Origin: Sinomicrobium sp.
GTDB lineage: Bacteria; Bacteroidota; Bacteroidia; Flavobacteriales; Flavobacteriaceae
Length of the DNA: 64,000 bases
Assembly (NCBI GenBank): GCA_029266035.1
Contig: JAJUFH010000016.1
Coordinates: 1 to 64,000, forward strand
Direction: 5' to 3'
Each line of letters begins with the position of its first letter. Within the stretch, counting starts at the first letter, position 1. This document shows, piece after piece, positions 1 to 64,000 of this stretch. A model generated the notes under the pieces. That model did not search any database. It was not told the DNA's origin and saw nothing but the letters and a program-made list of their open reading frames with translations. The translations under genes were made by a program, and so were the position numbers.

Positions 1-131
1 ACCTCAACGAGTTTGCTTTTAGGTTAAATCGTTCACAATCCAAACAGACCATTTTTCATAAAGCTATTGAAAGGATGGTAAAACATCAACCCATATATCA
101 ATATCAAATTACACAGAACTTAAATACATAA
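1..131 (+). CDS. C-terminal fragment of a transposase (IS1595/ISXO2-like), cut by the window edge
   Basis: The window opens inside a rightward reading frame (codons from base 3, stop TAA at 129-131) giving 42 residues. The stretch NEFAFRLNRSQ followed by IFHKAIERMVKHQP resembles the end of ISXO2-like DDE transposases of the IS1595 family, where a conserved NEF.fR.NR motif closes the catalytic domain. Only the tail is visible, so the family is an inference. It ends one base before the tail of the decayed efflux gene on the other strand, which fits an insertion or deletion event at this place. No terminal inverted repeat could be identified. Confidence 0.45.
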   Translation, partial: LNEFAFRLNRSQSKQTIFHKAIERMVKHQPIYQYQITQNLNT

Positions 132-132
132 C

Positions 133-627
133 TCAAAATATCAAAAACAACAGCACTGCAAAAACAGTAAGAGAAAGCGTTGCCTTCCACATACCGACCA
201 ACAAGATAGCGGAGCCACTCCCATTACAAGAAGAATAGATGAAAATGCTTTGGCCACATCATCACCCGAAAAATAATCTCGAATAATAGCACTGTAGGCC
301 ACCATACCAACACACCCACCCAAGGCGAGTACGAGTCGCGTCCCTATAAGCCACCAGATATTGGGAGACCATGCGCAGCCTAAAGCCGCTCCGACATAAA
401 TGGCAAGTCCTACCAGTAATGGCTTCTTGCGGCCGTAGCGATCCAACAGGGGTCCGTAGATAAGTTGCCTAAATATATCCCTAGTGTAAGGGCTACGTGA
501 GCATCATCGGTGTCGAGATCTTCTCTATTGCTGGAAAACCCGGGAGATACATATCTATAGAAAACGGTCCTATAGCGGCAATAAAGCCCAATATAACAAT
601 CAGAACGCGATGCTGTCGTTTTGTCAT
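133..627 (-). pseudogene. Decayed Bcr/CflA-family MFS drug-efflux transporter
   Basis: Three leftward frames together spell a broken Bcr/CflA multidrug transporter. The start (ATG at 625-627) gives MTKRQHRVLIVILGF and then the family hallmark FSIDMYLPGFPAI. A shift near 520 moves to a frame reading EDLDTDDAHVALTL. A second shift with apparent loss of several residues near 455 moves to the frame with YGPLLDRYGRKKPL, the MFS loop 2-3 signature. A third break near 215 joins VMGVAP to a last hydrophobic helix ending at 133. Most of the middle of a roughly 400-residue protein is gone. Several independent lesions make one sequencing error unlikely, and the gene is very probably dead. The transposase fragment next to it suggests the cause. 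Confidence 0.75.
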
Positions 628-751
628 GCTTGTCGAAAAAATAAAGGTAAATAAAAAGAAAACGGCAAAAACAATGATAATCTCCAGCACGAGATAGTAC
701 AAAAATCGTTTTAACACGATTGCTACACAAATACAAAAAAAGGGGATTTAT

Positions 752-780
752 AAAAAAGAAAGAGGCCCCTTAAGGCCTCT
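752..780 (-). terminator. Rho-independent terminator downstream of the 58-residue membrane protein
   Basis: A perfect 7-bp inverted repeat (AGAGGCC at 761-767, GGCCTCT at 774-780) with a 6-base loop is followed, on the minus strand, by a T-rich run at 752-760. It lies 12 bases past the stop of the small gene at 792-968. Confidence 0.75.
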
Positions 781-791
781 CATGCGTTTTG

Positions 792-968
792 TTACGCTGA
801 CGTCTGTTTAGCTTTTCTCGCCTCTCGCTTTTCTTTGATCATTTCCACAATAGCTCCGGTAACCCAATAAGGAATTGCAAAAGCAGTCAGGAAAACCATC
901 AACCAGAATCCCATAAGAGCGATTCCCGCGAATGCTAAAAAGCCTAAATACTGGTCAAATTCAAACAT
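792..968 (-). CDS. Small conserved-looking membrane protein, 58 residues
   Basis: This short leftward gene begins at ATG 966-968 and stops at 792-794. It encodes 58 residues: an acidic start (MFEFDQYLGF), a long hydrophobic stretch of about residues 8-38 that could form one or two membrane helices, and a strongly basic tail rich in K, R and E (about residues 44-55). A good terminator follows its stop, which supports it being expressed as its own unit. I do not recognise a named family, and the function is unknown. Confidence 0.6.
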   Translation of the reverse strand: MFEFDQYLGFLAFAGIALMGFWLMVFLTAFAIPYWVTGAIVEMIKEKREARKAKQTSA

Positions 969-1087
969 AATTTCCGGAAATTTTCGAATTCAACACAAAA
1001 GTATCGTTTTTAATCGAAACGGCGAAAGTTTTTTTGCGAAACAATACATAATTCGGTAAAATAATTACCCGTTCCCCGGCAAAATAT

Positions 1088-1095
1088 TAACTTTG
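1088..1095 (+). promoter_or_regulatory. Bacteroidota -7 promoter element for fumC
   Basis: TAACTTTG matches the TAnnTTTG -7 consensus of the Bacteroidota primary sigma factor and lies 31 bases before the fumC start codon. No clear TTG is present at the -33 position. Confidence 0.55.
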
Positions 1096-1125
1096 TACAC
1101 AGTGTAAAACATATAATTTATTTCC

Positions 1126-2523
1126 ATGAACTACAGAATAGAAAAAGATACGATGGGCGAGGTAAAAGTACCTGCCGATAAATTGTGGGGTGCCCAAACT
1201 GAGCGCTCTAGAAACAACTTCAAAATAGGGCCTTCTGCCTCTATGCCACTGGAAATTATATACGGTTTTGCCTATCTTAAAAAGGCCGCAGCATACACCA
1301 ACTGTGAGCTCGGGGTGCTTCCGGAAGAAAAAAGAGACCTCATAGCCCGCGTATGCGATGAGATTTTGGAAGGCAAACACGACGATCAATTCCCCTTGGT
1401 GATCTGGCAAACCGGCTCGGGAACTCAAAGCAATATGAATGTCAATGAAGTTGTCGCCAATCGCGCACACCAACTGGCTGGAAAAACTATAGGCGAAGGT
1501 GAAAAAACCCTGCAACCAAACGATGATGTAAACAAATCGCAGTCGTCTAACGACACCTTCCCTACCGGAATGCACATCGCTATTTACAAAAGGATAGTAG
1601 AAACAACCATTCCCGGAGTCACTCGCCTGAGAGATACCCTAAAACAAAAATCTGAAGCCTTTCGAAATGTGGTGAAGATTGGACGTACACACCTTATGGA
1701 TGCCACCCCACTAACGCTTGGGCAGGAATTTTCCGGATATGTATCACAACTCGATCACGGACTTAAAGCACTAAACAACACACTCGACCACCTGTCTGAA
1801 CTCGCTTTGGGGGGAACTGCAGTAGGTACGGGAATCAACACCCCACAAGGTTATGCCGAAAAGGTAGCCGCTTATATTGCAAAATTTACCGAACTCCCCT
1901 TTAAATCGGCTGATAATAAGTTTGAAGCTCTCGCAGCACACGATGCACTGGTAGAGACTCACGGCGCACTTAAACAACTGGCTGTATCTCTCAACAAAAT
2001 AGCCAACGATATCCGACTTATGGCTTCCGGCCCCCGCTCGGGTATAGGAGAAATTATTATCCCTGCCAATGAACCGGGAAGCTCCATCATGCCTGGAAAG
2101 GTAAACCCTACTCAGTGCGAAGCGCTCACTATGGTATGTGCACAGGTAATTGGGAATGACGTTGCCATCGCTGTAGGAGGAACACAAGGGCATTACGAAC
2201 TCAATGTCTTTAAACCAGTTATGGCGGCCAATCTGCTGCAATCGGCTCAACTCATAGGTGATGCCTGTGTGAGTTTTGAAGAGCACTGTGCCGTGGGTAT
2301 AGAACCCAATCACAGCAGAATTACAGAATTGCTAAACAACTCTCTGATGCTGGTTACTGCCCTCAATACCAAAATAGGGTATTACAAGGCAGCCGAAATC
2401 GCCAATACCGCCCATAAAAACGGGACTACGCTCAAGGAAGAAGCTGTCAATCTCGGCTATCTCACCGCAGAGGAATTTGACGAATGGGTAAAACCAGAAG
2501 ATATGGTGGGAGCTATGAAATAA
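1126..2523 (+). CDS. fumC: Class II fumarate hydratase
   Basis: Fumarase C interconverts fumarate and L-malate in the TCA cycle as a cytosolic homotetramer and needs no iron-sulfur cluster. The 465-residue length is normal. The superfamily signature [11 protein letters not shown] is present near residue 320. The substrate-site motifs SSNDTFPT and [11 protein letters not shown] are also visible. The start ATG at 1126 sits after a short A/T-rich leader behind a good -7 promoter. hutI begins only 7 bases after the stop codon, so the two are probably co-transcribed. Histidine degradation feeds glutamate and 2-oxoglutarate into the same cycle, although the linkage may simply be economical. Confidence 0.96.
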
Positions 2524-2530
2524 TGCACTC

Positions 2531-3778
2531 TTGAAAACGCTGATTACAAACATAAGGCAATTAGTACAGGTAAGAGACAAGCCTCCTTCCACCATCGCAG
2601 GGAAGGCTATGAAAATACTGCCTGTAATCGCCGATGCTTTTCTTCATATCGAAGATGATTACATCGCCGGTTACGGCAGTATGAGTGATCTTACTGACTA
2701 TCGGGCAGACCGCCTTATCGATGCTTCGGGAAGGGTGGTGCTCCCGGCCTGGTGCGACAGCCATACACATATCGTATATGCCGGAAACAGAGAACAGGAG
2801 TTTGTCGACCGCATCAACGGACTCTCCTACGAAGAGATCGCCGCACGAGGAGGCGGAATATTGAATTCTGCTAAAAAATTGCAGGAAACCTCAGAAGACG
2901 AACTGTACCGGCAGTCGGCCGCAAGGTTGGAAGAAGTAATCGCTATGGGTACCGGGGCTGTGGAAATCAAAAGTGGTTATGGACTGGATACGGATGCGGA
3001 GCTGAAAATGTTACGGGTTATCCGCCGCTTACAACAAGCTTACGAGCTTCCGGTAAAGGCGACATTTCTCGGAGCTCACGCCATTCCCTATGCCTATAAA
3101 AACGACCGCAAAGCATATCTCGATATCATCATGGAGGAAATGATTCCGGCCGTGGGAGAACAGCAACTCGCTTCCTATATCGATGTGTTTTGTGAACAGG
3201 AATACTTTACTGTAGAGGAGGCCGACAGCATACTCAAAGCCGGACGAGCCTTCGGACTGATTCCCAAAATCCACGTCAACCAATTCCATGCCATCGGCGG
3301 GGTTCAGCTAGGGGTAAAACACCACGCACGCTCTGTTGATCATCTGGAAGTCATGAGAGACGAAGACATAGAGGTATTGAAGAATACGGTTACTATGCCT
3401 GTAGCCCTCCCCTCTTGTTCGTTCTTTCTCGGAATCCCCTACTCTCCGGCTCGAAAAATGATAGATAGCGGACTCCCTTTAGCGCTAGCAACAGATTACA
3501 ATCCAGGATCTACTCCCAGCGGAAATATGAATTTTGTAGTGGCTACCGCTTGTATCAAAATGGGAATGACTCCGGAAGAAGCCATCAATGCCGCTACTGT
3601 AAACGGAGCCTATGCGATGGGGGTATCGGATACACACGGAAGTATTTCAGTAGGAAAAAAGGCAAATATCACTATCACAAAAAAGATTCCAGCCTATACT
3701 TATATTCCCTATGCCTTCGGAAGCCAACTGATCGATTCGGTACTGATAAACGGAAAGAAATTTGTCGGACAACAGTAG
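2531..3778 (+). CDS. hutI: Imidazolonepropionase
   Basis: HutI hydrolyses 4-imidazolone-5-propanoate to N-formimidoyl-L-glutamate, the third step of histidine breakdown. The protein has 415 residues, the usual size for this amidohydrolase. Metal-site motifs are visible: CDSHTHIVYAG near residue 76, HVNQFHAIGG near residue 250, and ATDYNPGS near residue 322. The start appears to be TTG at 2531, giving MKTLITNIRQL; it lies 7 bases after fumC and no better ATG is in frame before conserved sequence begins. A hairpin terminator follows. hutG is 1.2 kb further on, beyond one unrelated leftward gene. hutU and hutH are not in the window. Confidence 0.95.
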   Translation: MKTLITNIRQLVQVRDKPPSTIAGKAMKILPVIADAFLHIEDDYIAGYGSMSDLTDYRADRLIDASGRVVLPAWCDSHTHIVYAGNREQEFVDRINGLSYEEIAARGGGILNSAKKLQETSEDELYRQSAARLEEVIAMGTGAVEIKSGYGLDTDAELKMLRVIRRLQQAYELPVKATFLGAHAIPYAYKNDRKAYLDIIMEEMIPAVGEQQLASYIDVFCEQEYFTVEEADSILKAGRAFGLIPKIHVNQFHAIGGVQLGVKHHARSVDHLEVMRDEDIEVLKNTVTMPVALPSCSFFLGIPYSPARKMIDSGLPLALATDYNPGSTPSGNMNFVVATACIKMGMTPEEAINAATVNGAYAMGVSDTHGSISVGKKANITITKKIPAYTYIPYAFGSQLIDSVLINGKKFVGQQ

Positions 3779-3810
3779 CCTGAGCACAGTTTCTGTGAAA
3801 CCAAAAAACA

Positions 3811-3850
3811 AAACCGCCGGAAACATATATTCAATTTCCGACGGTTTTTT
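3811..3850. terminator. Bidirectional terminator between hutI and the convergent coiled-coil gene
   Basis: An inverted repeat (AAACCGCCGGAAA at 3811-3823, TTTCCGACGGTTT at 3835-3847, one mismatch) has a T run on its right side and an A run on its left. It can therefore end both the rightward hutI transcript and the leftward 3872-4873 transcript. Confidence 0.75.
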
Positions 3851-3871
3851 ATTGTTGAGTTATCGAAAGTA

Positions 3872-4873
3872 TTATTTAAGCGTAAAGCTAGACGAACCCA
3901 ACTCTCTGAGTTTGCTGTCAAACACTTTTACCTCATAATTTCCGGGTTCAAAACTTTCACCTTCCTTCTCTACGTAATCACAGACGTCTAAGTCAGCATT
4001 CTCGTAGTAAAAAGTAGAGACTTTGCTGTAAGTTACACGCTGTGTGGCAGGTGCCTCTTCAGTCACCTCTTCTACAGCATTGTCGACCAAATCTCCAACT
4101 TCAGAAGAATCCTGGTTTGTGAGCTTGTCTTTGACCTCGGTAATCTTCTTAGCTACGGGCGGACTATAACTGGCCACTTGTCGGTCTCCAATAATACTGC
4201 CATTGGGTCCCGTTACCTGCACGTAAAACATAGTATCTCCAGAAGGAGCAATTCTGTTGGACGCTACGGTATAACAAACCTTGAGTTTATCCGCTCTTCT
4301 GTGACGATTTACAGAAACCAACTTTCCACTGTTACGCTCTCTAACAGCTTCCACTGAAAATTTAGACAAGCTCAAAGCCGAACCAGCATCTACCACCTTT
4401 GCGAGTTGAATATTCTGATTGAATATGGAGTCGGCGTATTGAGACTGGCGCTGCAGCGATAGCTGAGTACTGTCTCGTTGCATGGTCAATTCGGCATTGG
4501 AGCGACGTAAGGAGTCGTTCTGGGCGAGTAAAAATTCCCTCTCTTTTGTGAGCACATTTACTTGCCTTCTATAACGGTAGAGCGCAGCGATATCTGCCTT
4601 CATACTCTCCACAGAATCTATGTACTGTGCTATGCGATCACGAGCCGAAACAAGCTCCTGATTGGTCGAGTCACTTTCAGCTATGGCTCGATCGTAATCG
4701 GCTTTCAGATTGTTTAAATCCTCGACCACCATATTCTTTTGATTAGTGAGGTCTTCCGTAGTCTTTTTCTTATCGCTATACAGACTAGAAGTATAGATCA
4801 AAGTTCCTATCAGTGCTACTCCGAGTAGCGCTGCGAGAACCTTTAAACCGTTATTACTCTTTGATTCAGTCAT
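3872..4873 (-). CDS. Membrane-anchored coiled-coil protein of unknown function
   Basis: The 333-residue protein starts with a short polar tail, then one hydrophobic helix (about residues 10-30, VLAALLGVALIGTLIY) that would anchor it in the inner membrane. A long heptad-rich coiled coil follows, about residues 34-160, rich in K, E, D, Q and S. The C-terminal half looks like a beta-rich globular domain around an acidic, low-complexity linker (about residues 245-275). Similar proteins in Flavobacteriia are often carried as hypothetical or labelled chromosome-partitioning proteins on the strength of the coiled coil alone; I see no Walker motif that would support such a name. It separates hutI from hutG on the opposite strand and is unlikely to share their role. 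Confidence 0.75.
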   Translation of the reverse strand: MTESKSNNGLKVLAALLGVALIGTLIYTSSLYSDKKKTTEDLTNQKNMVVEDLNNLKADYDRAIAESDSTNQELVSARDRIAQYIDSVESMKADIAALYRYRRQVNVLTKEREFLLAQNDSLRRSNAELTMQRDSTQLSLQRQSQYADSIFNQNIQLAKVVDAGSALSLSKFSVEAVRERNSGKLVSVNRHRRADKLKVCYTVASNRIAPSGDTMFYVQVTGPNGSIIGDRQVASYSPPVAKKITEVKDKLTNQDSSEVGDLVDNAVEEVTEEAPATQRVTYSKVSTFYYENADLDVCDYVEKEGESFEPGNYEVKVFDSKLRELGSSSFTLK

Positions 4874-5002
4874 AATAATTCGTTTTTAACTGTTAACGCC
4901 AAATTTTGGGTTTTGTTATATCTTAACATAAATATATATACGAATAAATTTAACAATTAGATTTTTATTTTCATATTTGTTTTAGCTTTTTAAACCTTAT
5001 CC

Positions 5003-6022
5003 ATGCGCAATTTTTTAAACTTGTACACCCTTGCAGACCTCGAAAAAATAATATCGAGAAGAAAAGGAGAAACTAAGTTTGGCGAACGTATCAGCTTGCT
5101 CAATAAGGGACAAGACTTGGAAGAACAGTTAGACGAATCCGACGCAAAATACGTTCTTTTTGGTATCCCTGAAGACATTGGAATCATCGGTAATTACGGC
5201 AGGCAAGGTGCACGTCACGCTTGGCAGGCCACTCTTACTCAACTGCTGAATACTCAGCACAATAAAAACAACAAAGCTAAAAAGGTTTTACTGTTGGGGG
5301 AGCTCGACTTTTCTGAAGAAATGCAGATACTGGCTTCTACTGCCGAAAGCGATCGTATCAAAAAGGCGCGTGAACTCACAGTACTCATCGACATCGAACT
5401 CACTGACCTGGTTAGAAAAATAGTCAAATCAGGTAAAAAACCGATTGTTGTAGGTGGCGGACACAACAATTGCTACGGCATTATCAAAGGTTGTGCTCTA
5501 GCCTTGGGCAAAGCGATAAACTGTATCAATGTAGATGCACATACCGATCTTCGCAAGCAAGAAGGCAGGCACAGTGGCAATGGTTTTTCATATGCATACC
5601 GCGAAGGATTTCTCCAGAAGTACTTCATTTTCGGACTGCACTTGAACTACACCCCAAAAAGTATTTTTAAAGGTTTTTTACAACAGGAAGAAAACATAAA
5701 ACACCTGAGCTTCGAAGAATTGCTTCTAGCTCCCGAAAGCTCATTTGAATACTATATGGAACAAGCTCATCAATTTGTGCGAAAGGCAGCTTATGGGATC
5801 GAAATAGACTGCGATTCCATTCGCAATGTCCCGAGTAGTGCCGCATCCCCAACCGGTTTTAGTCCAGAGCAACTGAGAAAACTCATTTACTCCTGGAAAA
5901 ACCACAAAAATGCCTTGTACCTACATATTTGTGAAGCTGCTCCCGATCCTGAAAATGAATGGGAAACCCGACTCACAGGCAAACTGATCTCATACCTTAT
6001 CACAGACTTCACAAGAAAATAA
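5003..6022 (+). CDS. hutG: Formimidoylglutamase (arginase/ureohydrolase family)
   Basis: This 339-residue enzyme belongs to the binuclear-manganese ureohydrolase fold. Visible metal-site motifs are GGGHNNCYG near residue 151, NVDAHTDLR near residue 175 and EIDCDSIRNV near residue 271. In Bacteroidota this branch is generally assigned to formimidoylglutamase, which splits N-formimidoyl-L-glutamate into glutamate and formamide and so completes the hut pathway begun by HutI nearby. Arginase or agmatinase activity is a less likely alternative; the nearness of hutI favours hutG. The start ATG at 5003 (MRNFLNLYTLADLE) is the first available. A hairpin terminator shared with convergent carB follows the stop. 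Confidence 0.85.
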   Translation: MRNFLNLYTLADLEKIISRRKGETKFGERISLLNKGQDLEEQLDESDAKYVLFGIPEDIGIIGNYGRQGARHAWQATLTQLLNTQHNKNNKAKKVLLLGELDFSEEMQILASTAESDRIKKARELTVLIDIELTDLVRKIVKSGKKPIVVGGGHNNCYGIIKGCALALGKAINCINVDAHTDLRKQEGRHSGNGFSYAYREGFLQKYFIFGLHLNYTPKSIFKGFLQQEENIKHLSFEELLLAPESSFEYYMEQAHQFVRKAAYGIEIDCDSIRNVPSSAASPTGFSPEQLRKLIYSWKNHKNALYLHICEAAPDPENEWETRLTGKLISYLITDFTRK

Positions 6023-6031
6023 TTCCAGAAA

Positions 6032-6063
6032 AAAATCCACCTCTCTAAAAGAAGTGGGTTTTT
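6032..6063. terminator. Terminator shared by convergent hutG and carB
   Basis: A stem of AAATCCAC with GTGGGTTT (one G-T pair) around a 13-base partly paired loop carries T runs on both strands. It lies in the 59 bases between the two convergent stop codons. Confidence 0.65.
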
Positions 6064-6081
6064 TGTCTGATACAACTCTTA

Positions 6082-8934
6082 TTATTTACTCAGATACATC
6101 TTTCTACGCGTATACAGGTCGTAGAACTGATCGTCTTTGAGACTGTCTATAAACAATATACCCTCTCCAGTACTCTTCATTTCCGGTCCTAGGTTTTTGT
6201 TTACATTCGGAAACTTGTTGAAAGAGAATACAGGCTGTTTAATAGCAAAGCCATTCAGCTTGGGATTAAAGTTAAAATCGCTTACTTTTTTCTCTCCCAA
6301 CATAACCTTGGTCGCGTAATTTACATAAGGCTCTCCGTATGCTTTAGCGATAAAAGGCACTGTTCTCGACGCTCGTGGGTTTGCTTCTATGATGTAGACC
6401 ACATCGTCTTTAACCGCAAATTGTATATTGATAAGCCCAACGGTATTGAGCGCTAGAGCAATCTTTTTAGTGTGGTCTTTAATCTGTTGCAACACAAACT
6501 CTCCCAGGTTAAATGGCGGCAGGGTTGCATTAGAATCCCCTGAATGTATTCCACAGGGTTCTATATGTTCCATTATACCGATAATATACACATTCTCTCC
6601 GTCGCATATCGCATCGGCTTCAGCTTCGATTGCTCCGTCGAGATAATGATCGAGCAACAGCTTGTTATTGGGTATCTTTCGCAACAGGTCGACTACGTGT
6701 TCTTCCAGCTCCTCTTTGTTGATTACAATTTTCATCCCCTGACCTCCCAACACATACGAAGGTCTTACTAAAATAGGGAAATCCAGTTCATCGGAAAGTT
6801 TTAACGCCTGTTCGGCAGTTTCGGCTACTCCAAATTCGGGATAGGGAATATTGTTTTCTTTCAGCAATGTGGAAAAGCTACCTCTATCCTCGGCCAAGTC
6901 GAGCGCTTCGTAGCTGGTTCCGATAATCTTAATGCGGTATTTTTCGAGTTTTTCCGCCAGTTTCAAGGCAGTTTGCCCACCTAGCTGTACGATTACACCT
7001 TCCGGTTTTTCGTGCTGTATGATATCGTAGATATGTTCCCAAAACACCGGTTCGAAATACAGTTTATCTGCAGTGTCAAAATCGGTCGATACGGTTTCTG
7101 GATTACAGTTTATCATAATGGTCTCATAACCGCATTCGGCTGCTGCCAACACTCCGTGTACACAGCAGTAATCAAATTCTATCCCCTGGCCAATTCGGTT
7201 AGGTCCGGAACCGAGTACCACTATTTTTTTCTTGTCGGTCACTACGCTTTCGTTATCCATATAACGCGTGCCATCTGGCATTTCTATCTCATCTTCGAAG
7301 GTAGAGTAATAATAGGGGGTTTGCGCTTTGAATTCAGCTGCACAGGTATCTACCAGTTTGTACACCCTTTTTACCCCCAACTCTTCGCGTTTCTTATGCA
7401 CTTCGCTCTCCCAACAGTTCAACATATGAGCTATCTGCCTGTCGGCAAAGCCTTTCTGTTTGGCTTCGAGAAGCAAATCTTTAGGAAGCGATTCTACAGT
7501 ATGGGTAGAGATCTCCTTTTCGAGCAAATGCAGTTCTTCGTACTGCTTTAGGAACCACATATCGATCTTGGTGATTTCGTGTATCCTACTCAAGGGAATC
7601 CCCATCTGTATAGCATCGTAAATTACAAATACCCTGTCCCAACTCGCATTGGTCAGTTTTTCGATGATTTGGTCGTAATTGGTATATCCTTTTCCATCAG
7701 CTCCCAAACCGTTTCGCTTTATTTCAAGCGATTGCGTAGCCTTGTGAAGCGCCTCTTGGAATGAGCGTCCTATTCCCATTACCTCTCCTACAGATTTCAT
7801 CTGAAGTCCCAAAGTTCTGTCGGCGCCCTCAAACTTGTCGAAGTTCCACCTCGGTACTTTTACAATGACGTAATCGAGTGTAGGTTCAAAGAGTGCAGAG
7901 GTAGACTTGGTAATCTGATTGTCCAGTTCGTCCAAAGTATATCCAATGGCCAGCTTAGTAGCTATTTTCGCTATCGGATATCCAGTCGCCTTAGACGCAA
8001 GAGCCGACGAACGCGATACTCTTGGGTTTATTTCGATGGCTATAATATCTTCATTTTCATCAGGACTTACAGCAAACTGAACATTACATCCACCGGCAAA
8101 GTCTCCTATACTTCGCATCATATGGATGGCCATATCCCGCATTTTCTGGTATGTCTTATCCGATAGAGTCATCGCCGGAGCCACCGTGATAGAATCGCCT
8201 GTATGTATCCCCATAGGATCCATATTTTCTATGGTACAGATAATAACCACATTGTCGTTCTTGTCGCGCAACAGCTCCAACTCGTATTCTTTCCAGCCCA
8301 GCAGTGCCTTGTCGATCATCACTTCGTGAATCGGGGAGATCTCTAGTCCCCTAGTAAGCAACTCATCAAACTCCTCCTTGTGGTGTACAAAAGAAGCTCC
8401 TGCACCTCCCAGTGTAAAAGAAGCCCTGATAACCAAAGGAAAACCGAACTCCTGAGCAATTTCTTTTCCTTTTAAATATGAAGTAGCGGTAGCCTGGGGC
8501 GCCATTGGAACACCTATATTCAGCATCAATTCACGAAATTTCTCACGATCCTCAGTGATGTTGATAGCCTCTATATCTACACCGATGATTTCAACACCAA
8601 AATCTTTCCATATTCCTTTCTCATCGGCCTCTATACAAAGGTTTAGTGCCGTTTGCCCCCCCATAGTAGGCAATACGGCGTCAATATTTGGGTGCGCCTG
8701 TAGTATTTCTACCAACGACTTGGTGGTTAGTGGCTTCAGATATACGTGATCTGCCATAGAAGGGTCGGTCATGATCGTGGCGGGGTTACTGTTGATAAGC
8801 ACGGTTTCTATCCCGTCTTCTCTCAACGACCTAAGCGATTGAGATCCGGAGTAATCAAATTCACAGGCCTGACCGATTACAATAGGACCGGAACCGATAA
8901 TGAGGATGCAATTGAGATCTTTTCTTTTGGGCAT
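6082..8934 (-). CDS. carB: Carbamoyl-phosphate synthase large subunit, short form
   Basis: CarB makes carbamoyl phosphate from bicarbonate, ammonia (delivered by CarA) and two ATP, for pyrimidine and arginine synthesis. Both homologous ATP-grasp halves are present: the first opens with IIGSGPIVIGQACEFDYSG near residue 12, the second with VVLGSGPNRIGQGIEFDYC near residue 570. Nucleotide-binding motifs such as RASFTLGGAG and RPSYVLGGQG are intact. At 950 residues it lacks the roughly 120-residue C-terminal MGS-like regulatory domain that binds UMP and ornithine in the 1,073-residue enterobacterial enzyme. The end at KMYLSK is a clean stop, so this is a short form and not a frameshift; other Flavobacteriia, as I recall, have CarB of the same length. 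carA is not in the window. Confidence 0.95.
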   Translation of the reverse strand: MPKRKDLNCILIIGSGPIVIGQACEFDYSGSQSLRSLREDGIETVLINSNPATIMTDPSMADHVYLKPLTTKSLVEILQAHPNIDAVLPTMGGQTALNLCIEADEKGIWKDFGVEIIGVDIEAINITEDREKFRELMLNIGVPMAPQATATSYLKGKEIAQEFGFPLVIRASFTLGGAGASFVHHKEEFDELLTRGLEISPIHEVMIDKALLGWKEYELELLRDKNDNVVIICTIENMDPMGIHTGDSITVAPAMTLSDKTYQKMRDMAIHMMRSIGDFAGGCNVQFAVSPDENEDIIAIEINPRVSRSSALASKATGYPIAKIATKLAIGYTLDELDNQITKSTSALFEPTLDYVIVKVPRWNFDKFEGADRTLGLQMKSVGEVMGIGRSFQEALHKATQSLEIKRNGLGADGKGYTNYDQIIEKLTNASWDRVFVIYDAIQMGIPLSRIHEITKIDMWFLKQYEELHLLEKEISTHTVESLPKDLLLEAKQKGFADRQIAHMLNCWESEVHKKREELGVKRVYKLVDTCAAEFKAQTPYYYSTFEDEIEMPDGTRYMDNESVVTDKKKIVVLGSGPNRIGQGIEFDYCCVHGVLAAAECGYETIMINCNPETVSTDFDTADKLYFEPVFWEHIYDIIQHEKPEGVIVQLGGQTALKLAEKLEKYRIKIIGTSYEALDLAEDRGSFSTLLKENNIPYPEFGVAETAEQALKLSDELDFPILVRPSYVLGGQGMKIVINKEELEEHVVDLLRKIPNNKLLLDHYLDGAIEAEADAICDGENVYIIGIMEHIEPCGIHSGDSNATLPPFNLGEFVLQQIKDHTKKIALALNTVGLINIQFAVKDDVVYIIEANPRASRTVPFIAKAYGEPYVNYATKVMLGEKKVSDFNFNPKLNGFAIKQPVFSFNKFPNVNKNLGPEMKSTGEGILFIDSLKDDQFYDLYTRRKMYLSK

Positions 8935-8978
8935 TTCTTTGGTATTGTGTTACTTAAACGAATAAATTCTATCAGATA

Positions 8979-9013
8979 TAAAAAAAGGTGTTACTTCTAA
9001 AAGCAACACCTTT
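8979..9013 (-). terminator. Terminator of rpmH
   Basis: AAGGTGTT and AACACCTT form an 8-bp perfect stem around 12 bases, with a run of seven Ts on the minus strand after it. It separates rpmH from carB, so carB must have its own promoter or depend on read-through. Confidence 0.75.
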
Positions 9014-9036
9014 ATATGAATAGCATTTCAATAGCA

Positions 9037-9195
9037 TTATTTCTTATGTCTTGGTTCGGAAGAGACCGATAATTTCTTTCTTCCTTTTGCCCTTCTTCGG
9101 GCAAGCACTTTCCTGCCATTGGCACTCGCCATTCGCTCTCTAAAACCGTGCTTGTTCCTTCTCTTTCTCTTTGAGGGTTGAAATGTTCTTTTCAT
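9037..9195 (-). CDS. rpmH: 50S ribosomal protein L34
   Basis: The 52-residue, highly basic protein begins [20 protein letters not shown] and contains the L34 hallmark [21 protein letters not shown]. It ends in a slightly longer tail ([10 protein letters not shown]), as is common in Bacteroidota. It is a component of the large ribosomal subunit that binds 23S rRNA. The start is ATG at 9193-9195. A strong promoter with both -33 and -7 boxes lies about 75 bases upstream and a terminator follows. The usual rnpA/dnaA neighbourhood of rpmH is not seen here. Confidence 0.97.
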
Positions 9196-9268
9196 TGTCT
9201 AATATCTTAAAATCTGCTTAAAAATACCTAATTGAATACGCACGAGATTCCTTTACAAAAGTGCGGCG

Positions 9269-9298
9269 CAAATATACAAAGACTTTTTATTTAGACAA
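9269..9298 (-). promoter_or_regulatory. rpmH promoter (-33 TTG and -7 TATATTTG)
   Basis: On the minus strand TTG (9296-9298) is followed after 19 bases by TATATTTG (9269-9276), a full match to the Bacteroidota housekeeping promoter. It points toward rpmH. Confidence 0.7.
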
Positions 9299-9377
9299 AC
9301 CATTTGAAAAATATTTTCACAGCATCGCTTATATTGATTTTCCAACAGCTGCCATAGGTGCAACACAAGATTTTTGC

Positions 9378-9385
9378 TAACTTTG
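9378..9385 (+). promoter_or_regulatory. -7 element for the 9421 gene
   Basis: TAACTTTG lies 35 bases before the ATG at 9421 and points toward it. No clear -33 TTG at the usual distance. Confidence 0.5.
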
Positions 9386-9420
9386 CAGCCTTGTTTATCA
9401 GTGTACTAAAATAATACTAT

Positions 9421-9936
9421 ATGTTCAATAAAAACCTAAAATTAGTTATTGCTGCACTTATCATCGCTTATGCTGTATACCAGTTTGTCGATGGAAATAT
9501 CGGAAACGGCATTTTCCTCATCCTGCTATCCGCTATTTTTATCTTCCTGTATTTCAGAAATGAGATGATACTCTTGGCCTTTTTACGCATGCGTAAACAA
9601 GATTTTGAAGGGACTACCAAATGGCTGAGTCGAATTAAAAACCCCGAAGCTGCTCTTATCAAAAAACAGCAAGGATACTACAATTACCTACAAGGTATTA
9701 TCGCTTCTCAAAGCAATCTTACCCAAGCAGAAAAATACTTTAAAAAAGCGCTTAAACTAGGGCTTTCCATGAGCTACGACACCGCAATGGCAAAATTGAG
9801 CCTAGCAGGTATCGCCATGCAGAAACGTAGAAAGCGAGAAGCTACTATGCTGCTCAACGAAGCTAAAAAATTAGACAAACAGAATATGCTGGGCGAACAG
9901 ATCAAGATGATGCAGCAGCAGATGAAACGAATCTAA
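9421..9936 (+). CDS. Membrane protein with TPR-like soluble domain, function unknown
   Basis: The 171-residue protein has two N-terminal membrane helices (about residues 7-22 and 28-45) and then a helical cytosolic domain of about 110 residues. Pairs of helices such as GYYNYLQGIIASQSNLTQAE followed by KYFKKALKLGLS, and a later block ending in ATMLLNEAKKLDKQN, look like two or three degenerate tetratricopeptide repeats. The last 20 residues are Q, K and M rich. I do not recognise a named family. TPR-like domains usually bind protein partners, so a scaffold role is a reasonable but unproven guess. The gene is monocistronic and divergent from rpmH. Confidence 0.75.
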   Translation: MFNKNLKLVIAALIIAYAVYQFVDGNIGNGIFLILLSAIFIFLYFRNEMILLAFLRMRKQDFEGTTKWLSRIKNPEAALIKKQQGYYNYLQGIIASQSNLTQAEKYFKKALKLGLSMSYDTAMAKLSLAGIAMQKRRKREATMLLNEAKKLDKQNMLGEQIKMMQQQMKRI

Positions 9937-9963
9937 AGTGGTGGGGTATTACTCCCACCCTAA

Positions 9964-10908
9964 TCACTTCACCGAATAATATCCTTTTTTCGGGATTTCT
10001 ATATAGTATTTCTTTTTGGATTTATTGTTCAGTTTTGTCTCTCGAAGCCAGGGATTGTGAATTTTAAGGATTTTGTAATTTATCCCGTGTTCTCTGGCAA
10101 AAGCAGCAAGGTTTTCTATCTCATAATCTACCATCACCTTTTTTGTAGGCACCTGTGTATACATGTGCTTCTGCTCTATATTAAAACCGTATTTAGCCGG
10201 ATCGGACAAGATTTCTTTTAAGGCGAGTATTCTAAACACGTATCGACCGGTTTCGCTTCCGAGTAGCATATCGTAATAATCCTCAATCTCCTGTCTCTCC
10301 TGTTGCCTAGCTATTCCGTTTTGCCCGGCATTGTAAGCAGCCGCGGCAAGCGTCCAGCTACCAAATCTCTCTTTCGCTTTTTTGAGATACTCACAAGCCA
10401 CCTCAGTCGATTTTTCCAGATGATAACGCTCGTCTACATTCTGATTGATCTCCATGCCATACTCCTTCCCCGTAGCACTCATAATCTGCCAAAACCCCGT
10501 AGCCCTTGCAGGAGACACCACATTTTGAAGTCCGCTCTCTATAACCGCCAAATACTTAAAGTCGTCCGGAATTCCGTGTTTCTTCAATATGGGTTCTATC
10601 ACCGGAAAATATTTATGTGCTCTTTTGATTAGAAGAAGCCCATTAGACTGCCAATAGGTATTTACCAGAAGTTCTCTGTCCATTCGCTCTTTGATATCAG
10701 GCTCATCGAGAGGCACAGGTTCTCCTGCAAAACTCAAATTTTCTATAAAATCGATGGCGTATACATTGTAATCGTGTACTGCCTTATCGGCTATTTCTCT
10801 GTTTTTACCAGCTAGGTTATCCTTTTCATTACCTTGTACCGAACCCAAGAAAAATCCGGCTACGGCCACTATTCCAATTCCCATTAAACCTTTTTTTATC
10901 CACTCCAT
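9964..10908 (-). CDS. Membrane-bound lytic murein transglycosylase (SLT/GH23 domain)
   Basis: This 314-residue protein cleaves peptidoglycan glycan strands with formation of 1,6-anhydro-muramic acid. An uncleaved signal anchor or signal peptide (about residues 5-23, GLMGIGIVAVAGFFLG) sends it to the periplasm. The GH23 core spans about residues 95-215: YLAVIESGLQNVVSPARATG carries the catalytic Glu in the ES motif, FWQIMSATGKEYG follows, and AAAAYNAGQNGI is the conserved AYN motif. The C-terminal region (about residues 240-310) may be a degenerate LysM-like module (LAAFAREHGINYKILKIHNPWL). The architecture resembles MltD without well-formed LysM repeats. Confidence 0.88.
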   Translation of the reverse strand: MEWIKKGLMGIGIVAVAGFFLGSVQGNEKDNLAGKNREIADKAVHDYNVYAIDFIENLSFAGEPVPLDEPDIKERMDRELLVNTYWQSNGLLLIKRAHKYFPVIEPILKKHGIPDDFKYLAVIESGLQNVVSPARATGFWQIMSATGKEYGMEINQNVDERYHLEKSTEVACEYLKKAKERFGSWTLAAAAYNAGQNGIARQQERQEIEDYYDMLLGSETGRYVFRILALKEILSDPAKYGFNIEQKHMYTQVPTKKVMVDYEIENLAAFAREHGINYKILKIHNPWLRETKLNNKSKKKYYIEIPKKGYYSVK

Positions 10909-11051
10909 AAACTGCGATTTAATATTTTTAATACCCTTTGTATCTGTAACGTATATCTGAGTAATTTCTTGTCTCGACCGATACAGAAAAAAGAAAATCT
11001 CCTTGTAAAATCAGGGGCTCCAAAAGTACAAAATAAGAGCAAAACCAAGCT

Positions 11052-11714
11052 TTAATTTTCGATGAGATCGGGGAGCTGCTCATTAAACCATTTAAAACGG
11101 TTGATAATCATAATATGCGTCCCCCCTTTCACCTCAATACAATCTTTTATATACTTGATAGGAAATACGGCATCCTTATCACCGTGTATGTGAACAACTC
11201 CTGAAATTGGAACCTTTCGCCTCCAACTCACAATCTCATTAATCGCCCAGTCTACATAATTCTTATCGCTTATGGTGAGGTATTTTTTATAGAGTTCCAA
11301 CCTTTTGACTACAGCTTTACCAAAAGCGTATTTAGCGAGAAGTTCTACATTGGTAGCCAAGGAAGTTGGCAACAGTTTATGAGCTCCGGTACGACTGGCA
11401 AATTTCATTCTACGGGGGAGTTCGCCGCGGGTCTTTACACTCGATATGACAATGAGTTTTCTCGGTTTTACAAATGCTTCCATTTCCTGAATCAGTATTC
11501 CTCCAAACGAAACTCCGATCAAAACCGGATTTTTGTGGTGGATGTTTTCACTCATCCTCCGGGCGTAGTTTACAAGACTCTCCCCTTTTAGTGGAGACAT
11601 CCATTCCAATTTGAACACCTCAAAACGGTTGGGAGGAAGATGGATGTGTTCGAAGATAAGTGAACTCGCAGCCATTCCAGGCATTAAATAGACCGGTATT
11701 TTAACATTATTCAT
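11052..11714 (-). CDS. Alpha/beta-fold hydrolase
   Basis: A soluble protein of about 220 residues with the alpha/beta-hydrolase pattern: a nucleophile elbow GVSFGG (serine in GxSxG), a later acid-containing strand HIHGDKDAVFP and a C-terminal histidine in GGTHIMI. The open frame extends upstream to 11774, but I start at ATG 11712-11714 (MNNVKIPVYLMPGM) because the extension overlaps a rightward promoter and reads as low-complexity sequence. Substrate unknown; small esters are typical for proteins of this size. No signal peptide, so probably cytosolic. Confidence 0.8.
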   Translation of the reverse strand: MNNVKIPVYLMPGMAASSLIFEHIHLPPNRFEVFKLEWMSPLKGESLVNYARRMSENIHHKNPVLIGVSFGGILIQEMEAFVKPRKLIVISSVKTRGELPRRMKFASRTGAHKLLPTSLATNVELLAKYAFGKAVVKRLELYKKYLTISDKNYVDWAINEIVSWRRKVPISGVVHIHGDKDAVFPIKYIKDCIEVKGGTHIMIINRFKWFNEQLPDLIEN

Positions 11715-11759
11715 CAAAAAGCCTATGTAATTGGGTAATAGAATTTTATATATTTTTTG

Positions 11760-11767
11760 TATCTTTG
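11760..11767 (+). promoter_or_regulatory. Rightward -7 promoter element before the structured leader
   Basis: TATCTTTG, a strong match to TAnnTTTG, predicts a rightward transcript starting near 11774. The first rightward start codon is 270 bases later (12043). The gap is filled by the foldable segment described next. Confidence 0.55.
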
Positions 11768-11773
11768 TAAACA

Positions 11774-12036
11774 CATTCCGACTCGTAGTTTTTCACTTCT
11801 GTAAAAATGCATCGAGCCGCGATGTTTCCCAAATCTGAAACCTGACCGGCTCGTACAAATTTAGAACGGTTTTCAGGCTTTGCAAAAGAAATCAGCAGTA
11901 TTCTTCCTCTGACATAGGTGAAGAATATCAGTAAAAATGGCTGAAATTAGATTTTCATTTATTCGCCAGTAGGTATACGGCATGAAAAGTGTAAAATTTT
12001 GCCGTGTATTCCGGTTTGCGTAAAAACTAAAAAAAT
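11774..12036 (+). ncRNA. Candidate structured RNA or long 5' leader
   Basis: No reading frame of note occupies these 263 bases, but they fold well by eye. A closing stem pairs TAGTTTTT (11786-11793) with AAAAACTA (12022-12029). Inside it lie three elements. CGAGCCG (11813-11819) pairs with CGGCTCG (11847-11853) around a smaller GTTTC/GAAAC stem. TATTCTTC (11899-11906) pairs with GAAGAATA (11920-11927), enclosed by TCAGC/GCTGA (11892-11896, 11940-11944). ATACGGCA (11975-11982) pairs with TGCCGTGT (12000-12007). It does not match tRNA, SRP RNA, or TPP or cobalamin riboswitch motifs I know. It could be a 6S-like small RNA or a cis-regulatory leader of the next gene. Confidence 0.35.
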
Positions 12037-12042
12037 AAAAAG

Positions 12043-12336
12043 ATGAGTAGTGAGGTAGCTGTCAAGGACAATGATTTTTTGCGCCAGTTTGAAACCCGTA
12101 TCGACGGCAAATTGGCAAAAATTGAATACTCTTCGCAGGAAAAAAAGATTTTCCTGACCAAACTGGTAATTCCCGAAAATTTAGGTGACGATTTTAAAGA
12201 CGACTTTATCATCTCTGTATTGCAACTCGTAGAACAAAGAAACCTAAGGGTTGTACCGACGAGTCCGGAAATAGCCCGCTTCCTCAGAAAACACAAGGAA
12301 TACAAAAATTTACTACCTGTAGGAATACGTATATAA
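12043..12336 (+). CDS. Small protein resembling a degenerate YjdJ-type GNAT domain
   Basis: The 97-residue protein reads like a minimal Gcn5-related N-acetyltransferase of the YjdJ type. FETRIDGKLAKIEY resembles the first strands (self-description 'F...v.G..a.l.Y'), FLTKLVIPENLGDDF the strand leading to the acetyl-CoA site, and LRVVPTSPEIARFLRKHKEY the closing 'l.v.P.CP.....i..hpey' motif. The Q/RxxGxG/A pyrophosphate-binding loop, expected near ENLGDDFKDD, is not recognisable, so cofactor binding is doubtful. It sits alone behind a long, possibly structured leader. The family call is by motif resemblance only. Confidence 0.5.
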   Translation: MSSEVAVKDNDFLRQFETRIDGKLAKIEYSSQEKKIFLTKLVIPENLGDDFKDDFIISVLQLVEQRNLRVVPTSPEIARFLRKHKEYKNLLPVGIRI

Positions 12337-12337
12337 A

Positions 12338-13675
12338 TCAGGACGCAAAGGCCTCTTCCCCTACAAAATCGAATTGCACCATTCCGTCTTCATCTATATT
12401 TTTGAGGGTCACGGTATGTAGAGTGTTCACCAATTCCGGATTCCAAGGCGCTTTTACCTTTACGTAGTTTTCAGTAAACCCGTGAATATATCCAGACTTG
12501 TTTTCCCCTTCAAACAACACGGTTCGGGTAGTTCCGATCTGGCTTTCGTAAAAAGCTCGTCGTTTTTTTACCGAAAGTCCGCGCAGCATTTTACTGCGTT
12601 TGGCCCTTATATTTTTGGGTACTACGCCATCCATTTCCGCAGCGAGGGTGTTATCTCGTTCCGAATAGGTAAATACGTGAAGATACGATATATCCAGATC
12701 GTTCAAAAAGTGGTAAGTCTCCAAAAAGTGCTCGTCTGTTTCTCCGGGAAATCCGACAATAACGTCCACTCCAATACAAGCATGTGGCATCATCTCTTTG
12801 ATCTTCCTCACTCGGTCTACATAAAGCTCGCGTAGATACCTGCGTCGCATCCGCTTCAATACATCATTACTCCCCGATTGTAGCGGAATGTGAAAATGAG
12901 GTACAAAAGTCCTGCTTTCCGCTACAAATTCTATGGTTTCATTCTTTAACAAATTGGGCTCTATTGAAGAAATACGCAAGCGTTCTATCCCCTCTACTTC
13001 ATCAAGCGCCTGTACCAGGTCGAGAAAAGTGTGTTCGTGTGTCTTGTTCCCGAATTCCCCTTTCCCATAATCTCCTATATTCACTCCGGTAAGAACAATT
13101 TCCTTAATATTCTTACGAGATATTTCCCTTGCATTGTGCAATACGTTTTCTAAGGTATCACTACGCGATATTCCTCGCGCAAGCGGAATAGTACAATAGG
13201 TACATTTATAATCACAACCGTCTTGAACTTTCAGAAAGGCTCGAGTGCGATCACCTATAGAATAACTACCCACATAAAAATCGGCCTCCTCTATTTCACA
13301 AGAGTGTACTTCGCCAAAATCATTTTTGGAAAGGTCGTTGATATAATCGGTAATTTTAAACTTTTCGGTAGCACCCAAAACCAAATCTACCCCATCTACC
13401 GCTGCGAGTTCTTCCGGTTTTAATTGAGCGTAACAGCCCACGGCAGCTACAAAGGCTTTTTCGTTGGACTTCAACGCCTTTCTCACCACCTGTTTAAACT
13501 GTCGGTCGGCATTGTCTGTTACCGAACAGGTATTGATCACATAAATATCTGCCTCATCTTCAAAGTCTACACGATCAAATCCTCTATTTTGAAAATTCCT
13601 GGCAATGGTAGAAGTTTCTGAAAAATTCAGTTTGCATCCCAATGTGTAAAAAGCCACCTTTTTTCTCTGCTCCAT
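12338..13675 (-). CDS. mtaB: tRNA threonylcarbamoyladenosine methylthiotransferase
   Basis: MtaB is a radical-SAM enzyme that converts t6A37 to ms2t6A37 in tRNAs reading ANN codons. The 445-residue length fits. The N-terminal UPF0004 domain has its cluster cysteines in YTLGCKLNFSE (residue 14 region), INTCSVTD and AAVGCYAQ. The radical-SAM motif CDYKCTYC is near residue 154, and LQSGSNDVLKRMRR and GVDVIVGFPGE are typical of the core. A C-terminal TRAM-like segment follows. The GCK variant at the first cysteine and overall pattern favour MtaB over MiaB or RimO. Its stop is one base from the end of the convergent small GNAT-like gene. Confidence 0.92.
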   Translation of the reverse strand: MEQRKKVAFYTLGCKLNFSETSTIARNFQNRGFDRVDFEDEADIYVINTCSVTDNADRQFKQVVRKALKSNEKAFVAAVGCYAQLKPEELAAVDGVDLVLGATEKFKITDYINDLSKNDFGEVHSCEIEEADFYVGSYSIGDRTRAFLKVQDGCDYKCTYCTIPLARGISRSDTLENVLHNAREISRKNIKEIVLTGVNIGDYGKGEFGNKTHEHTFLDLVQALDEVEGIERLRISSIEPNLLKNETIEFVAESRTFVPHFHIPLQSGSNDVLKRMRRRYLRELYVDRVRKIKEMMPHACIGVDVIVGFPGETDEHFLETYHFLNDLDISYLHVFTYSERDNTLAAEMDGVVPKNIRAKRSKMLRGLSVKKRRAFYESQIGTTRTVLFEGENKSGYIHGFTENYVKVKAPWNPELVNTLHTVTLKNIDEDGMVQFDFVGEEAFAS

Positions 13676-13748
13676 AGTTCTTACCGATTACAATGGCTTC
13701 ATTTTACAAAGAAGCCTACAATTAATTTTCCGGCGTAATTTCGGGGTG

Positions 13749-13756
13749 CAAAGTTA
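13749..13756 (-). promoter_or_regulatory. -7 promoter element for mtaB
   Basis: On the minus strand TAACTTTG lies about 75 bases before the mtaB start. No -33 TTG at the expected spacing. Confidence 0.45.
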
Positions 13757-13800
13757 CTAAAGTATTTGAACTAACCCACTAATCCTTAATTCCAAACACC

Positions 13801-14973
13801 CTATTGCTCCCGCCATTTTTTGGTAGCTTCGTATACGTATCCCAAAATACGGGCATCTTCTTCTGTAAAATCGACATCGCGCCTTAGTGAAGCTCTTTGT
13901 GCCGTAACAAGGGCTTTGGGCAACCGATATTCCGTAAAGCCATCGTCACCGCCCCAAGAAAAATCGGGTACAAAATTGGGAGGAAGCCAACTGCCGTAAA
14001 TATTGACATTTACTCCCACCACCGTTCCGGTGTTAAACATGGTATTGATCCCACATTTGCTGTAATCGCCCATCATAAGTCCGCAAAACTGTAATCCCGT
14101 GTTTTCAAGCTCTCCCGTAGCGTAATTCCACAACTTTACTTCGTCGTAATTATTTTTCATATTAGAGCTATTGGTGTCAGCTCCCACATTACACCACTCT
14201 CCCAAAACAGAATTACCGAGAAAACCGTCGTGTCCTTTGTTGGAATACGCAAACAATACCGAATTGTTAATCTCCCCTCCTACCTTGCAGTGCGGACCAA
14301 TAGTGGTTGCTCCGTAAATTCTCGCTCCCATCTTAACAACACTGTGCTCACCAAGTGCAAAACCTCCGCGAATATGACATCCTTCCATCACTAGCGAATC
14401 TTTACCGATATAAATAGGTCCGTCTGAAGCATTAAGCGTAGAAAAATACAGCTGTGCCCCTTCTTCTATAAAAATATTTTCGGGAGCTATAGTCTGCACT
14501 CCTTCAGGAATGGGACAGCTTTTTCTACCTTTCGTAAGCAATTCAAAATCCTTGCGCAACTCCTCTGCATTCTTTGCAAATATATCATAGGTATTTTCTA
14601 AACGCTGTAGTGTACCGGGATACTCCTTTTTCCGATACCTAGACAAGTCCTTATCTGATATGTCGTCAGTACAATAAGCTATCTCTAATCCGTTGTAAAT
14701 AATCACCTCCCCGGGTTTCAGGTTTTGCACGGCATCTGCCAATGCGCTATCCGGCAAAAAAGAAGCGTCGATATACACGTTCTCCTCTTGGATGACTTCC
14801 GGAAATTTTGCAGAAAGGTATTTTTCGGTACGCACCGAAACAGTATTGTTCAACAGTCTGTCCCACTTTTCTCGTACAGTGAGTATCCCTATTCTTATCC
14901 CCGCTACCGGCCTGGTGTACGTAAAAGGCAGCAGTGCATTGCGAACAGAACCGTCAAACAAGATATAATTCAT
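13801..14973 (-). CDS. GlmU-like protein with left-handed beta-helix (putative sugar nucleotidyltransferase)
   Basis: The 390-residue protein starts MNYILFDGSVRNALLPFTYTRPVAG, typical of the N-terminal domain (NTP_transf_4 type) of Bacteroidota GlmU-like proteins. The second half, about residues 175-330, contains hexapeptide-repeat sequence (for example IYIGKDSLVMEGCHIRGGFA and VVKMGARIYGATTIGPHCKV) forming a left-handed parallel beta-helix. Canonical GlmU has a GxGxR...KP pyrophosphorylase motif, which I do not see here. It is therefore best called a GlmU family protein: possibly an acyltransferase or nucleotidyltransferase acting on a sugar nucleotide, substrate unknown. Confidence 0.8.
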   Translation of the reverse strand: MNYILFDGSVRNALLPFTYTRPVAGIRIGILTVREKWDRLLNNTVSVRTEKYLSAKFPEVIQEENVYIDASFLPDSALADAVQNLKPGEVIIYNGLEIAYCTDDISDKDLSRYRKKEYPGTLQRLENTYDIFAKNAEELRKDFELLTKGRKSCPIPEGVQTIAPENIFIEEGAQLYFSTLNASDGPIYIGKDSLVMEGCHIRGGFALGEHSVVKMGARIYGATTIGPHCKVGGEINNSVLFAYSNKGHDGFLGNSVLGEWCNVGADTNSSNMKNNYDEVKLWNYATGELENTGLQFCGLMMGDYSKCGINTMFNTGTVVGVNVNIYGSWLPPNFVPDFSWGGDDGFTEYRLPKALVTAQRASLRRDVDFTEEDARILGYVYEATKKWREQ

Positions 14974-15002
14974 CGTAATAATGTGTAAGTTTTGGGTAAA
15001 AA

Positions 15003-15029
15003 TAAAAAAACCTCTGATTTCTCAGAGGT
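15003..15029 (-). terminator. Terminator of rpmE2
   Basis: A perfect 8-bp stem (ACCTCTGA/TCAGAGGT, 15010-15017 and 15022-15029) with a 4-base loop is followed by a T run on the minus strand. It lies just past the rpmE2 stop. Confidence 0.85.
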
Positions 15030-15053
15030 CTTATAAGTTATTAATTTGCAAAA

Positions 15054-15305
15054 TTACTTTTTGAACTTCGCATATTTGTTTTTAAACTTGTCGATACGTC
15101 CGGCAGTATCTACCAATTTAGATTTACCGGTATAGTAAGGGTGAGATGTTCTTGAAATCTCCAGTTTAATCAGAGGATATTCAACACCTTCTACCTCTAT
15201 GGTCTCTTTTGTGTTTGCAGTAGATTTGGTGATAAAAACATCGTCGTTAGACATATCTTTAAACGCAACCAATCTATAGTTTTCCGGATGTGTACCTTTT
15301 TTCAT
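15054..15305 (-). CDS. rpmE2: 50S ribosomal protein L31, type B
   Basis: An 83-residue ribosomal protein with the type-B L31 pattern: [20 protein letters not shown], then a strand-rich middle and the conserved [22 protein letters not shown]. It lacks the CxxC pair that binds zinc in type A L31, so it is the zinc-independent form. It has a full promoter (both boxes) and a strong terminator, and is therefore a monocistronic gene. Confidence 0.97.
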
Positions 15306-15344
15306 CGCCGTGATATTTATTTCTTTCTCCTAAAATTCGAGCTG

Positions 15345-15374
15345 CAAATTTAGTTATTTTTTGTATATATGCAA
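15345..15374 (-). promoter_or_regulatory. rpmE2 promoter (-33 TTG and -7 TAAATTTG)
   Basis: On the minus strand TTG (15372-15374), 19 bases, then TAAATTTG (15345-15352), 39 bases before the start codon. Confidence 0.65.
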
Positions 15375-15481
15375 TACCATTACAAAAAATTGTAGTACAA
15401 AAAGATTATAGTCTTAGAAGGGTATAACAAAAACCTTCCCTATTACGACAAACTGATTACTTTTAACCAAAAATACAACTA

Positions 15482-16006
15482 ATGATAGAAAACACAACAC
15501 CCACCGGGAAATTTGCACTGAATTACGGACTCCTCCTCGGAGGTATCAGCGTAGTATTCTCATTGATTCTTTTCAGCATGGATCTCCACTATCAGGGAGG
15601 ATCTAGCGTATTTATTGTATCTGTACTCAGTATGCTGGGATGTATTATTGCGGGACTCATACAATACAGAAAGGTCAACGGAGGATATATGACTTTTTCA
15701 CAGGGACTGAAAATTGGGGTAGGAATATGTCTTATCGGCGGAGTAATTACTATGCTCTTCCAGTTTGTGCTCTCTAATGTCTTAGACCCTGAGATGACGG
15801 CTAAACAATTGGATATAGCACGGGCACAAATGCAAGAACAAGGTCTCGGAGCCGATGAAATAGAAGCCCGGATAGAAATGGCTAAAAAATTCACCGGACC
15901 CTTTATCCAAGCCGCATTTGGTCTAATAGGCAGTGTATTTTTTGGCTTTGTACTTTCTATCATCCCTGTACTAGTCCTCAAAAAAAGTAATCCGGAATAC
16001 TCGTAG
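15482..16006 (+). CDS. DUF4199 family membrane protein
   Basis: The 174-residue integral membrane protein has about four helices (near residues 14-32, 43-62, 76-98 and 140-165), with a cytosolic amphipathic stretch between helices 3 and 4 (about residues 102-135) rich in Q, E, A and K. This layout and the opening 'GKFALNYGLLLGGISVV' match DUF4199, a family common in Bacteroidota that is often next to a glycosyltransferase, as here. Function is unknown. A role together with the downstream glycosyltransferase (lipid-linked sugar handling) is an inference from context only. Confidence 0.8.
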   Translation: MIENTTPTGKFALNYGLLLGGISVVFSLILFSMDLHYQGGSSVFIVSVLSMLGCIIAGLIQYRKVNGGYMTFSQGLKIGVGICLIGGVITMLFQFVLSNVLDPEMTAKQLDIARAQMQEQGLGADEIEARIEMAKKFTGPFIQAAFGLIGSVFFGFVLSIIPVLVLKKSNPEYS

Positions 16007-16064
16007 GATCAAAAAATTACGCAGGGGTACCGACTGTCGGCTTACCTATGGAAACATTTTTACG

Positions 16065-16072
16065 TAAATTTG
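16065..16072 (+). promoter_or_regulatory. -7 promoter element before the glycosyltransferase
   Basis: TAAATTTG points to a transcript start near 16079. With such a short leader, the second in-frame ATG at 16095 may be the true start of the next gene rather than 16086. Confidence 0.4.
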
Positions 16073-16085
16073 GGGAGTATTTTAA

Positions 16086-17102
16086 ATGTCATTCATGGAT
16101 ATATCCATCGTAATACCTTTATTAAACGAACAGGAATCCTTACGGGAGTTACACGATTGGATTGCAGAGATTATGCAGTCCAATCGTCTTTCCTATGAAA
16201 TACTGTTTATAGACGATGGCAGTACCGACGGCTCTTGGAACATCATCGCTGAGCTCTCTGCCGAAAACAGTACTGTAAAAGGAATCCGTTTTTTCCGCAA
16301 CTACGGCAAATCGCAGGCTCTACACGCCGGATTTCGGATTGCCCGCGGAAAGGTGGTTATCACTATGGATGCCGATTTGCAAGACAATCCCGAAGAAATT
16401 CCCGAGTTGTACCGTATGATTACCAAAGAGGGATACGACCTTGTTTCGGGCTGGAAAAAAAAGAGGTACGATGCCGTCCTTACCAAAAACATCCCTTCAA
16501 AATTGTTTAACTGGGCCGCCCGGAAGACCTCCGGACTCAAGCTTCACGATTTCAATTGCGGACTCAAAGCATACAAGAATGCCGTAATCAAAAATATCGA
16601 AGTGTATGGCGAAATGCACCGTTATATCCCTGTACTTGCCAAAAATGCAGGCTTCGCTAAGATAGAAGAGAAAGTGGTACAGCACCAGGCCAGGAAATAC
16701 GGTAAAACCAAATTTGGCGCTGAGCGCTTTATCAACGGTTTTCTCGACCTCATCACCATCTGGTTCCTCTCCCGTTTCGGCAAGCGTCCTATGCATCTCT
16801 TTGGAGCTCTTGGCGTACTGATGTTCCTCATCGGTTTTTTAGCTGCAGGATTCATAGGGGCAGAAAAACTCTACAAACTGTACAATGGGCAACCTACTAT
16901 ACTGATTACCCAAAACCCCTGGTTCTTTATTGCACTGTCTACCATGATTATAGGTTCGCAACTATTTCTCGCCGGTTTTTTAGGTGAGATTGTACTGCGC
17001 ACCAAAACAAAAAACGACAGATATAAAGTATCAGACACCATCAATCTTAACCAGGGAGAAGAAGCTGACAAAAAAACAACATCGCAAGTTCGACCTAATT
17101 AA
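16086..17102 (+). CDS. Glycosyltransferase family 2, polyprenol-phosphate sugar synthase type
   Basis: The GT2 domain (about residues 1-230) has the nucleotide-sugar and metal motifs IDDGSTDGSWN and MDADLQDNPEEIPEL, the latter containing the DxD. The C-terminus carries two membrane helices (about residues 238-262 and 275-300). This is the DPM1/GtrB/ArnC layout: transfer of a sugar from UDP- or GDP-sugar to undecaprenyl phosphate at the inner face of the membrane. The donor sugar cannot be read from the sequence. The start is ATG 16086, with MDISIVIPLLNEQ at 16095 an alternative. It is followed closely by a phosphohexomutase that could supply the sugar phosphate precursor. Confidence 0.88.
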   Translation: MSFMDISIVIPLLNEQESLRELHDWIAEIMQSNRLSYEILFIDDGSTDGSWNIIAELSAENSTVKGIRFFRNYGKSQALHAGFRIARGKVVITMDADLQDNPEEIPELYRMITKEGYDLVSGWKKKRYDAVLTKNIPSKLFNWAARKTSGLKLHDFNCGLKAYKNAVIKNIEVYGEMHRYIPVLAKNAGFAKIEEKVVQHQARKYGKTKFGAERFINGFLDLITIWFLSRFGKRPMHLFGALGVLMFLIGFLAAGFIGAEKLYKLYNGQPTILITQNPWFFIALSTMIIGSQLFLAGFLGEIVLRTKTKNDRYKVSDTINLNQGEEADKKTTSQVRPN

Positions 17103-17131
17103 TTGATACAAACGATTATACCATATTAAAA

Positions 17132-18856
17132 ATGCAGATAGAAGAACGTATCCTCAACATAGCCCGCCAATGGCTTACCCCCACTTTTGACAAGGCAACC
17201 CAAGAACGGGTACAAGATATGATAGACCACAATCCGGAAGAACTGACTGATTCTTTTTACCGCGATTTGGAGTTTGGCACCGGGGGAATGCGGGGCGTAA
17301 TGGGAGTAGGTAGCAACCGCATCAATCGCTATACCCTTGGAAAAAACACTCAGGGATTGAGCAATTACCTCAAAAAATCATATCCCGGGCAAGAACTCAA
17401 AGTAGCTATTGCCTACGATTGCCGACACAACAGCGATACCCTTGCCAGAGTGGTAGCCGAGGTTTTTTCGGCTAACGGCATACAGGTATACCTGTTTTCT
17501 GCCCTTCGACCTACTCCGGAACTCTCTTTTGCTGTACGCCACCTGCAATGCCATTGTGGCATAGTACTGACGGCCTCCCACAATCCGCCCGAATACAACG
17601 GATATAAGGTGTATTGGACCGATGGAGGGCAGATAGTTCCCCCACAAGACGAAGCCATTATCAATGAAATCGAAAGCTTGTCGTTTGGCGATATTCGATT
17701 TGATGCAGACGACAAACTCATCTCCTATATCGACGAGGAAGTAGACGAAGCCTTTATTACAGCATCCGTAAAAAACGGCAATTTTAACGCTAAGGGGAAA
17801 GACAATTTGAATATCGTCTTTACTTCACTGCACGGCACTTCTATCACCATACTGCCCGAAGTGCTCAAAAGAGCGGGCTACAACAAGGTACATATCGTTG
17901 AAGAGCAAGCCAAACCAGATGGAAATTTCTCTACGGTTAAATCGCCCAATCCTGAAGAGCCAGAAGCCCTTGCCATGGCACTGCAAAAAGCGGAAGAAAT
18001 AGGAGCCGACATCGTAATCGGTACCGATCCCGACTGCGACCGCCTGGGAATAGCAGTAAGAGATACCGAAGGTAAACTCGTATTGCTCAACGGCAATCAG
18101 GCTATGGTGCTTATGACCCGTTTTTTATTGGAACAATGGAAAAAAGCAGGCAAGCTCACCGACAATTCATTTATAGCCTCAACCATAGTTTCCACTCCGA
18201 TGATGGAATCTATAGCTGAAGCATACGGAGTAGAATACAAGATAGGACTCACCGGTTTCAAATGGATAGCCAAAATGATTAAAGACTACCCGCATCAGCC
18301 TTTTATAGGGGGAGGTGAGGAGAGTTTCGGATTTATGGTGGGCGACTTTGTAAGGGATAAAGACGCTGTAACCGCTTCCCTCCTAGCTTGTGAAATTGCA
18401 GCTACCGCCAAGGCCGAAGGTAGTTCGCTCTACGAACAACTCATACAGATGTACGTAGAATACGGTTTTTACAAAGAACACTTAATCGCACTGGTCAAAA
18501 AAGGAATGAAAGGAGCCGAAGAAATCAAACAGATTATGGCCGGACTCCGCAATACTCCCTTGAAGGAAATCAACGGTGCTAAAGTTGTCCGTATTGAGGA
18601 TTACCAAAACTCCGTAGCCAAAAATATGCTGAACGGCGAAGAAGAGTCGATCAATATTCCCAAATCCAACGTGCTGATTTACTACACCGAAGACGGGAGT
18701 AAAATAGCAGCGAGACCCAGCGGTACGGAACCGAAAATCAAATTTTATATCAGCGTACACACCTCACTGTCAACTGCCGACTTGCTCGACGAGACGGCAC
18801 AGAAATTGCAACAAAAGATAGACGCTGTGGTAGATGAGCTTGGCATCGACAACTAA
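17132..18856 (+). CDS. Phospho-sugar mutase (phosphoglucomutase/phosphomannomutase family)
   Basis: A 574-residue alpha-D-phosphohexomutase that interconverts hexose 1- and 6-phosphates. All four signature loops are present: phosphoserine loop TASHNPPEYNGYKVYW (residue about 148), metal loop GTDPDCDRLG (about 297), sugar-binding loop GGGEESFG (about 394) and phosphate-binding loop ARPSGTEPKIKFY (about 527). This long form (about 570 residues, related to PGM2 and B. subtilis PgcA) favours glucose 1-phosphate/glucose 6-phosphate. It lies 29 bases after the glycosyltransferase, so the two probably share a transcript. Confidence 0.93.
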   Translation: MQIEERILNIARQWLTPTFDKATQERVQDMIDHNPEELTDSFYRDLEFGTGGMRGVMGVGSNRINRYTLGKNTQGLSNYLKKSYPGQELKVAIAYDCRHNSDTLARVVAEVFSANGIQVYLFSALRPTPELSFAVRHLQCHCGIVLTASHNPPEYNGYKVYWTDGGQIVPPQDEAIINEIESLSFGDIRFDADDKLISYIDEEVDEAFITASVKNGNFNAKGKDNLNIVFTSLHGTSITILPEVLKRAGYNKVHIVEEQAKPDGNFSTVKSPNPEEPEALAMALQKAEEIGADIVIGTDPDCDRLGIAVRDTEGKLVLLNGNQAMVLMTRFLLEQWKKAGKLTDNSFIASTIVSTPMMESIAEAYGVEYKIGLTGFKWIAKMIKDYPHQPFIGGGEESFGFMVGDFVRDKDAVTASLLACEIAATAKAEGSSLYEQLIQMYVEYGFYKEHLIALVKKGMKGAEEIKQIMAGLRNTPLKEINGAKVVRIEDYQNSVAKNMLNGEEESINIPKSNVLIYYTEDGSKIAARPSGTEPKIKFYISVHTSLSTADLLDETAQKLQQKIDAVVDELGIDN

Positions 18857-18927
18857 TAGCTCGTATTACCTGATATTTCCCAACACTCCTGAGGTGTTGG
18901 ACTACTGTAATTAATATTCGAAATCGG

Positions 18928-20754
18928 ATGAATTATTTTAATAAGATCTTTCGCTTTGCCCGGCCATATCGCAAATACGCCGTACTCAATATAATCTGTA
19001 ATATACTGTATGCCCTGTTTGCCACGCTGTCTATGGTATCCTTGATTCCCATGCTTACGGTACTGTTTGGCGAAGAAGAAAAAGTGACCACCCCTCCGAC
19101 TTACGAGGGGATAGGTCATCTAAAATCGTTTTTAGAAGACTACCTCAACTACTATATCACAACCACGCAACAATCTCACGGACCAGAATATACACTGGGG
19201 GTCATGGTGGTCATCATCATTTCCCTTTTCCTCCTCAAAAACCTGTTCAATTACCTGGCCATGTTTTTTATTACTTTTCTCCGAAATGGTGTTTTAAAAG
19301 ACATTCGCAACGCCATGTATAAAAAGGTGGTAGATTTACCTATAGCCTATTTTTCGGAAAAGAGAAAAGGGGATGTCATCGCTCGTATTTCTTCCGACGT
19401 GCTCGAAATACAACACTCGTTTCTGTCTATACTAGAACTCATAGTGCGTGAACCTCTCACTATACTTTTTACCATTATCACCATGTTCTCCCTGAGTGCC
19501 AAACTCACCCTGTTCGTATTTATCTTTATTCCAATTTCCGGATTTATCATTTCCATGATAGGGAAACGGCTGAAAAAACAATCGGACAAAGCCCAAATTG
19601 AACAGGGATACTTCCTCTCTATCATCGAAGAAACTTTAGGAGGACTCAAAGTAATCAAAGGTTTTAACTCCGAAAATTATTTCAACCGACGCTTCCGGGC
19701 TTCTACCGACAGGTTTTACGACCTGTCCAACAAAATCCTCAACCGGCAAAACCTTGCCTCTCCGGCCAGTGAATTTCTCGGAATTATCGTCATCGCTGTA
19801 CTGTTGTGGTATGGCGGGCATATGGTGCTGGTAGAAAAGAGCTTAAACGGACCTGTCTTTATCGCCTATATGGCGCTGGCTTACAACATCCTCACTCCGG
19901 CAAAAGCGATTTCTAAAGCTTCCTACGGCGTAAAAAAAGGTAATGCCGCAGCCGAAAGAGTGCTCACCGTACTCGAAGAAAACAATCCTATAGCCGACCG
20001 ACAGGGCGCACTGGAAAAAAACAGCTTTGATCAGGAGATACACATCGATCATATCGATTTTCAATACGAAGAAGAAAAGGTACTCTGCGATTTCTCACTT
20101 CATATCCCCAAAGGTAAAACCGTTGCTCTGGTAGGGCAATCGGGAAGTGGAAAGAGTACCATTGCCAATCTGATTACCCGCTTTTACGATGTGCAAAAAG
20201 GCAGTATTACCATAGACGGAACAGATATCAGAGACCTCAAACTGCATTCGTTAAGGGGATTGATGGGACTGGTTACTCAAGATTCCATACTGTTCAACGA
20301 CACCGTAAGAGCCAATGTAGCTATGGGCAAGGAAGACGCCACCGATACCGAAGTAGAAGAAGCGCTGAGAATAGCCAATGCTCTCGAATTTGTTTCACAG
20401 CTCCCAAATGGCATCCACACCAATATAGGAGATGGCGGAAACAAACTGTCGGGCGGACAAAAACAGCGGTTGAGTATTGCTCGCGCAGTGTTAAAAAACC
20501 CGCCTATTATGATACTCGATGAGGCTACTTCTGCGCTTGATACGGAAAGTGAAAAATTGGTACAAAAAGCACTGGAGAATATGATGAAAAACAGGACTTC
20601 AGTGGTTATTGCGCACCGCCTTTCTACCATACAGAACTCAGATCATATCGTGGTGATGCAACAGGGAAAAATTGTAGAACAAGGTACGCATACCGATTTG
20701 ATGTCTAAAAACGGTACCTACCGAAAGCTAGTAGATATGCAATCGTTCGAATGA
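18928..20754 (+). CDS. ABC transporter, fused permease and ATPase (MsbA-like exporter)
   Basis: A 608-residue half-transporter that should work as a homodimer. The N-terminal membrane domain (about residues 15-335) has about six helices with an unusually long periplasmic loop (residues 50-90). The ATPase domain shows Walker A GQSGSGKST (about 406), Q-loop VTQDS, signature LSGGQKQR (about 509), Walker B IMILDEATSALD (about 529) and the H-loop VIAHRL. MsbA-like proteins flip lipid A core or other lipid-linked molecules; with the neighbouring glycosyltransferase a glycolipid substrate is plausible. A drug or peptide exporter cannot be excluded. Confidence 0.9.
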   Translation: MNYFNKIFRFARPYRKYAVLNIICNILYALFATLSMVSLIPMLTVLFGEEEKVTTPPTYEGIGHLKSFLEDYLNYYITTTQQSHGPEYTLGVMVVIIISLFLLKNLFNYLAMFFITFLRNGVLKDIRNAMYKKVVDLPIAYFSEKRKGDVIARISSDVLEIQHSFLSILELIVREPLTILFTIITMFSLSAKLTLFVFIFIPISGFIISMIGKRLKKQSDKAQIEQGYFLSIIEETLGGLKVIKGFNSENYFNRRFRASTDRFYDLSNKILNRQNLASPASEFLGIIVIAVLLWYGGHMVLVEKSLNGPVFIAYMALAYNILTPAKAISKASYGVKKGNAAAERVLTVLEENNPIADRQGALEKNSFDQEIHIDHIDFQYEEEKVLCDFSLHIPKGKTVALVGQSGSGKSTIANLITRFYDVQKGSITIDGTDIRDLKLHSLRGLMGLVTQDSILFNDTVRANVAMGKEDATDTEVEEALRIANALEFVSQLPNGIHTNIGDGGNKLSGGQKQRLSIARAVLKNPPIMILDEATSALDTESEKLVQKALENMMKNRTSVVIAHRLSTIQNSDHIVVMQQGKIVEQGTHTDLMSKNGTYRKLVDMQSFE

Positions 20755-20759
20755 TTGTC

Positions 20760-20791
20760 AAAAAAACATCCGCCCCTTTCCGAGACGGATG
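20760..20791 (-). terminator. Hairpin after the ABC gene, oriented like a leftward terminator
   Basis: CATCCG (20767-20772) and CGGATG (20786-20791) form a stem. The T run (from the A run at 20760-20766) is on the minus strand, although the adjacent genes on both sides are rightward. It could block antisense transcription into the ABC gene. The remaining bases to 21001 are very A/T rich and hold no recognisable gene. Confidence 0.35.
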
Positions 20792-21001
20792 CAGTTTCAT
20801 AGTAAGACCCAGACCTTTTTACTATATATAAGCAAAAAAAGAATTGGTTGGTATAAAAGGTCACCCCGAAGATAAAAATATTTTTTTATCATTTGCTAAT
20901 TAGGGCGGCAAAAAAATAACACAAAGTTAATATCCTGTACTTTTTTTATTAACATTGCGCTTTAAAAATATAATTTCACCATTTTTATTTTATCAACCGG
21001 A

Positions 21002-21541
21002 ATGTCTGAACCAGAATTATTACTACAACTCAAGGACCAAAATACCCGTGATCGGGCATTCGGGACACTGGTATCTCAATATTCAGAACGCTTGTACTGG
21101 AATATCAGGCGTACCGTAATCGACCACGACGACACCGACGATGTATTACAAAATACTTTTATAAAAATATATCGAAATATAGAGGCATTTAAGGGAGAGA
21201 GCAGTCTGTTTTCGTGGATGTATCGCATCGCCATCAACGAATCGATTTCCTTTCTGAACAGCAAGGCTAAACGGCAGGGATTGAACAATGCAGAGTTACA
21301 GGAATCGCTGGTAGCCAACCTCCACGCCGATCCCTATTTTGACGGAGACGAAGCCAGTTTAAAACTGCAACGCGCTATTGCCACGCTTCCCGAAAAACAG
21401 AAAACAGTGTTTAATATGAAGTATTTTGAAGCCCTCTCCTATCAGGAAATGTCCGAGATTCTAGACACCTCAATCGGAGCACTAAAAGCGTCGTATCATC
21501 ACGCAGTAAAAAAAATTGAACAGTTTTTAAGTGAAGATTAA
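21002..21541 (+). CDS. ECF-type RNA polymerase sigma factor
   Basis: A 179-residue group IV sigma factor. Region 2 (about residues 20-90) contains DTDDVLQNTFIKIYRNIEAF and SSLFSWMYRIAINESISFL; region 4 (about 115-175) contains LPEKQKTVFNMKYFEALSY, then the helix-turn-helix EMSEILDTSIGALKASYHHAVKK. It directs transcription of a regulon under the control of the next gene product, a probable membrane anti-sigma partner. The three-gene set (sigma, membrane partner, small Spy-like periplasmic protein) is a recurring arrangement in Flavobacteriia. Confidence 0.92.
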   Translation: MSEPELLLQLKDQNTRDRAFGTLVSQYSERLYWNIRRTVIDHDDTDDVLQNTFIKIYRNIEAFKGESSLFSWMYRIAINESISFLNSKAKRQGLNNAELQESLVANLHADPYFDGDEASLKLQRAIATLPEKQKTVFNMKYFEALSYQEMSEILDTSIGALKASYHHAVKKIEQFLSED

Positions 21542-21571
21542 ACCTTCTACAGAAAAACCAGTCAAATAGTT

Positions 21572-22090
21572 ATGAATAAGAGAAACACAGATAGAAACAA
21601 TGATTTTAAGGTACCAGAAGGCTACTTCGGGCAACTAAAAGATCGGTTACAGGAATCGGTGTCTCAAATTGACCGTATTCCTGAGAGAGATGGTTTCTCG
21701 GTTCCTGATTACTATCTGGAAACCCTCCAAGAGCGTATTCTGAACCGCACTGTACAATCCGCTCCTTCCAGTAAGAAATCGATTGTGCGACGACTCTATC
21801 CCATCGCCTCAGCAGCGGCACTCGTGGCCGTATTGCTCTCCGCTATATTCGGCATAATATCTCGAAATAATAGCGATTCGGCTAAGGCATTTGCAGATAT
21901 ACTTTCGGAAGATATAGAATACTATGTTCAAAACGGCTTTCTAACAGTCGACATTCAGGATATAGAAGACCTCTTCGACAGCAGTGAGCTGGATGTCTTG
22001 AGTTTTTCATCTCTCGACGACTCCTCTGTAATAGAATATCTGGAAGAAAATACAGATGTGGGTTTCTATATAAATATGGAAGATGAGTAA
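21572..22090 (+). CDS. Single-span membrane protein, probable anti-sigma partner
   Basis: The 172-residue protein has a polar N-terminal half with two similar short motifs, FKVPEGYFGQLKDRLQE and FSVPDYYLETLQERILN (about residues 12-55), which look like a duplicated helix hairpin. One membrane helix follows (about residues 75-95) and then an acidic periplasmic tail (about 100-172). It begins 30 bases after the sigma gene. No ZAS zinc motif is visible, so it is not a classical zinc-binding anti-sigma factor; the role is inferred from position and topology. Confidence 0.7.
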   Translation: MNKRNTDRNNDFKVPEGYFGQLKDRLQESVSQIDRIPERDGFSVPDYYLETLQERILNRTVQSAPSSKKSIVRRLYPIASAAALVAVLLSAIFGIISRNNSDSAKAFADILSEDIEYYVQNGFLTVDIQDIEDLFDSSELDVLSFSSLDDSSVIEYLEENTDVGFYINMEDE

Positions 22091-22134
22091 TTAATTGTAT
22101 TTTTAAATCGTTACACTATCCTAATTAAATAGCT

Positions 22135-22584
22135 ATGAATACATTTAGAAACTTGGCACTTACTGTCCTTCTTCTCTTTTGTGTTGCAGGTATGGCTCAG
22201 GAAAAAAGTAAGAGAGAACAGTTTAAGGCACTCAAAGTGGCCTATATCACAGAAAAATTATCACTGAGTTCAGAAGAAGCTGAAAAATTCTGGCCTGTAT
22301 ACAACAGTTATTACGACAAAATATCTGCCCTTAGACGTAGAGAGTACAAGGGTGTTCGCAAAAAGATAAGACAGAATGGCATAGATAATATTTCTGAACA
22401 AGAAGCCGAAAAACTGCTCTCCGAGCTGGAGGCCATAGAATACGAGAATTATCAGGAAGATATAAAACTTACCAAAAAACTCAAGGGTATTATACCCACC
22501 ACCAAGATACTTCTTCTCAAAAAAGCGGAAAAAGACTTTAACAGGGCATTACTTCACAAACTCAAACGAGACAAATCAAAGTAA
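22135..22584 (+). CDS. Spy/LTxxQ-like periplasmic protein ('sensor of ECF-type sigma factor')
   Basis: This 149-residue secreted protein has a clean signal peptide (about residues 1-20, ending GMAQ) and an all-helical, highly charged mature part. The motif LSLSSEEAEKFWPVYNSYYDKI is typical of a family that Flavobacteriia annotations call 'sensor of ECF-type sigma factor', related to the LTxxQ repeats of Spy/CpxP periplasmic chaperones. It is the last gene of the sigma cassette and is followed by a terminator. A role in sensing or buffering envelope protein stress is inferred. Confidence 0.78.
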   Translation: MNTFRNLALTVLLLFCVAGMAQEKSKREQFKALKVAYITEKLSLSSEEAEKFWPVYNSYYDKISALRRREYKGVRKKIRQNGIDNISEQEAEKLLSELEAIEYENYQEDIKLTKKLKGIIPTTKILLLKKAEKDFNRALLHKLKRDKSK

Positions 22585-22603
22585 TACCTCCTATCAGAAT
22601 CAC

Positions 22604-22633
22604 AAAGCCCTCTCCAAAACGAAAGGGCTTTTT
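22604..22633 (+). terminator. Terminator of the first sigma-factor cassette
   Basis: AAAGCCCT (22604-22611) pairs with AGGGCTTT (22624-22631), followed by TTTT. It lies 20 bases after the stop of the Spy-like gene and faces the convergent PepSY gene. Confidence 0.8.
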
Positions 22634-22689
22634 GATTTCCATATCTCACTTACCATTACGCTACAGCTGCACAGATTTTACTTCCTTAG

Positions 22690-24270
22690 CTACGCCAAAT
22701 CTGTTTGGGACTTCTGTCTTTTTAATTTCATCCCTATTACAAGTGTTGTTATCGAAAGTAATATCCAGAACACATCTACAAACAATATGTCGTAATGCCC
22801 TTCACTCAGGCTTACCCATATCCAGTTTCCCGATACCAATCCGTTGGCAATTGGCACCAGAAGTCCTATCAAAGCTCCACTGATAAGAGCGTATTTATTG
22901 GTAAAATAATTATCTCTCTTAAGCGCAAAAAGCACTGTCAATACCAGCCAACTATAGAAAAATATACTATAAATCTGTGTTATTCTACTCGGATCAAAGT
23001 CGTGTACTAATGTTTTTACAGCAACAAAGGTAAAAGCCGTTGCCGGATACATACTCAAACATATAGCGAGGTATATCCAAACTAACCAGGCATTAAAACG
23101 TCGCTTTCTTTCGGAAACGCTCTTTCTATCACGAGCTACCAGCCAGATCATAACTCCAGAGATAATCACGAAACAAGACACTATGCCCAAAACGAAATAG
23201 ACGACGCGCAATCCACGTCCGCCAAAATCTCCGAAATGCAGCTTGTTGAGCACATTGGTCGCTGCATCTACATAGTTAAAATCTTTAAACGGATCCTTTG
23301 TGTACACCAGCTCTCCATTATCTGCCCTGAAGACCATTTTTCCCTTTCCCGTAAAATTACGAGTATTATGGGCCAACCCCTCTATCGCAATATGCATATT
23401 GGCATCGCCGTAATTCATTACAGTCACCCACCTGATATCAAAATCTGGCCAGCTTTCCAAGACCTTATCCATATAAGCATCTATATCAGGTACTCCACCG
23501 TCGACCCTGCCCTGCAATTCGTAGCCGGAGTCTCCTATGCCAAAATCAGCATACATACTAACCACATCGTTGTCGTACACCAACGAAGCCACCGGAGGAG
23601 CCATTACACTAGCACCGATCATAAGATAAGTCCCCGTAAGCGCAAAGATAAACTGATAGGGCAACCCCAGCACTCCTAACGCAGTATGCGCATCGGTCCA
23701 AATCGCTTTTAGCTTAGCTTTAGGCCTGAACAGATAAAAGTTGGAAACTATTTTATTCCAGTGTACCAACACCCCTGTGATTACGGCAAACAGAAAGAAA
23801 AAAGCGATCAATCCCGCCAATAGATAACCCGAAGTACCGTAAAAGTTGAGCTGGGCAAAAAAGTGAAGCCGGTATAGTAATTCGCCTATAGAATAAGCGC
23901 TGTAATAGTCATAACTATCCGTATTTTCCTTATCCATATAGAAGTACTCCGCAGTACTTGCTTCTTCTGGAGCCAAAGTATCCTTGCTCGCCGTGATACT
24001 AACCGCTACCTTATTCTCTTCGTAATACTGCGTAAAACCTATATCTCTTCCATACAAAGGCTCTCTATCGCTTATACTGTCTAACAACACATTCAGCTTC
24101 GCCTGATTCAATGCAATACCACTCAGCGGTTCGCTGCGCTCCCAACTGATAATCTCATCTCGAAAAAAGGAAAAAGAACCCGCAAAAAAAATGACATACA
24201 GAGCAGCACTTATCACAATACCACTAACGGTATGTGTATTGAAGAGAATATTGTAGATTCTGTTGTTCAT
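22690..24270 (-). CDS. PepSY-associated membrane protein (PiuB-like)
   Basis: A 526-residue inner-membrane protein of the PepSY_TM/PiuB family, which is often iron regulated and linked to siderophore or heme iron release in the periplasm. Features: N-terminal helix with NTHTVSGIVISAALYVIFFAG, a periplasmic PepSY-containing stretch (about residues 40-130), helices around 140-165 and 190-215, a second periplasmic segment (about 220-335, with VFRADNGELVYTKDPF), and four or five C-terminal helices. The reductase activity suggested for relatives is unproven. It is the last of three leftward membrane-protein genes, of which the first two overlap. Confidence 0.82.
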   Translation of the reverse strand: MNNRIYNILFNTHTVSGIVISAALYVIFFAGSFSFFRDEIISWERSEPLSGIALNQAKLNVLLDSISDREPLYGRDIGFTQYYEENKVAVSITASKDTLAPEEASTAEYFYMDKENTDSYDYYSAYSIGELLYRLHFFAQLNFYGTSGYLLAGLIAFFFLFAVITGVLVHWNKIVSNFYLFRPKAKLKAIWTDAHTALGVLGLPYQFIFALTGTYLMIGASVMAPPVASLVYDNDVVSMYADFGIGDSGYELQGRVDGGVPDIDAYMDKVLESWPDFDIRWVTVMNYGDANMHIAIEGLAHNTRNFTGKGKMVFRADNGELVYTKDPFKDFNYVDAATNVLNKLHFGDFGGRGLRVVYFVLGIVSCFVIISGVMIWLVARDRKSVSERKRRFNAWLVWIYLAICLSMYPATAFTFVAVKTLVHDFDPSRITQIYSIFFYSWLVLTVLFALKRDNYFTNKYALISGALIGLLVPIANGLVSGNWIWVSLSEGHYDILFVDVFWILLSITTLVIGMKLKRQKSQTDLA

Positions 24271-24316
24271 CTAGCTGAAATTAACTGTTTTTGGTTCAGA
24301 GTTGCTATAGGTTTTG

Positions 24317-24616
24317 TTACACTACGGGGTTATAGATTTTTCCGAGATAGATAAACAGTCTGAAAAGGAGTGTCAGTAAAAGATACAACCCCCATATCTT
24401 CCATCCATTCTTAGCCAGGAATGCCACTATTAAAAGTACAGCCCATAACAGGAAACCCGCATAGCGCAAAGTCATAATAACATTTACGTGATCCAGCCAG
24501 AATGCCAGTGCTATATGCAAAGTGGTAGTTACGATATACCCTCCTATAAAACCAGCGGTAATTTTGGCAAAACGCTGCCAGGGCGAGCGAGTAAGATATT
24601 TTTTATTGGCCGGCAT
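24317..24616 (-). CDS. Small membrane protein, DUF3649-like, in PepSY operon
   Basis: A 99-residue protein with a basic cytosolic start (MPANKKYLTRSPWQRFAKI) and three or four hydrophobic helices. Size, basic start and position upstream of a PepSY_TM gene are reminiscent of DUF3649 'iron transporter' proteins of proteobacterial PiuB operons; this is positional and topological resemblance only. Its start overlaps the end of the preceding gene by 14 bases, which implies translational coupling. Confidence 0.65.
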   Translation of the reverse strand: MPANKKYLTRSPWQRFAKITAGFIGGYIVTTTLHIALAFWLDHVNVIMTLRYAGFLLWAVLLIVAFLAKNGWKIWGLYLLLTLLFRLFIYLGKIYNPVV

Positions 24617-24947
24617 AGGGAAGTATTAATTCGATTGCAAAAGAGAGTATTGCGATAAGCACTACCGCTCTGTAGCTGATAAATTTCAGTGGTGATACTA
24701 TAACAATAAGGCTTCCTACCGTCATCAGCACAACGACAAAGGCACATATCCCCGCCCCGAAACCGTAGTGCATAACAGAGAGCAATATTCCCACCAAAAC
24801 CATACACCATCCGAGTGCAAGACTCGTAGGGCGATGCGACTGTAACCATTGCGCTATCCACCACGACTGGCTCAATACTGCCCTCTTCGAGGCATTGTAA
24901 AAAGCGTAAAATCCCATAAAAGCAATGATGACAATTAGGGTAGTCAT
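24603..24947 (-). CDS. Small membrane protein, DUF3325-like, in PepSY operon
   Basis: A 114-residue protein with three or four membrane helices (about residues 3-18, 44-62, 66-85, 92-108) and the internal stretch ASKRAVLSQSWWIAQWLQS. DUF3325 proteins of this size form the third member of PiuB/PepSY operons, so I suggest that family on context. It is the promoter-proximal gene, divergent from the second sigma factor with 158 A/T-rich bases between them. Confidence 0.62.
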   Translation of the reverse strand: MTTLIVIIAFMGFYAFYNASKRAVLSQSWWIAQWLQSHRPTSLALGWCMVLVGILLSVMHYGFGAGICAFVVVLMTVGSLIVIVSPLKFISYRAVVLIAILSFAIELILPYAGQ

Positions 24948-25105
24948 ATTCTCCAGCTATTTATTTTGATTGATTCTAAACAAGAGCAAATATAACAACG
25001 TAATACAGATCGACCAATTAATCTTCTCAAAAAAAATAAAAAAATCAGCTAAAGTGTAACAATCATTCCCGACCTTCATCTTTATATTGAAAAGCGAATC
25101 CTTTT

Positions 25106-25669
25106 TTGAGTCAACAGCACAGACATACAGAGCAATTAATCGAACAGTGTAAACGCGGAGATACTAGAGCGCAGCTTGAAATTTACGATCGCTATTACAA
25201 GGCTATGTTCAACACTGCCCTGAGGATAGTAAAGGATAAAGTTGAAGCTGAAGATGTTATGCAGGAGTCTTTTCTTAAAGCGTTTACCAAACTGCATAGC
25301 TTTAGAGGTGAAGTGAGCTTCGGAGCCTGGTTGAAACGGATTGTAATCAACGACAGCATATACAGTTTTCGGAAACAACAGCAAAATCAAAATATTCCTA
25401 TAGATGAAGTGCTGTATAAAATTGAAGACGATAACGGCGTTGCGGCAGACTATGAGTTTACAGACCTCAAGGCACAGAAAGTTCTGGATACCGTAAAGAC
25501 ATTAAAGGACAATTACAGGATTTCTCTGACCTTACACCTGATCGAAGGATACGATTACGACGAAATAAGCGACATCATGCAGATCAGCTATGCCAATTGC
25601 AGGACTACGATAAGCAGAGCCAAGGAAAGCCTGAGAAAAAAACTGGTTTCTATGATGGAAACAGAGTAA
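25106..25669 (+). CDS. ECF-type RNA polymerase sigma factor (second cassette)
   Basis: A 187-residue sigma factor: region 2 with EAEDVMQESFLKAFTKLHSF and GAWLKRIVINDSIYSFRKQ (about residues 45-95), region 4 with a helix-turn-helix YDEISDIMQISYANCRTTISRA (about 150-172). The start appears to be TTG at 25106 (MSQQHRHTEQ); no ATG is available before the conserved core. It heads a four-gene rightward operon with a membrane partner and two beta-rich secreted proteins, and is not closely similar to the sigma factor at 21002. Confidence 0.9.
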   Translation: MSQQHRHTEQLIEQCKRGDTRAQLEIYDRYYKAMFNTALRIVKDKVEAEDVMQESFLKAFTKLHSFRGEVSFGAWLKRIVINDSIYSFRKQQQNQNIPIDEVLYKIEDDNGVAADYEFTDLKAQKVLDTVKTLKDNYRISLTLHLIEGYDYDEISDIMQISYANCRTTISRAKESLRKKLVSMMETE

Positions 25670-25679
25670 AACAAATGCG

Positions 25680-26267
25680 ATGAAAAAAGATGCGATAGAC
25701 GAATTATTCGACAAACTCAAGGGGCAATTTGACACCAAAACTCCGAGTGCAGACCACCGAGATCGTTTCTTAGAGAAACTCTCGCAGCCCGTCGAGCAAA
25801 CCAAATCTGTAGCTCCCGGAAAATTGCTGAGCTTACTGCCCATTGCAGCTTCTCTGCTCGTATTGCTCAGTGTAGGATGGATGCTGTTCCAATCATTGCC
25901 CGGTTCCCCTGAGCATACCCTGCCCGAAACAGAAGAAGTACAACCCAATCCGGAACTGCAAAAAACACAATATTACTTTTCTTCTCTTATTCGGGAAGAG
26001 TTACAAAAAATAAGAGAAACTGCAACTACCGCAGAAACCCGTATAATTATGGAAGATGCGCTGGATAGATTAGCTCTCATAGAAAGTGATTACGACAAGC
26101 TGGAAAAAGAATTACAGCGCAACGGATACAGCAAAAAGTTGCTCCATGCTATGATTACCAATTTTCAAACGAGAATTACCCTGTTGCAAAACGTCATGGA
26201 GCAAATTGAACAGACAAAAGCACTACAACAAATAACACCGGAAAGTCATGAAGAAAGCAGGATATAA
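25680..26267 (+). CDS. Single-span membrane protein, probable anti-sigma partner
   Basis: A 195-residue protein beginning 10 bases after the sigma gene. It has a polar cytosolic N-terminus with a short ADHRDRFLEKL motif (about residues 1-50), one membrane helix (about residues 55-75) and a periplasmic helical, probably coiled-coil domain (about 95-185). The N-terminal part would bind the sigma factor; there is no zinc motif. The function is inferred from topology and position. Its end overlaps the start of the next gene by 20 bases. Confidence 0.7.
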   Translation: MKKDAIDELFDKLKGQFDTKTPSADHRDRFLEKLSQPVEQTKSVAPGKLLSLLPIAASLLVLLSVGWMLFQSLPGSPEHTLPETEEVQPNPELQKTQYYFSSLIREELQKIRETATTAETRIIMEDALDRLALIESDYDKLEKELQRNGYSKKLLHAMITNFQTRITLLQNVMEQIEQTKALQQITPESHEESRI

Positions 26268-27333
26268 AATAGCAGCTCTACTACTCGCTATTGCTCTCCC
26301 GGTAATGGTGTTCGCCCACGAACCGGGAACACCGTTGAACAGGCGTTACAGCAAGGAAAAGAAAATCGAGAAATCGTTTGACGTAAATACCAATGCACTA
26401 CTTAAGGTAGATAACTCTTATGGAAATATTTACATCACTACCTGGAATCAAAACCGCATAGAGATCGAAGTGCATATCAAGACCAGTGGGAACAACGAAG
26501 AAAAAGTACAGCAAAAACTCGACGAGATCAATGTAGAGTTTGAAGCGGGTAAAAGTGCAGTTTCCGCCAAAACCGTATTTGAGAGAAAAAAATGGACATG
26601 GAACTCAGGCAGCAATGTGAGCATGGAGATAAACTACACCATAAAACTTCCTATTACCAACAATGTAGATCTGAGCAACGACTACGGGAGCATTAGTATA
26701 GACCGCCTGAACGGAAGAGCTGTAATAAGTTGTGACTACGGAAAGCTAAATCTGGGCGAGTTGCACGCCGATAACAATGAATTGTCCTTCGATTATACGA
26801 CCAAATCTACTATCACTTATATGAAAGGGGGAATTATCAAAGCCGATTATTCCGGTTTTATCCTCGAAAAAGCAGGGCATCTCAACCTGAGCGCCGACTA
26901 TACAGCATCTAAAATAGACGAGATCGACAAACTCGAATACTCTTGCGACTACGGTAGCCTGAATGTGGAAAAAGCCAAAAATATTCAAGGGAGCGGTGAT
27001 TATCTCTCTACCAATATCGGTACAGTACACGGCAACCTCGGGATCACTTCCGACTACGGTTCGATACAAATATTTGAACTTGCCGCAGATGCCGGCAATG
27101 TAAATATCCAATCCGATTACTCGGGGATCAAGGTAGGTTTTCACCCAAACTACAATTTTAACTTCGAGATAAAACTGGAATACGCCGGGTTTAAGGGAGA
27201 AGACAGTTTTGAATACGACATAAAACGGACGACACTAACAGAGAAGTACTACAAGGGTTCTCACGGTAGTGCTCCCACTAAAAATTTAACCATATCCTCA
27301 GATTTCGGAAGCGTTTCCATACGCCGAAACTAA
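26248..27333 (+). CDS. DUF4097-type secreted beta-solenoid-like protein
   Basis: A 361-residue protein with a signal peptide (residues 1-23, ending VMVFA) and a mature part made of short beta-strand repeats. The pattern DYGS/SxDYG recurs about every 20-25 residues (LSNDYGSISID, SCDYGKLNLGE, SCDYGSLNVEK, TSDYGSIQIFE, SSDFGSVSIRR), as expected of a right-handed beta-solenoid adhesin-like fold (DUF4097). It is probably exported to the periplasm or cell surface. Translation is coupled to the upstream partner by the 20-base overlap. Such proteins accompany ECF sigma factors in Bacteroidota; the biochemical role is unknown. Confidence 0.82.
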   Translation: MKKAGYKIAALLLAIALPVMVFAHEPGTPLNRRYSKEKKIEKSFDVNTNALLKVDNSYGNIYITTWNQNRIEIEVHIKTSGNNEEKVQQKLDEINVEFEAGKSAVSAKTVFERKKWTWNSGSNVSMEINYTIKLPITNNVDLSNDYGSISIDRLNGRAVISCDYGKLNLGELHADNNELSFDYTTKSTITYMKGGIIKADYSGFILEKAGHLNLSADYTASKIDEIDKLEYSCDYGSLNVEKAKNIQGSGDYLSTNIGTVHGNLGITSDYGSIQIFELAADAGNVNIQSDYSGIKVGFHPNYNFNFEIKLEYAGFKGEDSFEYDIKRTTLTEKYYKGSHGSAPTKNLTISSDFGSVSIRRN

Positions 27334-27364
27334 ACTGTAATCTGTAACAAAATCACATATAAAA

Positions 27365-28087
27365 ATGAAAAAGATTATCACCCTTTGCTTTGCCTTATCG
27401 CTGTTTACAACCACAAATGCACAGTGGTTCGGAAACAAGAAAATAACCGGCAATGGAAATGTGGTCAAAACCGACCGCAAGACGAAAGATTACGATGAAA
27501 TAGGTGTCTCCGGAATATTTGACGTAGTACTTGTTCCCGGTACGGAGGGAAACCTCATCATAGAAGCCGAAGAGAACCTCATACCCTATATCGAAACCGA
27601 AATAAAGGGTAACACCCTAAAAATTAAAACGACTAAAGGTGTAAGCCTCCGTCCAAAAAGAGATATCCGAATTACCGTGCCATTTGAAGCGCTTTCGGCT
27701 GTATCGCTTGCAGGCTCTGGAAATATTTCTTCCAATGCTGCTATCAAGGCTTCTACCTTCAAAACCAATCTCGCCGGATCGGGAGATATCTCCTTAGAAG
27801 TTGAAGCCCCAAATGTACAGAGCAATATTGCCGGATCGGGAGACATCATACTGAAAGGCACCGCCGACAACTACAAAGCAAACGTAGCCGGATCGGGAGA
27901 CATCAAGGCAGACGAACTGATCACCGGCAAAACAGAGGTGTCTGTATCGGGTTCCGGCGATATCAGGGTATACTGCAACGAAAAAATCATTGCAAAAATT
28001 ATAGGTTCCGGAAACGTGCTTTACAAAGGCAACGCCAAAGAAGACTCAAAAATCCTTGGATCTGGTGAAATAAGAAAGGAGAGGTAA
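27365..28087 (+). CDS. Head-GIN domain (DUF2807) secreted protein
   Basis: A 240-residue secreted protein with signal peptide (residues 1-19, ending TTNA). The mature part is a beta-helix of the head-GIN/DUF2807 type with the repeat GSGDI/GSGNI at roughly 19-residue spacing (LAGSGNISSN, LAGSGDISLE, IAGSGDIILK, VAGSGDIKAD, VSGSGDIRVY, IGSGNVLY, LGSGEIRK). N-terminal GNGNVVKTDRK is typical. It closes the second sigma cassette, 31 bases after the DUF4097 gene, and its stop is three bases from the stop of the convergent symporter gene. No terminator is visible between them. Confidence 0.88.
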   Translation: MKKIITLCFALSLFTTTNAQWFGNKKITGNGNVVKTDRKTKDYDEIGVSGIFDVVLVPGTEGNLIIEAEENLIPYIETEIKGNTLKIKTTKGVSLRPKRDIRITVPFEALSAVSLAGSGNISSNAAIKASTFKTNLAGSGDISLEVEAPNVQSNIAGSGDIILKGTADNYKANVAGSGDIKADELITGKTEVSVSGSGDIRVYCNEKIIAKIIGSGNVLYKGNAKEDSKILGSGEIRKER

Positions 28088-28090
28088 AAA

Positions 28091-29773
28091 CTACACCCTC
28101 TTATAAGGTGGTAACCTTCTATAGATCGCGTAAGAGATCAATCCTACCACACCCCCTATGGAAAGCGTTATCCACAATGCCTTACGGTCGGCCATCAGCG
28201 CCAGGATTATAAATATAAATGCCGTTACAGCCATTGTCCTGGCCAGTACCAGTAACCCAAAGTTGTTCTGGGTCTCGCTGCTCTCTTCCCCCTCGGAAGT
28301 ATCTGCCTGATCTACATCTACAGCGCTGCGGTGAACGGATTGATAATGGAGATAATCGCCCGGCATCCTTTTCCCTCTTCTGGCCTGTACTTCATAGATA
28401 CCAAGAAGCGCAAACGGGATAAGAGCCCCTGCCAGCATTTCTTCCGTCCTGTTCAGTGAAATACCGGTTAGAAGCGGATGTAAAAACTTAAAGTAGATAT
28501 TCAGTGACAGTCCCAAAATAGTACACCACAAAATAGACTTCCCGGTATGATACTTTGAAAACAAGGCCCAAACAGGCGGACCGTAGAGCGAACATCCCGT
28601 TACAGCACCTACACTCAGTACAATTTCTACGATTCCGCCGGCAGAAGGTACCAACAAAGCCACGCCAATCGTCATAAGTCCAAATACAATAACAGCCAGT
28701 TTCGCAACCAACATCAAACGGGCAGGACGGGTATCCGGGTGTACCGTCCGATAAAGATCGTTGGTAAATACGGCTGCTGCCAGGTTAAGGGTAGTATTGA
28801 CAGAACTGGCCGTTGCAAAAACCATCCCGCCCAACATCAGTCCTATCAACCCTTCCGGCAGCACCTCCTTACACATCAGCAAATATGCCCCTTCACTCTC
28901 TAACCCAGACAAACCGGGGTTTACCAATCGGTATATCATGGGAGGCAGCATCCAGATTAGAGGACTGACTAAATATAGCGCGGCAAAGAGATAGCCTACT
29001 TTTTTTGCCGATGTAGGACTATTTACACTGGTATACCGCTGTACATAAGCCCAGTTTCCGCCTATAAAAACACCGTTATATACCCCGAATGCCAATAAGA
29101 ACAACCAGGAATATTCTTCATTTATCGGCATAAAAAAATCCTCCGGTGCATTGCGGAACAGGGCCTCTACCCCTCCTATACTGTCAAAAGCCAGTGGAAC
29201 CACAATAATCACGGCACCCGTAAGTACGATAAACTGTAACACATCCGTAACCATAACCCCCCAAAGTCCGCCTACCACCGTATAGATAATAATAAGGATC
29301 CCTAATACCAAAATACAGGCTTCTATGGGAAATCCTGTCGATACGTTGATGATCTTGGCTACGGGATAGAGAAAGGCTCCGGTATACATCAGCGATATCA
29401 GCAGAATAAGGTAACTGTAAAATTTCTGTATTGTTATTCCAAGTCGCTGAGATACAAACTCTGCAGCTGTCAGTGCCCGCGATCGCTGCCAGGCGGGTGC
29501 GATAAACATTCCGACAAAAAAACCGCCCAGACACATCGTGAGCTGAATAGCCACTGATACAAAACCGTACTCATAGGCTATGGAACCCCATACTACAAAG
29601 GTTCCCGCAGAAAAAAAACTCATAAACAGAGACAGCGAACTGATTTGCCATGGTACTGCGCCTCCCGCAGCGAAATAAGACTTCATCGAATTGCCCGTTT
29701 TTCCAAAAGAAAGCCCCGCCATTACTATAATGCCTGCAAAGACAAACATTACGATATAATCCAAAATTCCCAT
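28091..29773 (-). CDS. Sodium/solute symporter (SSS family), last PUL gene
   Basis: A protein of about 560 residues with some 13-14 membrane helices and the SSS (SLC5) pattern: MKSYFAAGGAVPWQISSLSL near the N-terminus, then SRALTAAEFVSQRLG and GGLWGVMVTDVLQF, a core signature of the family. The open frame reaches 29848, but I start at ATG 29773 (MGILDYIVMFVF), 10 bases after the oxidoreductase stop; the longer N-terminus would overlap that gene. It should import a monosaccharide or other PUL end product with Na+ across the inner membrane. A hydrophilic loop near residues 455-490 is rich in D, E and S. Confidence 0.88.
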   Translation of the reverse strand: MGILDYIVMFVFAGIIVMAGLSFGKTGNSMKSYFAAGGAVPWQISSLSLFMSFFSAGTFVVWGSIAYEYGFVSVAIQLTMCLGGFFVGMFIAPAWQRSRALTAAEFVSQRLGITIQKFYSYLILLISLMYTGAFLYPVAKIINVSTGFPIEACILVLGILIIIYTVVGGLWGVMVTDVLQFIVLTGAVIIVVPLAFDSIGGVEALFRNAPEDFFMPINEEYSWLFLLAFGVYNGVFIGGNWAYVQRYTSVNSPTSAKKVGYLFAALYLVSPLIWMLPPMIYRLVNPGLSGLESEGAYLLMCKEVLPEGLIGLMLGGMVFATASSVNTTLNLAAAVFTNDLYRTVHPDTRPARLMLVAKLAVIVFGLMTIGVALLVPSAGGIVEIVLSVGAVTGCSLYGPPVWALFSKYHTGKSILWCTILGLSLNIYFKFLHPLLTGISLNRTEEMLAGALIPFALLGIYEVQARRGKRMPGDYLHYQSVHRSAVDVDQADTSEGEESSETQNNFGLLVLARTMAVTAFIFIILALMADRKALWITLSIGGVVGLISYAIYRRLPPYKRV

Positions 29774-29783
29774 AGTAATTTTT

Positions 29784-32186
29784 TTAACGGTAACAACGAA
29801 GTCCGAACAATGCAGCTGGGACATTTGCTGACGGATGATCGAGTTCAATTGTCAGTTCGCCGGTTGTTATCGGATATTCCAAAAACACATTATTAATCGT
29901 CTGATAATTTCCCTTTTTCTCATATACCACATTCCCACTGTCGTCTAAAATACGATAATTCCTTACACAAAAAGGCATTACATCTTCCGGATGTCCCATC
30001 AATACGCTTTCCATGGGATGATCGTAATCGGTGTCGAAAAACAGATCTATCCGGCTTATCTTTTGAGGGTGTTCCCAACGGATACGAGCAGTTGGTTTCT
30101 CGTCCGCTAAGTCTGCTACCCAAGCATTTGGGGTCGTAGTAGGCCTGTACACTCCCTTGCGGATATTCTCCTTGCCAAAAGGATTTAACGGTGGATTGAT
30201 CTGAATGGCTATATTGTGTCCTTCCGGTCGTCGTTGAGGACACCAAAACTCGAAGGTATCCATACCTATGTTGTCAGGAGGGGATTGCTTTCCGAAATTT
30301 GACACCGCTTTATTTCCCAAGTTAAATGTCGATAATATCCCAGTGAGGCGAAGCGATGAACGAAACAGTTCTACATTCGGGTTTTTATGTAGAATGAGAA
30401 AGACATAAGCCTCGTCTTCCATGCTTGTGGAAAATTCAAACTTGACCTTCCTATGCCCTTGTTCTATATCCACCGATTGTGTTTCCAGAATAACATCCGG
30501 GGTAAAATTACCCTTTCTTGAACTGGTTCTCAACTCAATATTCAAGGTGGTGTTGTTTAGTGCGATCAGATCTATAGTCATTGAAGGTACCTCTCCCGAT
30601 TTCAGAGGAATCATCTGAGCTACAGCTATATCCATCGGAAGTACAAAATCGGCATTGAGATTGTCTATATAAAAAGTACTCGATACTTCTATGCTAGCCT
30701 GCTGTACGAGGTCGGACTCATCGCAAAGGACAAGCCCGGGAATATACTGCCCACTTTTGAGTAATTCCCGCTGCAAATCGCCGATAAAACCTTTATCTAT
30801 TATATCTCTGGGTTCTAAATAGGCTTGTGCAGAATAAATTTCGCTTCTTTCCTCATTGCAAGCTGTTGTTTTCACAAGGTTCTGCCCTGAGACTTTTTGG
30901 TATTGACACTGTTGCTCTGTCACCGCAAAAATCTCTTCTTTCGATGCGTTTTCTCTGGCAATATAAGCTGCCATTCCCACAACCTGTCCGATATAGGCCG
31001 AAGTAGCCATAACCCGGGTAGAAGCAAAAGCCACATGAGTAGTACTGATAATACGCCCCGCAAGGAAAAGATTTTTGATGTTTCTGCTGTACAAACAGCG
31101 GTATGGTATCTGGTATATTCCCTTGGAGTGCCATTGGTTGCAGCCCGGTTTTTCGCTAAACACCCCATCTGCTGGGTGAAGATCGATAGACCACCCTCCA
31201 TAAGCCACAGCGTCGTCGTAGGTCTTTTGATTGACAATATCCTGTTGCCGCAATATATAATCTCCTTCAAACCTTCTGCTCTCTCGCTTGCCCGGAATCA
31301 TTCCTACCCATTCGAGGGTCATGGTCTCTGCCTCCGGATATTCTCCTGAATTCTTGATATAATCCCACGCTCCATACACGATTTTCCACAGTTCCCATTT
31401 AATCTTTTCGGTATCGTGTATCGTATCCATCCGTCCCCCGTATTCCAACCACCAGAGTTTACACCCGTATTCCTTGGCATTAAAGCTCCTGAATCTGGGG
31501 ATCTCCTTGCGTACATCCATTGCAAAATCCGGGGCCTTATACTTTACTGGTCTTCCGGTATCTTTGGTGTAAAAGTAGAGACTGTGCCCCAACAGTTCTC
31601 CGTATTCCTCGGCAGGTGCAAACTTCTCTCCGAATTCCTCCTGTCGTTCTGCTCCCATCCTGAATGCCGCTCCCGAAAGAAAACCTACGATACCATCGCC
31701 CGAAGCATCGCAAAACAAAGGGGCATGAATCATATATTCGGTAGAATTCTGGCTACAGAATCCCTTTACTGCTTTTATCCTCTCTGCTCCCGATTTGTAC
31801 ACCTCATAGACTGCTGTGTTTAACAACAGTGTTATATTGGGCTCTTTCTTTACTTTATCGAGCAATATCATATCGAGGATCAGAGGATTCCCTTCCTTAT
31901 TTTGGTGCATATTTTCCACCAGAATCTCATCGATAACCCCTCCCTCACGGCTCCACCTGTTGTTGTTGCCGAGGTGGGAAGTAGCGCCCAGGATCCACAG
32001 GCGAATTTCACTGGATGAATTTCCCCCCAATACCGGCCTGTCTTGAACCAATACCACTTTAACACCCTTCCGCGCCGCCGTAATGGCCGCACACAGCCCG
32101 GAAAGTCCACCGCCTATAACAGCGAGCTCCGTGTGATGAACCTCAGATTTTAATGCCCTTTTTAATTCATGACCTTTCTTTATCAT
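29784..32186 (-). CDS. FAD-dependent oxidoreductase with C-terminal beta-sandwich region
   Basis: An 800-residue protein. The N-terminal two-thirds (about residues 18-430) is a FAD_oxidored (PF12831-type) domain: dinucleotide loop AVIGGGLSGLCAA, then DRPVLGGNSSSEIRLW, FCDASGDGIVGFLSGA and, near the end, NLFLAGRIISTTHVAFASTRV. The last 350 residues are beta-rich and look like two non-catalytic sandwich modules, the last one discoidin-like. I see no signal peptide (MIKKGHELKRALKSEV), so it is probably cytosolic, unlike the neighbouring hydrolases. Related proteins are frequent in PULs for complex or modified glycans but their reaction is largely undefined; oxidation of a sugar hydroxyl is plausible. 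It is coupled with the symporter 10 bases downstream. Confidence 0.82.
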   Translation of the reverse strand: MIKKGHELKRALKSEVHHTELAVIGGGLSGLCAAITAARKGVKVVLVQDRPVLGGNSSSEIRLWILGATSHLGNNNRWSREGGVIDEILVENMHQNKEGNPLILDMILLDKVKKEPNITLLLNTAVYEVYKSGAERIKAVKGFCSQNSTEYMIHAPLFCDASGDGIVGFLSGAAFRMGAERQEEFGEKFAPAEEYGELLGHSLYFYTKDTGRPVKYKAPDFAMDVRKEIPRFRSFNAKEYGCKLWWLEYGGRMDTIHDTEKIKWELWKIVYGAWDYIKNSGEYPEAETMTLEWVGMIPGKRESRRFEGDYILRQQDIVNQKTYDDAVAYGGWSIDLHPADGVFSEKPGCNQWHSKGIYQIPYRCLYSRNIKNLFLAGRIISTTHVAFASTRVMATSAYIGQVVGMAAYIARENASKEEIFAVTEQQCQYQKVSGQNLVKTTACNEERSEIYSAQAYLEPRDIIDKGFIGDLQRELLKSGQYIPGLVLCDESDLVQQASIEVSSTFYIDNLNADFVLPMDIAVAQMIPLKSGEVPSMTIDLIALNNTTLNIELRTSSRKGNFTPDVILETQSVDIEQGHRKVKFEFSTSMEDEAYVFLILHKNPNVELFRSSLRLTGILSTFNLGNKAVSNFGKQSPPDNIGMDTFEFWCPQRRPEGHNIAIQINPPLNPFGKENIRKGVYRPTTTPNAWVADLADEKPTARIRWEHPQKISRIDLFFDTDYDHPMESVLMGHPEDVMPFCVRNYRILDDSGNVVYEKKGNYQTINNVFLEYPITTGELTIELDHPSANVPAALFGLRCYR

Positions 32187-32204
32187 AACATAATTTTATT
32201 TATC

Positions 32205-33767
32205 TCAATGTAATTTAAGTTCCTGTATTTTACTATCGGATTTTCCTCTGAGCTCCCTATACTTTTCCTGCATTGCTTTTAGTTTATCTGGATGTTTTTC
32301 TGCAAGGTTATGCTGTTCACCCGGATCTTCTGCAAGATTATACAACTGATAGGATTTCGAGATTCCCATTTCAATATTCACCTGTTTTTGAACTGCTTCC
32401 CCTGGATACGGAGGAATCATCACCCAATCTCCGTTCCTGAGGATAGTTCGTGATGTCCCTTCCAGGATAAGGCTTTCCCGGCCTTTATTGCTTTTACCGA
32501 GAAATACATCCATGATATCCTTGCTATCAGTTTCAGTAACATTCTGACCCGTAAATTTTGCCAATGAAGCCAGTAAATCTACCTGGCAGACTATAGCATC
32601 GGACACCTGAGGTTTAATTTTCCCTTTCCAATAAACGGCGAATGGAATCCGGAACCCAGCTTCATATATACTGTATTTTCCACCTCTCAACGGACCTCCC
32701 GGACGATGATCACCTGCCTTTTCCACAGCCTCATCATAGTACCCATCATTTAGCACAGGACCATTGTCACTTGTAAAAATGATTAATGTACTTTCCAATA
32801 AACCTTCTTCTTCCAGTGTTTTAACAAGTGTACCTATACAGGCATCTGCTTCCACAATGACATCTCCCCGGGAACCCATATCCGTTTCCCCTACAAATCT
32901 GGGATGTGGTGTTCGAGGCACATGAGGCTGTTGCATCGCGTAATAGAGAAAAAAGGGTGATTTTTTTTCCCGTACAAAGGACTGCGCCTGGGCAAGAAAA
33001 GTGTCTGCCATCTCCTCGTCTACCCATTTTGCAGACTCACCGCCTTTCATATAACCTATTCTGGGAATACCGTTTACGATACTCTGATTATGTCCGTGAT
33101 GCCACTTCATTTTCAGTAATTCCGGATTGTCGAGCCCAGTAGGTTCACCCTCAAAATTATGTTCGTAACTCACCTGAATAGGATCATCCGATTCCAGCCC
33201 TACCACCTTGCCATTCTCTATGTATACCGTGGGTACACGATCCTGAGTTGCGGCCATTATAAAAGCTTCGTCAAACCCAACTTCATTAGGTCCGGGACTT
33301 ATATGTTCATTCCAATCTACCTGTCCTGTTCCCAGCCCCAAATGCCATTTCCCTATAATTCCTGTATAGTATCCTGCCTTTTTAAGCATCTTGGGCAAAG
33401 TTTGCTGGTTGGTATCAATAATAAGCGGAGCTGTTCCAGGCAGGATCTTTGCATCACTGTTTCTCCAGGGATATACTCCTGTAAGCAAGGCATACCTACT
33501 CGGAGTACAGGTTGAAGAGGTGGCATACCCATTGGTAAAACGAATGCCGTTTTCTATAAGGTAATCCATATTCGGGGTTGGTATTCCTTCCGCTCCGTAA
33601 GCTCCAAGATCGCCATATCCTAAGTCATCCATATTTATAATTACAATATTCGGAAGTGTGGAATCAGAGTTAGGTGTTTCTCTCAACTTTGAATTACAAC
33701 TTCCAAGAAAGAGTAGTACAATCCCCACATTTAATACTGCTACAATCTGACATATTTGTTTTTTCAT
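32205..33767 (-). CDS. Family S1 sulfatase (PUL sulfatase 3), lipoprotein
   Basis: A 520-residue sulfatase that hydrolyses sulfate esters. The formylglycine site is C87 in STCTPSRYALLTG, maturing through an anaerobic or FGE-type maturase not seen in this window. Metal-site motifs NMDDLGYGD and FTSDNGP are present. The signal sequence ends in a lipobox (LFLGSC, Cys 24), so it is a periplasmic or surface lipoprotein. The C-terminal subdomain has the usual YNLAEDPGEQHNLA motif. It lies 73 bases after the beta-helix gene. Which sulfate position it removes cannot be read directly. Confidence 0.93.
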   Translation of the reverse strand: MKKQICQIVAVLNVGIVLLFLGSCNSKLRETPNSDSTLPNIVIINMDDLGYGDLGAYGAEGIPTPNMDYLIENGIRFTNGYATSSTCTPSRYALLTGVYPWRNSDAKILPGTAPLIIDTNQQTLPKMLKKAGYYTGIIGKWHLGLGTGQVDWNEHISPGPNEVGFDEAFIMAATQDRVPTVYIENGKVVGLESDDPIQVSYEHNFEGEPTGLDNPELLKMKWHHGHNQSIVNGIPRIGYMKGGESAKWVDEEMADTFLAQAQSFVREKKSPFFLYYAMQQPHVPRTPHPRFVGETDMGSRGDVIVEADACIGTLVKTLEEEGLLESTLIIFTSDNGPVLNDGYYDEAVEKAGDHRPGGPLRGGKYSIYEAGFRIPFAVYWKGKIKPQVSDAIVCQVDLLASLAKFTGQNVTETDSKDIMDVFLGKSNKGRESLILEGTSRTILRNGDWVMIPPYPGEAVQKQVNIEMGISKSYQLYNLAEDPGEQHNLAEKHPDKLKAMQEKYRELRGKSDSKIQELKLH

Positions 33768-33840
33768 TTTTTGGATATATTAATTCATTTCACGGTGATT
33801 ATCTGGACTTCGATTACTTCCTTATGGGTGTGATCCTGTT

Positions 33841-35613
33841 TTACTCATTATCTATTACAAGTACTCCAGAATTGCTCTCCTGGTCGGCAACAATGGTCTC
33901 CTTTACCTGTCGGAATACATTTTCCTTGATAAGGAGATTGAGTGTCCCACTGGCTACGATACCTTTTTCTCCATGTGTTATTGTATTTCCTATGACCTGA
34001 ATATTTGTTATCGGGGGAGATGTCTTGTTCAATTTCTCCAACGCCTTTTCCCTATCAAAAAAGATCAGCCCCTCCCCTTCTTCCTGATTGCGTATTCCAA
34101 TCGCACCAGTAATCCCGTGCCGAGACATCCAGCCCGAATGAGATATTTTATTGTGTTCTATCCTCACATTTTTAGGTACCGTCCCTTCTCCTTCATTTAT
34201 GGCTGCTCCTATCATGATCGCGGGATACATAATATGATCAAAAGTGTTATTTACAATGGTAACATTGGTATTCCTGATCAAACTGGCACATCCCGCAATA
34301 TTCCTGAATACAGAGTTGCTCAGGGTATAATCGTCAATATTCCACCCGTATATCTGGCAGAGAGTTTCGTCGTTAATGAAGTCTGGTATTTTCTCCTCAA
34401 AAGTCACAAGAAAACCTCGATCTCCACTTTCCGTAGGCTTCATAACGGCTTTACGCACGGTACACAAGACTTCCTCCGAACCATTCCAGAAACCGATTCG
34501 GGAACCTTCCGGTATGGGAAAAGCCGCTCCCTTTTTCTTCTTCAACCATACCGTATGCCCATCCATAACCCGGTGTGGCCAGAGAAAAGAGCCGTGAACA
34601 TTCTGTCCGTCCCAACGTACTCCTTCCATATATAGCCCATCCATCACGATCTTACCTCGACAGGCATATAGTTTCCATCCGTCTCTGGATCCTACGGTCA
34701 ACTGATTATCCGGAGCTATCACCTTAACTTTCCTGGCGGTAATATTTTCACAAGCCTCGGCCCTCATACAGAACCCGATCGCATTGTAAGTCCATACATT
34801 TTCTACCGAAAGGTCATCGCACATATAGAAATTTACCTGTATTCCCTTATACGAAAAGTTCCAGCTCAGTCCGTCACCGACCTCCACCATAGCAGCAACC
34901 CGCGGAGAATTCAACGTCATAATACGCTGTTCCGGATTCCCCTGTACATGCCAGGTATATTCTTTTTTTCTCTTATTCACATCACCGCCATAAGTCGGGC
35001 TTTCCACCTTTTTCAGGGTTTTCGAAGCGAGGTCCCAGATATTGCTCGTATAAAACAATGTTCCGTCTATGACGGGGTTTCCTTCAAACACCTTTAACGT
35101 AACCGTATTCCCGTCCGTAGCGATAACTTCCCCTGCCGTGGAATATCTCGGGCTATTGTCGAAAATAACGTTCTGCAGACCAAAATGTTTACTCCGTCGT
35201 ACAGATAGGATAGGTTTGCCGTACATATCATTTTTAAAATCGTAATGGCGTAGAAAAGTGGTCGCGGGATCTCCCTTGTCATCTATACCACCTTTCAGGG
35301 TAAAATCGTTCATCCCGGTGATATCGATAGCCATTTTCCCGGAGGCATCGCCTACAAATAAATCATACGTTCCTGCTTCCAGCAGCAACGCTCCTGCTTT
35401 TACCGTTTTGGCATGATCCAGTGCTTTTTTTATAGCTACCATATCGCATTTCCCGTCGTCAGGTATTGCACCGAAATCGGCAGCCTTGACAATTTTGTCC
35501 TGTGCCTGGACTGCATGAAGCCCTATCATACCGCCCATAACGGCGAATATTAATCCCATCAGTAATCTTTTGTGATGTATTTCTTTATGTTCAGTTTTAT
35601 GCCTGGTTTCCAT
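33841..35613 (-). CDS. Secreted right-handed beta-helix protein, GH110-like
   Basis: A 590-residue protein with a signal peptide (about residues 16-38, ending AVQAQ) and a right-handed parallel beta-helix with the pectate-lyase-like opening VKAADFGAIPDDGKCDMVAI. The region DGWKLYACRGKIVMDGLYME (from D311) followed by GVRWDGQNVHGSF (D335, N338, H340) resembles the active-site stretch of GH110 alpha-1,3-galactosidases, which reads roughly DG...RG...DDxxNxHG. Here the first Asp of the DD pair is Trp. A GH110-type exo-alpha-galactosidase would suit a galactan PUL, but a lyase or another beta-helix glycosidase is possible. It lies 9 bases after GH97. Confidence 0.7.
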   Translation of the reverse strand: METRHKTEHKEIHHKRLLMGLIFAVMGGMIGLHAVQAQDKIVKAADFGAIPDDGKCDMVAIKKALDHAKTVKAGALLLEAGTYDLFVGDASGKMAIDITGMNDFTLKGGIDDKGDPATTFLRHYDFKNDMYGKPILSVRRSKHFGLQNVIFDNSPRYSTAGEVIATDGNTVTLKVFEGNPVIDGTLFYTSNIWDLASKTLKKVESPTYGGDVNKRKKEYTWHVQGNPEQRIMTLNSPRVAAMVEVGDGLSWNFSYKGIQVNFYMCDDLSVENVWTYNAIGFCMRAEACENITARKVKVIAPDNQLTVGSRDGWKLYACRGKIVMDGLYMEGVRWDGQNVHGSFLWPHRVMDGHTVWLKKKKGAAFPIPEGSRIGFWNGSEEVLCTVRKAVMKPTESGDRGFLVTFEEKIPDFINDETLCQIYGWNIDDYTLSNSVFRNIAGCASLIRNTNVTIVNNTFDHIMYPAIMIGAAINEGEGTVPKNVRIEHNKISHSGWMSRHGITGAIGIRNQEEGEGLIFFDREKALEKLNKTSPPITNIQVIGNTITHGEKGIVASGTLNLLIKENVFRQVKETIVADQESNSGVLVIDNE

Positions 35614-35622
35614 ATCTGTAAA

Positions 35623-37566
35623 TTATCTGCGAACGAGCAATACCGCTCCTCCGTTTTTTTCAATATTTATCGTTATTTTGTTGCCGGATATTTGTTTTTT
35701 CTCCATTACAAATGGCGTAATGACCGCACTGTAATGCCTGTCTTTGGCATTGTATTCCCTGCTTATGGGATTGGCTATACGTTCCGTAGCATCCCTGTAT
35801 AAAACAGCCTCTCCAACCGCAGTGTTGAGAAGAGTAAGATCGATTTCCACCGTCTTCTTTTCTCCTCCGTTCAATACGCCGATATACCAGTCATGGTCTT
35901 TTCTTCTCGCTATGACTGCCAATTCCCCTATTTTGCTTCCCGGTAAAACAACAGTCTCATCCCATACCGTCGGTATCTGTTTGATCAATGGCAGAGCATC
36001 TTTTACTGCAGGGTGTTTCAACAGGATTTCAGGATTTTCTGCAATGATCTGGACAGGCGATGTAAACAGGACCAATGTAGCCAACTGATGTGCCCAGGTG
36101 GTTTCTCCAGTAGCTGTAAATGTCAGCGGTGTATAATCACCATGTCCCAGTATAAATCGCGTGAAAGGCAATGCCGCATTATGTGAAGCTGTGATCGGGC
36201 CTTCGGGATGTGTATTTAACTCCAAGCCCCGGATCCCTTCACGGGTAAGCTCATTCGGGTATCTTTTAATTTCTCCAGTTGCGGTTTGTACACCGTGAAA
36301 GTTAACCATCAGCTTTCGTTCCGCAGCATGACGAAGTACCGCTTCATCAAAATCGATCAGACTTTTACGCTCCCCATCCATAAAATCCACCTTTATTCCT
36401 CCCACGCCGGAAACTTTCAAGCTATCCATAAAAGCCTGCATCATCTGGTAGTCGTTTTCGGAAAAATTTAATTCATCAGAATGCTTCCACACCCATGTAA
36501 TTACTTCGTTTTCTTTCCCATAGCGACAGACCTCTTTCAAAGCAGTCCATTTGTCCGGCCACTTTTCCCAATTCGCATCGATAAGATTATGTTCAAAACC
36601 TAATTCCTTGGCATAATCGACCATCTGCTTTTGCAGTTCGGGGGTACCTGTAAAATTTGACCACCAGCTCCAAACAGAGCGTCCTGGCTTGATCCAGCTT
36701 CTGTCCGCAAACAACGCTGCATCCGGCTCCGGATTTAAGGAAGTAATAATCGTTTGCTGATGGATCAGTTGGTTGAGACCATCCGCAACAAATGCAACCC
36801 TCCAGGGCGAGAGAACAGTGCCTTTAACAATAAACCCTTTATCCCCCTCAGAGAAATTAGCTTTTATCCTGTTTCCCGGTAAAGCCTCGAAACGCATCCC
36901 ACTGTAATTAAACAATCCAGCTTCTGCCAGAAGGCCATACGTTCCATTTTGGTATTCAAAAACCAATGGCTTTCCTTGTATGTTACCTGTTTCTGAAACC
37001 GTTCGCAATTGTTCTATTGTTGTCCACTGCCATTCGCCAGCATAAGATTTCAGTTTCCAATCGTTGTCTCTCTCAAAGAACCATACTTTTGTCTGTGCCG
37101 GAATACCCCAAGAAGATTCCTCTCCCAACACGTGGCTTGTAGCTTGTCCACTATCAAATACATACCGATAGGCTATCCCTTCATCAAAAACACGTAACGT
37201 TATTTGCTCACCTTGGCTAAATTCCAGTATATATTCATTCCAATGCCGTTCCACCGGACCGCTTATCCCCATTTCATCAACTACTTCTGCTTTGTCAAAA
37301 GGCCCTTTTGTTTCTACCAAGGAAGTAAAAAGGCTATCTTGCCCTTGAAGCGATAAGCCCAACTTGCCATTTTCTACAAAAGCAAAATCCTTTTTAGATA
37401 CATTCAGCCTGTAATATCCTGTACTATCAAGTGCTATTTCAACACGAACTGTAGCGTCAGGGCTGATGAAAAGCAGATTTTCTGTCTTCGTACCACAGGC
37501 GTAAAAAAGCAGGCTGGTACCTCCAAGACATAACAGAACCTTTATTTGACTACGCAATTGAAACAT
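35623..37566 (-). CDS. GH97-family glycosidase (retaining type, probable alpha-galactosidase)
   Basis: A 647-residue lipoprotein (lipobox FYAC, Cys 24) with the three GH97 parts: N-terminal beta-sandwich (about residues 30-285), catalytic (beta/alpha)8 barrel (about 290-560) beginning at WIKPGRSVWSWWS, and a C-terminal beta domain. GGIKVDFMDGERK carries the Asp used as nucleophile by retaining GH97 members such as the B. thetaiotaomicron alpha-galactosidase; the inverting SusB branch uses Glu residues instead. YPNELTREGIRGLE is a further family motif. Retaining members known are mainly alpha-galactosidases, so removal of alpha-galactosyl units is the best guess. Sited 12 bases after sulfatase 2. 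Confidence 0.88.
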   Translation of the reverse strand: MFQLRSQIKVLLCLGGTSLLFYACGTKTENLLFISPDATVRVEIALDSTGYYRLNVSKKDFAFVENGKLGLSLQGQDSLFTSLVETKGPFDKAEVVDEMGISGPVERHWNEYILEFSQGEQITLRVFDEGIAYRYVFDSGQATSHVLGEESSWGIPAQTKVWFFERDNDWKLKSYAGEWQWTTIEQLRTVSETGNIQGKPLVFEYQNGTYGLLAEAGLFNYSGMRFEALPGNRIKANFSEGDKGFIVKGTVLSPWRVAFVADGLNQLIHQQTIITSLNPEPDAALFADRSWIKPGRSVWSWWSNFTGTPELQKQMVDYAKELGFEHNLIDANWEKWPDKWTALKEVCRYGKENEVITWVWKHSDELNFSENDYQMMQAFMDSLKVSGVGGIKVDFMDGERKSLIDFDEAVLRHAAERKLMVNFHGVQTATGEIKRYPNELTREGIRGLELNTHPEGPITASHNAALPFTRFILGHGDYTPLTFTATGETTWAHQLATLVLFTSPVQIIAENPEILLKHPAVKDALPLIKQIPTVWDETVVLPGSKIGELAVIARRKDHDWYIGVLNGGEKKTVEIDLTLLNTAVGEAVLYRDATERIANPISREYNAKDRHYSAVITPFVMEKKQISGNKITINIEKNGGAVLLVRR

Positions 37567-37578
37567 GTGATTATTCTT

Positions 37579-39021
37579 TTACTTATTCAATAATTCCTTT
37601 TCCCAATACTTTACCATCTGGCTGGGATTAGCTTCTTTGGGCAAACCCATTTTCTCCAGTTTCAACTGCCCGTAACTCCTTCCGGACTTCACCCCTTTTT
37701 CGGCGGTCTCGGGTGATTCCGTTTCTTTTCCATGCTCTAACGCCGTTATCTTGTTTTTTAGGGTTTGAAAGAGTTGTTTACCAATAATTTGAAACAGATC
37801 GGTATTCGCGAGATTTTTTAACTCGTAGGGATCATCCTTCAAATCATATAACTCGATTTCGGGTTTATACTCAGCCATGAATAAGTTGAACGGAATCCCC
37901 AATTCTCCTTTTTCATAAAGGTATTGATAAAGTGAAAATGCCGGATACGATGTCTTTTTATAGCTGCTGAGCTGCATCCAGGGAACTTCCGGCATCCGGT
38001 TCCAAATCAACTTATACCTCCCGTCAGTAATACTCCTTGAATCGTCTACGGCATCTCCCATACGCTGCCGAAACCCGTAAACATATTTCCGTATCTCCTT
38101 GTCATCTCCAAAAAAAGGTTTTCCTTGAAGGTGAGGTGGCAGCACTACACCTGCCAAAGCCAGGGATGTGGCAGATACGTCAATCAAACTCACTAGGTTT
38201 TCCACTACTCCCTTTTCTGCCATTCCGGGAGGAAAACGGGCAATCAACGGTGTCCGGAGCCCCCCTTCGTACAAAAATTGTTTATCCCGCAAGTGGGGCC
38301 TTCCGTGGTCCCCAAAAAAGAAAATAACCGTCTCGTCTATCAGTCCCTCTTCCTCTAACCAGTCCAATACAGCACCTACTTTTTTGTCGAGTACCTGAAT
38401 ACTTTCGAGGTACATCGCCCAATCTTTCCGGATCAGAGGATGATCGGGGTAATACGGTGGAACTTGTACCATATCCGGATCTACCGGATGTTCGGTATCA
38501 GAAACGAATGGCCGGTGCGGTTCAAAGATCTGAATCTGGGCAAAGAAAGGTTGATCAGGCTGCCTTTCATCCCAGTCGATCCCGTCATAAATGTATTCCG
38601 TATCAAAATTATAATCTTCCTTACCTTTTTCCCGGTATTCGTCAGCATTAGTACAGAAGTAACCTTCCTTCCTGAAATAAGCAGTTATAGGTGCTATTCC
38701 TCTTGGTAACGGTTTTTTATCCAAGGTGCGATGATTCAGGCTGTTAATACTAACGGGGTACATCCCTGTTATCAGCGACGACCGGCTCGGAGAGCATACC
38801 GGGGCTGTCGCATACGCATTCGTAAAACGTATGCCTTCGGCAGCCAACCTGTCCAGATTGGGCGTATACACATCCATATTGCCGTAACAACCTAAGTCAT
38901 TTCCCAAGTCATCGGCTATTATCCATAGGATATTGGGATTTTTTTGCAGAGCAAATACATTAAAAGCTGTAAACTGTAACAGAGCAAAAAGAAACAATAT
39001 CTTGTAATACATTTTATCCAT
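37579..39021 (-). CDS. Family S1 sulfatase (PUL sulfatase 2)
   Basis: A 480-residue sulfatase with a Sec signal peptide (about residues 1-24, ending NVFA) and the formylglycine cysteine C76 in APVCSPSRSSLITG. Metal-site sequence IIADDLGNDLGCYG and the later FFFGDHGRPHLRDK are present. The short form with GDHG and the GLRTPLIARFP stretch resembles N-sulfoglucosamine sulfohydrolase-like S1 subfamilies, which in marine Bacteroidota often act on galactans. The start MDKMYYKILF offers a second ATG at codon 4. Periplasmic enzyme acting together with GH97 directly downstream. Confidence 0.92.
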   Translation of the reverse strand: MDKMYYKILFLFALLQFTAFNVFALQKNPNILWIIADDLGNDLGCYGNMDVYTPNLDRLAAEGIRFTNAYATAPVCSPSRSSLITGMYPVSINSLNHRTLDKKPLPRGIAPITAYFRKEGYFCTNADEYREKGKEDYNFDTEYIYDGIDWDERQPDQPFFAQIQIFEPHRPFVSDTEHPVDPDMVQVPPYYPDHPLIRKDWAMYLESIQVLDKKVGAVLDWLEEEGLIDETVIFFFGDHGRPHLRDKQFLYEGGLRTPLIARFPPGMAEKGVVENLVSLIDVSATSLALAGVVLPPHLQGKPFFGDDKEIRKYVYGFRQRMGDAVDDSRSITDGRYKLIWNRMPEVPWMQLSSYKKTSYPAFSLYQYLYEKGELGIPFNLFMAEYKPEIELYDLKDDPYELKNLANTDLFQIIGKQLFQTLKNKITALEHGKETESPETAEKGVKSGRSYGQLKLEKMGLPKEANPSQMVKYWEKELLNK

Positions 39022-39099
39022 AATATAACCTCATTCCGTTCAGGAATACCACTGAGCGCCATCTCCTGTATTTATTGCAAACAAACTAGAAGCCATCTC

Positions 39100-39447
39100 C
39101 TATTTCTTTTTCCTTGATTCCTTGAGCTTTTGCTGTTGTTCCGGTGTCAATACCTCATTGACCATTTTAAGCCGTTCCTTATTGTTTTGCCATATTGCTT
39201 TCTTCTGTGTATCTCCAGTTTTCGTTTCCTTGATCTCTTCCGCTTTCTTGGCCGTGGCCAATAAGATTTTATGTACTTTTCCGGCCTGTTCCTCTGTCAA
39301 GCCCAGATCCTGAACATAGCGATCTGTTTCATTTTTTGCCCATTTGTCTGCATAGGTTTTTTCCTGTGCCTGAGCTGTAAACCCGATAGTACATAAAACC
39401 ATTACCAATCCAGTGAATACCATTTTTTTCAGTTTGATTGTTTTCAT
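39100..39447 (-). CDS. Small Spy/LTxxQ-like periplasmic protein inside the PUL
   Basis: A 115-residue protein with a signal peptide (about residues 1-27, ending FTAQAQ) and a mature all-helical, very lysine-rich part: VQDLGLTEEQAGKVHKILLA and VLTPEQQQKLKESRKKK, both close to the LTxxQ motif of Spy/CpxP periplasmic chaperones. It has no enzymatic motif. Its place between an SGNH hydrolase and a sulfatase suggests that it helps fold or protect the exported PUL enzymes; this is inference. A 176-base gap upstream, longer than any other in the locus, could house an internal promoter, but I see no TAnnTTTG box there. Confidence 0.75.
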   Translation of the reverse strand: MKTIKLKKMVFTGLVMVLCTIGFTAQAQEKTYADKWAKNETDRYVQDLGLTEEQAGKVHKILLATAKKAEEIKETKTGDTQKKAIWQNNKERLKMVNEVLTPEQQQKLKESRKKK

Positions 39448-39623
39448 AATATTATTGTTTTGAAGTTTTTACTAATTAGTTTACTTTCTTCATTACCCCG
39501 TATCTTCAAAGATGCCGTTTTAGATCAAGATATTATGGTCGGTAATTCCATTTCCTTATTCATTCCTTTTACACCTAAAAAGTTACATCCAAAAATTGCC
39601 CAAATTGACAGCCTTATATGTCC

Positions 39624-41054
39624 TTACCAATCCTTTTCACTGAGGGGCCTTCCGCGAAGCAAGATCTTGCCGAGATAGATTACAGACCGATCGTATTTTT
39701 CCGGATTTTCGGTGATGTCTTCCAACCGACCGAAACCTAATATTTCCCTCTTATTTGCCTGTGCAGGTGAGATTTTCAAGCTAACCTTATGTCTTCCGGG
39801 CTGTAACTGAATAACATCATATTGACCCCTGTATCTATTATTGCAATACCGGTTGAACCGGTTCAGTACAGTATCGGTTTCCGTGCTACTAACCTCCCAC
39901 AATCGGTATCCTCGTTCTGCTATTTTCTTTACACCTATAGGTCTATCATTTATCCACACGGAAAGCTGCCCTACTTCGGGGCCACCGATGTCGAAAAAAC
40001 CAAACCGGTCACCCTCGAAGAAAAAAGTAAAGGATGCTCCCGGTTTGCCAGCAGTTACTACCTCATCAAACCATCCCTGAAACTGTTTGAGAGCTGATTC
40101 TTTGGTCTCCAACGATTTCCAATCCGTATCGAATACCGCAATTTGCTTCGGATCGTACATCCTGGCATCTTCCCATGCATCGGTAATTAACGGAGCTGGT
40201 AAATCGTGAGGCATCGCAGTTCCTGCATTGTACATCTTTTCTATTGCCCGCGCTATGGCAGCAGCATACAGATCACCACCAGCTTTGGTCGGATGAATAC
40301 CGTCTCTTGAAAACCGTATTCGATCCCCAACCTCCGGCTTCTGACTTTTCCAGACGAGCTTATCCTGTGCTTCCAATGCGGCAGGTTCCATTCCAAGATG
40401 TATTGAAGGTAGGCCATAATGTTCGGCAATATGTTCTAAACCCTGAATGTTATCGGGAACTCCACCTCCCTGATATACCGCAGTCTGACCGTTTTGAATG
40501 GTATAGATGAGAATAATATCAGTATGAGGATTTGCCCTGATAATCTGGCGTACCATACCTTCCATTCCGGGCTTATAGGCACCATTGACGGCAAACTCAA
40601 TAAAGATCAGGTCAGGCTGATAGCAAAGCACCTGCTCCCCGATACGAAACGCTCCCAAATCTGTTCCCGTGCCTGATACTCCGGCATTCACCCAGTTGCA
40701 AGTAGCTTTTGGAAAACGGTTTTGCATATACCGGGCTGTCTGCATCCGATAGCTATCCCTGCTTTGGGTAATGCTTCCGCCAATAAAGGCTACGGTGATC
40801 TCTTCTCCACTTTTGGCCTTATAAAGCAAGTTCGGGATGCCCAATCTCACCTTGCATTCATTATCATCAAAAAAACTTCCGGGAACCACAGGTGGAACTT
40901 TGTCGTCGGGCACAGTAAACAACAAGGGAGAACTACCCGCCTGAGATGCAGCTATTTTATCTATATCACTATTGTCTTGTGCCTGGGCAATGGTTCCAAC
41001 AAACAAGACCAGTCCAGACAAAAAAAACAAGATGTATTGTCGTTTACTCATCAT
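39624..41054 (-). CDS. SGNH/GDSL-family hydrolase with C-terminal beta domain
   Basis: A protein of about 476 residues with a signal peptide ending TIAQAQ. The SGNH domain (about residues 85-285) has block I FIGGSITQ (nucleophile Ser), block II NAGVSGTGT, block III EFAVNGA (Asn kept) and block V DGIHPT (Asp/His of the triad). The remaining 180 residues look like a beta-sandwich. Such enzymes remove acetyl or other ester groups from glycans; the substrate here is not known. The frame can begin at GTG 41057, directly abutting the sulfatase stop, but ATG at 41054 or 41051 is more likely. Confidence 0.85.
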   Translation of the reverse strand: MMSKRQYILFFLSGLVLFVGTIAQAQDNSDIDKIAASQAGSSPLLFTVPDDKVPPVVPGSFFDDNECKVRLGIPNLLYKAKSGEEITVAFIGGSITQSRDSYRMQTARYMQNRFPKATCNWVNAGVSGTGTDLGAFRIGEQVLCYQPDLIFIEFAVNGAYKPGMEGMVRQIIRANPHTDIILIYTIQNGQTAVYQGGGVPDNIQGLEHIAEHYGLPSIHLGMEPAALEAQDKLVWKSQKPEVGDRIRFSRDGIHPTKAGGDLYAAAIARAIEKMYNAGTAMPHDLPAPLITDAWEDARMYDPKQIAVFDTDWKSLETKESALKQFQGWFDEVVTAGKPGASFTFFFEGDRFGFFDIGGPEVGQLSVWINDRPIGVKKIAERGYRLWEVSSTETDTVLNRFNRYCNNRYRGQYDVIQLQPGRHKVSLKISPAQANKREILGFGRLEDITENPEKYDRSVIYLGKILLRGRPLSEKDW

Positions 41055-41057
41055 CAC

Positions 41058-42482
41058 TTATTTATTTTCCTTTTCTCCTCTTTTCCACTTCCAATATTCT
41101 TTTACCTGTCCCAAGCCCAAAAATGCCGGTTTCCGCATTTCTTTTTTCCAGGTTTCCAATTCGTTTATAAGGCTTTCATATACTTTTTTATCCTTATTAT
41201 CTTTCAGTAAGTTGTTTTTTTCTGAAATATCCTTATCCAGATTGTAAAGTTCATTCCCATTGGGCTTGGTCAAGATCTTGAAGGCACCGTTCCCGTTACG
41301 GGCTACATAGAGATTTCTGTCGTACATACTCCAAAACAATGTCCTTTCAGGAACTGATTCCTTCTGCCCAGTAATTACAGGTATTAAATCTATACCATCC
41401 AGTTTATTTCGCACCTCTACCGATTGGCCGATATTGGCAACAAGCGTAGCAAAAATATCCAGTGAAATAACCGGTAGGTCGCATACTTGTCCCGGCTTTA
41501 CCTTTCGGGGCCATCGCATGGCAAAGGGTACCCGGATCCCTCCTTCATACCAGGAAGACTTCCCTCCTCTCAGGACACCGTTGTCAGAACCGTTCACCGG
41601 CTGCGGCCCTCCGTTGTCTGACAGGAAAAACACCACGGTGTTTTCGGCCATGCCCGATGCTTCCAGTTGATCCAGTACACGGCCGATTCCATCATCCATG
41701 GCACTGACCATTGCCGCATAAATACGTCTTTTTTCGTCTGCTATATACCTGAAACGATCGAGATACTTATCGGTAGCTTGCAAAGGGGTATGAGGTGCAT
41801 TGTACGCCAGATAAAGGAAAAACGGTTGTTCTTTATTTTTTTTTACAAAGTTTACGGCTTCACGTGAAAGCGCGTCGGTGAGGTACTCCTTCTCGTTTTC
41901 TACTATCCGGCCGTTATGCTGTAATATGGTCCTGTACCCATGCTCCTCGTTCCCCTCTGCCTCATATGCCGTAGGTATGGTCCAATCTTCCGGAAAATAG
42001 CGATGTCCTCCGGCCAGAAAACCAAAAAACTCGTCAAATCCCCGTTTATTGGGATGATGTACCTCGGCATGCGCCCCTACATGCCACTTACCCGCCAGCA
42101 TCGTCCGGTATCCGGCTGTTTTCAGCATCTCTGCCATGGTCTGCTCAGACCGCGGCAACCCCATTTCCGGGTCACTTGGTGCAAAAACAGGAGTACGGGC
42201 AAAACCAAACCTGTCCTGATACCTGCCCGTAATTAATCCGGCCCGGCTCGGCCCGCAAACGGCAAAAGTGACATAACCTTGCGAAAATCTAACTCCCTCA
42301 CTTGCAATACGGTCTATATTTGGGGTCGGTATGTCTTTACACCCGTTAAACCCAACATCATTATTTCCCAGGTCATCTGCCAGAATGACAATGATATTCG
42401 GTTTATTTTCCTCAGTCCCTTTTTGGCTATAACCGGCATTGCATATCATCACCACGGCCGATAATACTATCGTATATTTCAT
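41058..42482 (-). CDS. Family S1 sulfatase (PUL sulfatase 1)
   Basis: A sulfatase of about 474 residues. I start at ATG 42482 (MKYTIVLSAVVMICNAG, a good signal peptide); the open frame extends to 42551 but would overlap the GH2 gene and hide the signal. The formylglycine cysteine lies in FAVCGPSRAGLITG (Cys 76 from this start). Metal and substrate-site motifs ILADDLGNNDVGFNG, GKWHVGAH and FLSDNGGPQP are typical of the S1 group of arylsulfatase A-like enzymes that includes galactose-6- or N-acetylgalactosamine-sulfatases. Periplasmic. The exact subfamily needs a profile search. Confidence 0.92.
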   Translation of the reverse strand: MKYTIVLSAVVMICNAGYSQKGTEENKPNIIVILADDLGNNDVGFNGCKDIPTPNIDRIASEGVRFSQGYVTFAVCGPSRAGLITGRYQDRFGFARTPVFAPSDPEMGLPRSEQTMAEMLKTAGYRTMLAGKWHVGAHAEVHHPNKRGFDEFFGFLAGGHRYFPEDWTIPTAYEAEGNEEHGYRTILQHNGRIVENEKEYLTDALSREAVNFVKKNKEQPFFLYLAYNAPHTPLQATDKYLDRFRYIADEKRRIYAAMVSAMDDGIGRVLDQLEASGMAENTVVFFLSDNGGPQPVNGSDNGVLRGGKSSWYEGGIRVPFAMRWPRKVKPGQVCDLPVISLDIFATLVANIGQSVEVRNKLDGIDLIPVITGQKESVPERTLFWSMYDRNLYVARNGNGAFKILTKPNGNELYNLDKDISEKNNLLKDNKDKKVYESLINELETWKKEMRKPAFLGLGQVKEYWKWKRGEKENK

Positions 42483-42508
42483 GCTTTTAACAATCATATT
42501 TACCTGTT

Positions 42509-45085
42509 TCAGATCGTATTTTTTGCTTCCACGGTTTTCCAGGGTGACCATTGGCTTTTCATATCTTGGTTTTCTTCCCTGATCCTCACCTCATAACCGG
42601 CCGGATCTGTCATCTTTATCTTAGTGGATCCCTCCAGGCTTGTCCCGATCTCAAAAATATTTTCAGGAGCTTTTACCGACCGATATTGTATACGGTAATG
42701 GCTGTCTTTTTGCCGTACTTCATATCCCACGACAATTCCATCTGCCACCTGCATCACCTTGCGGATCACCGGAGGCAGTGCCAAACCCGAAAATTTCAGC
42801 TCATATATTAGTGCTTTACTTTTTCCTTTATGATTGGCGGCATACAGCCGTACTTCTCCGTTTCCAGACCATTGCTTTCTGGAAATATCCGTATAAGGGG
42901 CTATGGTCCTGATGGTATCTCCACCAGGCAATGCCACTACAATTTCATTATCTGGAAGAACAGGTTTAAAATACAACCTCGCCACCGAATCGGACGCCAA
43001 TACCCGTTCAATCCCGGGGCGATCAGGAACATCTTTATAAACGATACGTTTGTAAACTTCGTGATTAGTAGGGGTGGTCAAACTCAATTTTATATGCGAA
43101 GCATTTCCCGACTTCCTGAACCGGGAAAAGGTATGAGACACACCGGCATCACCCGGATGGATATCCTTCAATACCGTAACCTCTTTGCTTTGCTCCATGC
43201 CATTTTTATCATAAACCTGCAATTGCAGTTTATAACCCCGTAACACATAAGACGGAAGAGCTTCTTTTACCCGCGGACGGATGGTCGCCGTAACCTTGTT
43301 GCGGACTGCATCCCAATCTGCATCCAGTCCTGCAATGGGTGCAAATGCTTCACTAATCTGTTTTACCGCTCTTTTATGCCTACGCCATACGTCAACTACA
43401 CCCCAAGTACGGTCACCACCAAGTGGCGTACCCTTATAATCACTACGATAATCGTTGTACGTCCAAAGGGACGCTCCGGCAACATAAGGCAAAGTTGCAA
43501 CACGATCCAATCTATCAGCAAGGCGTTCATCCAACCTGCCATCAAGATGATGTCCCAGTTGCCCTTGGCCGAATTCGGTAATCAGCATGAGTTTATCAGG
43601 CCAGCGCCGGTGTATTTTTTGCGCTGCCTCCACAAAATCGCCATAGCTGTTAAAACAGAGCATATCCGCATATCTGGCAGGCTCCGTTTCTGGATCGTTG
43701 TCTCTGAAAGAGGTAAATGAAACATATGTCAGTAAACGCGTACTGTCCAGTTTTTCCCGTACGTATCTCATCATGGAGATAACGTATTGTGACTGTTCCC
43801 TACTCATAGACAACTGTGTCCGGTCTTTCCGGTCTGCTGCTAACTCGTTACCCATGCTCCACCCTATCACCGAAGGATGATTATAGTCCCGCTCTATCAT
43901 TTCCCGAAGCCAGTGTTTTGTGAGCGAATTGTTCTCAAAAGCCTGCGGGTCTTCAATACCCCAAACCGGGATCTCACCGATGATCAGCATCCCTATTTTA
44001 TCGGCATATGCCAGAAGCTCAGGAGATAAGGGTGCATGCATCATTCGTGTCATGTTGCACCCCAGGCTTTTCATGTGGTCCAGGTCTTTTTTAATAAGCC
44101 ATAACGGCTCGGTATTTCCCACGGCACGATGATCGTGTACACGGTTGAAACCTGCCAGTTTTATCGGTTCTCCGTTCAACAGCAACTGCTGCTCTCGAAT
44201 CTCTATTTTTCGAAAACCAAAAGCACTGCGTTTCCGGTGCAGTTGCTCTCCGTTTTTGTTTAAAGTGATTTCACAACCGTACAGTTCAGGATGATCAATA
44301 TGCCATAACTTTACGGTACCGGGCAATGCCAGACTGAATTTCTTTTTAACAGACCGTTCATCTGCAATAGTCACCGTATAGCTGGTATCCGCGATAACCG
44401 ATGTATATTGATTATCGGCAAATATTTTTACGGAAACCTCTACATCTGTTTCAAATGAAGCATTGTTCTCCAAACGATAAGATATCCCTACTTCACCTTT
44501 CTTTGACTGTAGGTCTACTACAGGCGTAACCAATAACCGGTTCACCCGGACGGGTTTATTCCTCATTAAATACACCTTCCTGCTGATACCTCCCCACGGC
44601 CACCACGCACCTCTTCTATAGCGGTTATCAGCTACTACGGCAATCACGTTGTTTTCACCTATTTTCAACAGGTCTTCCACCCGAAATTCAAATGGTGTAT
44701 AGCCACCCTGATGGCTTCCTACGTATCGTCCGTTCACATATACGCGGGCCGTTTCATATACCGCCTCAAAATGAAGGCGGATAATATCTCCCTCCCACAT
44801 CGCAGGAACCTTAATATCCCTGCGGTACATCCCCATCCCCCTGTATTGTGCATAAACGGGTTCGGTATCCCAGTTACCGGGAACCATCAGGGAATCACTA
44901 TTTTGCCAGAGGGAATCCGGATGAGCCAAAGGAGGAGCATCCTCCAATGTTTCAATAGTTTTGAATGCCCAGTACCCGTCGAGTGGCAATTGTTCTTCAC
45001 CCAGTACTCCCTGTGCTCGAACTACAATGCCCAACAGTATGAAATACGATAATAACAAGCTCCGTTTGAACCAAATACTTTTCAT
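42509..45085 (-). CDS. GH2 glycosidase, probable beta-galactosidase
   Basis: An 858-residue GH2 enzyme with a signal peptide (about residues 1-24, ending VVRAQ). Domains in order: sugar-binding jelly roll (about 30-180), immunoglobulin-like domain (about 185-295), TIM barrel (about 298-580) and C-terminal beta domains (about 600-858). The acid/base is E414 in GWSMGNEL and the nucleophile E504 in [11 protein letters not shown]. Known GH2 activities are beta-galactosidase, beta-glucuronidase and beta-mannosidase; a galactan PUL favours the first, in a porphyran- or agar-type exo role. It lies 18 bases after the FISUMP lipoprotein gene. Confidence 0.9.
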
Positions 45086-45103
45086 GAATCAGACTCTTCT
45101 AAT

Positions 45104-46627
45104 TTATAGTTTATCTCGCACACACCGTATAGAATACCCTTCGCGATTGCTAATAATACTTCTATGGATATGTTCGGTTCGCGTATCCTCTAATATCCGT
45201 CTATAATTTTGCGTCAAAGGAGTTGTTTCATTGGGAGAGGATGTCCAGAAATAAGCTCTGTTATTGAAATTGTTGAAATTCCCATTTACATCCCTTCCGC
45301 CGGCTGGTAAGGCCTTAAAACCAAGATCATCTGTACCGGGATTTACAGGCCAGTCTGTCTCACTGCGCAGCATAAGACCTCCTACACCTCTCCAACCCGT
45401 AGCATCTGTCTGAGCCTCTGTAAAGCCTATCGCCTGTTCCAAATCCTTAAGATCCTCATCAGTAGCCACTCGCCAACCGGCAGGTGCTAGCCCCCTCTCG
45501 TCCATAACGGCAAAACCATTATACAACAGTCCATATTCAGCTATCATCTGTTCTTCCGAATCAATATTGGCTACATCTTCAAATGGATACACGGCATACG
45601 CCCCCAAACGTCCATTGCTATATGTAGCCGACCATTCGACGGCAGAGAGTCCGGTAGAAATCAGTGCACCGTTCCTGTACCGGGTTACTTTAAGGTTCTC
45701 CACCATCCATTCCTTATCTCCGATAACTACAGTGTTGTATACATTGCCATCAATATCCGTCGCTGGTTCGTCTTCATCTATAAACCACGCTTCCATAGAC
45801 CAGGTAGTTTGTTCTACTCCAGCCATATTGTCTGCCTGTACTTCACCAGTCATGATTTCACTCAACGCTTTTGCCTGGTAGCCCATAGCTATATCACCAT
45901 GATTCAACTCCCCGTTACCGTCAATATCAAGGTAAGTAGTGGCATAAACATAAGAGCGGTCCTCTACATTATCCAACGATAAAGTGAAGCCATTTGCGAT
46001 GTCTTCTCCACTCAACACTCTTGTCACAACAGCATCGGGTTCACGTTCAAAAAAAGTGGCTTCCTCTGCATCTGCATAATACAGGTTAAATTTCAGTACC
46101 GTTTCGACCACAGGAGGAATAGGAAATTCAAATGCAGCCTGAAATGGAACCAGTGCAGTGTATACTTCACTCATTTCAACGGTAAGAAACTCGCGATGAG
46201 ATACATTGCTGGCTTGGGCATTACCTTTCATCACTTCTCTCAGACTATGTTCGAAATAGCATGTTGCCACATCTCCTTCGCTCAACATCTCATTACCGTC
46301 TATATCGGCAAAGGCAGTCACATACGCAAATCTGTTCCGGTCCAGACCTTCAATAGGCAATGTAAAGCCATCTTCAATATCCGTCGCTGTCAATATCCGC
46401 TCAAACACCACGTCTGGGTTTCGTTGGTAGAAAGGCTCGTTTTCCTCTTCGGTATAATACAACTGGAAAAAAAATACAGTTTCAGGTTCAGGCTTAATCG
46501 CAAAACTCACATTGATATCCAATGTTTCTGCGATAATTTCCTCCTGATCAGTTTCTTTTTTACATGCTCCTAACAGGAATATCCCGAATAAAAGAACAAG
46601 TAATTTACATTGTTTTATCCATTCCAT
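45104..46627 (-). CDS. PUL lipoprotein with duplicated EF-hand-like modules and C-terminal FISUMP domain
   Basis: A 507-residue lipoprotein (lipobox LGAC, Cys 22) in the position normally held by SusE/SusF glycan-binding proteins. Two homologous modules (about residues 35-155 and 165-275) each end in a calcium-loop-like sequence, DIDGNEMLSEGD (108-119) and DIDGNGELNHGD (234-245). The last part (about 288-507) is a Fibrobacter succinogenes major paralogous (FISUMP) domain: DIDGNVYNTVVIGDKEWMVE, later PAGWRVATDEDLKDL, RDVNGNF, and the end SIRCVRD. It is probably surface exposed and binds the PUL substrate; binding is inferred from position. Confidence 0.82.
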   Translation of the reverse strand: MEWIKQCKLLVLLFGIFLLGACKKETDQEEIIAETLDINVSFAIKPEPETVFFFQLYYTEEENEPFYQRNPDVVFERILTATDIEDGFTLPIEGLDRNRFAYVTAFADIDGNEMLSEGDVATCYFEHSLREVMKGNAQASNVSHREFLTVEMSEVYTALVPFQAAFEFPIPPVVETVLKFNLYYADAEEATFFEREPDAVVTRVLSGEDIANGFTLSLDNVEDRSYVYATTYLDIDGNGELNHGDIAMGYQAKALSEIMTGEVQADNMAGVEQTTWSMEAWFIDEDEPATDIDGNVYNTVVIGDKEWMVENLKVTRYRNGALISTGLSAVEWSATYSNGRLGAYAVYPFEDVANIDSEEQMIAEYGLLYNGFAVMDERGLAPAGWRVATDEDLKDLEQAIGFTEAQTDATGWRGVGGLMLRSETDWPVNPGTDDLGFKALPAGGRDVNGNFNNFNNRAYFWTSSPNETTPLTQNYRRILEDTRTEHIHRSIISNREGYSIRCVRDKL

Positions 46628-46667
46628 ATTTTAAGGTGATAATCTGGTTAGTTTTGTTAATACATTT

Positions 46668-48293
46668 CTATTGGCCTATGGCCTTATTGGCATCCAGTTC
46701 TGCTTTCGGAATAGGCCATTGATACGATTTTGAAGCATCGAATGAACGTTGGAGTACGGTATATACCTCATACTCCATATTATTTGTTCTAGGCGAAAGT
46801 TTTCCCGGCTTGAAACCTCGCAAGTCTCCAAAGGCCTGCTCCCCGATTTCCCAACGCATAATATCGAATATCCGCAATCCCTCAAAAGCAAGTTCTACCC
46901 GTCGTTCATGACGAATTACATCAATCAGTGCTTCAGGGGACAACCCCACCCCTTCTACATCTTCAACCTTTGGCATCATTACATCGGGACGCTGACGAAC
47001 CTGATTGATCAAATTATATACCTCAGCTTCATCATAGCCCCCTTGCTCTACTAGGGCTTCTGCTTCCATAAGTAACACATCGGCATAACGAATGATTACT
47101 GGATTTACCCCAGATATATTATTGATTCCATTATCGGAAAAATCCACGTATTTTCTCACCTTGAAACTGGTAAAATTGGCTGATGCTTGCTGAGAAGGAT
47201 AGTAGACAATTGGTTCTCCTGTTGTCAGGTGATAATCTCTTATCGAATACGGAAAAACAAGGGAGTAATACAGACGGGGATCCCGATTCTGAAAACGATT
47301 GTCATATCCACCTTCCTTGATGTAATTGGATGGAGCCGCAAGACCGGTTGGTCTTATCGATGGGTCGTACAGTTCGTTATCCGGATTATTAATAGACAAT
47401 CCGTTGGTAGAATAAAACTCTTCATACAAATTGTGATCTACCTGATACCCGCTCCACGAACGAAAGCGCGTGTACCATATATTTGACAATCCGAACTGCG
47501 CAGCATCCTTCTCGAATTGCATATCGAAAATAACTTCCTTATTATCTACCTCACCTTCAGGTAGAAAAAGGGAAGAGTAAGTAGACATAATCTCATATAC
47601 CCCCAATTCTCTTACCTTCCTGCAATAATCTGCTGCCTCTCCGTAACGATGATTAAATAACAACACACGAGCTTTTATGGCAAGTGCGGCTCCCTTTGTG
47701 GCTCTCCCTCTATTGTCGGCAGAATAACTGGGAGGAAGAATTTCTGAGGCTATTTCTAAATCGTCTAATACCATTTGAACAATATCAGCGTGAGAAGTTA
47801 ATGGCTTATCTGCTTCATCAAGTCCTTCGGGTTCAAGACGAAGCGGAACATCTCCGTAGAAAAAGGACAGGTCGAAATAGGCAAGTGCTCTTAAGAAAAG
47901 GGCTTCTCCCTTAAACTGATCATAGCTCTGTTGCGACATCACCACTTCATCGATATAATGCAATACTGTATTGGCTCTAAGAATAACTCTATAATTTCGT
48001 GACCATTTATCTACAACCTGTTTCGTTTCGTTGTTGAAATTACCTGTCCACAATAATTGATAATCCACATAATACCCATTATCTGTTATAAAATCTGTAT
48101 AAATAGGTTCCTCTAAGTTTGATATATAAGCTTTGTAGATTCCGTTTACTGCTTCCTGTATGTCTCTTTCAGTACTAAAATTATCGGGGGACAGAAAATC
48201 TATAGGTTCCCTGTCCAGAAACTGGTCGTCACAGGCTGAGCCAAGAACCAGAAACATAACTGCAACCCAACTTTTAATAAATATCTGTTTCAT
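46668..48293 (-). CDS. SusD-family glycan-binding lipoprotein
   Basis: A 541-residue surface lipoprotein (lipobox GSAC, Cys 21, then DDQFLDREP, the usual SusD start). It has the alpha-helical TPR-like scaffold (for example FKGEALFLRALAYFDLSFFY) and the C-terminal RagB/SusD motif region ending in YQWPIPKAELDANKAI. It forms a lid on the SusC barrel and captures oligosaccharides. It follows SusC after only 5 bases. Sequence decides the family, not the glycan. Confidence 0.96.
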   Translation of the reverse strand: MKQIFIKSWVAVMFLVLGSACDDQFLDREPIDFLSPDNFSTERDIQEAVNGIYKAYISNLEEPIYTDFITDNGYYVDYQLLWTGNFNNETKQVVDKWSRNYRVILRANTVLHYIDEVVMSQQSYDQFKGEALFLRALAYFDLSFFYGDVPLRLEPEGLDEADKPLTSHADIVQMVLDDLEIASEILPPSYSADNRGRATKGAALAIKARVLLFNHRYGEAADYCRKVRELGVYEIMSTYSSLFLPEGEVDNKEVIFDMQFEKDAAQFGLSNIWYTRFRSWSGYQVDHNLYEEFYSTNGLSINNPDNELYDPSIRPTGLAAPSNYIKEGGYDNRFQNRDPRLYYSLVFPYSIRDYHLTTGEPIVYYPSQQASANFTSFKVRKYVDFSDNGINNISGVNPVIIRYADVLLMEAEALVEQGGYDEAEVYNLINQVRQRPDVMMPKVEDVEGVGLSPEALIDVIRHERRVELAFEGLRIFDIMRWEIGEQAFGDLRGFKPGKLSPRTNNMEYEVYTVLQRSFDASKSYQWPIPKAELDANKAIGQ

Positions 48294-48298
48294 AACTT

Positions 48299-51200
48299 CT
48301 AAAAATTAAGATTTAGACCTAAGGAAAGACTTGCTATTTGCGGGTGAAAGGCAGCAGTCATTCTGGTGTAGCTCCGCTCCGGATCAAAACCCTCAATAAA
48401 CGGGCTAATCAACAACAGGTTCTCTCCATTCAGAAAAATCCTGCAACGGTTTAGATCAAAATGTTTTACCAGTTTTTCAGGTAAGTCATATCCAAGTTGA
48501 ACACTTTTAAGCCTAAAAAACGATGCGTTGTAAATATTATAACTGGTCACAAGGGCATCTCTTGTCTTATCGACATACAAGCGTTGATATTGATTAGAAG
48601 GATTTTCATAAGTCCATCGTTTCTCCACAATCTCCGTGCGTAAAGGGCCATTAGTATTGAAAAAGGGAGAAATCAGTTTGCCATTCATGTAGGCATCCTG
48701 TCCCTGAACTCCATGACCTATGATATTTAGGCTAAATCGTTTATAAGACAAATCGACACTAAATCCGTATTGCAATTTAGGTAAGGGATTTCCTATAAGT
48801 ACACGATCGTCAGGAGTCACTGTTCCATCTTCATTGGTATCAGCCATTTTAATATCTCCTGGTGCTGGTGTATCCATCAAATTGGACTGATCGGGATAGC
48901 CTTCCTTTAACACATATTCGCGTTCGGTATGAGGTATTGCTGGGTCACTGTCGTGTTGCCATACAAAATCTGATACCTGATAAATTCTTTCAACTTTATA
49001 ACCATAAAATGATGAAAAAGGATGTCCTGTCACACTTCTTGTGTTGTCAGTATGATCTACAAATGACAATCCGCCGAGATCGGTCAGCTCGTTATTGAGA
49101 AAGGTCAAATTTCCAGAAATACTATAATTTAACTTGTCCTTACTATGGGGAGAACTATATCCTATGGTAAGTTCTATTCCTTTGTTGATCATAGTACCTA
49201 TATTCTGATAAGGCAATGAACTCACCCCGAGTGACGGAGGGATGGTTACACGTGCAAGGATATCATATGTTTTTTTCTTAAAAATATCAGCCTGCAGGCT
49301 AAAGCGATTCCACAGAACCAAGTCAAGTCCGAAATTTATCTGCTCTGTAGTTTCCCACCGTGTCTCTTGGTTGGCCAGAAGTACCGTTCCCCTCCCAGGA
49401 ACAATGCTGTTCCCGAAAGCGTAATATTCCTGTCCGCTCATCTGATCAGCAAAAGCGTATTGAGACCATATGTTCTGATTTCCTAAACGTCCCCACGATG
49501 CTCTGAGCTTTAAGTTTACGAAATTCCACTTATTGAAAAAATCTTCCTGGCTCACTCTCCAAGCGGCTGAAACCGAAGGAAAGTTTCCCCAGCGGTTTGG
49601 ACCAGAAAATCGGGAAGAGCCATCCCTTCTGAAATTCAACTCTAGTAAATACTTGTCGTCATAACTATAATTTAATCTGCCAAAATATGAAGACGTAGCA
49701 TATTCATAGGCCATACTGTTCAAATAGAGAGTAGTAGGATCTCCGTAATTAAATATCGGTGCATTACTGGATAATTCCCGTACCGATCCATCATCCCGTT
49801 TATAGCTTACTTCCTGCTTTTCGTGAGCAAGCATAATCTGAAAATTGTGCTTGCCTATATCAAGAGCATAATCAAGGGAAAGCAAAAGTGTATTCAGGTT
49901 TCGTTCAGAAAAACGTTTTTCCAAAGAGGACTGCCGCTTATTGATAGCCCCTTCCAAAAAGTCTCCGGCTGTATAGAACTCCGGCGACAGGTTTACATAA
50001 TCATTGGTAGTCCTATTATTGGAAACCAGTATCTTTCCTTTCAGATTCCTAACCGGCTCCAGCTCGGCAGATGCTCTCGACATGATACCATTCGATTTTG
50101 AATCGATACCTCCTCCCAATCTGTTTGCTGCCAGGTATCTCGCATTGTACCCGTAAAGATTCGGGTTTCCCGTAATACTATCTATGGAACGTACAAATGA
50201 TACCGGAGTCATCCCCGCTATTTCAGCCATCACCGTGTTTGTCGGCGAAATGAGTTCTTCTACACCTTCCCGGTATCCTACAACCCCAACCCTAAGATTT
50301 AATTTTTTATCAAAAAAAGAGCCTGAGAGATTACTGTTAAACGAAATACGTTTTGCGGAGGTTCCTATTAATATTCCTTCTTGATCTTTATATGTTATGG
50401 AATTTGAAAAACGGTAATTTTTATTTCCTCCCCGAAGGGCTACATAATGATTTTGCATCTGTCCCTGTCCGAAGTATTCATCATACCAATTAGTATTAGG
50501 ATTTCTCGGATCATCCTGCAATCTGAACGACTCAACCCTTTCATCACTATACACAGGTGGCTGCCCTACATTCTGTCGAGCCTCATTAATCAAGTAGGCA
50601 TATGTGTAAGAATTTACAGTTTTAGGAAGACGGGTAGCTCGACTCAGCGAAAGCGTACCACTGTATTCCACTTTCAATCCACCTCCATCATCCACACCAC
50701 TTTTGGTTTCTATCACAATAACCCCAGCAGAGGCTCTTGACCCATAGATGGCTGCCGAGGCTGCATCTTTAAGTATCGACATGGAAGCAATATCATAGGG
50801 ACTTACATCGTTCAGACTACCCTGTACGCCATCTATGATAACCAAAGGTTCATTGTTATTGTCTATCGAAGACACCCCTCTGATCCGTATTTCCGCCATA
50901 TCATCACCGGGTCTTCCCGAATTCTGGACTACTCCCATACCGGCCACTTTCCCTTGTAATAATTGATCGACAGTAGTCAACGATCTACCTTCTGCCTCAT
51001 CTACTGAAACCGATGTAACTGCTCCCGTAAGGTTTGCTTTTTTCTGTGTACCATACCCGACAACCACTACTTCATCTAAAGCAGCTACGTCCTCCTCCAA
51101 TGTTATATCTATCCGATTCCTACTATTTACTTCAACCTCCTGTTTGCTGTACCCTATATAACTAAACACCAGTATCGCATCGGCAGTGACAGTAAGGGAA

Positions 51201-51376
51201 TAATGCCCATCCAAGTTGGCCACTGTCCCATTTGTGGTACCCCGTTCTACAATATTAGCAAAAGGGATAGGCTCGCCATCCATGTTTGTAATTGTTCCGG
51301 AGACCTCAATATCCTGTCCCCAGACACCACTCACACATAGACATGCGAAAATTATCAGTAAATATTCTTTTTTCAT
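48299..51376 (-). CDS. SusC-family TonB-dependent outer-membrane transporter
   Basis: A 1,025-residue outer-membrane protein: signal peptide (about residues 1-20), N-terminal CarboxypepD_reg-like domain (about 25-100, VSGTITNMDGEPIPFANIVE), the SusC linker DEVVVVGYGTQKKANLTGAV, a plug domain (about 120-220) with IRIRGVSSIDNNNEPLVIID and ASAAIYGSRASAGVIVIETK, and a 22-strand barrel ending in aromatic ...LGLNLNF. It imports oligosaccharides into the periplasm using TonB/ExbBD energy. The 66-base gap to the GH16 gene has no visible promoter, so one transcript from the head of the locus is likely. Confidence 0.97.
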   Translation of the reverse strand: MKKEYLLIIFACLCVSGVWGQDIEVSGTITNMDGEPIPFANIVERGTTNGTVANLDGHYSLTVTADAILVFSYIGYSKQEVEVNSRNRIDITLEEDVAALDEVVVVGYGTQKKANLTGAVTSVSVDEAEGRSLTTVDQLLQGKVAGMGVVQNSGRPGDDMAEIRIRGVSSIDNNNEPLVIIDGVQGSLNDVSPYDIASMSILKDAASAAIYGSRASAGVIVIETKSGVDDGGGLKVEYSGTLSLSRATRLPKTVNSYTYAYLINEARQNVGQPPVYSDERVESFRLQDDPRNPNTNWYDEYFGQGQMQNHYVALRGGNKNYRFSNSITYKDQEGILIGTSAKRISFNSNLSGSFFDKKLNLRVGVVGYREGVEELISPTNTVMAEIAGMTPVSFVRSIDSITGNPNLYGYNARYLAANRLGGGIDSKSNGIMSRASAELEPVRNLKGKILVSNNRTTNDYVNLSPEFYTAGDFLEGAINKRQSSLEKRFSERNLNTLLLSLDYALDIGKHNFQIMLAHEKQEVSYKRDDGSVRELSSNAPIFNYGDPTTLYLNSMAYEYATSSYFGRLNYSYDDKYLLELNFRRDGSSRFSGPNRWGNFPSVSAAWRVSQEDFFNKWNFVNLKLRASWGRLGNQNIWSQYAFADQMSGQEYYAFGNSIVPGRGTVLLANQETRWETTEQINFGLDLVLWNRFSLQADIFKKKTYDILARVTIPPSLGVSSLPYQNIGTMINKGIELTIGYSSPHSKDKLNYSISGNLTFLNNELTDLGGLSFVDHTDNTRSVTGHPFSSFYGYKVERIYQVSDFVWQHDSDPAIPHTEREYVLKEGYPDQSNLMDTPAPGDIKMADTNEDGTVTPDDRVLIGNPLPKLQYGFSVDLSYKRFSLNIIGHGVQGQDAYMNGKLISPFFNTNGPLRTEIVEKRWTYENPSNQYQRLYVDKTRDALVTSYNIYNASFFRLKSVQLGYDLPEKLVKHFDLNRCRIFLNGENLLLISPFIEGFDPERSYTRMTAAFHPQIASLSLGLNLNF

Positions 51377-51442
51377 TCCTCAAAGTTTTAGTCTGTGATT
51401 AACCGGTGTATTCTTATGCTGATCCTTTTTATTTTATTCCTT

Positions 51443-52849
51443 TTATGGATTGATATGCGAAACATTCTGAAAGCCTCCTATACCCTCGGGCTGAAAAGTC
51501 AGGTCGGTAGTCAACAGAAGTCTATCACATCTGGCAAAATATTGAGAACTGTCGTAAATATCTAATATATTAATTCCTTCTTCGAGGGTAAAATCTCCAC
51601 CTGACTGCCATTCATACCCCACTTCCCCATGTGTACCAAATTCTGTGGGTGAAGATTCTCCATTTACAATAACCTTAAATTTTCTTACTCCCTGTTGGGT
51701 ATCAAAATCTCTAGAACGCACCCATAATCTATACACTCCCGAAGTTTCCACTTCTACAGCCGTTCGAGCCGTGAGGTCAGTAGAATCCCTAGTAGCATCA
51801 AAACTCGAAAACCCCTTTACGGCTACCGTGTGATCTATGTCTCTTTCTACAGTCCAGTTATTGATATTCACAAAGTCTTCGGATTCAATCCACAAGTCAA
51901 TACCCTCAGACTCCTGTGGTCCCCTCAAGGAATCTAGGTATTGTAGAAATTCCACTTTCCTGATGTCGTATTGGGCTGGACTAATATTATAGGCACGAAC
52001 ATAGTCTACAGCCATAGCACCACCATCTGTTGCACCTACTTCGGTTGCAATAGAGGTAATCCACAGGTATATATCATGTTGGGGAGCACTACGGATATCA
52101 ATAGTTTTTAATATATCCCCGTCAAAAAAGAAATTGATATAATCGGGAGTATACTCAAAACCATAAGTATGAAATCCCTGAGACAAATCTGAAGAAACTT
52201 GGTGCACTCCGGCACCTATCGACCCTTTTGACGATGAAGTTCCTCTAAGTGTCGACCAATCTATAGCTCCATAGCGAAAAACATTATTGGCAAAATCTCC
52301 ATAATGTTCAAAACAATCAATTTCTATTCGCGCTCCAGTGCTATCGGCATATATAGGATTAGGATCGTCAAAACCACTTCTTCCTACCGCCCAAAAAGAC
52401 TCGTGCCAACCAAATCCGTCATCCATTTTTGCACTAATCTCGTAATATCCATAACTATCAGGTTGCTTGGTGATAATCCCTCCCCCGGTAAACGGCTTAT
52501 TCTGATAGCTTTCCTCTTTTAACAGTATTTTCAGGGTATCATTATCTACCATTACATTTTCAGGGCGCTGACAACTCTGACTTTTACAGTCTGTACGATA
52601 CCTCCATCTGATGCTGTCTAGTGCAGACCCATCGAAATTATCTTCCCATACCAACGTATATCCGGGTATAGGAGAAGTTAGCGTAATAGCATCTTTACCA
52701 CTTAACTTTTCGTTCCTTTCAAAGGAAGGCTCTTCACACCCTATTGCGAAAACAACTATCACAATAAAGGGTAGAATCATTAATCTCCCAACAGAGAGAT
52801 AAATCTGTTTGAATAAAAGTTCCGGTTTCATAAATTGATTGGTTTTCAA
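51443..52849 (-). CDS. GH16 endo-glycosidase lipoprotein with C-terminal carbohydrate-binding-like domain
   Basis: A 468-residue lipoprotein (lipobox AIGC, Cys 38). The GH16 jelly roll (about residues 58-290) starts at YTLVWEDNFDGSALDSIRWR and contains the catalytic motif EIDCFE (nucleophile E176, assisting D178, acid/base E181), the six-residue ExDxxE form with the beta-bulge typical of agarase-, porphyranase- and carrageenase-like members. GYYEISAKMDDGFGWHESFW is characteristic. The tail (about 310-460) is a beta-sandwich resembling golvesin-type binding modules. It probably cleaves the polymer at the cell surface. Subfamily and substrate (agar, porphyran, carrageenan) are not decided by eye. 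First gene of the leftward operon. Confidence 0.9.
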   Translation of the reverse strand: MKTNQFMKPELLFKQIYLSVGRLMILPFIVIVVFAIGCEEPSFERNEKLSGKDAITLTSPIPGYTLVWEDNFDGSALDSIRWRYRTDCKSQSCQRPENVMVDNDTLKILLKEESYQNKPFTGGGIITKQPDSYGYYEISAKMDDGFGWHESFWAVGRSGFDDPNPIYADSTGARIEIDCFEHYGDFANNVFRYGAIDWSTLRGTSSSKGSIGAGVHQVSSDLSQGFHTYGFEYTPDYINFFFDGDILKTIDIRSAPQHDIYLWITSIATEVGATDGGAMAVDYVRAYNISPAQYDIRKVEFLQYLDSLRGPQESEGIDLWIESEDFVNINNWTVERDIDHTVAVKGFSSFDATRDSTDLTARTAVEVETSGVYRLWVRSRDFDTQQGVRKFKVIVNGESSPTEFGTHGEVGYEWQSGGDFTLEEGINILDIYDSSQYFARCDRLLLTTDLTFQPEGIGGFQNVSHINP

Positions 52850-52882
52850 ATGGTGTTATTAGAGTGTAGTTTAAAATTTTAG

Positions 52883-52995
52883 TCTGGTTTGGAGTGGTCT
52901 GTTTTGTATTGCAATGATAAATGAATAAATTGTAATCGCCAAATTTTTGTCTTAAAAATTGTGATTTTATTAATTATTCTGGTTTGGTCTGATCA
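52883..52995. promoter_or_regulatory. Candidate operators for the GntR-type regulator
   Basis: The 215-base gap between the divergent GH16 and regulator genes contains TCTGGTTTGG twice (52883-52892 and 52978-52987). Each copy is followed closely by TGGTCTG (52895-52901 and 52985-52991); the second continues to the imperfect palindrome TGGTCTGATCA. Two copies about 90 bases apart in the shared regulatory region are what operators of the adjacent regulator would look like. No experimental support. Confidence 0.4.
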
Positions 52996-53064
52996 TTTTT
53001 TTGCTTGGAATACTCAAAAGCAATAAATTTGCAAATCATTGACTAATCCGTAAATCTTACTCAT

Positions 53065-54090
53065 TTGAAAGAAGTTCCGCATTCCATATCAAATAATACG
53101 GTCAATCTTCACCGCCTCAAGTATATGCAACTGGTAGATTATATCATGACTCTGATCGGGGAAGAAAAATTGGACATCAACGATCGCCTGCCCTCTCTCA
53201 ACCAGCTCACCCGTACTCTGAAGATCAGTAAGGAAACCGCATTGAAAGGACTTAATTACCTCTCGGAAAAGGGGATTATAGAATCGGAATATCGCAAGGG
53301 ATACTATCTCAAACGAATCAAACAGCACCTGCCCTACAGGGTATGTCTAATTCTGGATAAAATGAATATTCTCCGAGACCGGGTATATCATTCTTTTCTG
53401 GAAACCATAAGAGATCATGCCGAAGTAGAAGTCTTCTTTCACCATCACAATTTCAAGGTATTCGAAAAACTTATAGAAGAAAATCTGAACAACTATACAC
53501 ATTTTGTCATTGTCACCTTTTTCAGGGAGAGCCCTATGGCTGTACTCAATAAAATACCGCCACAAAAAAGAATTATTATAGACCACCGTGAAAGCGGACT
53601 GGAAGGTGAATATACCAGCATATATCAGGATCACCGCTCAGACATCCAGAACGCACTCTCGGAATTATTGCCTCAACTGGAAAAATATAAACGGCTGCTG
53701 TTGGTAGCTCCCCCCGAAGCGCTGCACTCCAACGATCTTATCGAAGGATTCGAAACCTTTGCCTCCCGATACGACAAAGAACACACCGTTATCCACGGAG
53801 TAGAGGAAAAGATGGTAAAAAAAGGAGATGCCTTTATTACCTTCGATCGCTATGACAAAGACGACGTGGATATCATTAAGATTGCGAAGATAAAGAACTG
53901 GCAATTGGGAAAAGACATCGGTCTTATTTCTTATAACGATACCGCAATCAAGGAGGTACTTGAAAACGGTATTACCGTGATCAGTTCCGATTTTTGTAAA
54001 ATGGGAAGGGAAGCCGCCAAGGCTATTCTCAATCACACCACTGTTACTCTTCGCGATCCGGCCAGGGTTATTATTCGCAACTCATTATAA
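53065..54090 (+). CDS. GntR-family regulator with LacI-type ligand-binding domain
   Basis: A 341-residue transcription factor. An N-terminal winged helix-turn-helix of the GntR type lies at about residues 15-85, with LPSLNQLTRTLKISKETALKGL as the recognition region and LSEKGIIESEYRKGYYL as the wing. The remaining 250 residues form a periplasmic-binding-protein-like (LacI/GalR) sensor domain, for example GLISYNDTAIKEVLENGITVIS near the end. Such regulators of Bacteroidota PULs respond to a sugar or oligosaccharide released from the substrate. It is divergent from the PUL and most likely controls it. Confidence 0.88.
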   Translation: MKEVPHSISNNTVNLHRLKYMQLVDYIMTLIGEEKLDINDRLPSLNQLTRTLKISKETALKGLNYLSEKGIIESEYRKGYYLKRIKQHLPYRVCLILDKMNILRDRVYHSFLETIRDHAEVEVFFHHHNFKVFEKLIEENLNNYTHFVIVTFFRESPMAVLNKIPPQKRIIIDHRESGLEGEYTSIYQDHRSDIQNALSELLPQLEKYKRLLLVAPPEALHSNDLIEGFETFASRYDKEHTVIHGVEEKMVKKGDAFITFDRYDKDDVDIIKIAKIKNWQLGKDIGLISYNDTAIKEVLENGITVISSDFCKMGREAAKAILNHTTVTLRDPARVIIRNSL

Positions 54091-54107
54091 ATGTTCCCTC
54101 CAAAGGA

Positions 54108-54205
54108 TGCGGAGATTAAACCAAATATTCTCCGCAAATTTTACGGAGAATAATTTGTGCTTGCGGAGATTACAATGTATATTTACCGCAAATCATGCGG
54201 AGAAT
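54108..54205. promoter_or_regulatory. Repeat cluster (GCGGAGA units) before the Fic gene
   Basis: Five copies of a GCGGAGA-type unit occur in 98 bases: TGCGGAGAT (54108-54116), ATTCTCCG and CGGAGAAT as perfect 8-bp arms with a 9-base spacer (54127-54134 and 54144-54151), TTGCGGAGAT (54161-54170), and CCGCA/TGCGG arms (54186-54190 and 54196-54200) running into AGAAT. The cluster overlaps the possible upstream start (ATG 54195) and ends at the preferred one (54204). It looks like an autoregulatory operator array for the Fic protein, whose C-terminus has a winged-helix-like domain. Confidence 0.6.
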
Positions 54206-55304
54206 GTATATCCATCAGCTACATCACTGGCCAACATTTACTTGGGATTCAGAAAAGTTAATCCCAATACTGACCGATGTACGTTTTAGACAAGGAAAAC
54301 TCTTAGGGAAAATGGATTCGTTGGGCTTTGACTTACAGTCCGAGGCTGTTTTGCAAACGCTGACTAATGATGTTGTCAAATCCAGTGAAATTGAAGGTGA
54401 AATTCTAGACCCTGATCAGGTACGTTCCTCTATTGCCCGCAGGTTAGGAATGGATGTTGCCGGATTAATACCTTCCGACAGAAATGTGGACGGTGTGGTG
54501 GAGATGATGTTGGACGCTACCCAACATTACGACAAGCCTTTAGACGATGAACGTCTATTTGGTTGGCATGCCTCACTATTTCCAACTGAACGTAGCGGTA
54601 TGTACCGTATCGCAGTTGGAGGTTGGCGTAAAAACACCAAAGATGACCCTATGCAGGTAGTGTCCGGCGGAATGGGTAGGGAAAGAGTTCACTTTCAAGC
54701 TCCGGATTCTGATCAGATACCAAAAGAAATACACCTTTTTTTAGATTGGTTCAATAACAACTTTGATTCTGATCCAATAATTAAAGCAGGCATAGCCCAC
54801 CTTTGGTTTGTAACCATACACCCATTTGAAGATGGTAATGGACGCATATCAAGAGCAATAACCGATTTACAATTATCCAGAGCAGATAGTAGTCCACAGC
54901 GTTTTTATAGTATGTCTAATCAGATAAGACAAGAACGCAAACAATACTATAACATTTTAGAAAAAACACAGTCCGGAGATTTGGATATTACAGCATGGCT
55001 TAACTGGTTTTTGGAATGTTTAAAACGTGCTATTGACGCTTCAGATGTTATACTGGCTTCTGTTATGCGTAAAACAAAACTCTGGACAATGCCGGTATCA
55101 CAAACCTTTAATGACAGGCAACGCCTAATGCTAAATAAACTTTTGGATGGTTTTGAGGGTAAACTCACCTCTTCCAAATGGGCCAAAATAGCAAAATGCT
55201 CTCAAGATACCGCCATCAGAGATATACGGGATTTGATAGCAAAAGGCATCTTAGTTAAAGATGAAGCAGGAGGAAGAAGCACTAATTATCTTTTGACCAT
55301 ATAG
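54204..55304 (+). CDS. Fic-domain protein (DUF4172 type, class II), probable AMP-transferase
   Basis: A 366-residue protein starting at ATG 54204 (MYIHQLHHWPTFTWD, the usual start of DUF4172 Fic proteins); an upstream ATG at 54195 adds only three residues. DUF4172 covers about residues 1-80 and contains the inhibitory motif SSEIEG (60-65), which marks class II Fic proteins. The catalytic Fic motif HPFEDGNGRISR is complete at about 206-217, so it should transfer AMP to a protein target. The C-terminal 80 residues, with TSSKWAKIAKCSQDTAIRDI, are a winged helix-like DNA-binding segment. It sits alone between the PUL regulator and a convergent phosphatase. The target is unknown. Confidence 0.9.
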   Translation: MYIHQLHHWPTFTWDSEKLIPILTDVRFRQGKLLGKMDSLGFDLQSEAVLQTLTNDVVKSSEIEGEILDPDQVRSSIARRLGMDVAGLIPSDRNVDGVVEMMLDATQHYDKPLDDERLFGWHASLFPTERSGMYRIAVGGWRKNTKDDPMQVVSGGMGRERVHFQAPDSDQIPKEIHLFLDWFNNNFDSDPIIKAGIAHLWFVTIHPFEDGNGRISRAITDLQLSRADSSPQRFYSMSNQIRQERKQYYNILEKTQSGDLDITAWLNWFLECLKRAIDASDVILASVMRKTKLWTMPVSQTFNDRQRLMLNKLLDGFEGKLTSSKWAKIAKCSQDTAIRDIRDLIAKGILVKDEAGGRSTNYLLTI

Positions 55305-55351
55305 GAACACATAAAGTAGCAACAGGAGATGGAAGAACCTGGAAAAAACTC

Positions 55352-56128
55352 TCAGATATCCTTCAGTTCTTCCAGATTGAGATCCTTTACAGAATTGATA
55401 ATCATATTGGGCTGAAAGGCATAGTGCATCAAATCTGCTTTTTTGGAAACTCCGGAAAGTGTGAGTACGGTATGATATCCCAATTGTATTCCTCCGAGAA
55501 TATCAGTGTCCATCGTATCTCCTATAACGATGGTTTCCTCTGCGGTTAGTCCGAGTGTTTTTCTCGCAGCCCTCATCATCACAGGGCTGGGCTTACCTAC
55601 AGAAAATGCTTTTTTCCCTGTAGCTTCCTCTATCATAGCTACGATTGCTTTTATCCCGAGGTTGTTCCAGCCTTCTTTTTTAGGTGAGGGATCGAGATTG
55701 GTCGCAATTAATTTTGCACCGGAAAGAATCATATCTACGGCATTGTTTACCATTTCGAGGGTAAAGTTGCGCCCCTCTCCTACTACCACGTAATCGGGGT
55801 TCTGATTTACCATCACATATCCCTGCTGGTGCAGACTGGTTATCAATCCGCCCTCACCCAGTACATAAGCCGTGCCGTTGGGTTTCATAAAAGACAAAAA
55901 CCAGGCCGTTGCCATAGCGCTGGTATATACATTTTCCTCTTTGATTTTGATCCCCATCTTAGCCAATTTATTTACGGTATCTAAGGGCGATCGCTGACTG
56001 TTGTTGGTCATAAACACAAAAGGGATCTGTTCTTTCTGCAAGGCCTCGATAAAGGCATCAGCTCCTTCTATCATAGTATCTCCACTGTAGATCACACCAT
56101 CCATATCTATTAAAAACCCTTTTTTCAT
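55352..56128 (-). CDS. HAD-IIA hydrolase, NagD-like
   Basis: A 258-residue phosphatase of the HAD superfamily, subfamily IIA. Motif I DMDGVIYSGD (residues 8-17), motif II FMTNNSQRS (about 39-47), motif III Lys region GKPSPVMMRAA (about 179) and motif IV VIGDTMDTDILGG (about 203) are all intact. NagD-like members dephosphorylate small phosphates such as nucleotide monophosphates, 4-nitrophenyl phosphate or glycerol phosphate derivatives; the physiological substrate is not predictable. It lies 23 bases downstream of the Atg22-like transporter gene. Confidence 0.88.
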   Translation of the reverse strand: MKKGFLIDMDGVIYSGDTMIEGADAFIEALQKEQIPFVFMTNNSQRSPLDTVNKLAKMGIKIKEENVYTSAMATAWFLSFMKPNGTAYVLGEGGLITSLHQQGYVMVNQNPDYVVVGEGRNFTLEMVNNAVDMILSGAKLIATNLDPSPKKEGWNNLGIKAIVAMIEEATGKKAFSVGKPSPVMMRAARKTLGLTAEETIVIGDTMDTDILGGIQLGYHTVLTLSGVSKKADLMHYAFQPNMIINSVKDLNLEELKDI

Positions 56129-56151
56129 TTTTTATCCTTTCTATTTTTTAA

Positions 56152-57468
56152 TCAATTATAATTTTCTTTCACCTTATTCACCCGAATTAGCAGTACAATT
56201 CCGGCTATAAACAGCAAGCCGAGAAAGAGTACTGAGTTTCGCATACTGCCCGTAAGCTGGGCGATAAAACCATAGAGAAACATCCCTATAACGATTCCTA
56301 TTTTTTCGGCTACATCATAAAAACTAAAAAAGGAAGCCGTATCTGTAGTTTCCGGAAGAAACTTAGAATAGGTAGACCGCGACAGGCTCTGTATACCTCC
56401 CATAACTAATCCCACAGCCGATGCGGCCACATAGAACTGGGTAGGAGAAACCACAAAATAAGCATAGATACAAATCAGACTCCACAGTATATTTACAATA
56501 GTTAGCGTCTTTATATTTCCCAGTTTAAGGGTTACTTTAGACGTGATCCAAGCTCCTGCAGCGGCTACTATCTGAATAAGAAGGATACTTACAATAAGTC
56601 CTATTGTTCTCTCATCATCTCCTCCCCAATCCAGTTCTTCTTCGCCAAAATAGGTCGCGGCCAGCATCACGGTCTGCACCGCCATACTGTATACAAAAAA
56701 TGCCGAGAGGTATCGCTTTAGTCGGGGAGAATCTTCGAGATGTCGCCACACCTGTTTCAGTTCGCCAAAGCCGCTAAAAACAACAGCTTTTGTGAGTTTT
56801 CTATTAGCATTATTGCCTTTTGGAAGATAGTAAAAAGAATACTGACTAAAACCCATCCACCAAATTCCCGTGAGTATAAACGACCAACGCGTAGGAGCAG
56901 CAGCGGAATCAAATCCGAACCATTCGTGTTTCATTATCATTGCCAAACACAACAATAACAACAAAACACTACCGAGATATCCCATAGCATACCCGCGGGC
57001 ACTAATCGCATCCTGCTGTTCCGGAAAAGCAATATCGGGCAGATAGGAATTGTAGAACACCAAACTGGCCCAAAACCCTATCAATGCCAAAAAGTAAAAA
57101 CTTAGACCTACGTAAATATGCTCTAAAGAAAACCAGTACAAACCGATACAGGAAAAGGCTCCGAGATAGCAGAAAAATTTCAGAAATGCCTTTTTGTTTC
57201 CCGTATAATCGGCAATACCGGAAAGAAAGGGAGAAATCACAGAGACCACCAAAAAAGCAGCAGCGGTAACATAGCTGATAAGAGGTGCTCGGGCAATACT
57301 GCCCCCGAAAATATCTATTTTTTCAATATGCTGCTCTCTAAAAAGACTGCCGTAAAATATGGGAAATACCGCCGAAGTGATAACCAAACTGTACACAGAA
57401 TTGGCCCAGTCGTAAAAAGCCCAGGCTCCGAGCAGTTTTTTACTCCCTTTAGTGAGTGTTCTCTTCAT
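56152..57468 (-). CDS. MFS transporter, UMF1/Atg22-like
   Basis: A 438-residue protein with about 12 membrane helices. The start KLLGAWAFYDWANSVYSLVI and the segment GFWASLVFYNSYLPDIAFPE are diagnostic of the Atg22-like (UMF1) branch of the major facilitator superfamily, whose yeast member exports amino acids from vacuoles. The bacterial substrate is unknown. The region GGIQSLSRSTYSKFLPETT near residue 360 is the usual family motif. A leader hairpin (57491-57523, 7-bp arms TTCCCGA/TCGGGAA) lies just upstream. Confidence 0.88.
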   Translation of the reverse strand: MKRTLTKGSKKLLGAWAFYDWANSVYSLVITSAVFPIFYGSLFREQHIEKIDIFGGSIARAPLISYVTAAAFLVVSVISPFLSGIADYTGNKKAFLKFFCYLGAFSCIGLYWFSLEHIYVGLSFYFLALIGFWASLVFYNSYLPDIAFPEQQDAISARGYAMGYLGSVLLLLLCLAMIMKHEWFGFDSAAAPTRWSFILTGIWWMGFSQYSFYYLPKGNNANRKLTKAVVFSGFGELKQVWRHLEDSPRLKRYLSAFFVYSMAVQTVMLAATYFGEEELDWGGDDERTIGLIVSILLIQIVAAAGAWITSKVTLKLGNIKTLTIVNILWSLICIYAYFVVSPTQFYVAASAVGLVMGGIQSLSRSTYSKFLPETTDTASFFSFYDVAEKIGIVIGMFLYGFIAQLTGSMRNSVLFLGLLFIAGIVLLIRVNKVKENYN

Positions 57469-57490
57469 CTTTATGGTTGCTATAACGGAG

Positions 57491-57523
57491 TTCCCGAAAA
57501 CAGCATACCTGTCTTATCGGGAA
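57491..57523 (-). other. Hairpin between the M48 protease and Atg22-like genes
   Basis: TTCCCGA (57491-57497) pairs with TCGGGAA (57517-57523), with an inner ACAG/CTGT pairing. There is no T run, so it is not a normal terminator; it may be a processing or attenuation element in the transcript between the two genes. Confidence 0.3.
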
Positions 57524-57579
57524 ACGGCTCGAAGATAAAAATTAATTCCCATTCAACTGTTATTTTCACATTAACTCAC

Positions 57580-58395
57580 CTACTGAAAACTCGTCACGCC
57601 AAATTTTTTAGCTTCTACTCTAGCCGTAGGTACCAGTTGAGTCAAGTTTTTAATCCGGCTATCGCTGGAGGGGTGGGTACTCAGTAATTCAGGTGGTGCC
57701 TGTCCGCCCGATTTGGCTTTCATCCGCTGCCACAACTTAGGAGCCTCTCCGGGGTCGTAACCGGCAATGGCCATTATTTGGATTCCTATGGCATCGGCTT
57801 CTGTTTCGTGTTTTCTGCTAAAGGGCAGCATCATACCTACCTGTGTTCCCAAACCATAAGCTTGAGCAACGGCATTTTGAACCATCGCACTTTGCCCGCC
57901 GGTAGCCACCGATACTCCTACTGCACCAATCTGTTGTAAGGTTCCGGCACTCATACGCTGTGCACCGTGATCTGCCAGAGCGTGTGCCACCTCGTGGCCC
58001 ATCACCACTGCCAATCCGGTTTCGGTTTGTGCCACGGGTAATAGTCCGGTATACACTACAATCTTCCCTCCGGGCATACACCAGGCGTTGACCTGATCGT
58101 CCTGTACCAGATTGTACTCCCACTGGTAATCTTTGAGATATCCCTCATAACCGTTTGCATTGAGCCATCGTTCTGCAGCGCGAGCGATGCGTTGCCCTAC
58201 CTTTTTCACCATTTCGGCATTAGCAGTGCCTGCAATAACTTGATTCTCTTGCAGAAAAGTGTCGTATTGCTGAAAAGCCGTAGGAAACAGCGAGCTGTTT
58301 GGCGTAAAATTAAGCGTGCTTTTCCCCGTAAACGGATTCGTCTTGCAAGAAGCTGCAAACAGCAATACTCCTAATGTCAAGCCTATTTTTCTCAT
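57580..58395 (-). CDS. M48-family metalloprotease lipoprotein
   Basis: A 271-residue lipoprotein (start ATG 58395, MRKIGLTLGVLLFAASC, lipobox AASC). The open frame begins at 58449, but that longer start removes the signal and overlaps kmo. The zinc-binding site GHEVAHALADHG holds the HExxH helix; the third ligand is in the later KHETEADAIGIQIM motif. It resembles LoiP/YcaL-type proteases that check outer-membrane protein quality in the periplasm. It lies in the run of leftward genes below kmo; functional connection with kynurenine metabolism is not expected. Confidence 0.9.
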   Translation of the reverse strand: MRKIGLTLGVLLFAASCKTNPFTGKSTLNFTPNSSLFPTAFQQYDTFLQENQVIAGTANAEMVKKVGQRIARAAERWLNANGYEGYLKDYQWEYNLVQDDQVNAWCMPGGKIVVYTGLLPVAQTETGLAVVMGHEVAHALADHGAQRMSAGTLQQIGAVGVSVATGGQSAMVQNAVAQAYGLGTQVGMMLPFSRKHETEADAIGIQIMAIAGYDPGEAPKLWQRMKAKSGGQAPPELLSTHPSSDSRIKNLTQLVPTARVEAKKFGVTSFQ

Positions 58396-58448
58396 AATTT
58401 TATTTCTAAATACTATGTTAAAAATACAAAAATAACAGTAAACAAACA

Positions 58449-59843
58449 CTAGCTCTCCGTAGGTATATTACTTTTTATCACCGCTGTCTTATGTCCGGAA
58501 GTAGTTTGAAGAAGCTGTAGAATGTACTGCTCTACTGCTTCGCTGTCCCAACGGCTTTCTATATCTTCTATTTTCATCACCTCATCCATAATGGCTCTCT
58601 GTCGGTCGCCCTCGGCAAGGGCTTCGGCATAGGGTCTTTCAGAAAAAGTAACCCTGCTGTACAGGGGTAGCCACTTGTCAGGATACTTCTCGGCAAAGCG
58701 GCTCTCTATTTTTTTCCGCAAAATAAAGGATGGATCAGCTGTCTTAGAACTCATTTCCATAAAATTGCGAAAGCTCAATTCTGCAATGGCATCGGTATTG
58801 GGCTTTCGGGCATCTTGATAGGCCTTAAACACTGTTTCCCAGTCGTCTCCGTGTACATTCATAAGATTGTTGAGCACGCGAATATCCTCAAATCCAGCAT
58901 TCATCCCCTGTCCGTAAAATGGCACTACAGCATGGGCAGCATCCCCAATTAAGGCCACCTTATCGCCGTAAGTCCACGGAAAACATTTTATAGTTACTAG
59001 GGTACTGGTAGGATTTCTAAAAAAATCATTCAACAGCTCCGGCATCACCTCAATTACATCTGGAAAATAGGTTTCAAAAAATTGCTGAACCTCAGTTTCG
59101 CTATTCAGTTTTTCAAACGAATTTTCGCCTTCAAAAGGCATAAACAGTGTACAGGTAAAACTGCCATCCAAATTGGGCAAGGCGATCAGCATAAAAGCTC
59201 CTCGCGGCCAAATGTGCAGTGAGTGTTTATCCAGTCTGTGACTACCATCGGCTCGGGCGGGGATAGAGAGTTCTTTATATCCGGCCTGTAGAAATTCCTG
59301 CGAGTAGTTAAAACGGCTCTGCCGCTGCATTTTGTGTCTCACTCTCGAAAATGCCCCGTCAGCCCCAAATACCATATCGTAGGACAATGCTTCACGAGCT
59401 TCATTTTCTGCCTGTCCGGTGTGAATAGTAGCTGTAGGAAGGTCTACATCCCACACTTTAGACTCAAAGATAAATCTCGCACCGGCTTCTTCTGCCAGAT
59501 CTATCATTTTCTTGTTCAACACTCCTCGTGAAATAGAATAAATAGCTTCTCCCTCCTTTCCATAGGGCTGAAAATACACCGGTTTTCCCTGCAGATGTAT
59601 CGCCCTTTTATCCATCTTTATGGCCAATTGGTCCACAGCCTTCTCCACACCTGCTTCTTTCAGGGCATTCCAACCCCGCAAGGACATGGCGAGGTTTATC
59701 GACCTACCCGAAAACTCTATGGTTCGTATGTCTGGTCTTCTGTCGTAAATATCCACTTCATGTCCTCTATTTCTCAGGTAAATAGCCAGTAACGACCCTA
59801 CTAATCCACTGCCTACTACGGCTATTCTTTTTGATTCTTGCAT
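58449..59843 (-). CDS. kmo: Kynurenine 3-monooxygenase
   Basis: A 464-residue FAD-dependent aromatic hydroxylase that turns L-kynurenine into 3-hydroxykynurenine with NADPH and O2. FAD motifs: VVGSGLVGSLLAIYLRNRG at residue 9, GADGAFSRVRHK near 160 and GDAAHAVVPFYGQGMNAGFE near 300. YDRRPDIR and the SGRSINLAMSLRGWNAL stretch are specific to KMO. kynU lies upstream in the same orientation (80 bases), so the pair makes 3-hydroxyanthranilate, an intermediate of NAD synthesis from tryptophan or of tryptophan breakdown. Confidence 0.95.
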   Translation of the reverse strand: MQESKRIAVVGSGLVGSLLAIYLRNRGHEVDIYDRRPDIRTIEFSGRSINLAMSLRGWNALKEAGVEKAVDQLAIKMDKRAIHLQGKPVYFQPYGKEGEAIYSISRGVLNKKMIDLAEEAGARFIFESKVWDVDLPTATIHTGQAENEAREALSYDMVFGADGAFSRVRHKMQRQSRFNYSQEFLQAGYKELSIPARADGSHRLDKHSLHIWPRGAFMLIALPNLDGSFTCTLFMPFEGENSFEKLNSETEVQQFFETYFPDVIEVMPELLNDFFRNPTSTLVTIKCFPWTYGDKVALIGDAAHAVVPFYGQGMNAGFEDIRVLNNLMNVHGDDWETVFKAYQDARKPNTDAIAELSFRNFMEMSSKTADPSFILRKKIESRFAEKYPDKWLPLYSRVTFSERPYAEALAEGDRQRAIMDEVMKIEDIESRWDSEAVEQYILQLLQTTSGHKTAVIKSNIPTES

Positions 59844-59923
59844 TTCATTGCTTTTTCGCTTGTTCTAAATCCGGTATACCCTAGCCTGTCTTTACAAGCG
59901 CTCAAAGACTTAGGCTTACCGAT

Positions 59924-61231
59924 TTATTTTTTGGTCGGCGTTTCTCTTTTCGATAAATACATTATCCCATCGCGCAAAATCTGTCCAAATTCATACATAT
60001 CTTCAAAAGAACAGTAAAACGGAACAGGTGCCAGTCGGATAACATTGGGTTCTCTCCAATCGGTAACCACTCCGTTTTCCATCAGATAATCGAACAGTGA
60101 TCTTCCCTGTCCGTGTAAAAATACAGAAAGTTGACACCCCCGCTCCTTCTGATTTCCTGGGGTTATCACTTCAAAGGTATTTCCGGGTATTTCGGCATCT
60201 ATCTGTTGGAGAATAAATTCGAGATAGGCTGTGAGCTTATTTCGCTTTGCTATCAAAGCATCCATACCTACTTCATCAAACATTTCTACCGAGGCGAGAT
60301 AAGGCGCCAGCGACAATACCGGCAAATTGCTTATCTGCCATCCGTCTGCCCCACGTACGGGGTCAAACTGCGACTCCATCAAAAAACGGCGCTCCTTATT
60401 GTGCCCCCACCAACCGGCAAATCTCGGAATATTCTTATCTCGATGGTGCTTCTCATGCACAAAAACTCCGGAAGCGTTACCGGGACCACTATTCATATAT
60501 TTATAACTGCACCAAGCGGCAAAATCGACATTCCAATCGTGCAAATTCAATTTTACATTTCCGGCCGCATGTGCCAAATCCCAGCCCACCATAGCTCCTG
60601 CCTGCTTTGCGGCACGAGTAATGTTTTTCATATCGAAAACCTGTCCGGTATAATAATTAACCCCGCCCATAAGCAGCAATGCCAGCTCGTCTCCTGTTTC
60701 TTCTATCTTTGCAAGTACATCTTCGGTGCGTATGTTGTGCTCTCCGGCTCTCGGAGCTATCTCTACAATGGCGTCGGCCGGATCGTAACCGTGAAACTTT
60801 ACCTGACTCTGCAACATATACTGATCGCTTGGAAAGGCCTTGGCTTCGCAAAGTATTTTAAACCGCTTCTCGGTCGGACGATAAAAGGAAACCATGAGTA
60901 GGTGTAGGTTGACGGTAAGTGTATTCATCACCGTCACCTCTACAGGTTTTGCCCCTACTATTCGGCTCAACGGATCGGCAAACCGCTCCTGATAATCCCA
61001 CCAAGGTTTTTGGGCATAAAAATGACCCTCAACGGCCATTTCGGCCCAGTCGTTCATCACCTCATCTATAAATTTTCGGGTTCTTTTAGGCTGCAAGCCA
61101 AGCGAATTACCGGTAAAATAAATTACCTGCTTTCCGTTTACGAGAGGAAAAATAAACTCTTCTTTATACTTTTTTAACGGATCTTGAGCATCTGCTTCTA
61201 CAGCATACGCCCTTGTATTCTGGAAGTGCAT
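59924..61231 (-). CDS. kynU: Kynureninase
   Basis: A 435-residue PLP-dependent hydrolase that splits L-kynurenine to anthranilate and alanine, or 3-hydroxykynurenine to 3-hydroxyanthranilate and alanine. The PLP lysine is in AWCSYKYMNSGPGNASGVFVH, preceded by GWDLAHAAGNV (PLP Asp), and the fold-type I start FTGNSLGLQPKRTRKFIDE is typical. The first gene of the leftward kynU-kmo pair. The remaining enzymes (tryptophan 2,3-dioxygenase, formamidase) are not in this window. Confidence 0.95.
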   Translation of the reverse strand: MHFQNTRAYAVEADAQDPLKKYKEEFIFPLVNGKQVIYFTGNSLGLQPKRTRKFIDEVMNDWAEMAVEGHFYAQKPWWDYQERFADPLSRIVGAKPVEVTVMNTLTVNLHLLMVSFYRPTEKRFKILCEAKAFPSDQYMLQSQVKFHGYDPADAIVEIAPRAGEHNIRTEDVLAKIEETGDELALLLMGGVNYYTGQVFDMKNITRAAKQAGAMVGWDLAHAAGNVKLNLHDWNVDFAAWCSYKYMNSGPGNASGVFVHEKHHRDKNIPRFAGWWGHNKERRFLMESQFDPVRGADGWQISNLPVLSLAPYLASVEMFDEVGMDALIAKRNKLTAYLEFILQQIDAEIPGNTFEVITPGNQKERGCQLSVFLHGQGRSLFDYLMENGVVTDWREPNVIRLAPVPFYCSFEDMYEFGQILRDGIMYLSKRETPTKK

Positions 61232-61354
61232 TCTCTATTGTTTTGGTAAAAGTACGGATTTCTTCCAAATAATAGCGTGTCGCACAACGCTTATCACAGA
61301 GGGTTGACAGATATGGTCTCAGTAGGTAAAGAAGAAAAGAAGGGTTCTTTGCTG

Positions 61355-61362
61355 TATATTTG
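61355..61362 (+). promoter_or_regulatory. -7 promoter element for the O-methyltransferase gene
   Basis: TATATTTG lies 17 bases before the start codon, implying an 11-base leader. Confidence 0.5.
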
Positions 61363-61379
61363 CAACAAAACTTCTTAAT

Positions 61380-62024
61380 ATGCACTTTATCTCAGAAGAC
61401 TTGGAACGCTATGTAGAGGATCACACCGAAAAGGAACCGGAACTCCTGCGGCAACTCGACCGGGAAACCCATCAGAAAGTACTGCGTCCTCGTATGCTGA
61501 GCGGACATTTTCAGGGGCGACTATTGAGTGTACTCTCTAAACTCATCGCTCCGAAGTACATACTCGAAATTGGCACCTACACAGGTTATTCAGCACTCTG
61601 CCTTGCCGAAGGCTTACAAAAGGGAGGAATGCTTCACACTATAGACATCAATGAAGAGCTTTGTGATATACAACAAAAGTATTTCACCCTCAGCGGTTTT
61701 GGAGACAGTATAGTGCAGCATACCGGCGATGCCCTGGAAATCATTCCAAAACTGGAAAACGGTATTGATTTAGTCTTCATCGATGCAGACAAACCCAATT
61801 ACGTCAGCTATTTTGATCTCATTGTACCCAAAATGAAAAAGGGCGGACTCATCCTTTCAGACAATGTACTGTGGAGCGGAAAAGTACTGGAAGAAATTAA
61901 AGACAATGACAAAAGCACTCTAGCCCTAGTGGAGTACAATAAAAAACTCAGGGAAGACCCTCGGGTCGAGACTGTACTACTTCCTATTAGAGATGGTCTC
62001 ACGGTAAGTCGCATAGTCGACTAA
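61380..62024 (+). CDS. O-methyltransferase (class I, COMT-like)
   Basis: A 214-residue SAM-dependent methyltransferase of the Methyltransf_3 (CCoAOMT/COMT) family. The SAM motif ILEIGTYTGYSALCLAEGL lies near residue 60, the acidic loop HTIDINEELCD near 86, the metal-binding region FIDADKPNYVSYFD near 137 and ILSDNVLWSGKV near 158. The family methylates catechol-type hydroxyls in a divalent-metal-dependent way. Proximity to kynU/kmo raises the possibility of a hydroxylated kynurenine-derived substrate, but that is only a guess from divergence. Flanked by a promoter 17 bases upstream. Confidence 0.88.
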   Translation: MHFISEDLERYVEDHTEKEPELLRQLDRETHQKVLRPRMLSGHFQGRLLSVLSKLIAPKYILEIGTYTGYSALCLAEGLQKGGMLHTIDINEELCDIQQKYFTLSGFGDSIVQHTGDALEIIPKLENGIDLVFIDADKPNYVSYFDLIVPKMKKGGLILSDNVLWSGKVLEEIKDNDKSTLALVEYNKKLREDPRVETVLLPIRDGLTVSRIVD

Positions 62025-62104
62025 TACCGTCTCGCTCAAAAATCCCGAAAGGACTTACAAACTCTCAACAATTCTCCATCCTATACAAGTCATAACGTTG
62101 CTCG

Positions 62105-62377
62105 TTAACGTTGTCTTTTGATCGATCCAGTAAGATCGTCTATATCCTCTTTGACCTTGTTGATCTCGTTATTGATATCGTCGGTAAAACTAGTGTCTAT
62201 ACCCTGTTTCTCTGCGCTTTTTTGTATCTCAGATTTTATGTCGTTGGTGGCATTTCGAAGCTGTTGCATTCCCTTGCCCAATCCTCTTGCAATTTCTGGA
62301 ATCTTATCGGCGCCAAAAACCATCACTACGACAAAAAGGATAAAGAGTATTTCCGGTCCGCTGATAAATAAAAACAT
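62105..62377 (-). CDS. tatA: Twin-arginine translocase subunit TatA/TatE
   Basis: A 90-residue protein with the Tat A/B/E layout: short periplasmic start, one membrane helix (about residues 7-22, ILFILFVVVMVFG), the FGADKIPEIARGLGKG hinge and amphipathic helix, then a charged coiled tail to KRQR. TatA subunits oligomerise to form the pore that exports folded proteins. TatB would be longer; the short length supports TatA. It has its own promoter and lies between gpmI and the O-methyltransferase. Confidence 0.93.
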   Translation of the reverse strand: MFLFISGPEILFILFVVVMVFGADKIPEIARGLGKGMQQLRNATNDIKSEIQKSAEKQGIDTSFTDDINNEINKVKEDIDDLTGSIKRQR

Positions 62378-62398
62378 AGGTTTATAGAATAATTAGTA

Positions 62399-62430
62399 CA
62401 AATATACGGAAGTTTACAACCGCACTACAA
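62399..62430 (-). promoter_or_regulatory. tatA promoter (-33 TTG and -7 TATATTTG)
   Basis: On the minus strand TTG (62428-62430), 21 bases, then TATATTTG (62399-62406), 21 bases before the tatA start. Confidence 0.65.
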
Positions 62431-62499
62431 GATTTTAACCATCAATTATTTCGGGAAACAAACTTTACTATTGGCAGTCGACATCGGGTAAATCGACCG

Positions 62500-64000
62500 C
62501 TACACCAAAGAATGTCTCGACATTTCTTCCGGTTGGGCTACGTCAATTAGTTTTAGGACAGTAGGAGCTATATCGCCTAAAATACCACTGTCTACGTGAG
62601 TCACCTCGTCGTCTACCACTATGATTGGAACAGGATTGGTGGTATGCGCTGTATTCGGACTGCCATCGGGGTTTATCATAGTATCACAATTACCGTGATC
62701 TGCAATAATAATCGACGCATATCCATTTTCAAGAGCCGTACCTACTACCTCTCTGGCACATTGATCTACGGTTTCACAAGCTTTAACGGCTGCTTCCAAT
62801 ACTCCGGTATGGCCTACCATATCGGGATTGGCAAAATTGAGGCACACAAAGTCTGCTTCACCCTTTTTCAGTTCAGGAATAATGGCATCGCGTATATCAA
62901 AGGCACTCATTTCAGGTTGTAAATCGTAGGTCGCTACCTTTGGAGAGGGACACAAAATTCGCTTTTCTCCCGGAAAAGGTTCCTCTCGTCCTCCGTTAAA
63001 GAAAAAGGTAACATGGGGATACTTCTCCGTCTCCGCAATACGAATCTGTTTTTTGCCGGCTTGCGACAATACCTCTCCAAGTGTTTTTCTGATATTCTCC
63101 TTGTCGTATATCACACGAACATTTTCAAAGGTTTCGTCGTAATTGGTCATGGTCACATAATAGAGATCCAGCTTGTGCATATTCTGCTCGTGAAAATCCT
63201 GTTGACTCAAAGCCTGAGTAAGCTGCCTTCCCCTATCTGTTCTGAAGTTAAAGAAAATCACCACATCCCCCGGCTGAATAACTGCTGTTGGCTGTCCTTT
63301 GCCATTATCGGCTATAATGGGTTTTATAAACTCATCGGTAATCCCCTCGTCATAACTTTCTTGAACGGCCTTGACCAAATCAGAAGTCAAATATCCCTCA
63401 GCATTCACTAAAGCGTCGTAGGCGAGCTTAACCCTCTCCCAGCGCTTATCTCTGTCCATCGCGTAATACCTCCCTGTTATCGAAGCCAGAGTAGCGTGTC
63501 TTTTGCCACAATACTCAGATATATCGGCAACATAATCTTTTCCACTTTTTGGATCCACATCTCGCCCATCGGTAAAGGCGTGAACGTACACCTGTTCCAA
63601 TCCATAACTGTCGGAGGCATCCAGTAAGCCTTTGAGGTGATTGATATGCGAGTGTACTCCACCATCGCTTAAAAGTCCGAGAAAGTGAAGGTTTTTTCCA
63701 CTTTCTTTTGCGTGTACAAAAGCTTCTTTTAACACTGGCTCGTCTGCAAGGGTTCCTTTTTCTACGGCCATATTTATCTTGGCGAGATCCTGATATACAA
63801 TTCTACCGGCTCCGAGGTTCATATGTCCTACCTCACTATTTCCCATCTGCCCTTCGGGAAGACCTACATTCATCCCATCAGTACGCAATTCGGCATTGGG
63901 GTATTTCTTGTACAAGGAATCTATAAAAGGAGTATTGGCATGATCTATAGCCGATATTTCCGGATTGGGCGACTTGCCCCAGCCATCCAGTATCATCAGT
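62500..64000 (-). CDS. gpmI: 2,3-bisphosphoglycerate-independent phosphoglycerate mutase, 5' end outside the window
   Basis: GpmI interconverts 3- and 2-phosphoglycerate in glycolysis and gluconeogenesis with two Mn2+ ions. The visible 500 residues begin inside LMILDGWGKSPNPEISAID, only a few residues after the expected start, so the true start lies just beyond base 64000; the ATG at 63996 is internal. The phosphoserine loop GNSEVGHMNLGAG, FTDGRDVDPKSG, FFNGGREEPFPGE and the C-terminal metal motifs IIADHGNCD and NTAHTTNPVP are intact. Confidence 0.95.
   Translation of the reverse strand, partial: LMILDGWGKSPNPEISAIDHANTPFIDSLYKKYPNAELRTDGMNVGLPEGQMGNSEVGHMNLGAGRIVYQDLAKINMAVEKGTLADEPVLKEAFVHAKESGKNLHFLGLLSDGGVHSHINHLKGLLDASDSYGLEQVYVHAFTDGRDVDPKSGKDYVADISEYCGKRHATLASITGRYYAMDRDKRWERVKLAYDALVNAEGYLTSDLVKAVQESYDEGITDEFIKPIIADNGKGQPTAVIQPGDVVIFFNFRTDRGRQLTQALSQQDFHEQNMHKLDLYYVTMTNYDETFENVRVIYDKENIRKTLGEVLSQAGKKQIRIAETEKYPHVTFFFNGGREEPFPGEKRILCPSPKVATYDLQPEMSAFDIRDAIIPELKKGEADFVCLNFANPDMVGHTGVLEAAVKACETVDQCAREVVGTALENGYASIIIADHGNCDTMINPDGSPNTAHTTNPVPIIVVDDEVTHVDSGILGDIAPTVLKLIDVAQPEEMSRHSLV

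Follow-up and report, generated by a model that had tools for sequence, protein, structure and literature searches.

The 64,000-nt stretch of DNA analysed here, which we call the window (Sinomicrobium sp., GCA_029266035.1, contig JAJUFH010000016.1, positions 1 to 64,000, forward strand), contains a sulfatase-rich PUL with three parts: a putative core for galactan use, a block of accessory sulfatase genes, and a frame of regulator, oxidoreductase and symporter that stays fixed. What is new is the split between core and accessory genes across genera, the mosaic ancestry of the locus and the exchange of PULs at one chromosomal slot within the genus. On balance, the families and their nearest relatives point to a sulfated galactan as the probable substrate, with plain (non-anhydro) galactose as its alpha-linked unit.

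Gene content of the locus

Genes were called as open reading frames and assigned to families by Pfam, NCBIfam and PDB sequence matches. Positions 28091-54090 hold 14 minus-strand genes and a divergent plus-strand regulator, with the families that a first-pass annotation had named. The mark of a Bacteroidota PUL, susC and susD side by side with carbohydrate-enzyme genes in the same direction, is present (ORFs, Pfam). The genes are as follows:

53065..54090, plus strand: GntR-type regulator with a periplasmic-binding-protein-like sensor domain (PF00392 + PF13377, Peripla_BP_3)
51443..52849, minus strand: GH16 endo-hydrolase (PF00722; motif EIDCFE)
48299..51376, minus strand: SusC-like TonB-dependent transporter (Pfam)
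46668..48293, minus strand: SusD-like lipoprotein (PF07980; GSAC lipobox-like motif)
45104..46627, minus strand: FISUMP (Fib_succ_major) lipoprotein, possible surface glycan-binding protein, accessory (PF09603; LGAC lipobox-like motif)
42509..45085, minus strand: GH2, probable exo-beta-galactosidase (PF02836/PF02837)
41058..42551, minus strand: S1 sulfatase nearest S1_19 (4S-galactose of carrageenan), accessory (PDB 6bia, 6prm)
39624..41057, minus strand: SGNH hydrolase, probable esterase, accessory (PF13472, Lipase_GDSL_2)
39100..39447, minus strand: small LTXXQ/Spy-like protein, accessory (PF07813, below cut-off at 21.6 against 24.3 bits)
37579..39021, minus strand: S1 sulfatase nearest S1_8A (galactose-2-sulfate monosaccharide), accessory (PDB 9bb9)
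35623..37566, minus strand: GH97, retaining alpha-galactosidase type (PF10566; lipobox-like FYAC)
33841..35613, minus strand: GH110-related beta-helix protein, Trp334 replacing the GH110 general acid (PDB 7jw4)
32205..33767, minus strand: S1 sulfatase nearest BT3109 (S1_15, 6S-galactose) (PDB 7ozc)
29784..32186, minus strand: FAD-dependent oxidoreductase, core (PF12831)
28091..29848, minus strand: SSS-family sodium:solute symporter (PF00474); as listed, from a TTG start, it overlaps the oxidoreductase gene, and an internal start is likely

Sulfatases, hydrolases and the probable substrate

The C-x-P-S-R maturation motif is present in all three sulfatases. The genome encodes an FGE-type maturase (1.3e-87), and a search of it for the radical-SAM maturase (TIGR03942) gave no match. 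The labels S1_15, S1_8 and S1_19 refer to the nearest solved PDB structures and are not SulfAtlas assignments. The sulfatase at 32205..33767 is closest to 7ozc (2.7e-193), the structure of BT3109, and also occurs in the corresponding loci of two other genomes of the genus (G003 and G004). The one at 41058..42551 is nearest to kappa/iota-carrageenan 4S sulfatases (6bia, 1.7e-105; 6prm, 9.3e-105); it has a 77% identical orthologue in Parapedobacter, and its best matches in five other same-genus genomes are 40-43% identical. A Phe aligns with F103 of S1_19B, part of the "aromatic shelf" of anhydro-sugar recognition, in an alignment with hand-counted positions that stops before Y455 and Y458. For the sulfatase at 37579..39021, the closest structure is 9bb9 (9.8e-97) and the next distinct enzyme 9bbd (2.4e-66). 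According to the excerpt of PMC12549532, which deposited 9bb9, S1_8A acts on the monosaccharide galactose-2-sulfate in the lambda-carrageenan pathway. This gene tells little of the polymer, because its nearest relative is a monosaccharide-specific 2S sulfatase. The gene set had been called unusual unless GH16 and sulfatases all fell in subfamilies with one known substrate and the same set of genes; instead, the three sulfatases are nearest to enzymes of different pathways (6S-galactose, BT3109; 4S of carrageenan; G2S of lambda-carrageenan), and the GH16 subfamily is unplaced.

The catalytic motif of GH16, EIDCFE, has the ExDxxE spacing, with E176, D178 and E181 invariant in a 14-sequence alignment, and a C-terminal domain of about 140-160 residues is conserved. 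The protein is possibly a lipoprotein, judging from FAIGC near residue 38, which was spotted by eye (a simple pattern search was negative). An AlphaFold model of fair quality (mean pLDDT 77.3, pTM 0.63), compared by Foldseek and VIA-align, displayed the beta-jelly-roll of the family (Z 23.5-26.5 against GH16 structures). Laminarinases, carrageenases, porphyranases and mucin O-glycanases tied in this comparison, with laminarinases marginally ahead, and no single one of the galactanase subfamilies (agarase, porphyranase, carrageenase) stood out as closest. The best PDB sequence matches include kappa-carrageenase, roughly equal to laminarinase.

GH97 is a good candidate for an alpha-galactosidase. 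Like the retaining alpha-galactosidase 3a24 (E 8.6e-44), it has three Pfam GH97 domains and the KVDFMD motif, the Asp of which we take to be the nucleophile and is replaced by Gly in 5e1q; unlike these shared features, its sequence is distant, and its NCBIfam score is 213.7 bits against a cut-off of 800. The models nearest to GH2 in NCBIfam are the beta-galactosidases GalA/GalB, with scores far under their cut-offs.

Families, sulfatase neighbours, the GH97 nucleophile motif and the FGE-type maturase make the sulfated galactan suggested by the first-pass annotation the best reading, one lacking an anhydro unit. The absence of GH117, GH127 and GH129 from the locus held, all 14 genes matching other families; GH117 and GH129 were judged at the locus, and genome-wide GH127 (PF07944) gave one sub-threshold match (18.2 against 24.9 bits). 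The alpha-galactose could be a backbone unit, like that of carrageenans, and not a branch. Mu/nu/gamma-like patterns carry 4S on the beta unit, while their alpha unit bears 6S, in some cases together with 2S. A non-cyclised carrageenan-type galactan of this kind would fit the sulfation set best, and we name it tentatively; mu- and nu-carrageenans are described as non-cyclised precursors in the excerpt of PMC7511586.

From these assignments we infer the following pathway. Chains cut by GH16 would be bound and imported by SusC/SusD and the FISUMP lipoprotein. In the periplasm, the S1_15, S1_19 and S1_8 sulfatases would remove the 6-, 4- and 2-sulfates, respectively, SGNH would take off an ester, and GH97 and GH2 would act in turn on alpha- and beta-galactose. 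Through the SSS symporter the released sugar would enter the cell, and there the FAD oxidoreductase may act on this sugar or a derivative of it. A product is presumably sensed by the GntR-type regulator.

The GH110-related protein and the fixed frame

The protein at 33841..35613 resembles PdGH110B (7jw4, E 1.9e-12) along a putative beta-helix, which this similarity and a PF13229 match suggest (a single-sequence model had a low pLDDT of 34.6). Its active site is different. The general acid of PdGH110B is D344, according to the excerpt of PMC7939477. This Asp is found in all 14 GH110-type relatives and is Trp in all six members of the window protein's clade, drawn from four genomes. Two residues of the -1 subsite, W486 and R453, are likewise invariant in 14/14 relatives and lost in 6/6 clade members. 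In the window protein, D344 corresponds to Trp334 and R453 to Cys442; W486 corresponds to Glu474 (MAFFT) or a gap (phmmer), so that its placement is less sure. The earlier label "GH110-like" is thus right for sequence similarity and wrong for the active site, and of the two alpha-galactosidases proposed with it GH97 alone stands as a good candidate: a second ordinary alpha-galactosidase is not supported, given the loss of the general acid and two galactose-binding residues. A similarity search would nonetheless label this clade GH110 alpha-galactosidase.

We considered whether the protein has lost catalysis altogether and serves in binding, which would be compatible with the other readings. 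The three lost residues make this a real possibility, though we lean against it: equivalents of D321 and D345 are kept in 6/6 clade members and those of N348 and E488 in 5/6, and copies are 60-74% identical across two genera (the third Parapedobacter copy is 28% identical). This retention suggests that the protein keeps an activity, possibly a different one.

The FAD oxidoreductase (PF12831, 8.8e-93; no signal peptide seen by eye) is conserved, with orthologues in 10 of the 11 genomes searched; identity is 61-83%, measured along either the full length or the FAD domain. Its reaction was not found in the literature searched or among its PDB matches, which are weak and cover the nucleotide-binding domain alone of flavocytochrome c. 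A literature search for PF12831 with polysaccharide utilization found no paper, and one for the combination of oxidoreductase, symporter and GH97 returned a sole match, on Latescibacteria. The symporter (PF00474, 4.8e-36) adjoins the oxidoreductase in 10/12 loci. In another species of the genus (G002), the same chromosomal slot holds an 88.6% identical orthologue of the regulator, and regulator, oxidoreductase and symporter are kept around a different PUL; the interior thus differs completely at one site. A speculative and rather unlikely joint reading has the GH110-related protein as the first of a new family, cleaving a sulfated or modified galactoside with another catalytic apparatus, and the oxidoreductase with the symporter as a transferable "exit module" of the cytoplasm that performs an undescribed oxidative step on sugar from many PULs. 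This would explain why the three frame genes are retained when the depolymerising genes enclosed by them are swapped. Together with the core/accessory split, the slot exchange offers a testable route to the gain and loss of sulfated-polymer use.

Core, accessory genes and known carrageenan loci

The core (GH16, SusCD, GH2, GH97, FAD oxidoreductase, SSS) is found again in other genera. In some of these no sulfatase was seen, and the sulfatases are therefore accessory. Its order is conserved in G003 and G004, where S1_15 is the only sulfatase and no FISUMP gene was seen. Near the GH16 relative, no sulfatase was found in six of eight other-genus genomes (stretches of 19-40 kb; 58 kb in Pedobacter sp. 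ISL-64), and these genera are mostly non-marine. The S1_19-SGNH-Spy-S1 block between GH2 and GH97 is common to the window and Parapedobacter, the locus of which includes an orthologue of the Spy-like protein and a 77% identical SGNH. The locus is a mosaic: GH97, GH2, S1_19 and SGNH are nearest to Parapedobacter, and GH16, S1_15 and the oxidoreductase to Sinomicrobium. In trees, SusC and SusD placed the window without support, and the groupings of GH16 (93/95) and GH2 (94/99) were just under the support threshold. GC content is 0.39-0.47 over 20-62 kb, peaking at 42-44 kb, and does not change abruptly where the mosaic segments meet.

Since the sulfatase-free relatives belong to mostly non-marine genera, the backbone may be another galactan, and caution is needed regarding the carrageenan-type polymer. 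The locus might serve a galactan from a terrestrial, freshwater or microbial source (a plant, an invertebrate or a bacterial exopolysaccharide), one that carries sulfate only in some cases; the sulfatases would then be opportunistic additions. We regard this as unlikely but a serious alternative. It is favoured by the sulfatase-free core in Pedobacter hiemivivus (GH16-SusCD-GH97-GH2-FAD oxidoreductase-SSS) and in Pedobacter sp. ISL-64 (the same genes scattered over ~36 kb), by GH97-GH2-SusCD-GH16 behind an oxidoreductase fragment in Bacteroides sp. 51, and by an S1_15 remnant in Parapedobacter tibetensis; yet the locus in the window has three sulfatases with galactose-type neighbours, although these relatives may have shifted substrate.

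The plain-galactose reading must also be set against the known carrageenan pathways. As had been noted from the sequence, the gene set equals none of the carrageenan loci compared, as far as these are described in the excerpts of their papers. Literature searches for Sinomicrobium with carrageenan, and for GH110, GH97, sulfatase and GH16 with galactan, found no paper; lambda-carrageenan, GH110 and sulfatase were found together in six papers, and jointly with S1_19 and a PUL in one. A lambda-carrageenan PUL (G2S-D2S,6S) like that of Pseudoalteromonas distincta U2A, with GH16 replacing GH150, is improbable. In the excerpt of PMC12549532, the U2A locus resembles that of the window in its S1_8, S1_15, GH2 and GH110-fold proteins, the S1_8 and S1_15 here being putative by nearest structure, and in having no anhydro-sugar enzymes. 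However, the GH110-type protein of the window lacks the intact active site of an exo-alpha-galactosidase, the 14 genes leave by exclusion no room for GH150 at the locus, one S1_8, nearest to a monosaccharide enzyme, stands against three, and S1_8 is missing from the G003/G004 loci. The locus in the window differs further by its SusC/SusD system and its extra S1_19 (absent from the U2A cascade in that excerpt), GH97, SGNH, FAD oxidoreductase and SSS. A kappa/iota/furcellaran PUL with anhydrogalactose is more improbable still, despite the S1_19 neighbours and the kappa-carrageenase among the GH16 matches. Neither polymer is retained as the exact target, GH150, an intact GH110 and anhydrogalactose genes being missing from the locus. 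Compared with the kappa/iota-carrageenan PULs of Pseudoalteromonas and Zobellia, as described in the excerpts of PMC6923384 and PMC5698469, the locus in the window has no GH127, GH129, GH167 or Dau-type gene among its 14; it shares with them GH16 and an S1_19 sulfatase, and has in addition S1_15 and S1_8, which are not named for the kappa/iota pathway in the carrageenan literature consulted, and an alpha-galactosidase-type GH97.

Locus content and the two alpha-galactosidase candidates

The fourteen minus-strand genes and divergent regulator described in the first-pass annotation were confirmed by open reading frames and Pfam/PDB family matches. The sulfatases and glycoside hydrolases gave strong matches, except the GH110-related beta-helix protein (GH110L), which is linked to GH110 by a PDB match (E 1.9e-12); the match of the Spy-like gene was weak. 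The window belongs to contig C3 (66,235 bp) of a 3.05-Mb genome in 51 contigs, 96.8% complete. A Fic-domain gene (DUF4172 + Fic, 54195-55304) adjoins the regulator and is absent from the corresponding border in G002, another Sinomicrobium genome. The FISUMP lipoprotein (45104-46627) carries two tandem N-terminal domains (41% identity across 111 residues), each including a putative calcium-binding loop, DIDGN...GD. Residues 306-468 of GH16 form a C-terminal domain with no Pfam match. Two proteins of ~1120 residues and a second FAD oxidoreductase (L096:4282-7632, L074:10863-14273, L072:6932-8725) carry it too, close to the N-terminus; it is possibly a shared binding module.

Two candidate alpha-galactosidases had been proposed, and GH97 alone held up as a candidate. 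It keeps the KVDFMD motif, with a column that is Asp in the retaining alpha-galactosidase 3a24 and in the window protein, and Gly in 5e1q. For the GH110 enzyme PdGH110B, the available text of PMC7939477 gives D344 as the likely general acid and D321/D345 as bases. The D344 column is Asp in 14/14 GH110-type relatives compared and Trp in all six GH110L clade members from four genomes (one each from the window, G003, and G004, the last two near-identical, and three from Parapedobacter sp. SGR-10). Cys442 aligns to R453, and the galactose-stacking W486 corresponds to Glu474 by MAFFT and to a gap by phmmer; equivalents of D321, D345, N348, and E488 are retained in the window protein. Trp at the general-acid column and the loss of R453 and W486 count against a plain GH110 annotation. 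The clade is rare: among 395 sampled phylum genomes, five had any match and only the window's own a close one, and in the Parapedobacter family sample 9/251 genomes had any match, with close ones in SGR-10 only.

Sulfatases

The three S1 sulfatases were placed by nearest solved structure:

41058-42551, minus strand, S1 sulfatase; closest structures 6bia (endo, 356.9 bits) and 6prm (exo, 354.5 bits), both S1_19 carrageenan 4S sulfatases
37579-39021, minus strand, S1 sulfatase; nearest S1_8A (9bb9), 9.8e-97; next distinct enzyme 2.4e-66
32205-33767, minus strand, S1 sulfatase; nearest 7ozc, 2.7e-193; runner-up 5.9e-159

The endo and exo scores of the first, for references identified in the available part of PMC6923384, are almost tied. 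Structure 9bb9 was deposited by PMC12549532, where, in the text available, S1_8A is assigned galactose-2-sulfate specificity from structure. 7ozc is the S1_15 sulfatase BT3109 (PMC10154620), with 6S-Gal specificity according to a review (PMC10154612); its group is entered as 6S-Gal/GalNAc in PMC10154620, both sources being available in part. The galactose-recognition Asp-Arg dyad and His (PMC10154620) fall, in the alignment as read, in segments near-identical between BT3109 and 32205-33767. The genome encodes an FGE-type maturase, and a radical-SAM maturase model had zero matches in it.

Core, exchange, and ancestry of the locus

The same-genus genomes G003 and G004 have the order GntR / GH16-SusC-SusD-GH2-GH97-GH110L-S1_15-FAD oxidoreductase (FADox)-sodium:solute symporter (SSS), and FISUMP, S1_19, SGNH, Spy, and S1_8 are all absent from these loci (G040, probably the same genome as G004, was counted once). 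In SGR-10 we found GntR, a 456-residue ORF, GH16-SusC-SusD-FISUMP-GH2-S1_19-SGNH-(distant beta-helix)-Spy-S1-GH97-GH110L-GH110L, followed on the same contig by S1_15 ~35 kb and FADox-SSS ~60 kb onward. Its ~94-kb stretch (L045-L047, L100-L102, G041:C23), perhaps several clusters, has FADox-SSS at the far end. By similarity to the sulfatases of the window, 12 of its ORFs are sulfatase-like; it also encodes three GH110-like proteins, an SGNH, and a SASA esterase. Pedobacter hiemivivus has GH16-SusC-SusD-LacI-GH97-GH2-SASA esterase-FADox-SSS, its GH16 being 282 residues long and lacking the C-terminal domain; none of the three window sulfatases had a tblastn match across 40 kb.

Eight other-genus genomes were compared (SGR-10, P. 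tibetensis, Pedobacter sp. ISL-64, Chitinophaga, Niastella, a Spirochaetes MAG, P. hiemivivus, and Bacteroides sp. 51), of which the Chitinophaga, Niastella, and Spirochaetes loci hold the core in part. Window-sulfatase matches were absent in six of the eight within the approximately 19-40 kb searched around each locus, so that more distant sulfatases are possible. SGR-10 had several; the sole match in P. tibetensis was an S1_15 remnant (L072:14950-15715) missing residues 159-379 and changing frame near residue 446, as if the sulfatase were in course of loss. Since the core occurs without sulfatase matches in some other genera, the sulfatases are accessory to it. The window GH16 type is rare (at E 1e-40, 1/395 sampled phylum genomes, the window's own); the genome collection yielded 13 relatives, of which one MAG supplied two. 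In the Spirochaetes MAG, from another phylum (L009/L080, G046:C21), GH16 lies close to SGNH, GH42, a distant FAD oxidoreductase (27%), and a Golvesin/beta-helix protein, echoing the window's combination of parts.

FADox, with no signal peptide seen by eye, has an orthologue in 10 of the 11 genomes queried (missing from G001). SSS adjoins it in 10/12 loci (window plus the 11 strongest matches, two weaker ones omitted); it lies ~9 kb away in the same cluster in G044, and none was seen in 20 kb near FADox in G045. GH16 and FADox share a contig in 7/9 genomes (own, G003, G004, SGR-10, G042, G043, and G048; 26-85 kb apart in three), G044 and G045 being the others. A family of ~825-865 residues, weakly like GH88/GH127 barrels or with no Pfam match where scanned, recurs on FADox-SSS contigs (L096:1805-4282, L074:14282-16870, L105:3191-5785, L100:14923-17511, and L072:220-4605, fused to GH97), some of which carry two more related families (~920-945 and ~1120 residues).

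The G002 site (G002:C33:150000-185000; L094/L095/L105) corresponds to the window slot, with 57-93% identity for eight proteins on the left flank and 88-91% for two on the right, and keeps GntR (88.6%), FADox (82.8%), and SSS (85.8%). Its interior is a different PUL: SusC and SusD are 31% and 27% identical to the window's, and alongside FISUMP, GDPD, and a single S1 sulfatase it encodes an exo/endonuclease-phosphatase-like protein and a protein of 864 residues without an assigned family. A close GH16 of window type is absent from G002 (single match 2e-10). The frame of regulator, FADox, and SSS looks inherited, and the depolymerising set differs.

Three-way site counts, which assume independent sites and equal rates, compared window with G003 and window with SGR-10. 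G003 prevailed for GH16 (82:33), SusC (145:70), S1_15 (81:13), and FADox (84:41), and more weakly (p 0.01-0.03) for GntR (39:19), SSS (45:26), and GH110L (70:44); SGR-10 prevailed for GH2 (50:177) and GH97 (27:109), and SusD was balanced (55:57). Only SGR-10 has counterparts of S1_19, SGNH, Spy, and FISUMP; for S1_8 neither genome offers a close match (39% in SGR-10). SusD is closest of all in P. tibetensis (80.6%), which for SusC is about level with G003. Trees agree in part with the counts: FADox groups with G002 (100/100), nested in Sinomicrobium (99/98), and GH97 with SGR-10 (99/99); GH2 with SGR-10 (94/99) and GH16 with Sinomicrobium (93/95) fall slightly under the tool's threshold, and SusC and SusD placements are without support. 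The replaced lineage could be either one.

Proposed target and known carrageenan systems

The polymer would be a galactan of beta-galactose, attacked by GH16 and GH2, and alpha-galactose, attacked by GH97, sulfated at O6 and, for the window strain, at O4 and O2 too. Mu-, nu-, and gamma-carrageenan (the last a name used for the non-cyclised type alongside mu/nu) carry 4S on the beta unit and 6S, with or without 2S, on the alpha unit. The precursors mu and nu are without the anhydro bridge (PMC7511586, available in part). On the basis of such mu/nu-type sulfation patterns, an alpha-6S galactan would fit the G003/G004 set, and a galactan also bearing 4S and 2S would fit that of the window. A non-algal galactan may be the target instead, in view of the core relatives without sulfatase matches and the mostly non-marine habitats of the other genera compared. 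The sulfated galactan reading draws on the three sulfatases of the window.

No PUL with this gene set was found in the literature searched. In the available parts of PMC6923384 and PMC5698469, the kappa/iota pathways have GH16 and S1_19 in common with the window PUL and nothing else. Compared with the lambda-carrageenan cascade, as far as the available part of PMC12549532 describes it, GH16, S1_19, GH97, the oxidoreductase, and the symporter are particular to the window PUL, whereas S1_8, S1_15, GH2, and the GH110 fold are common to both.
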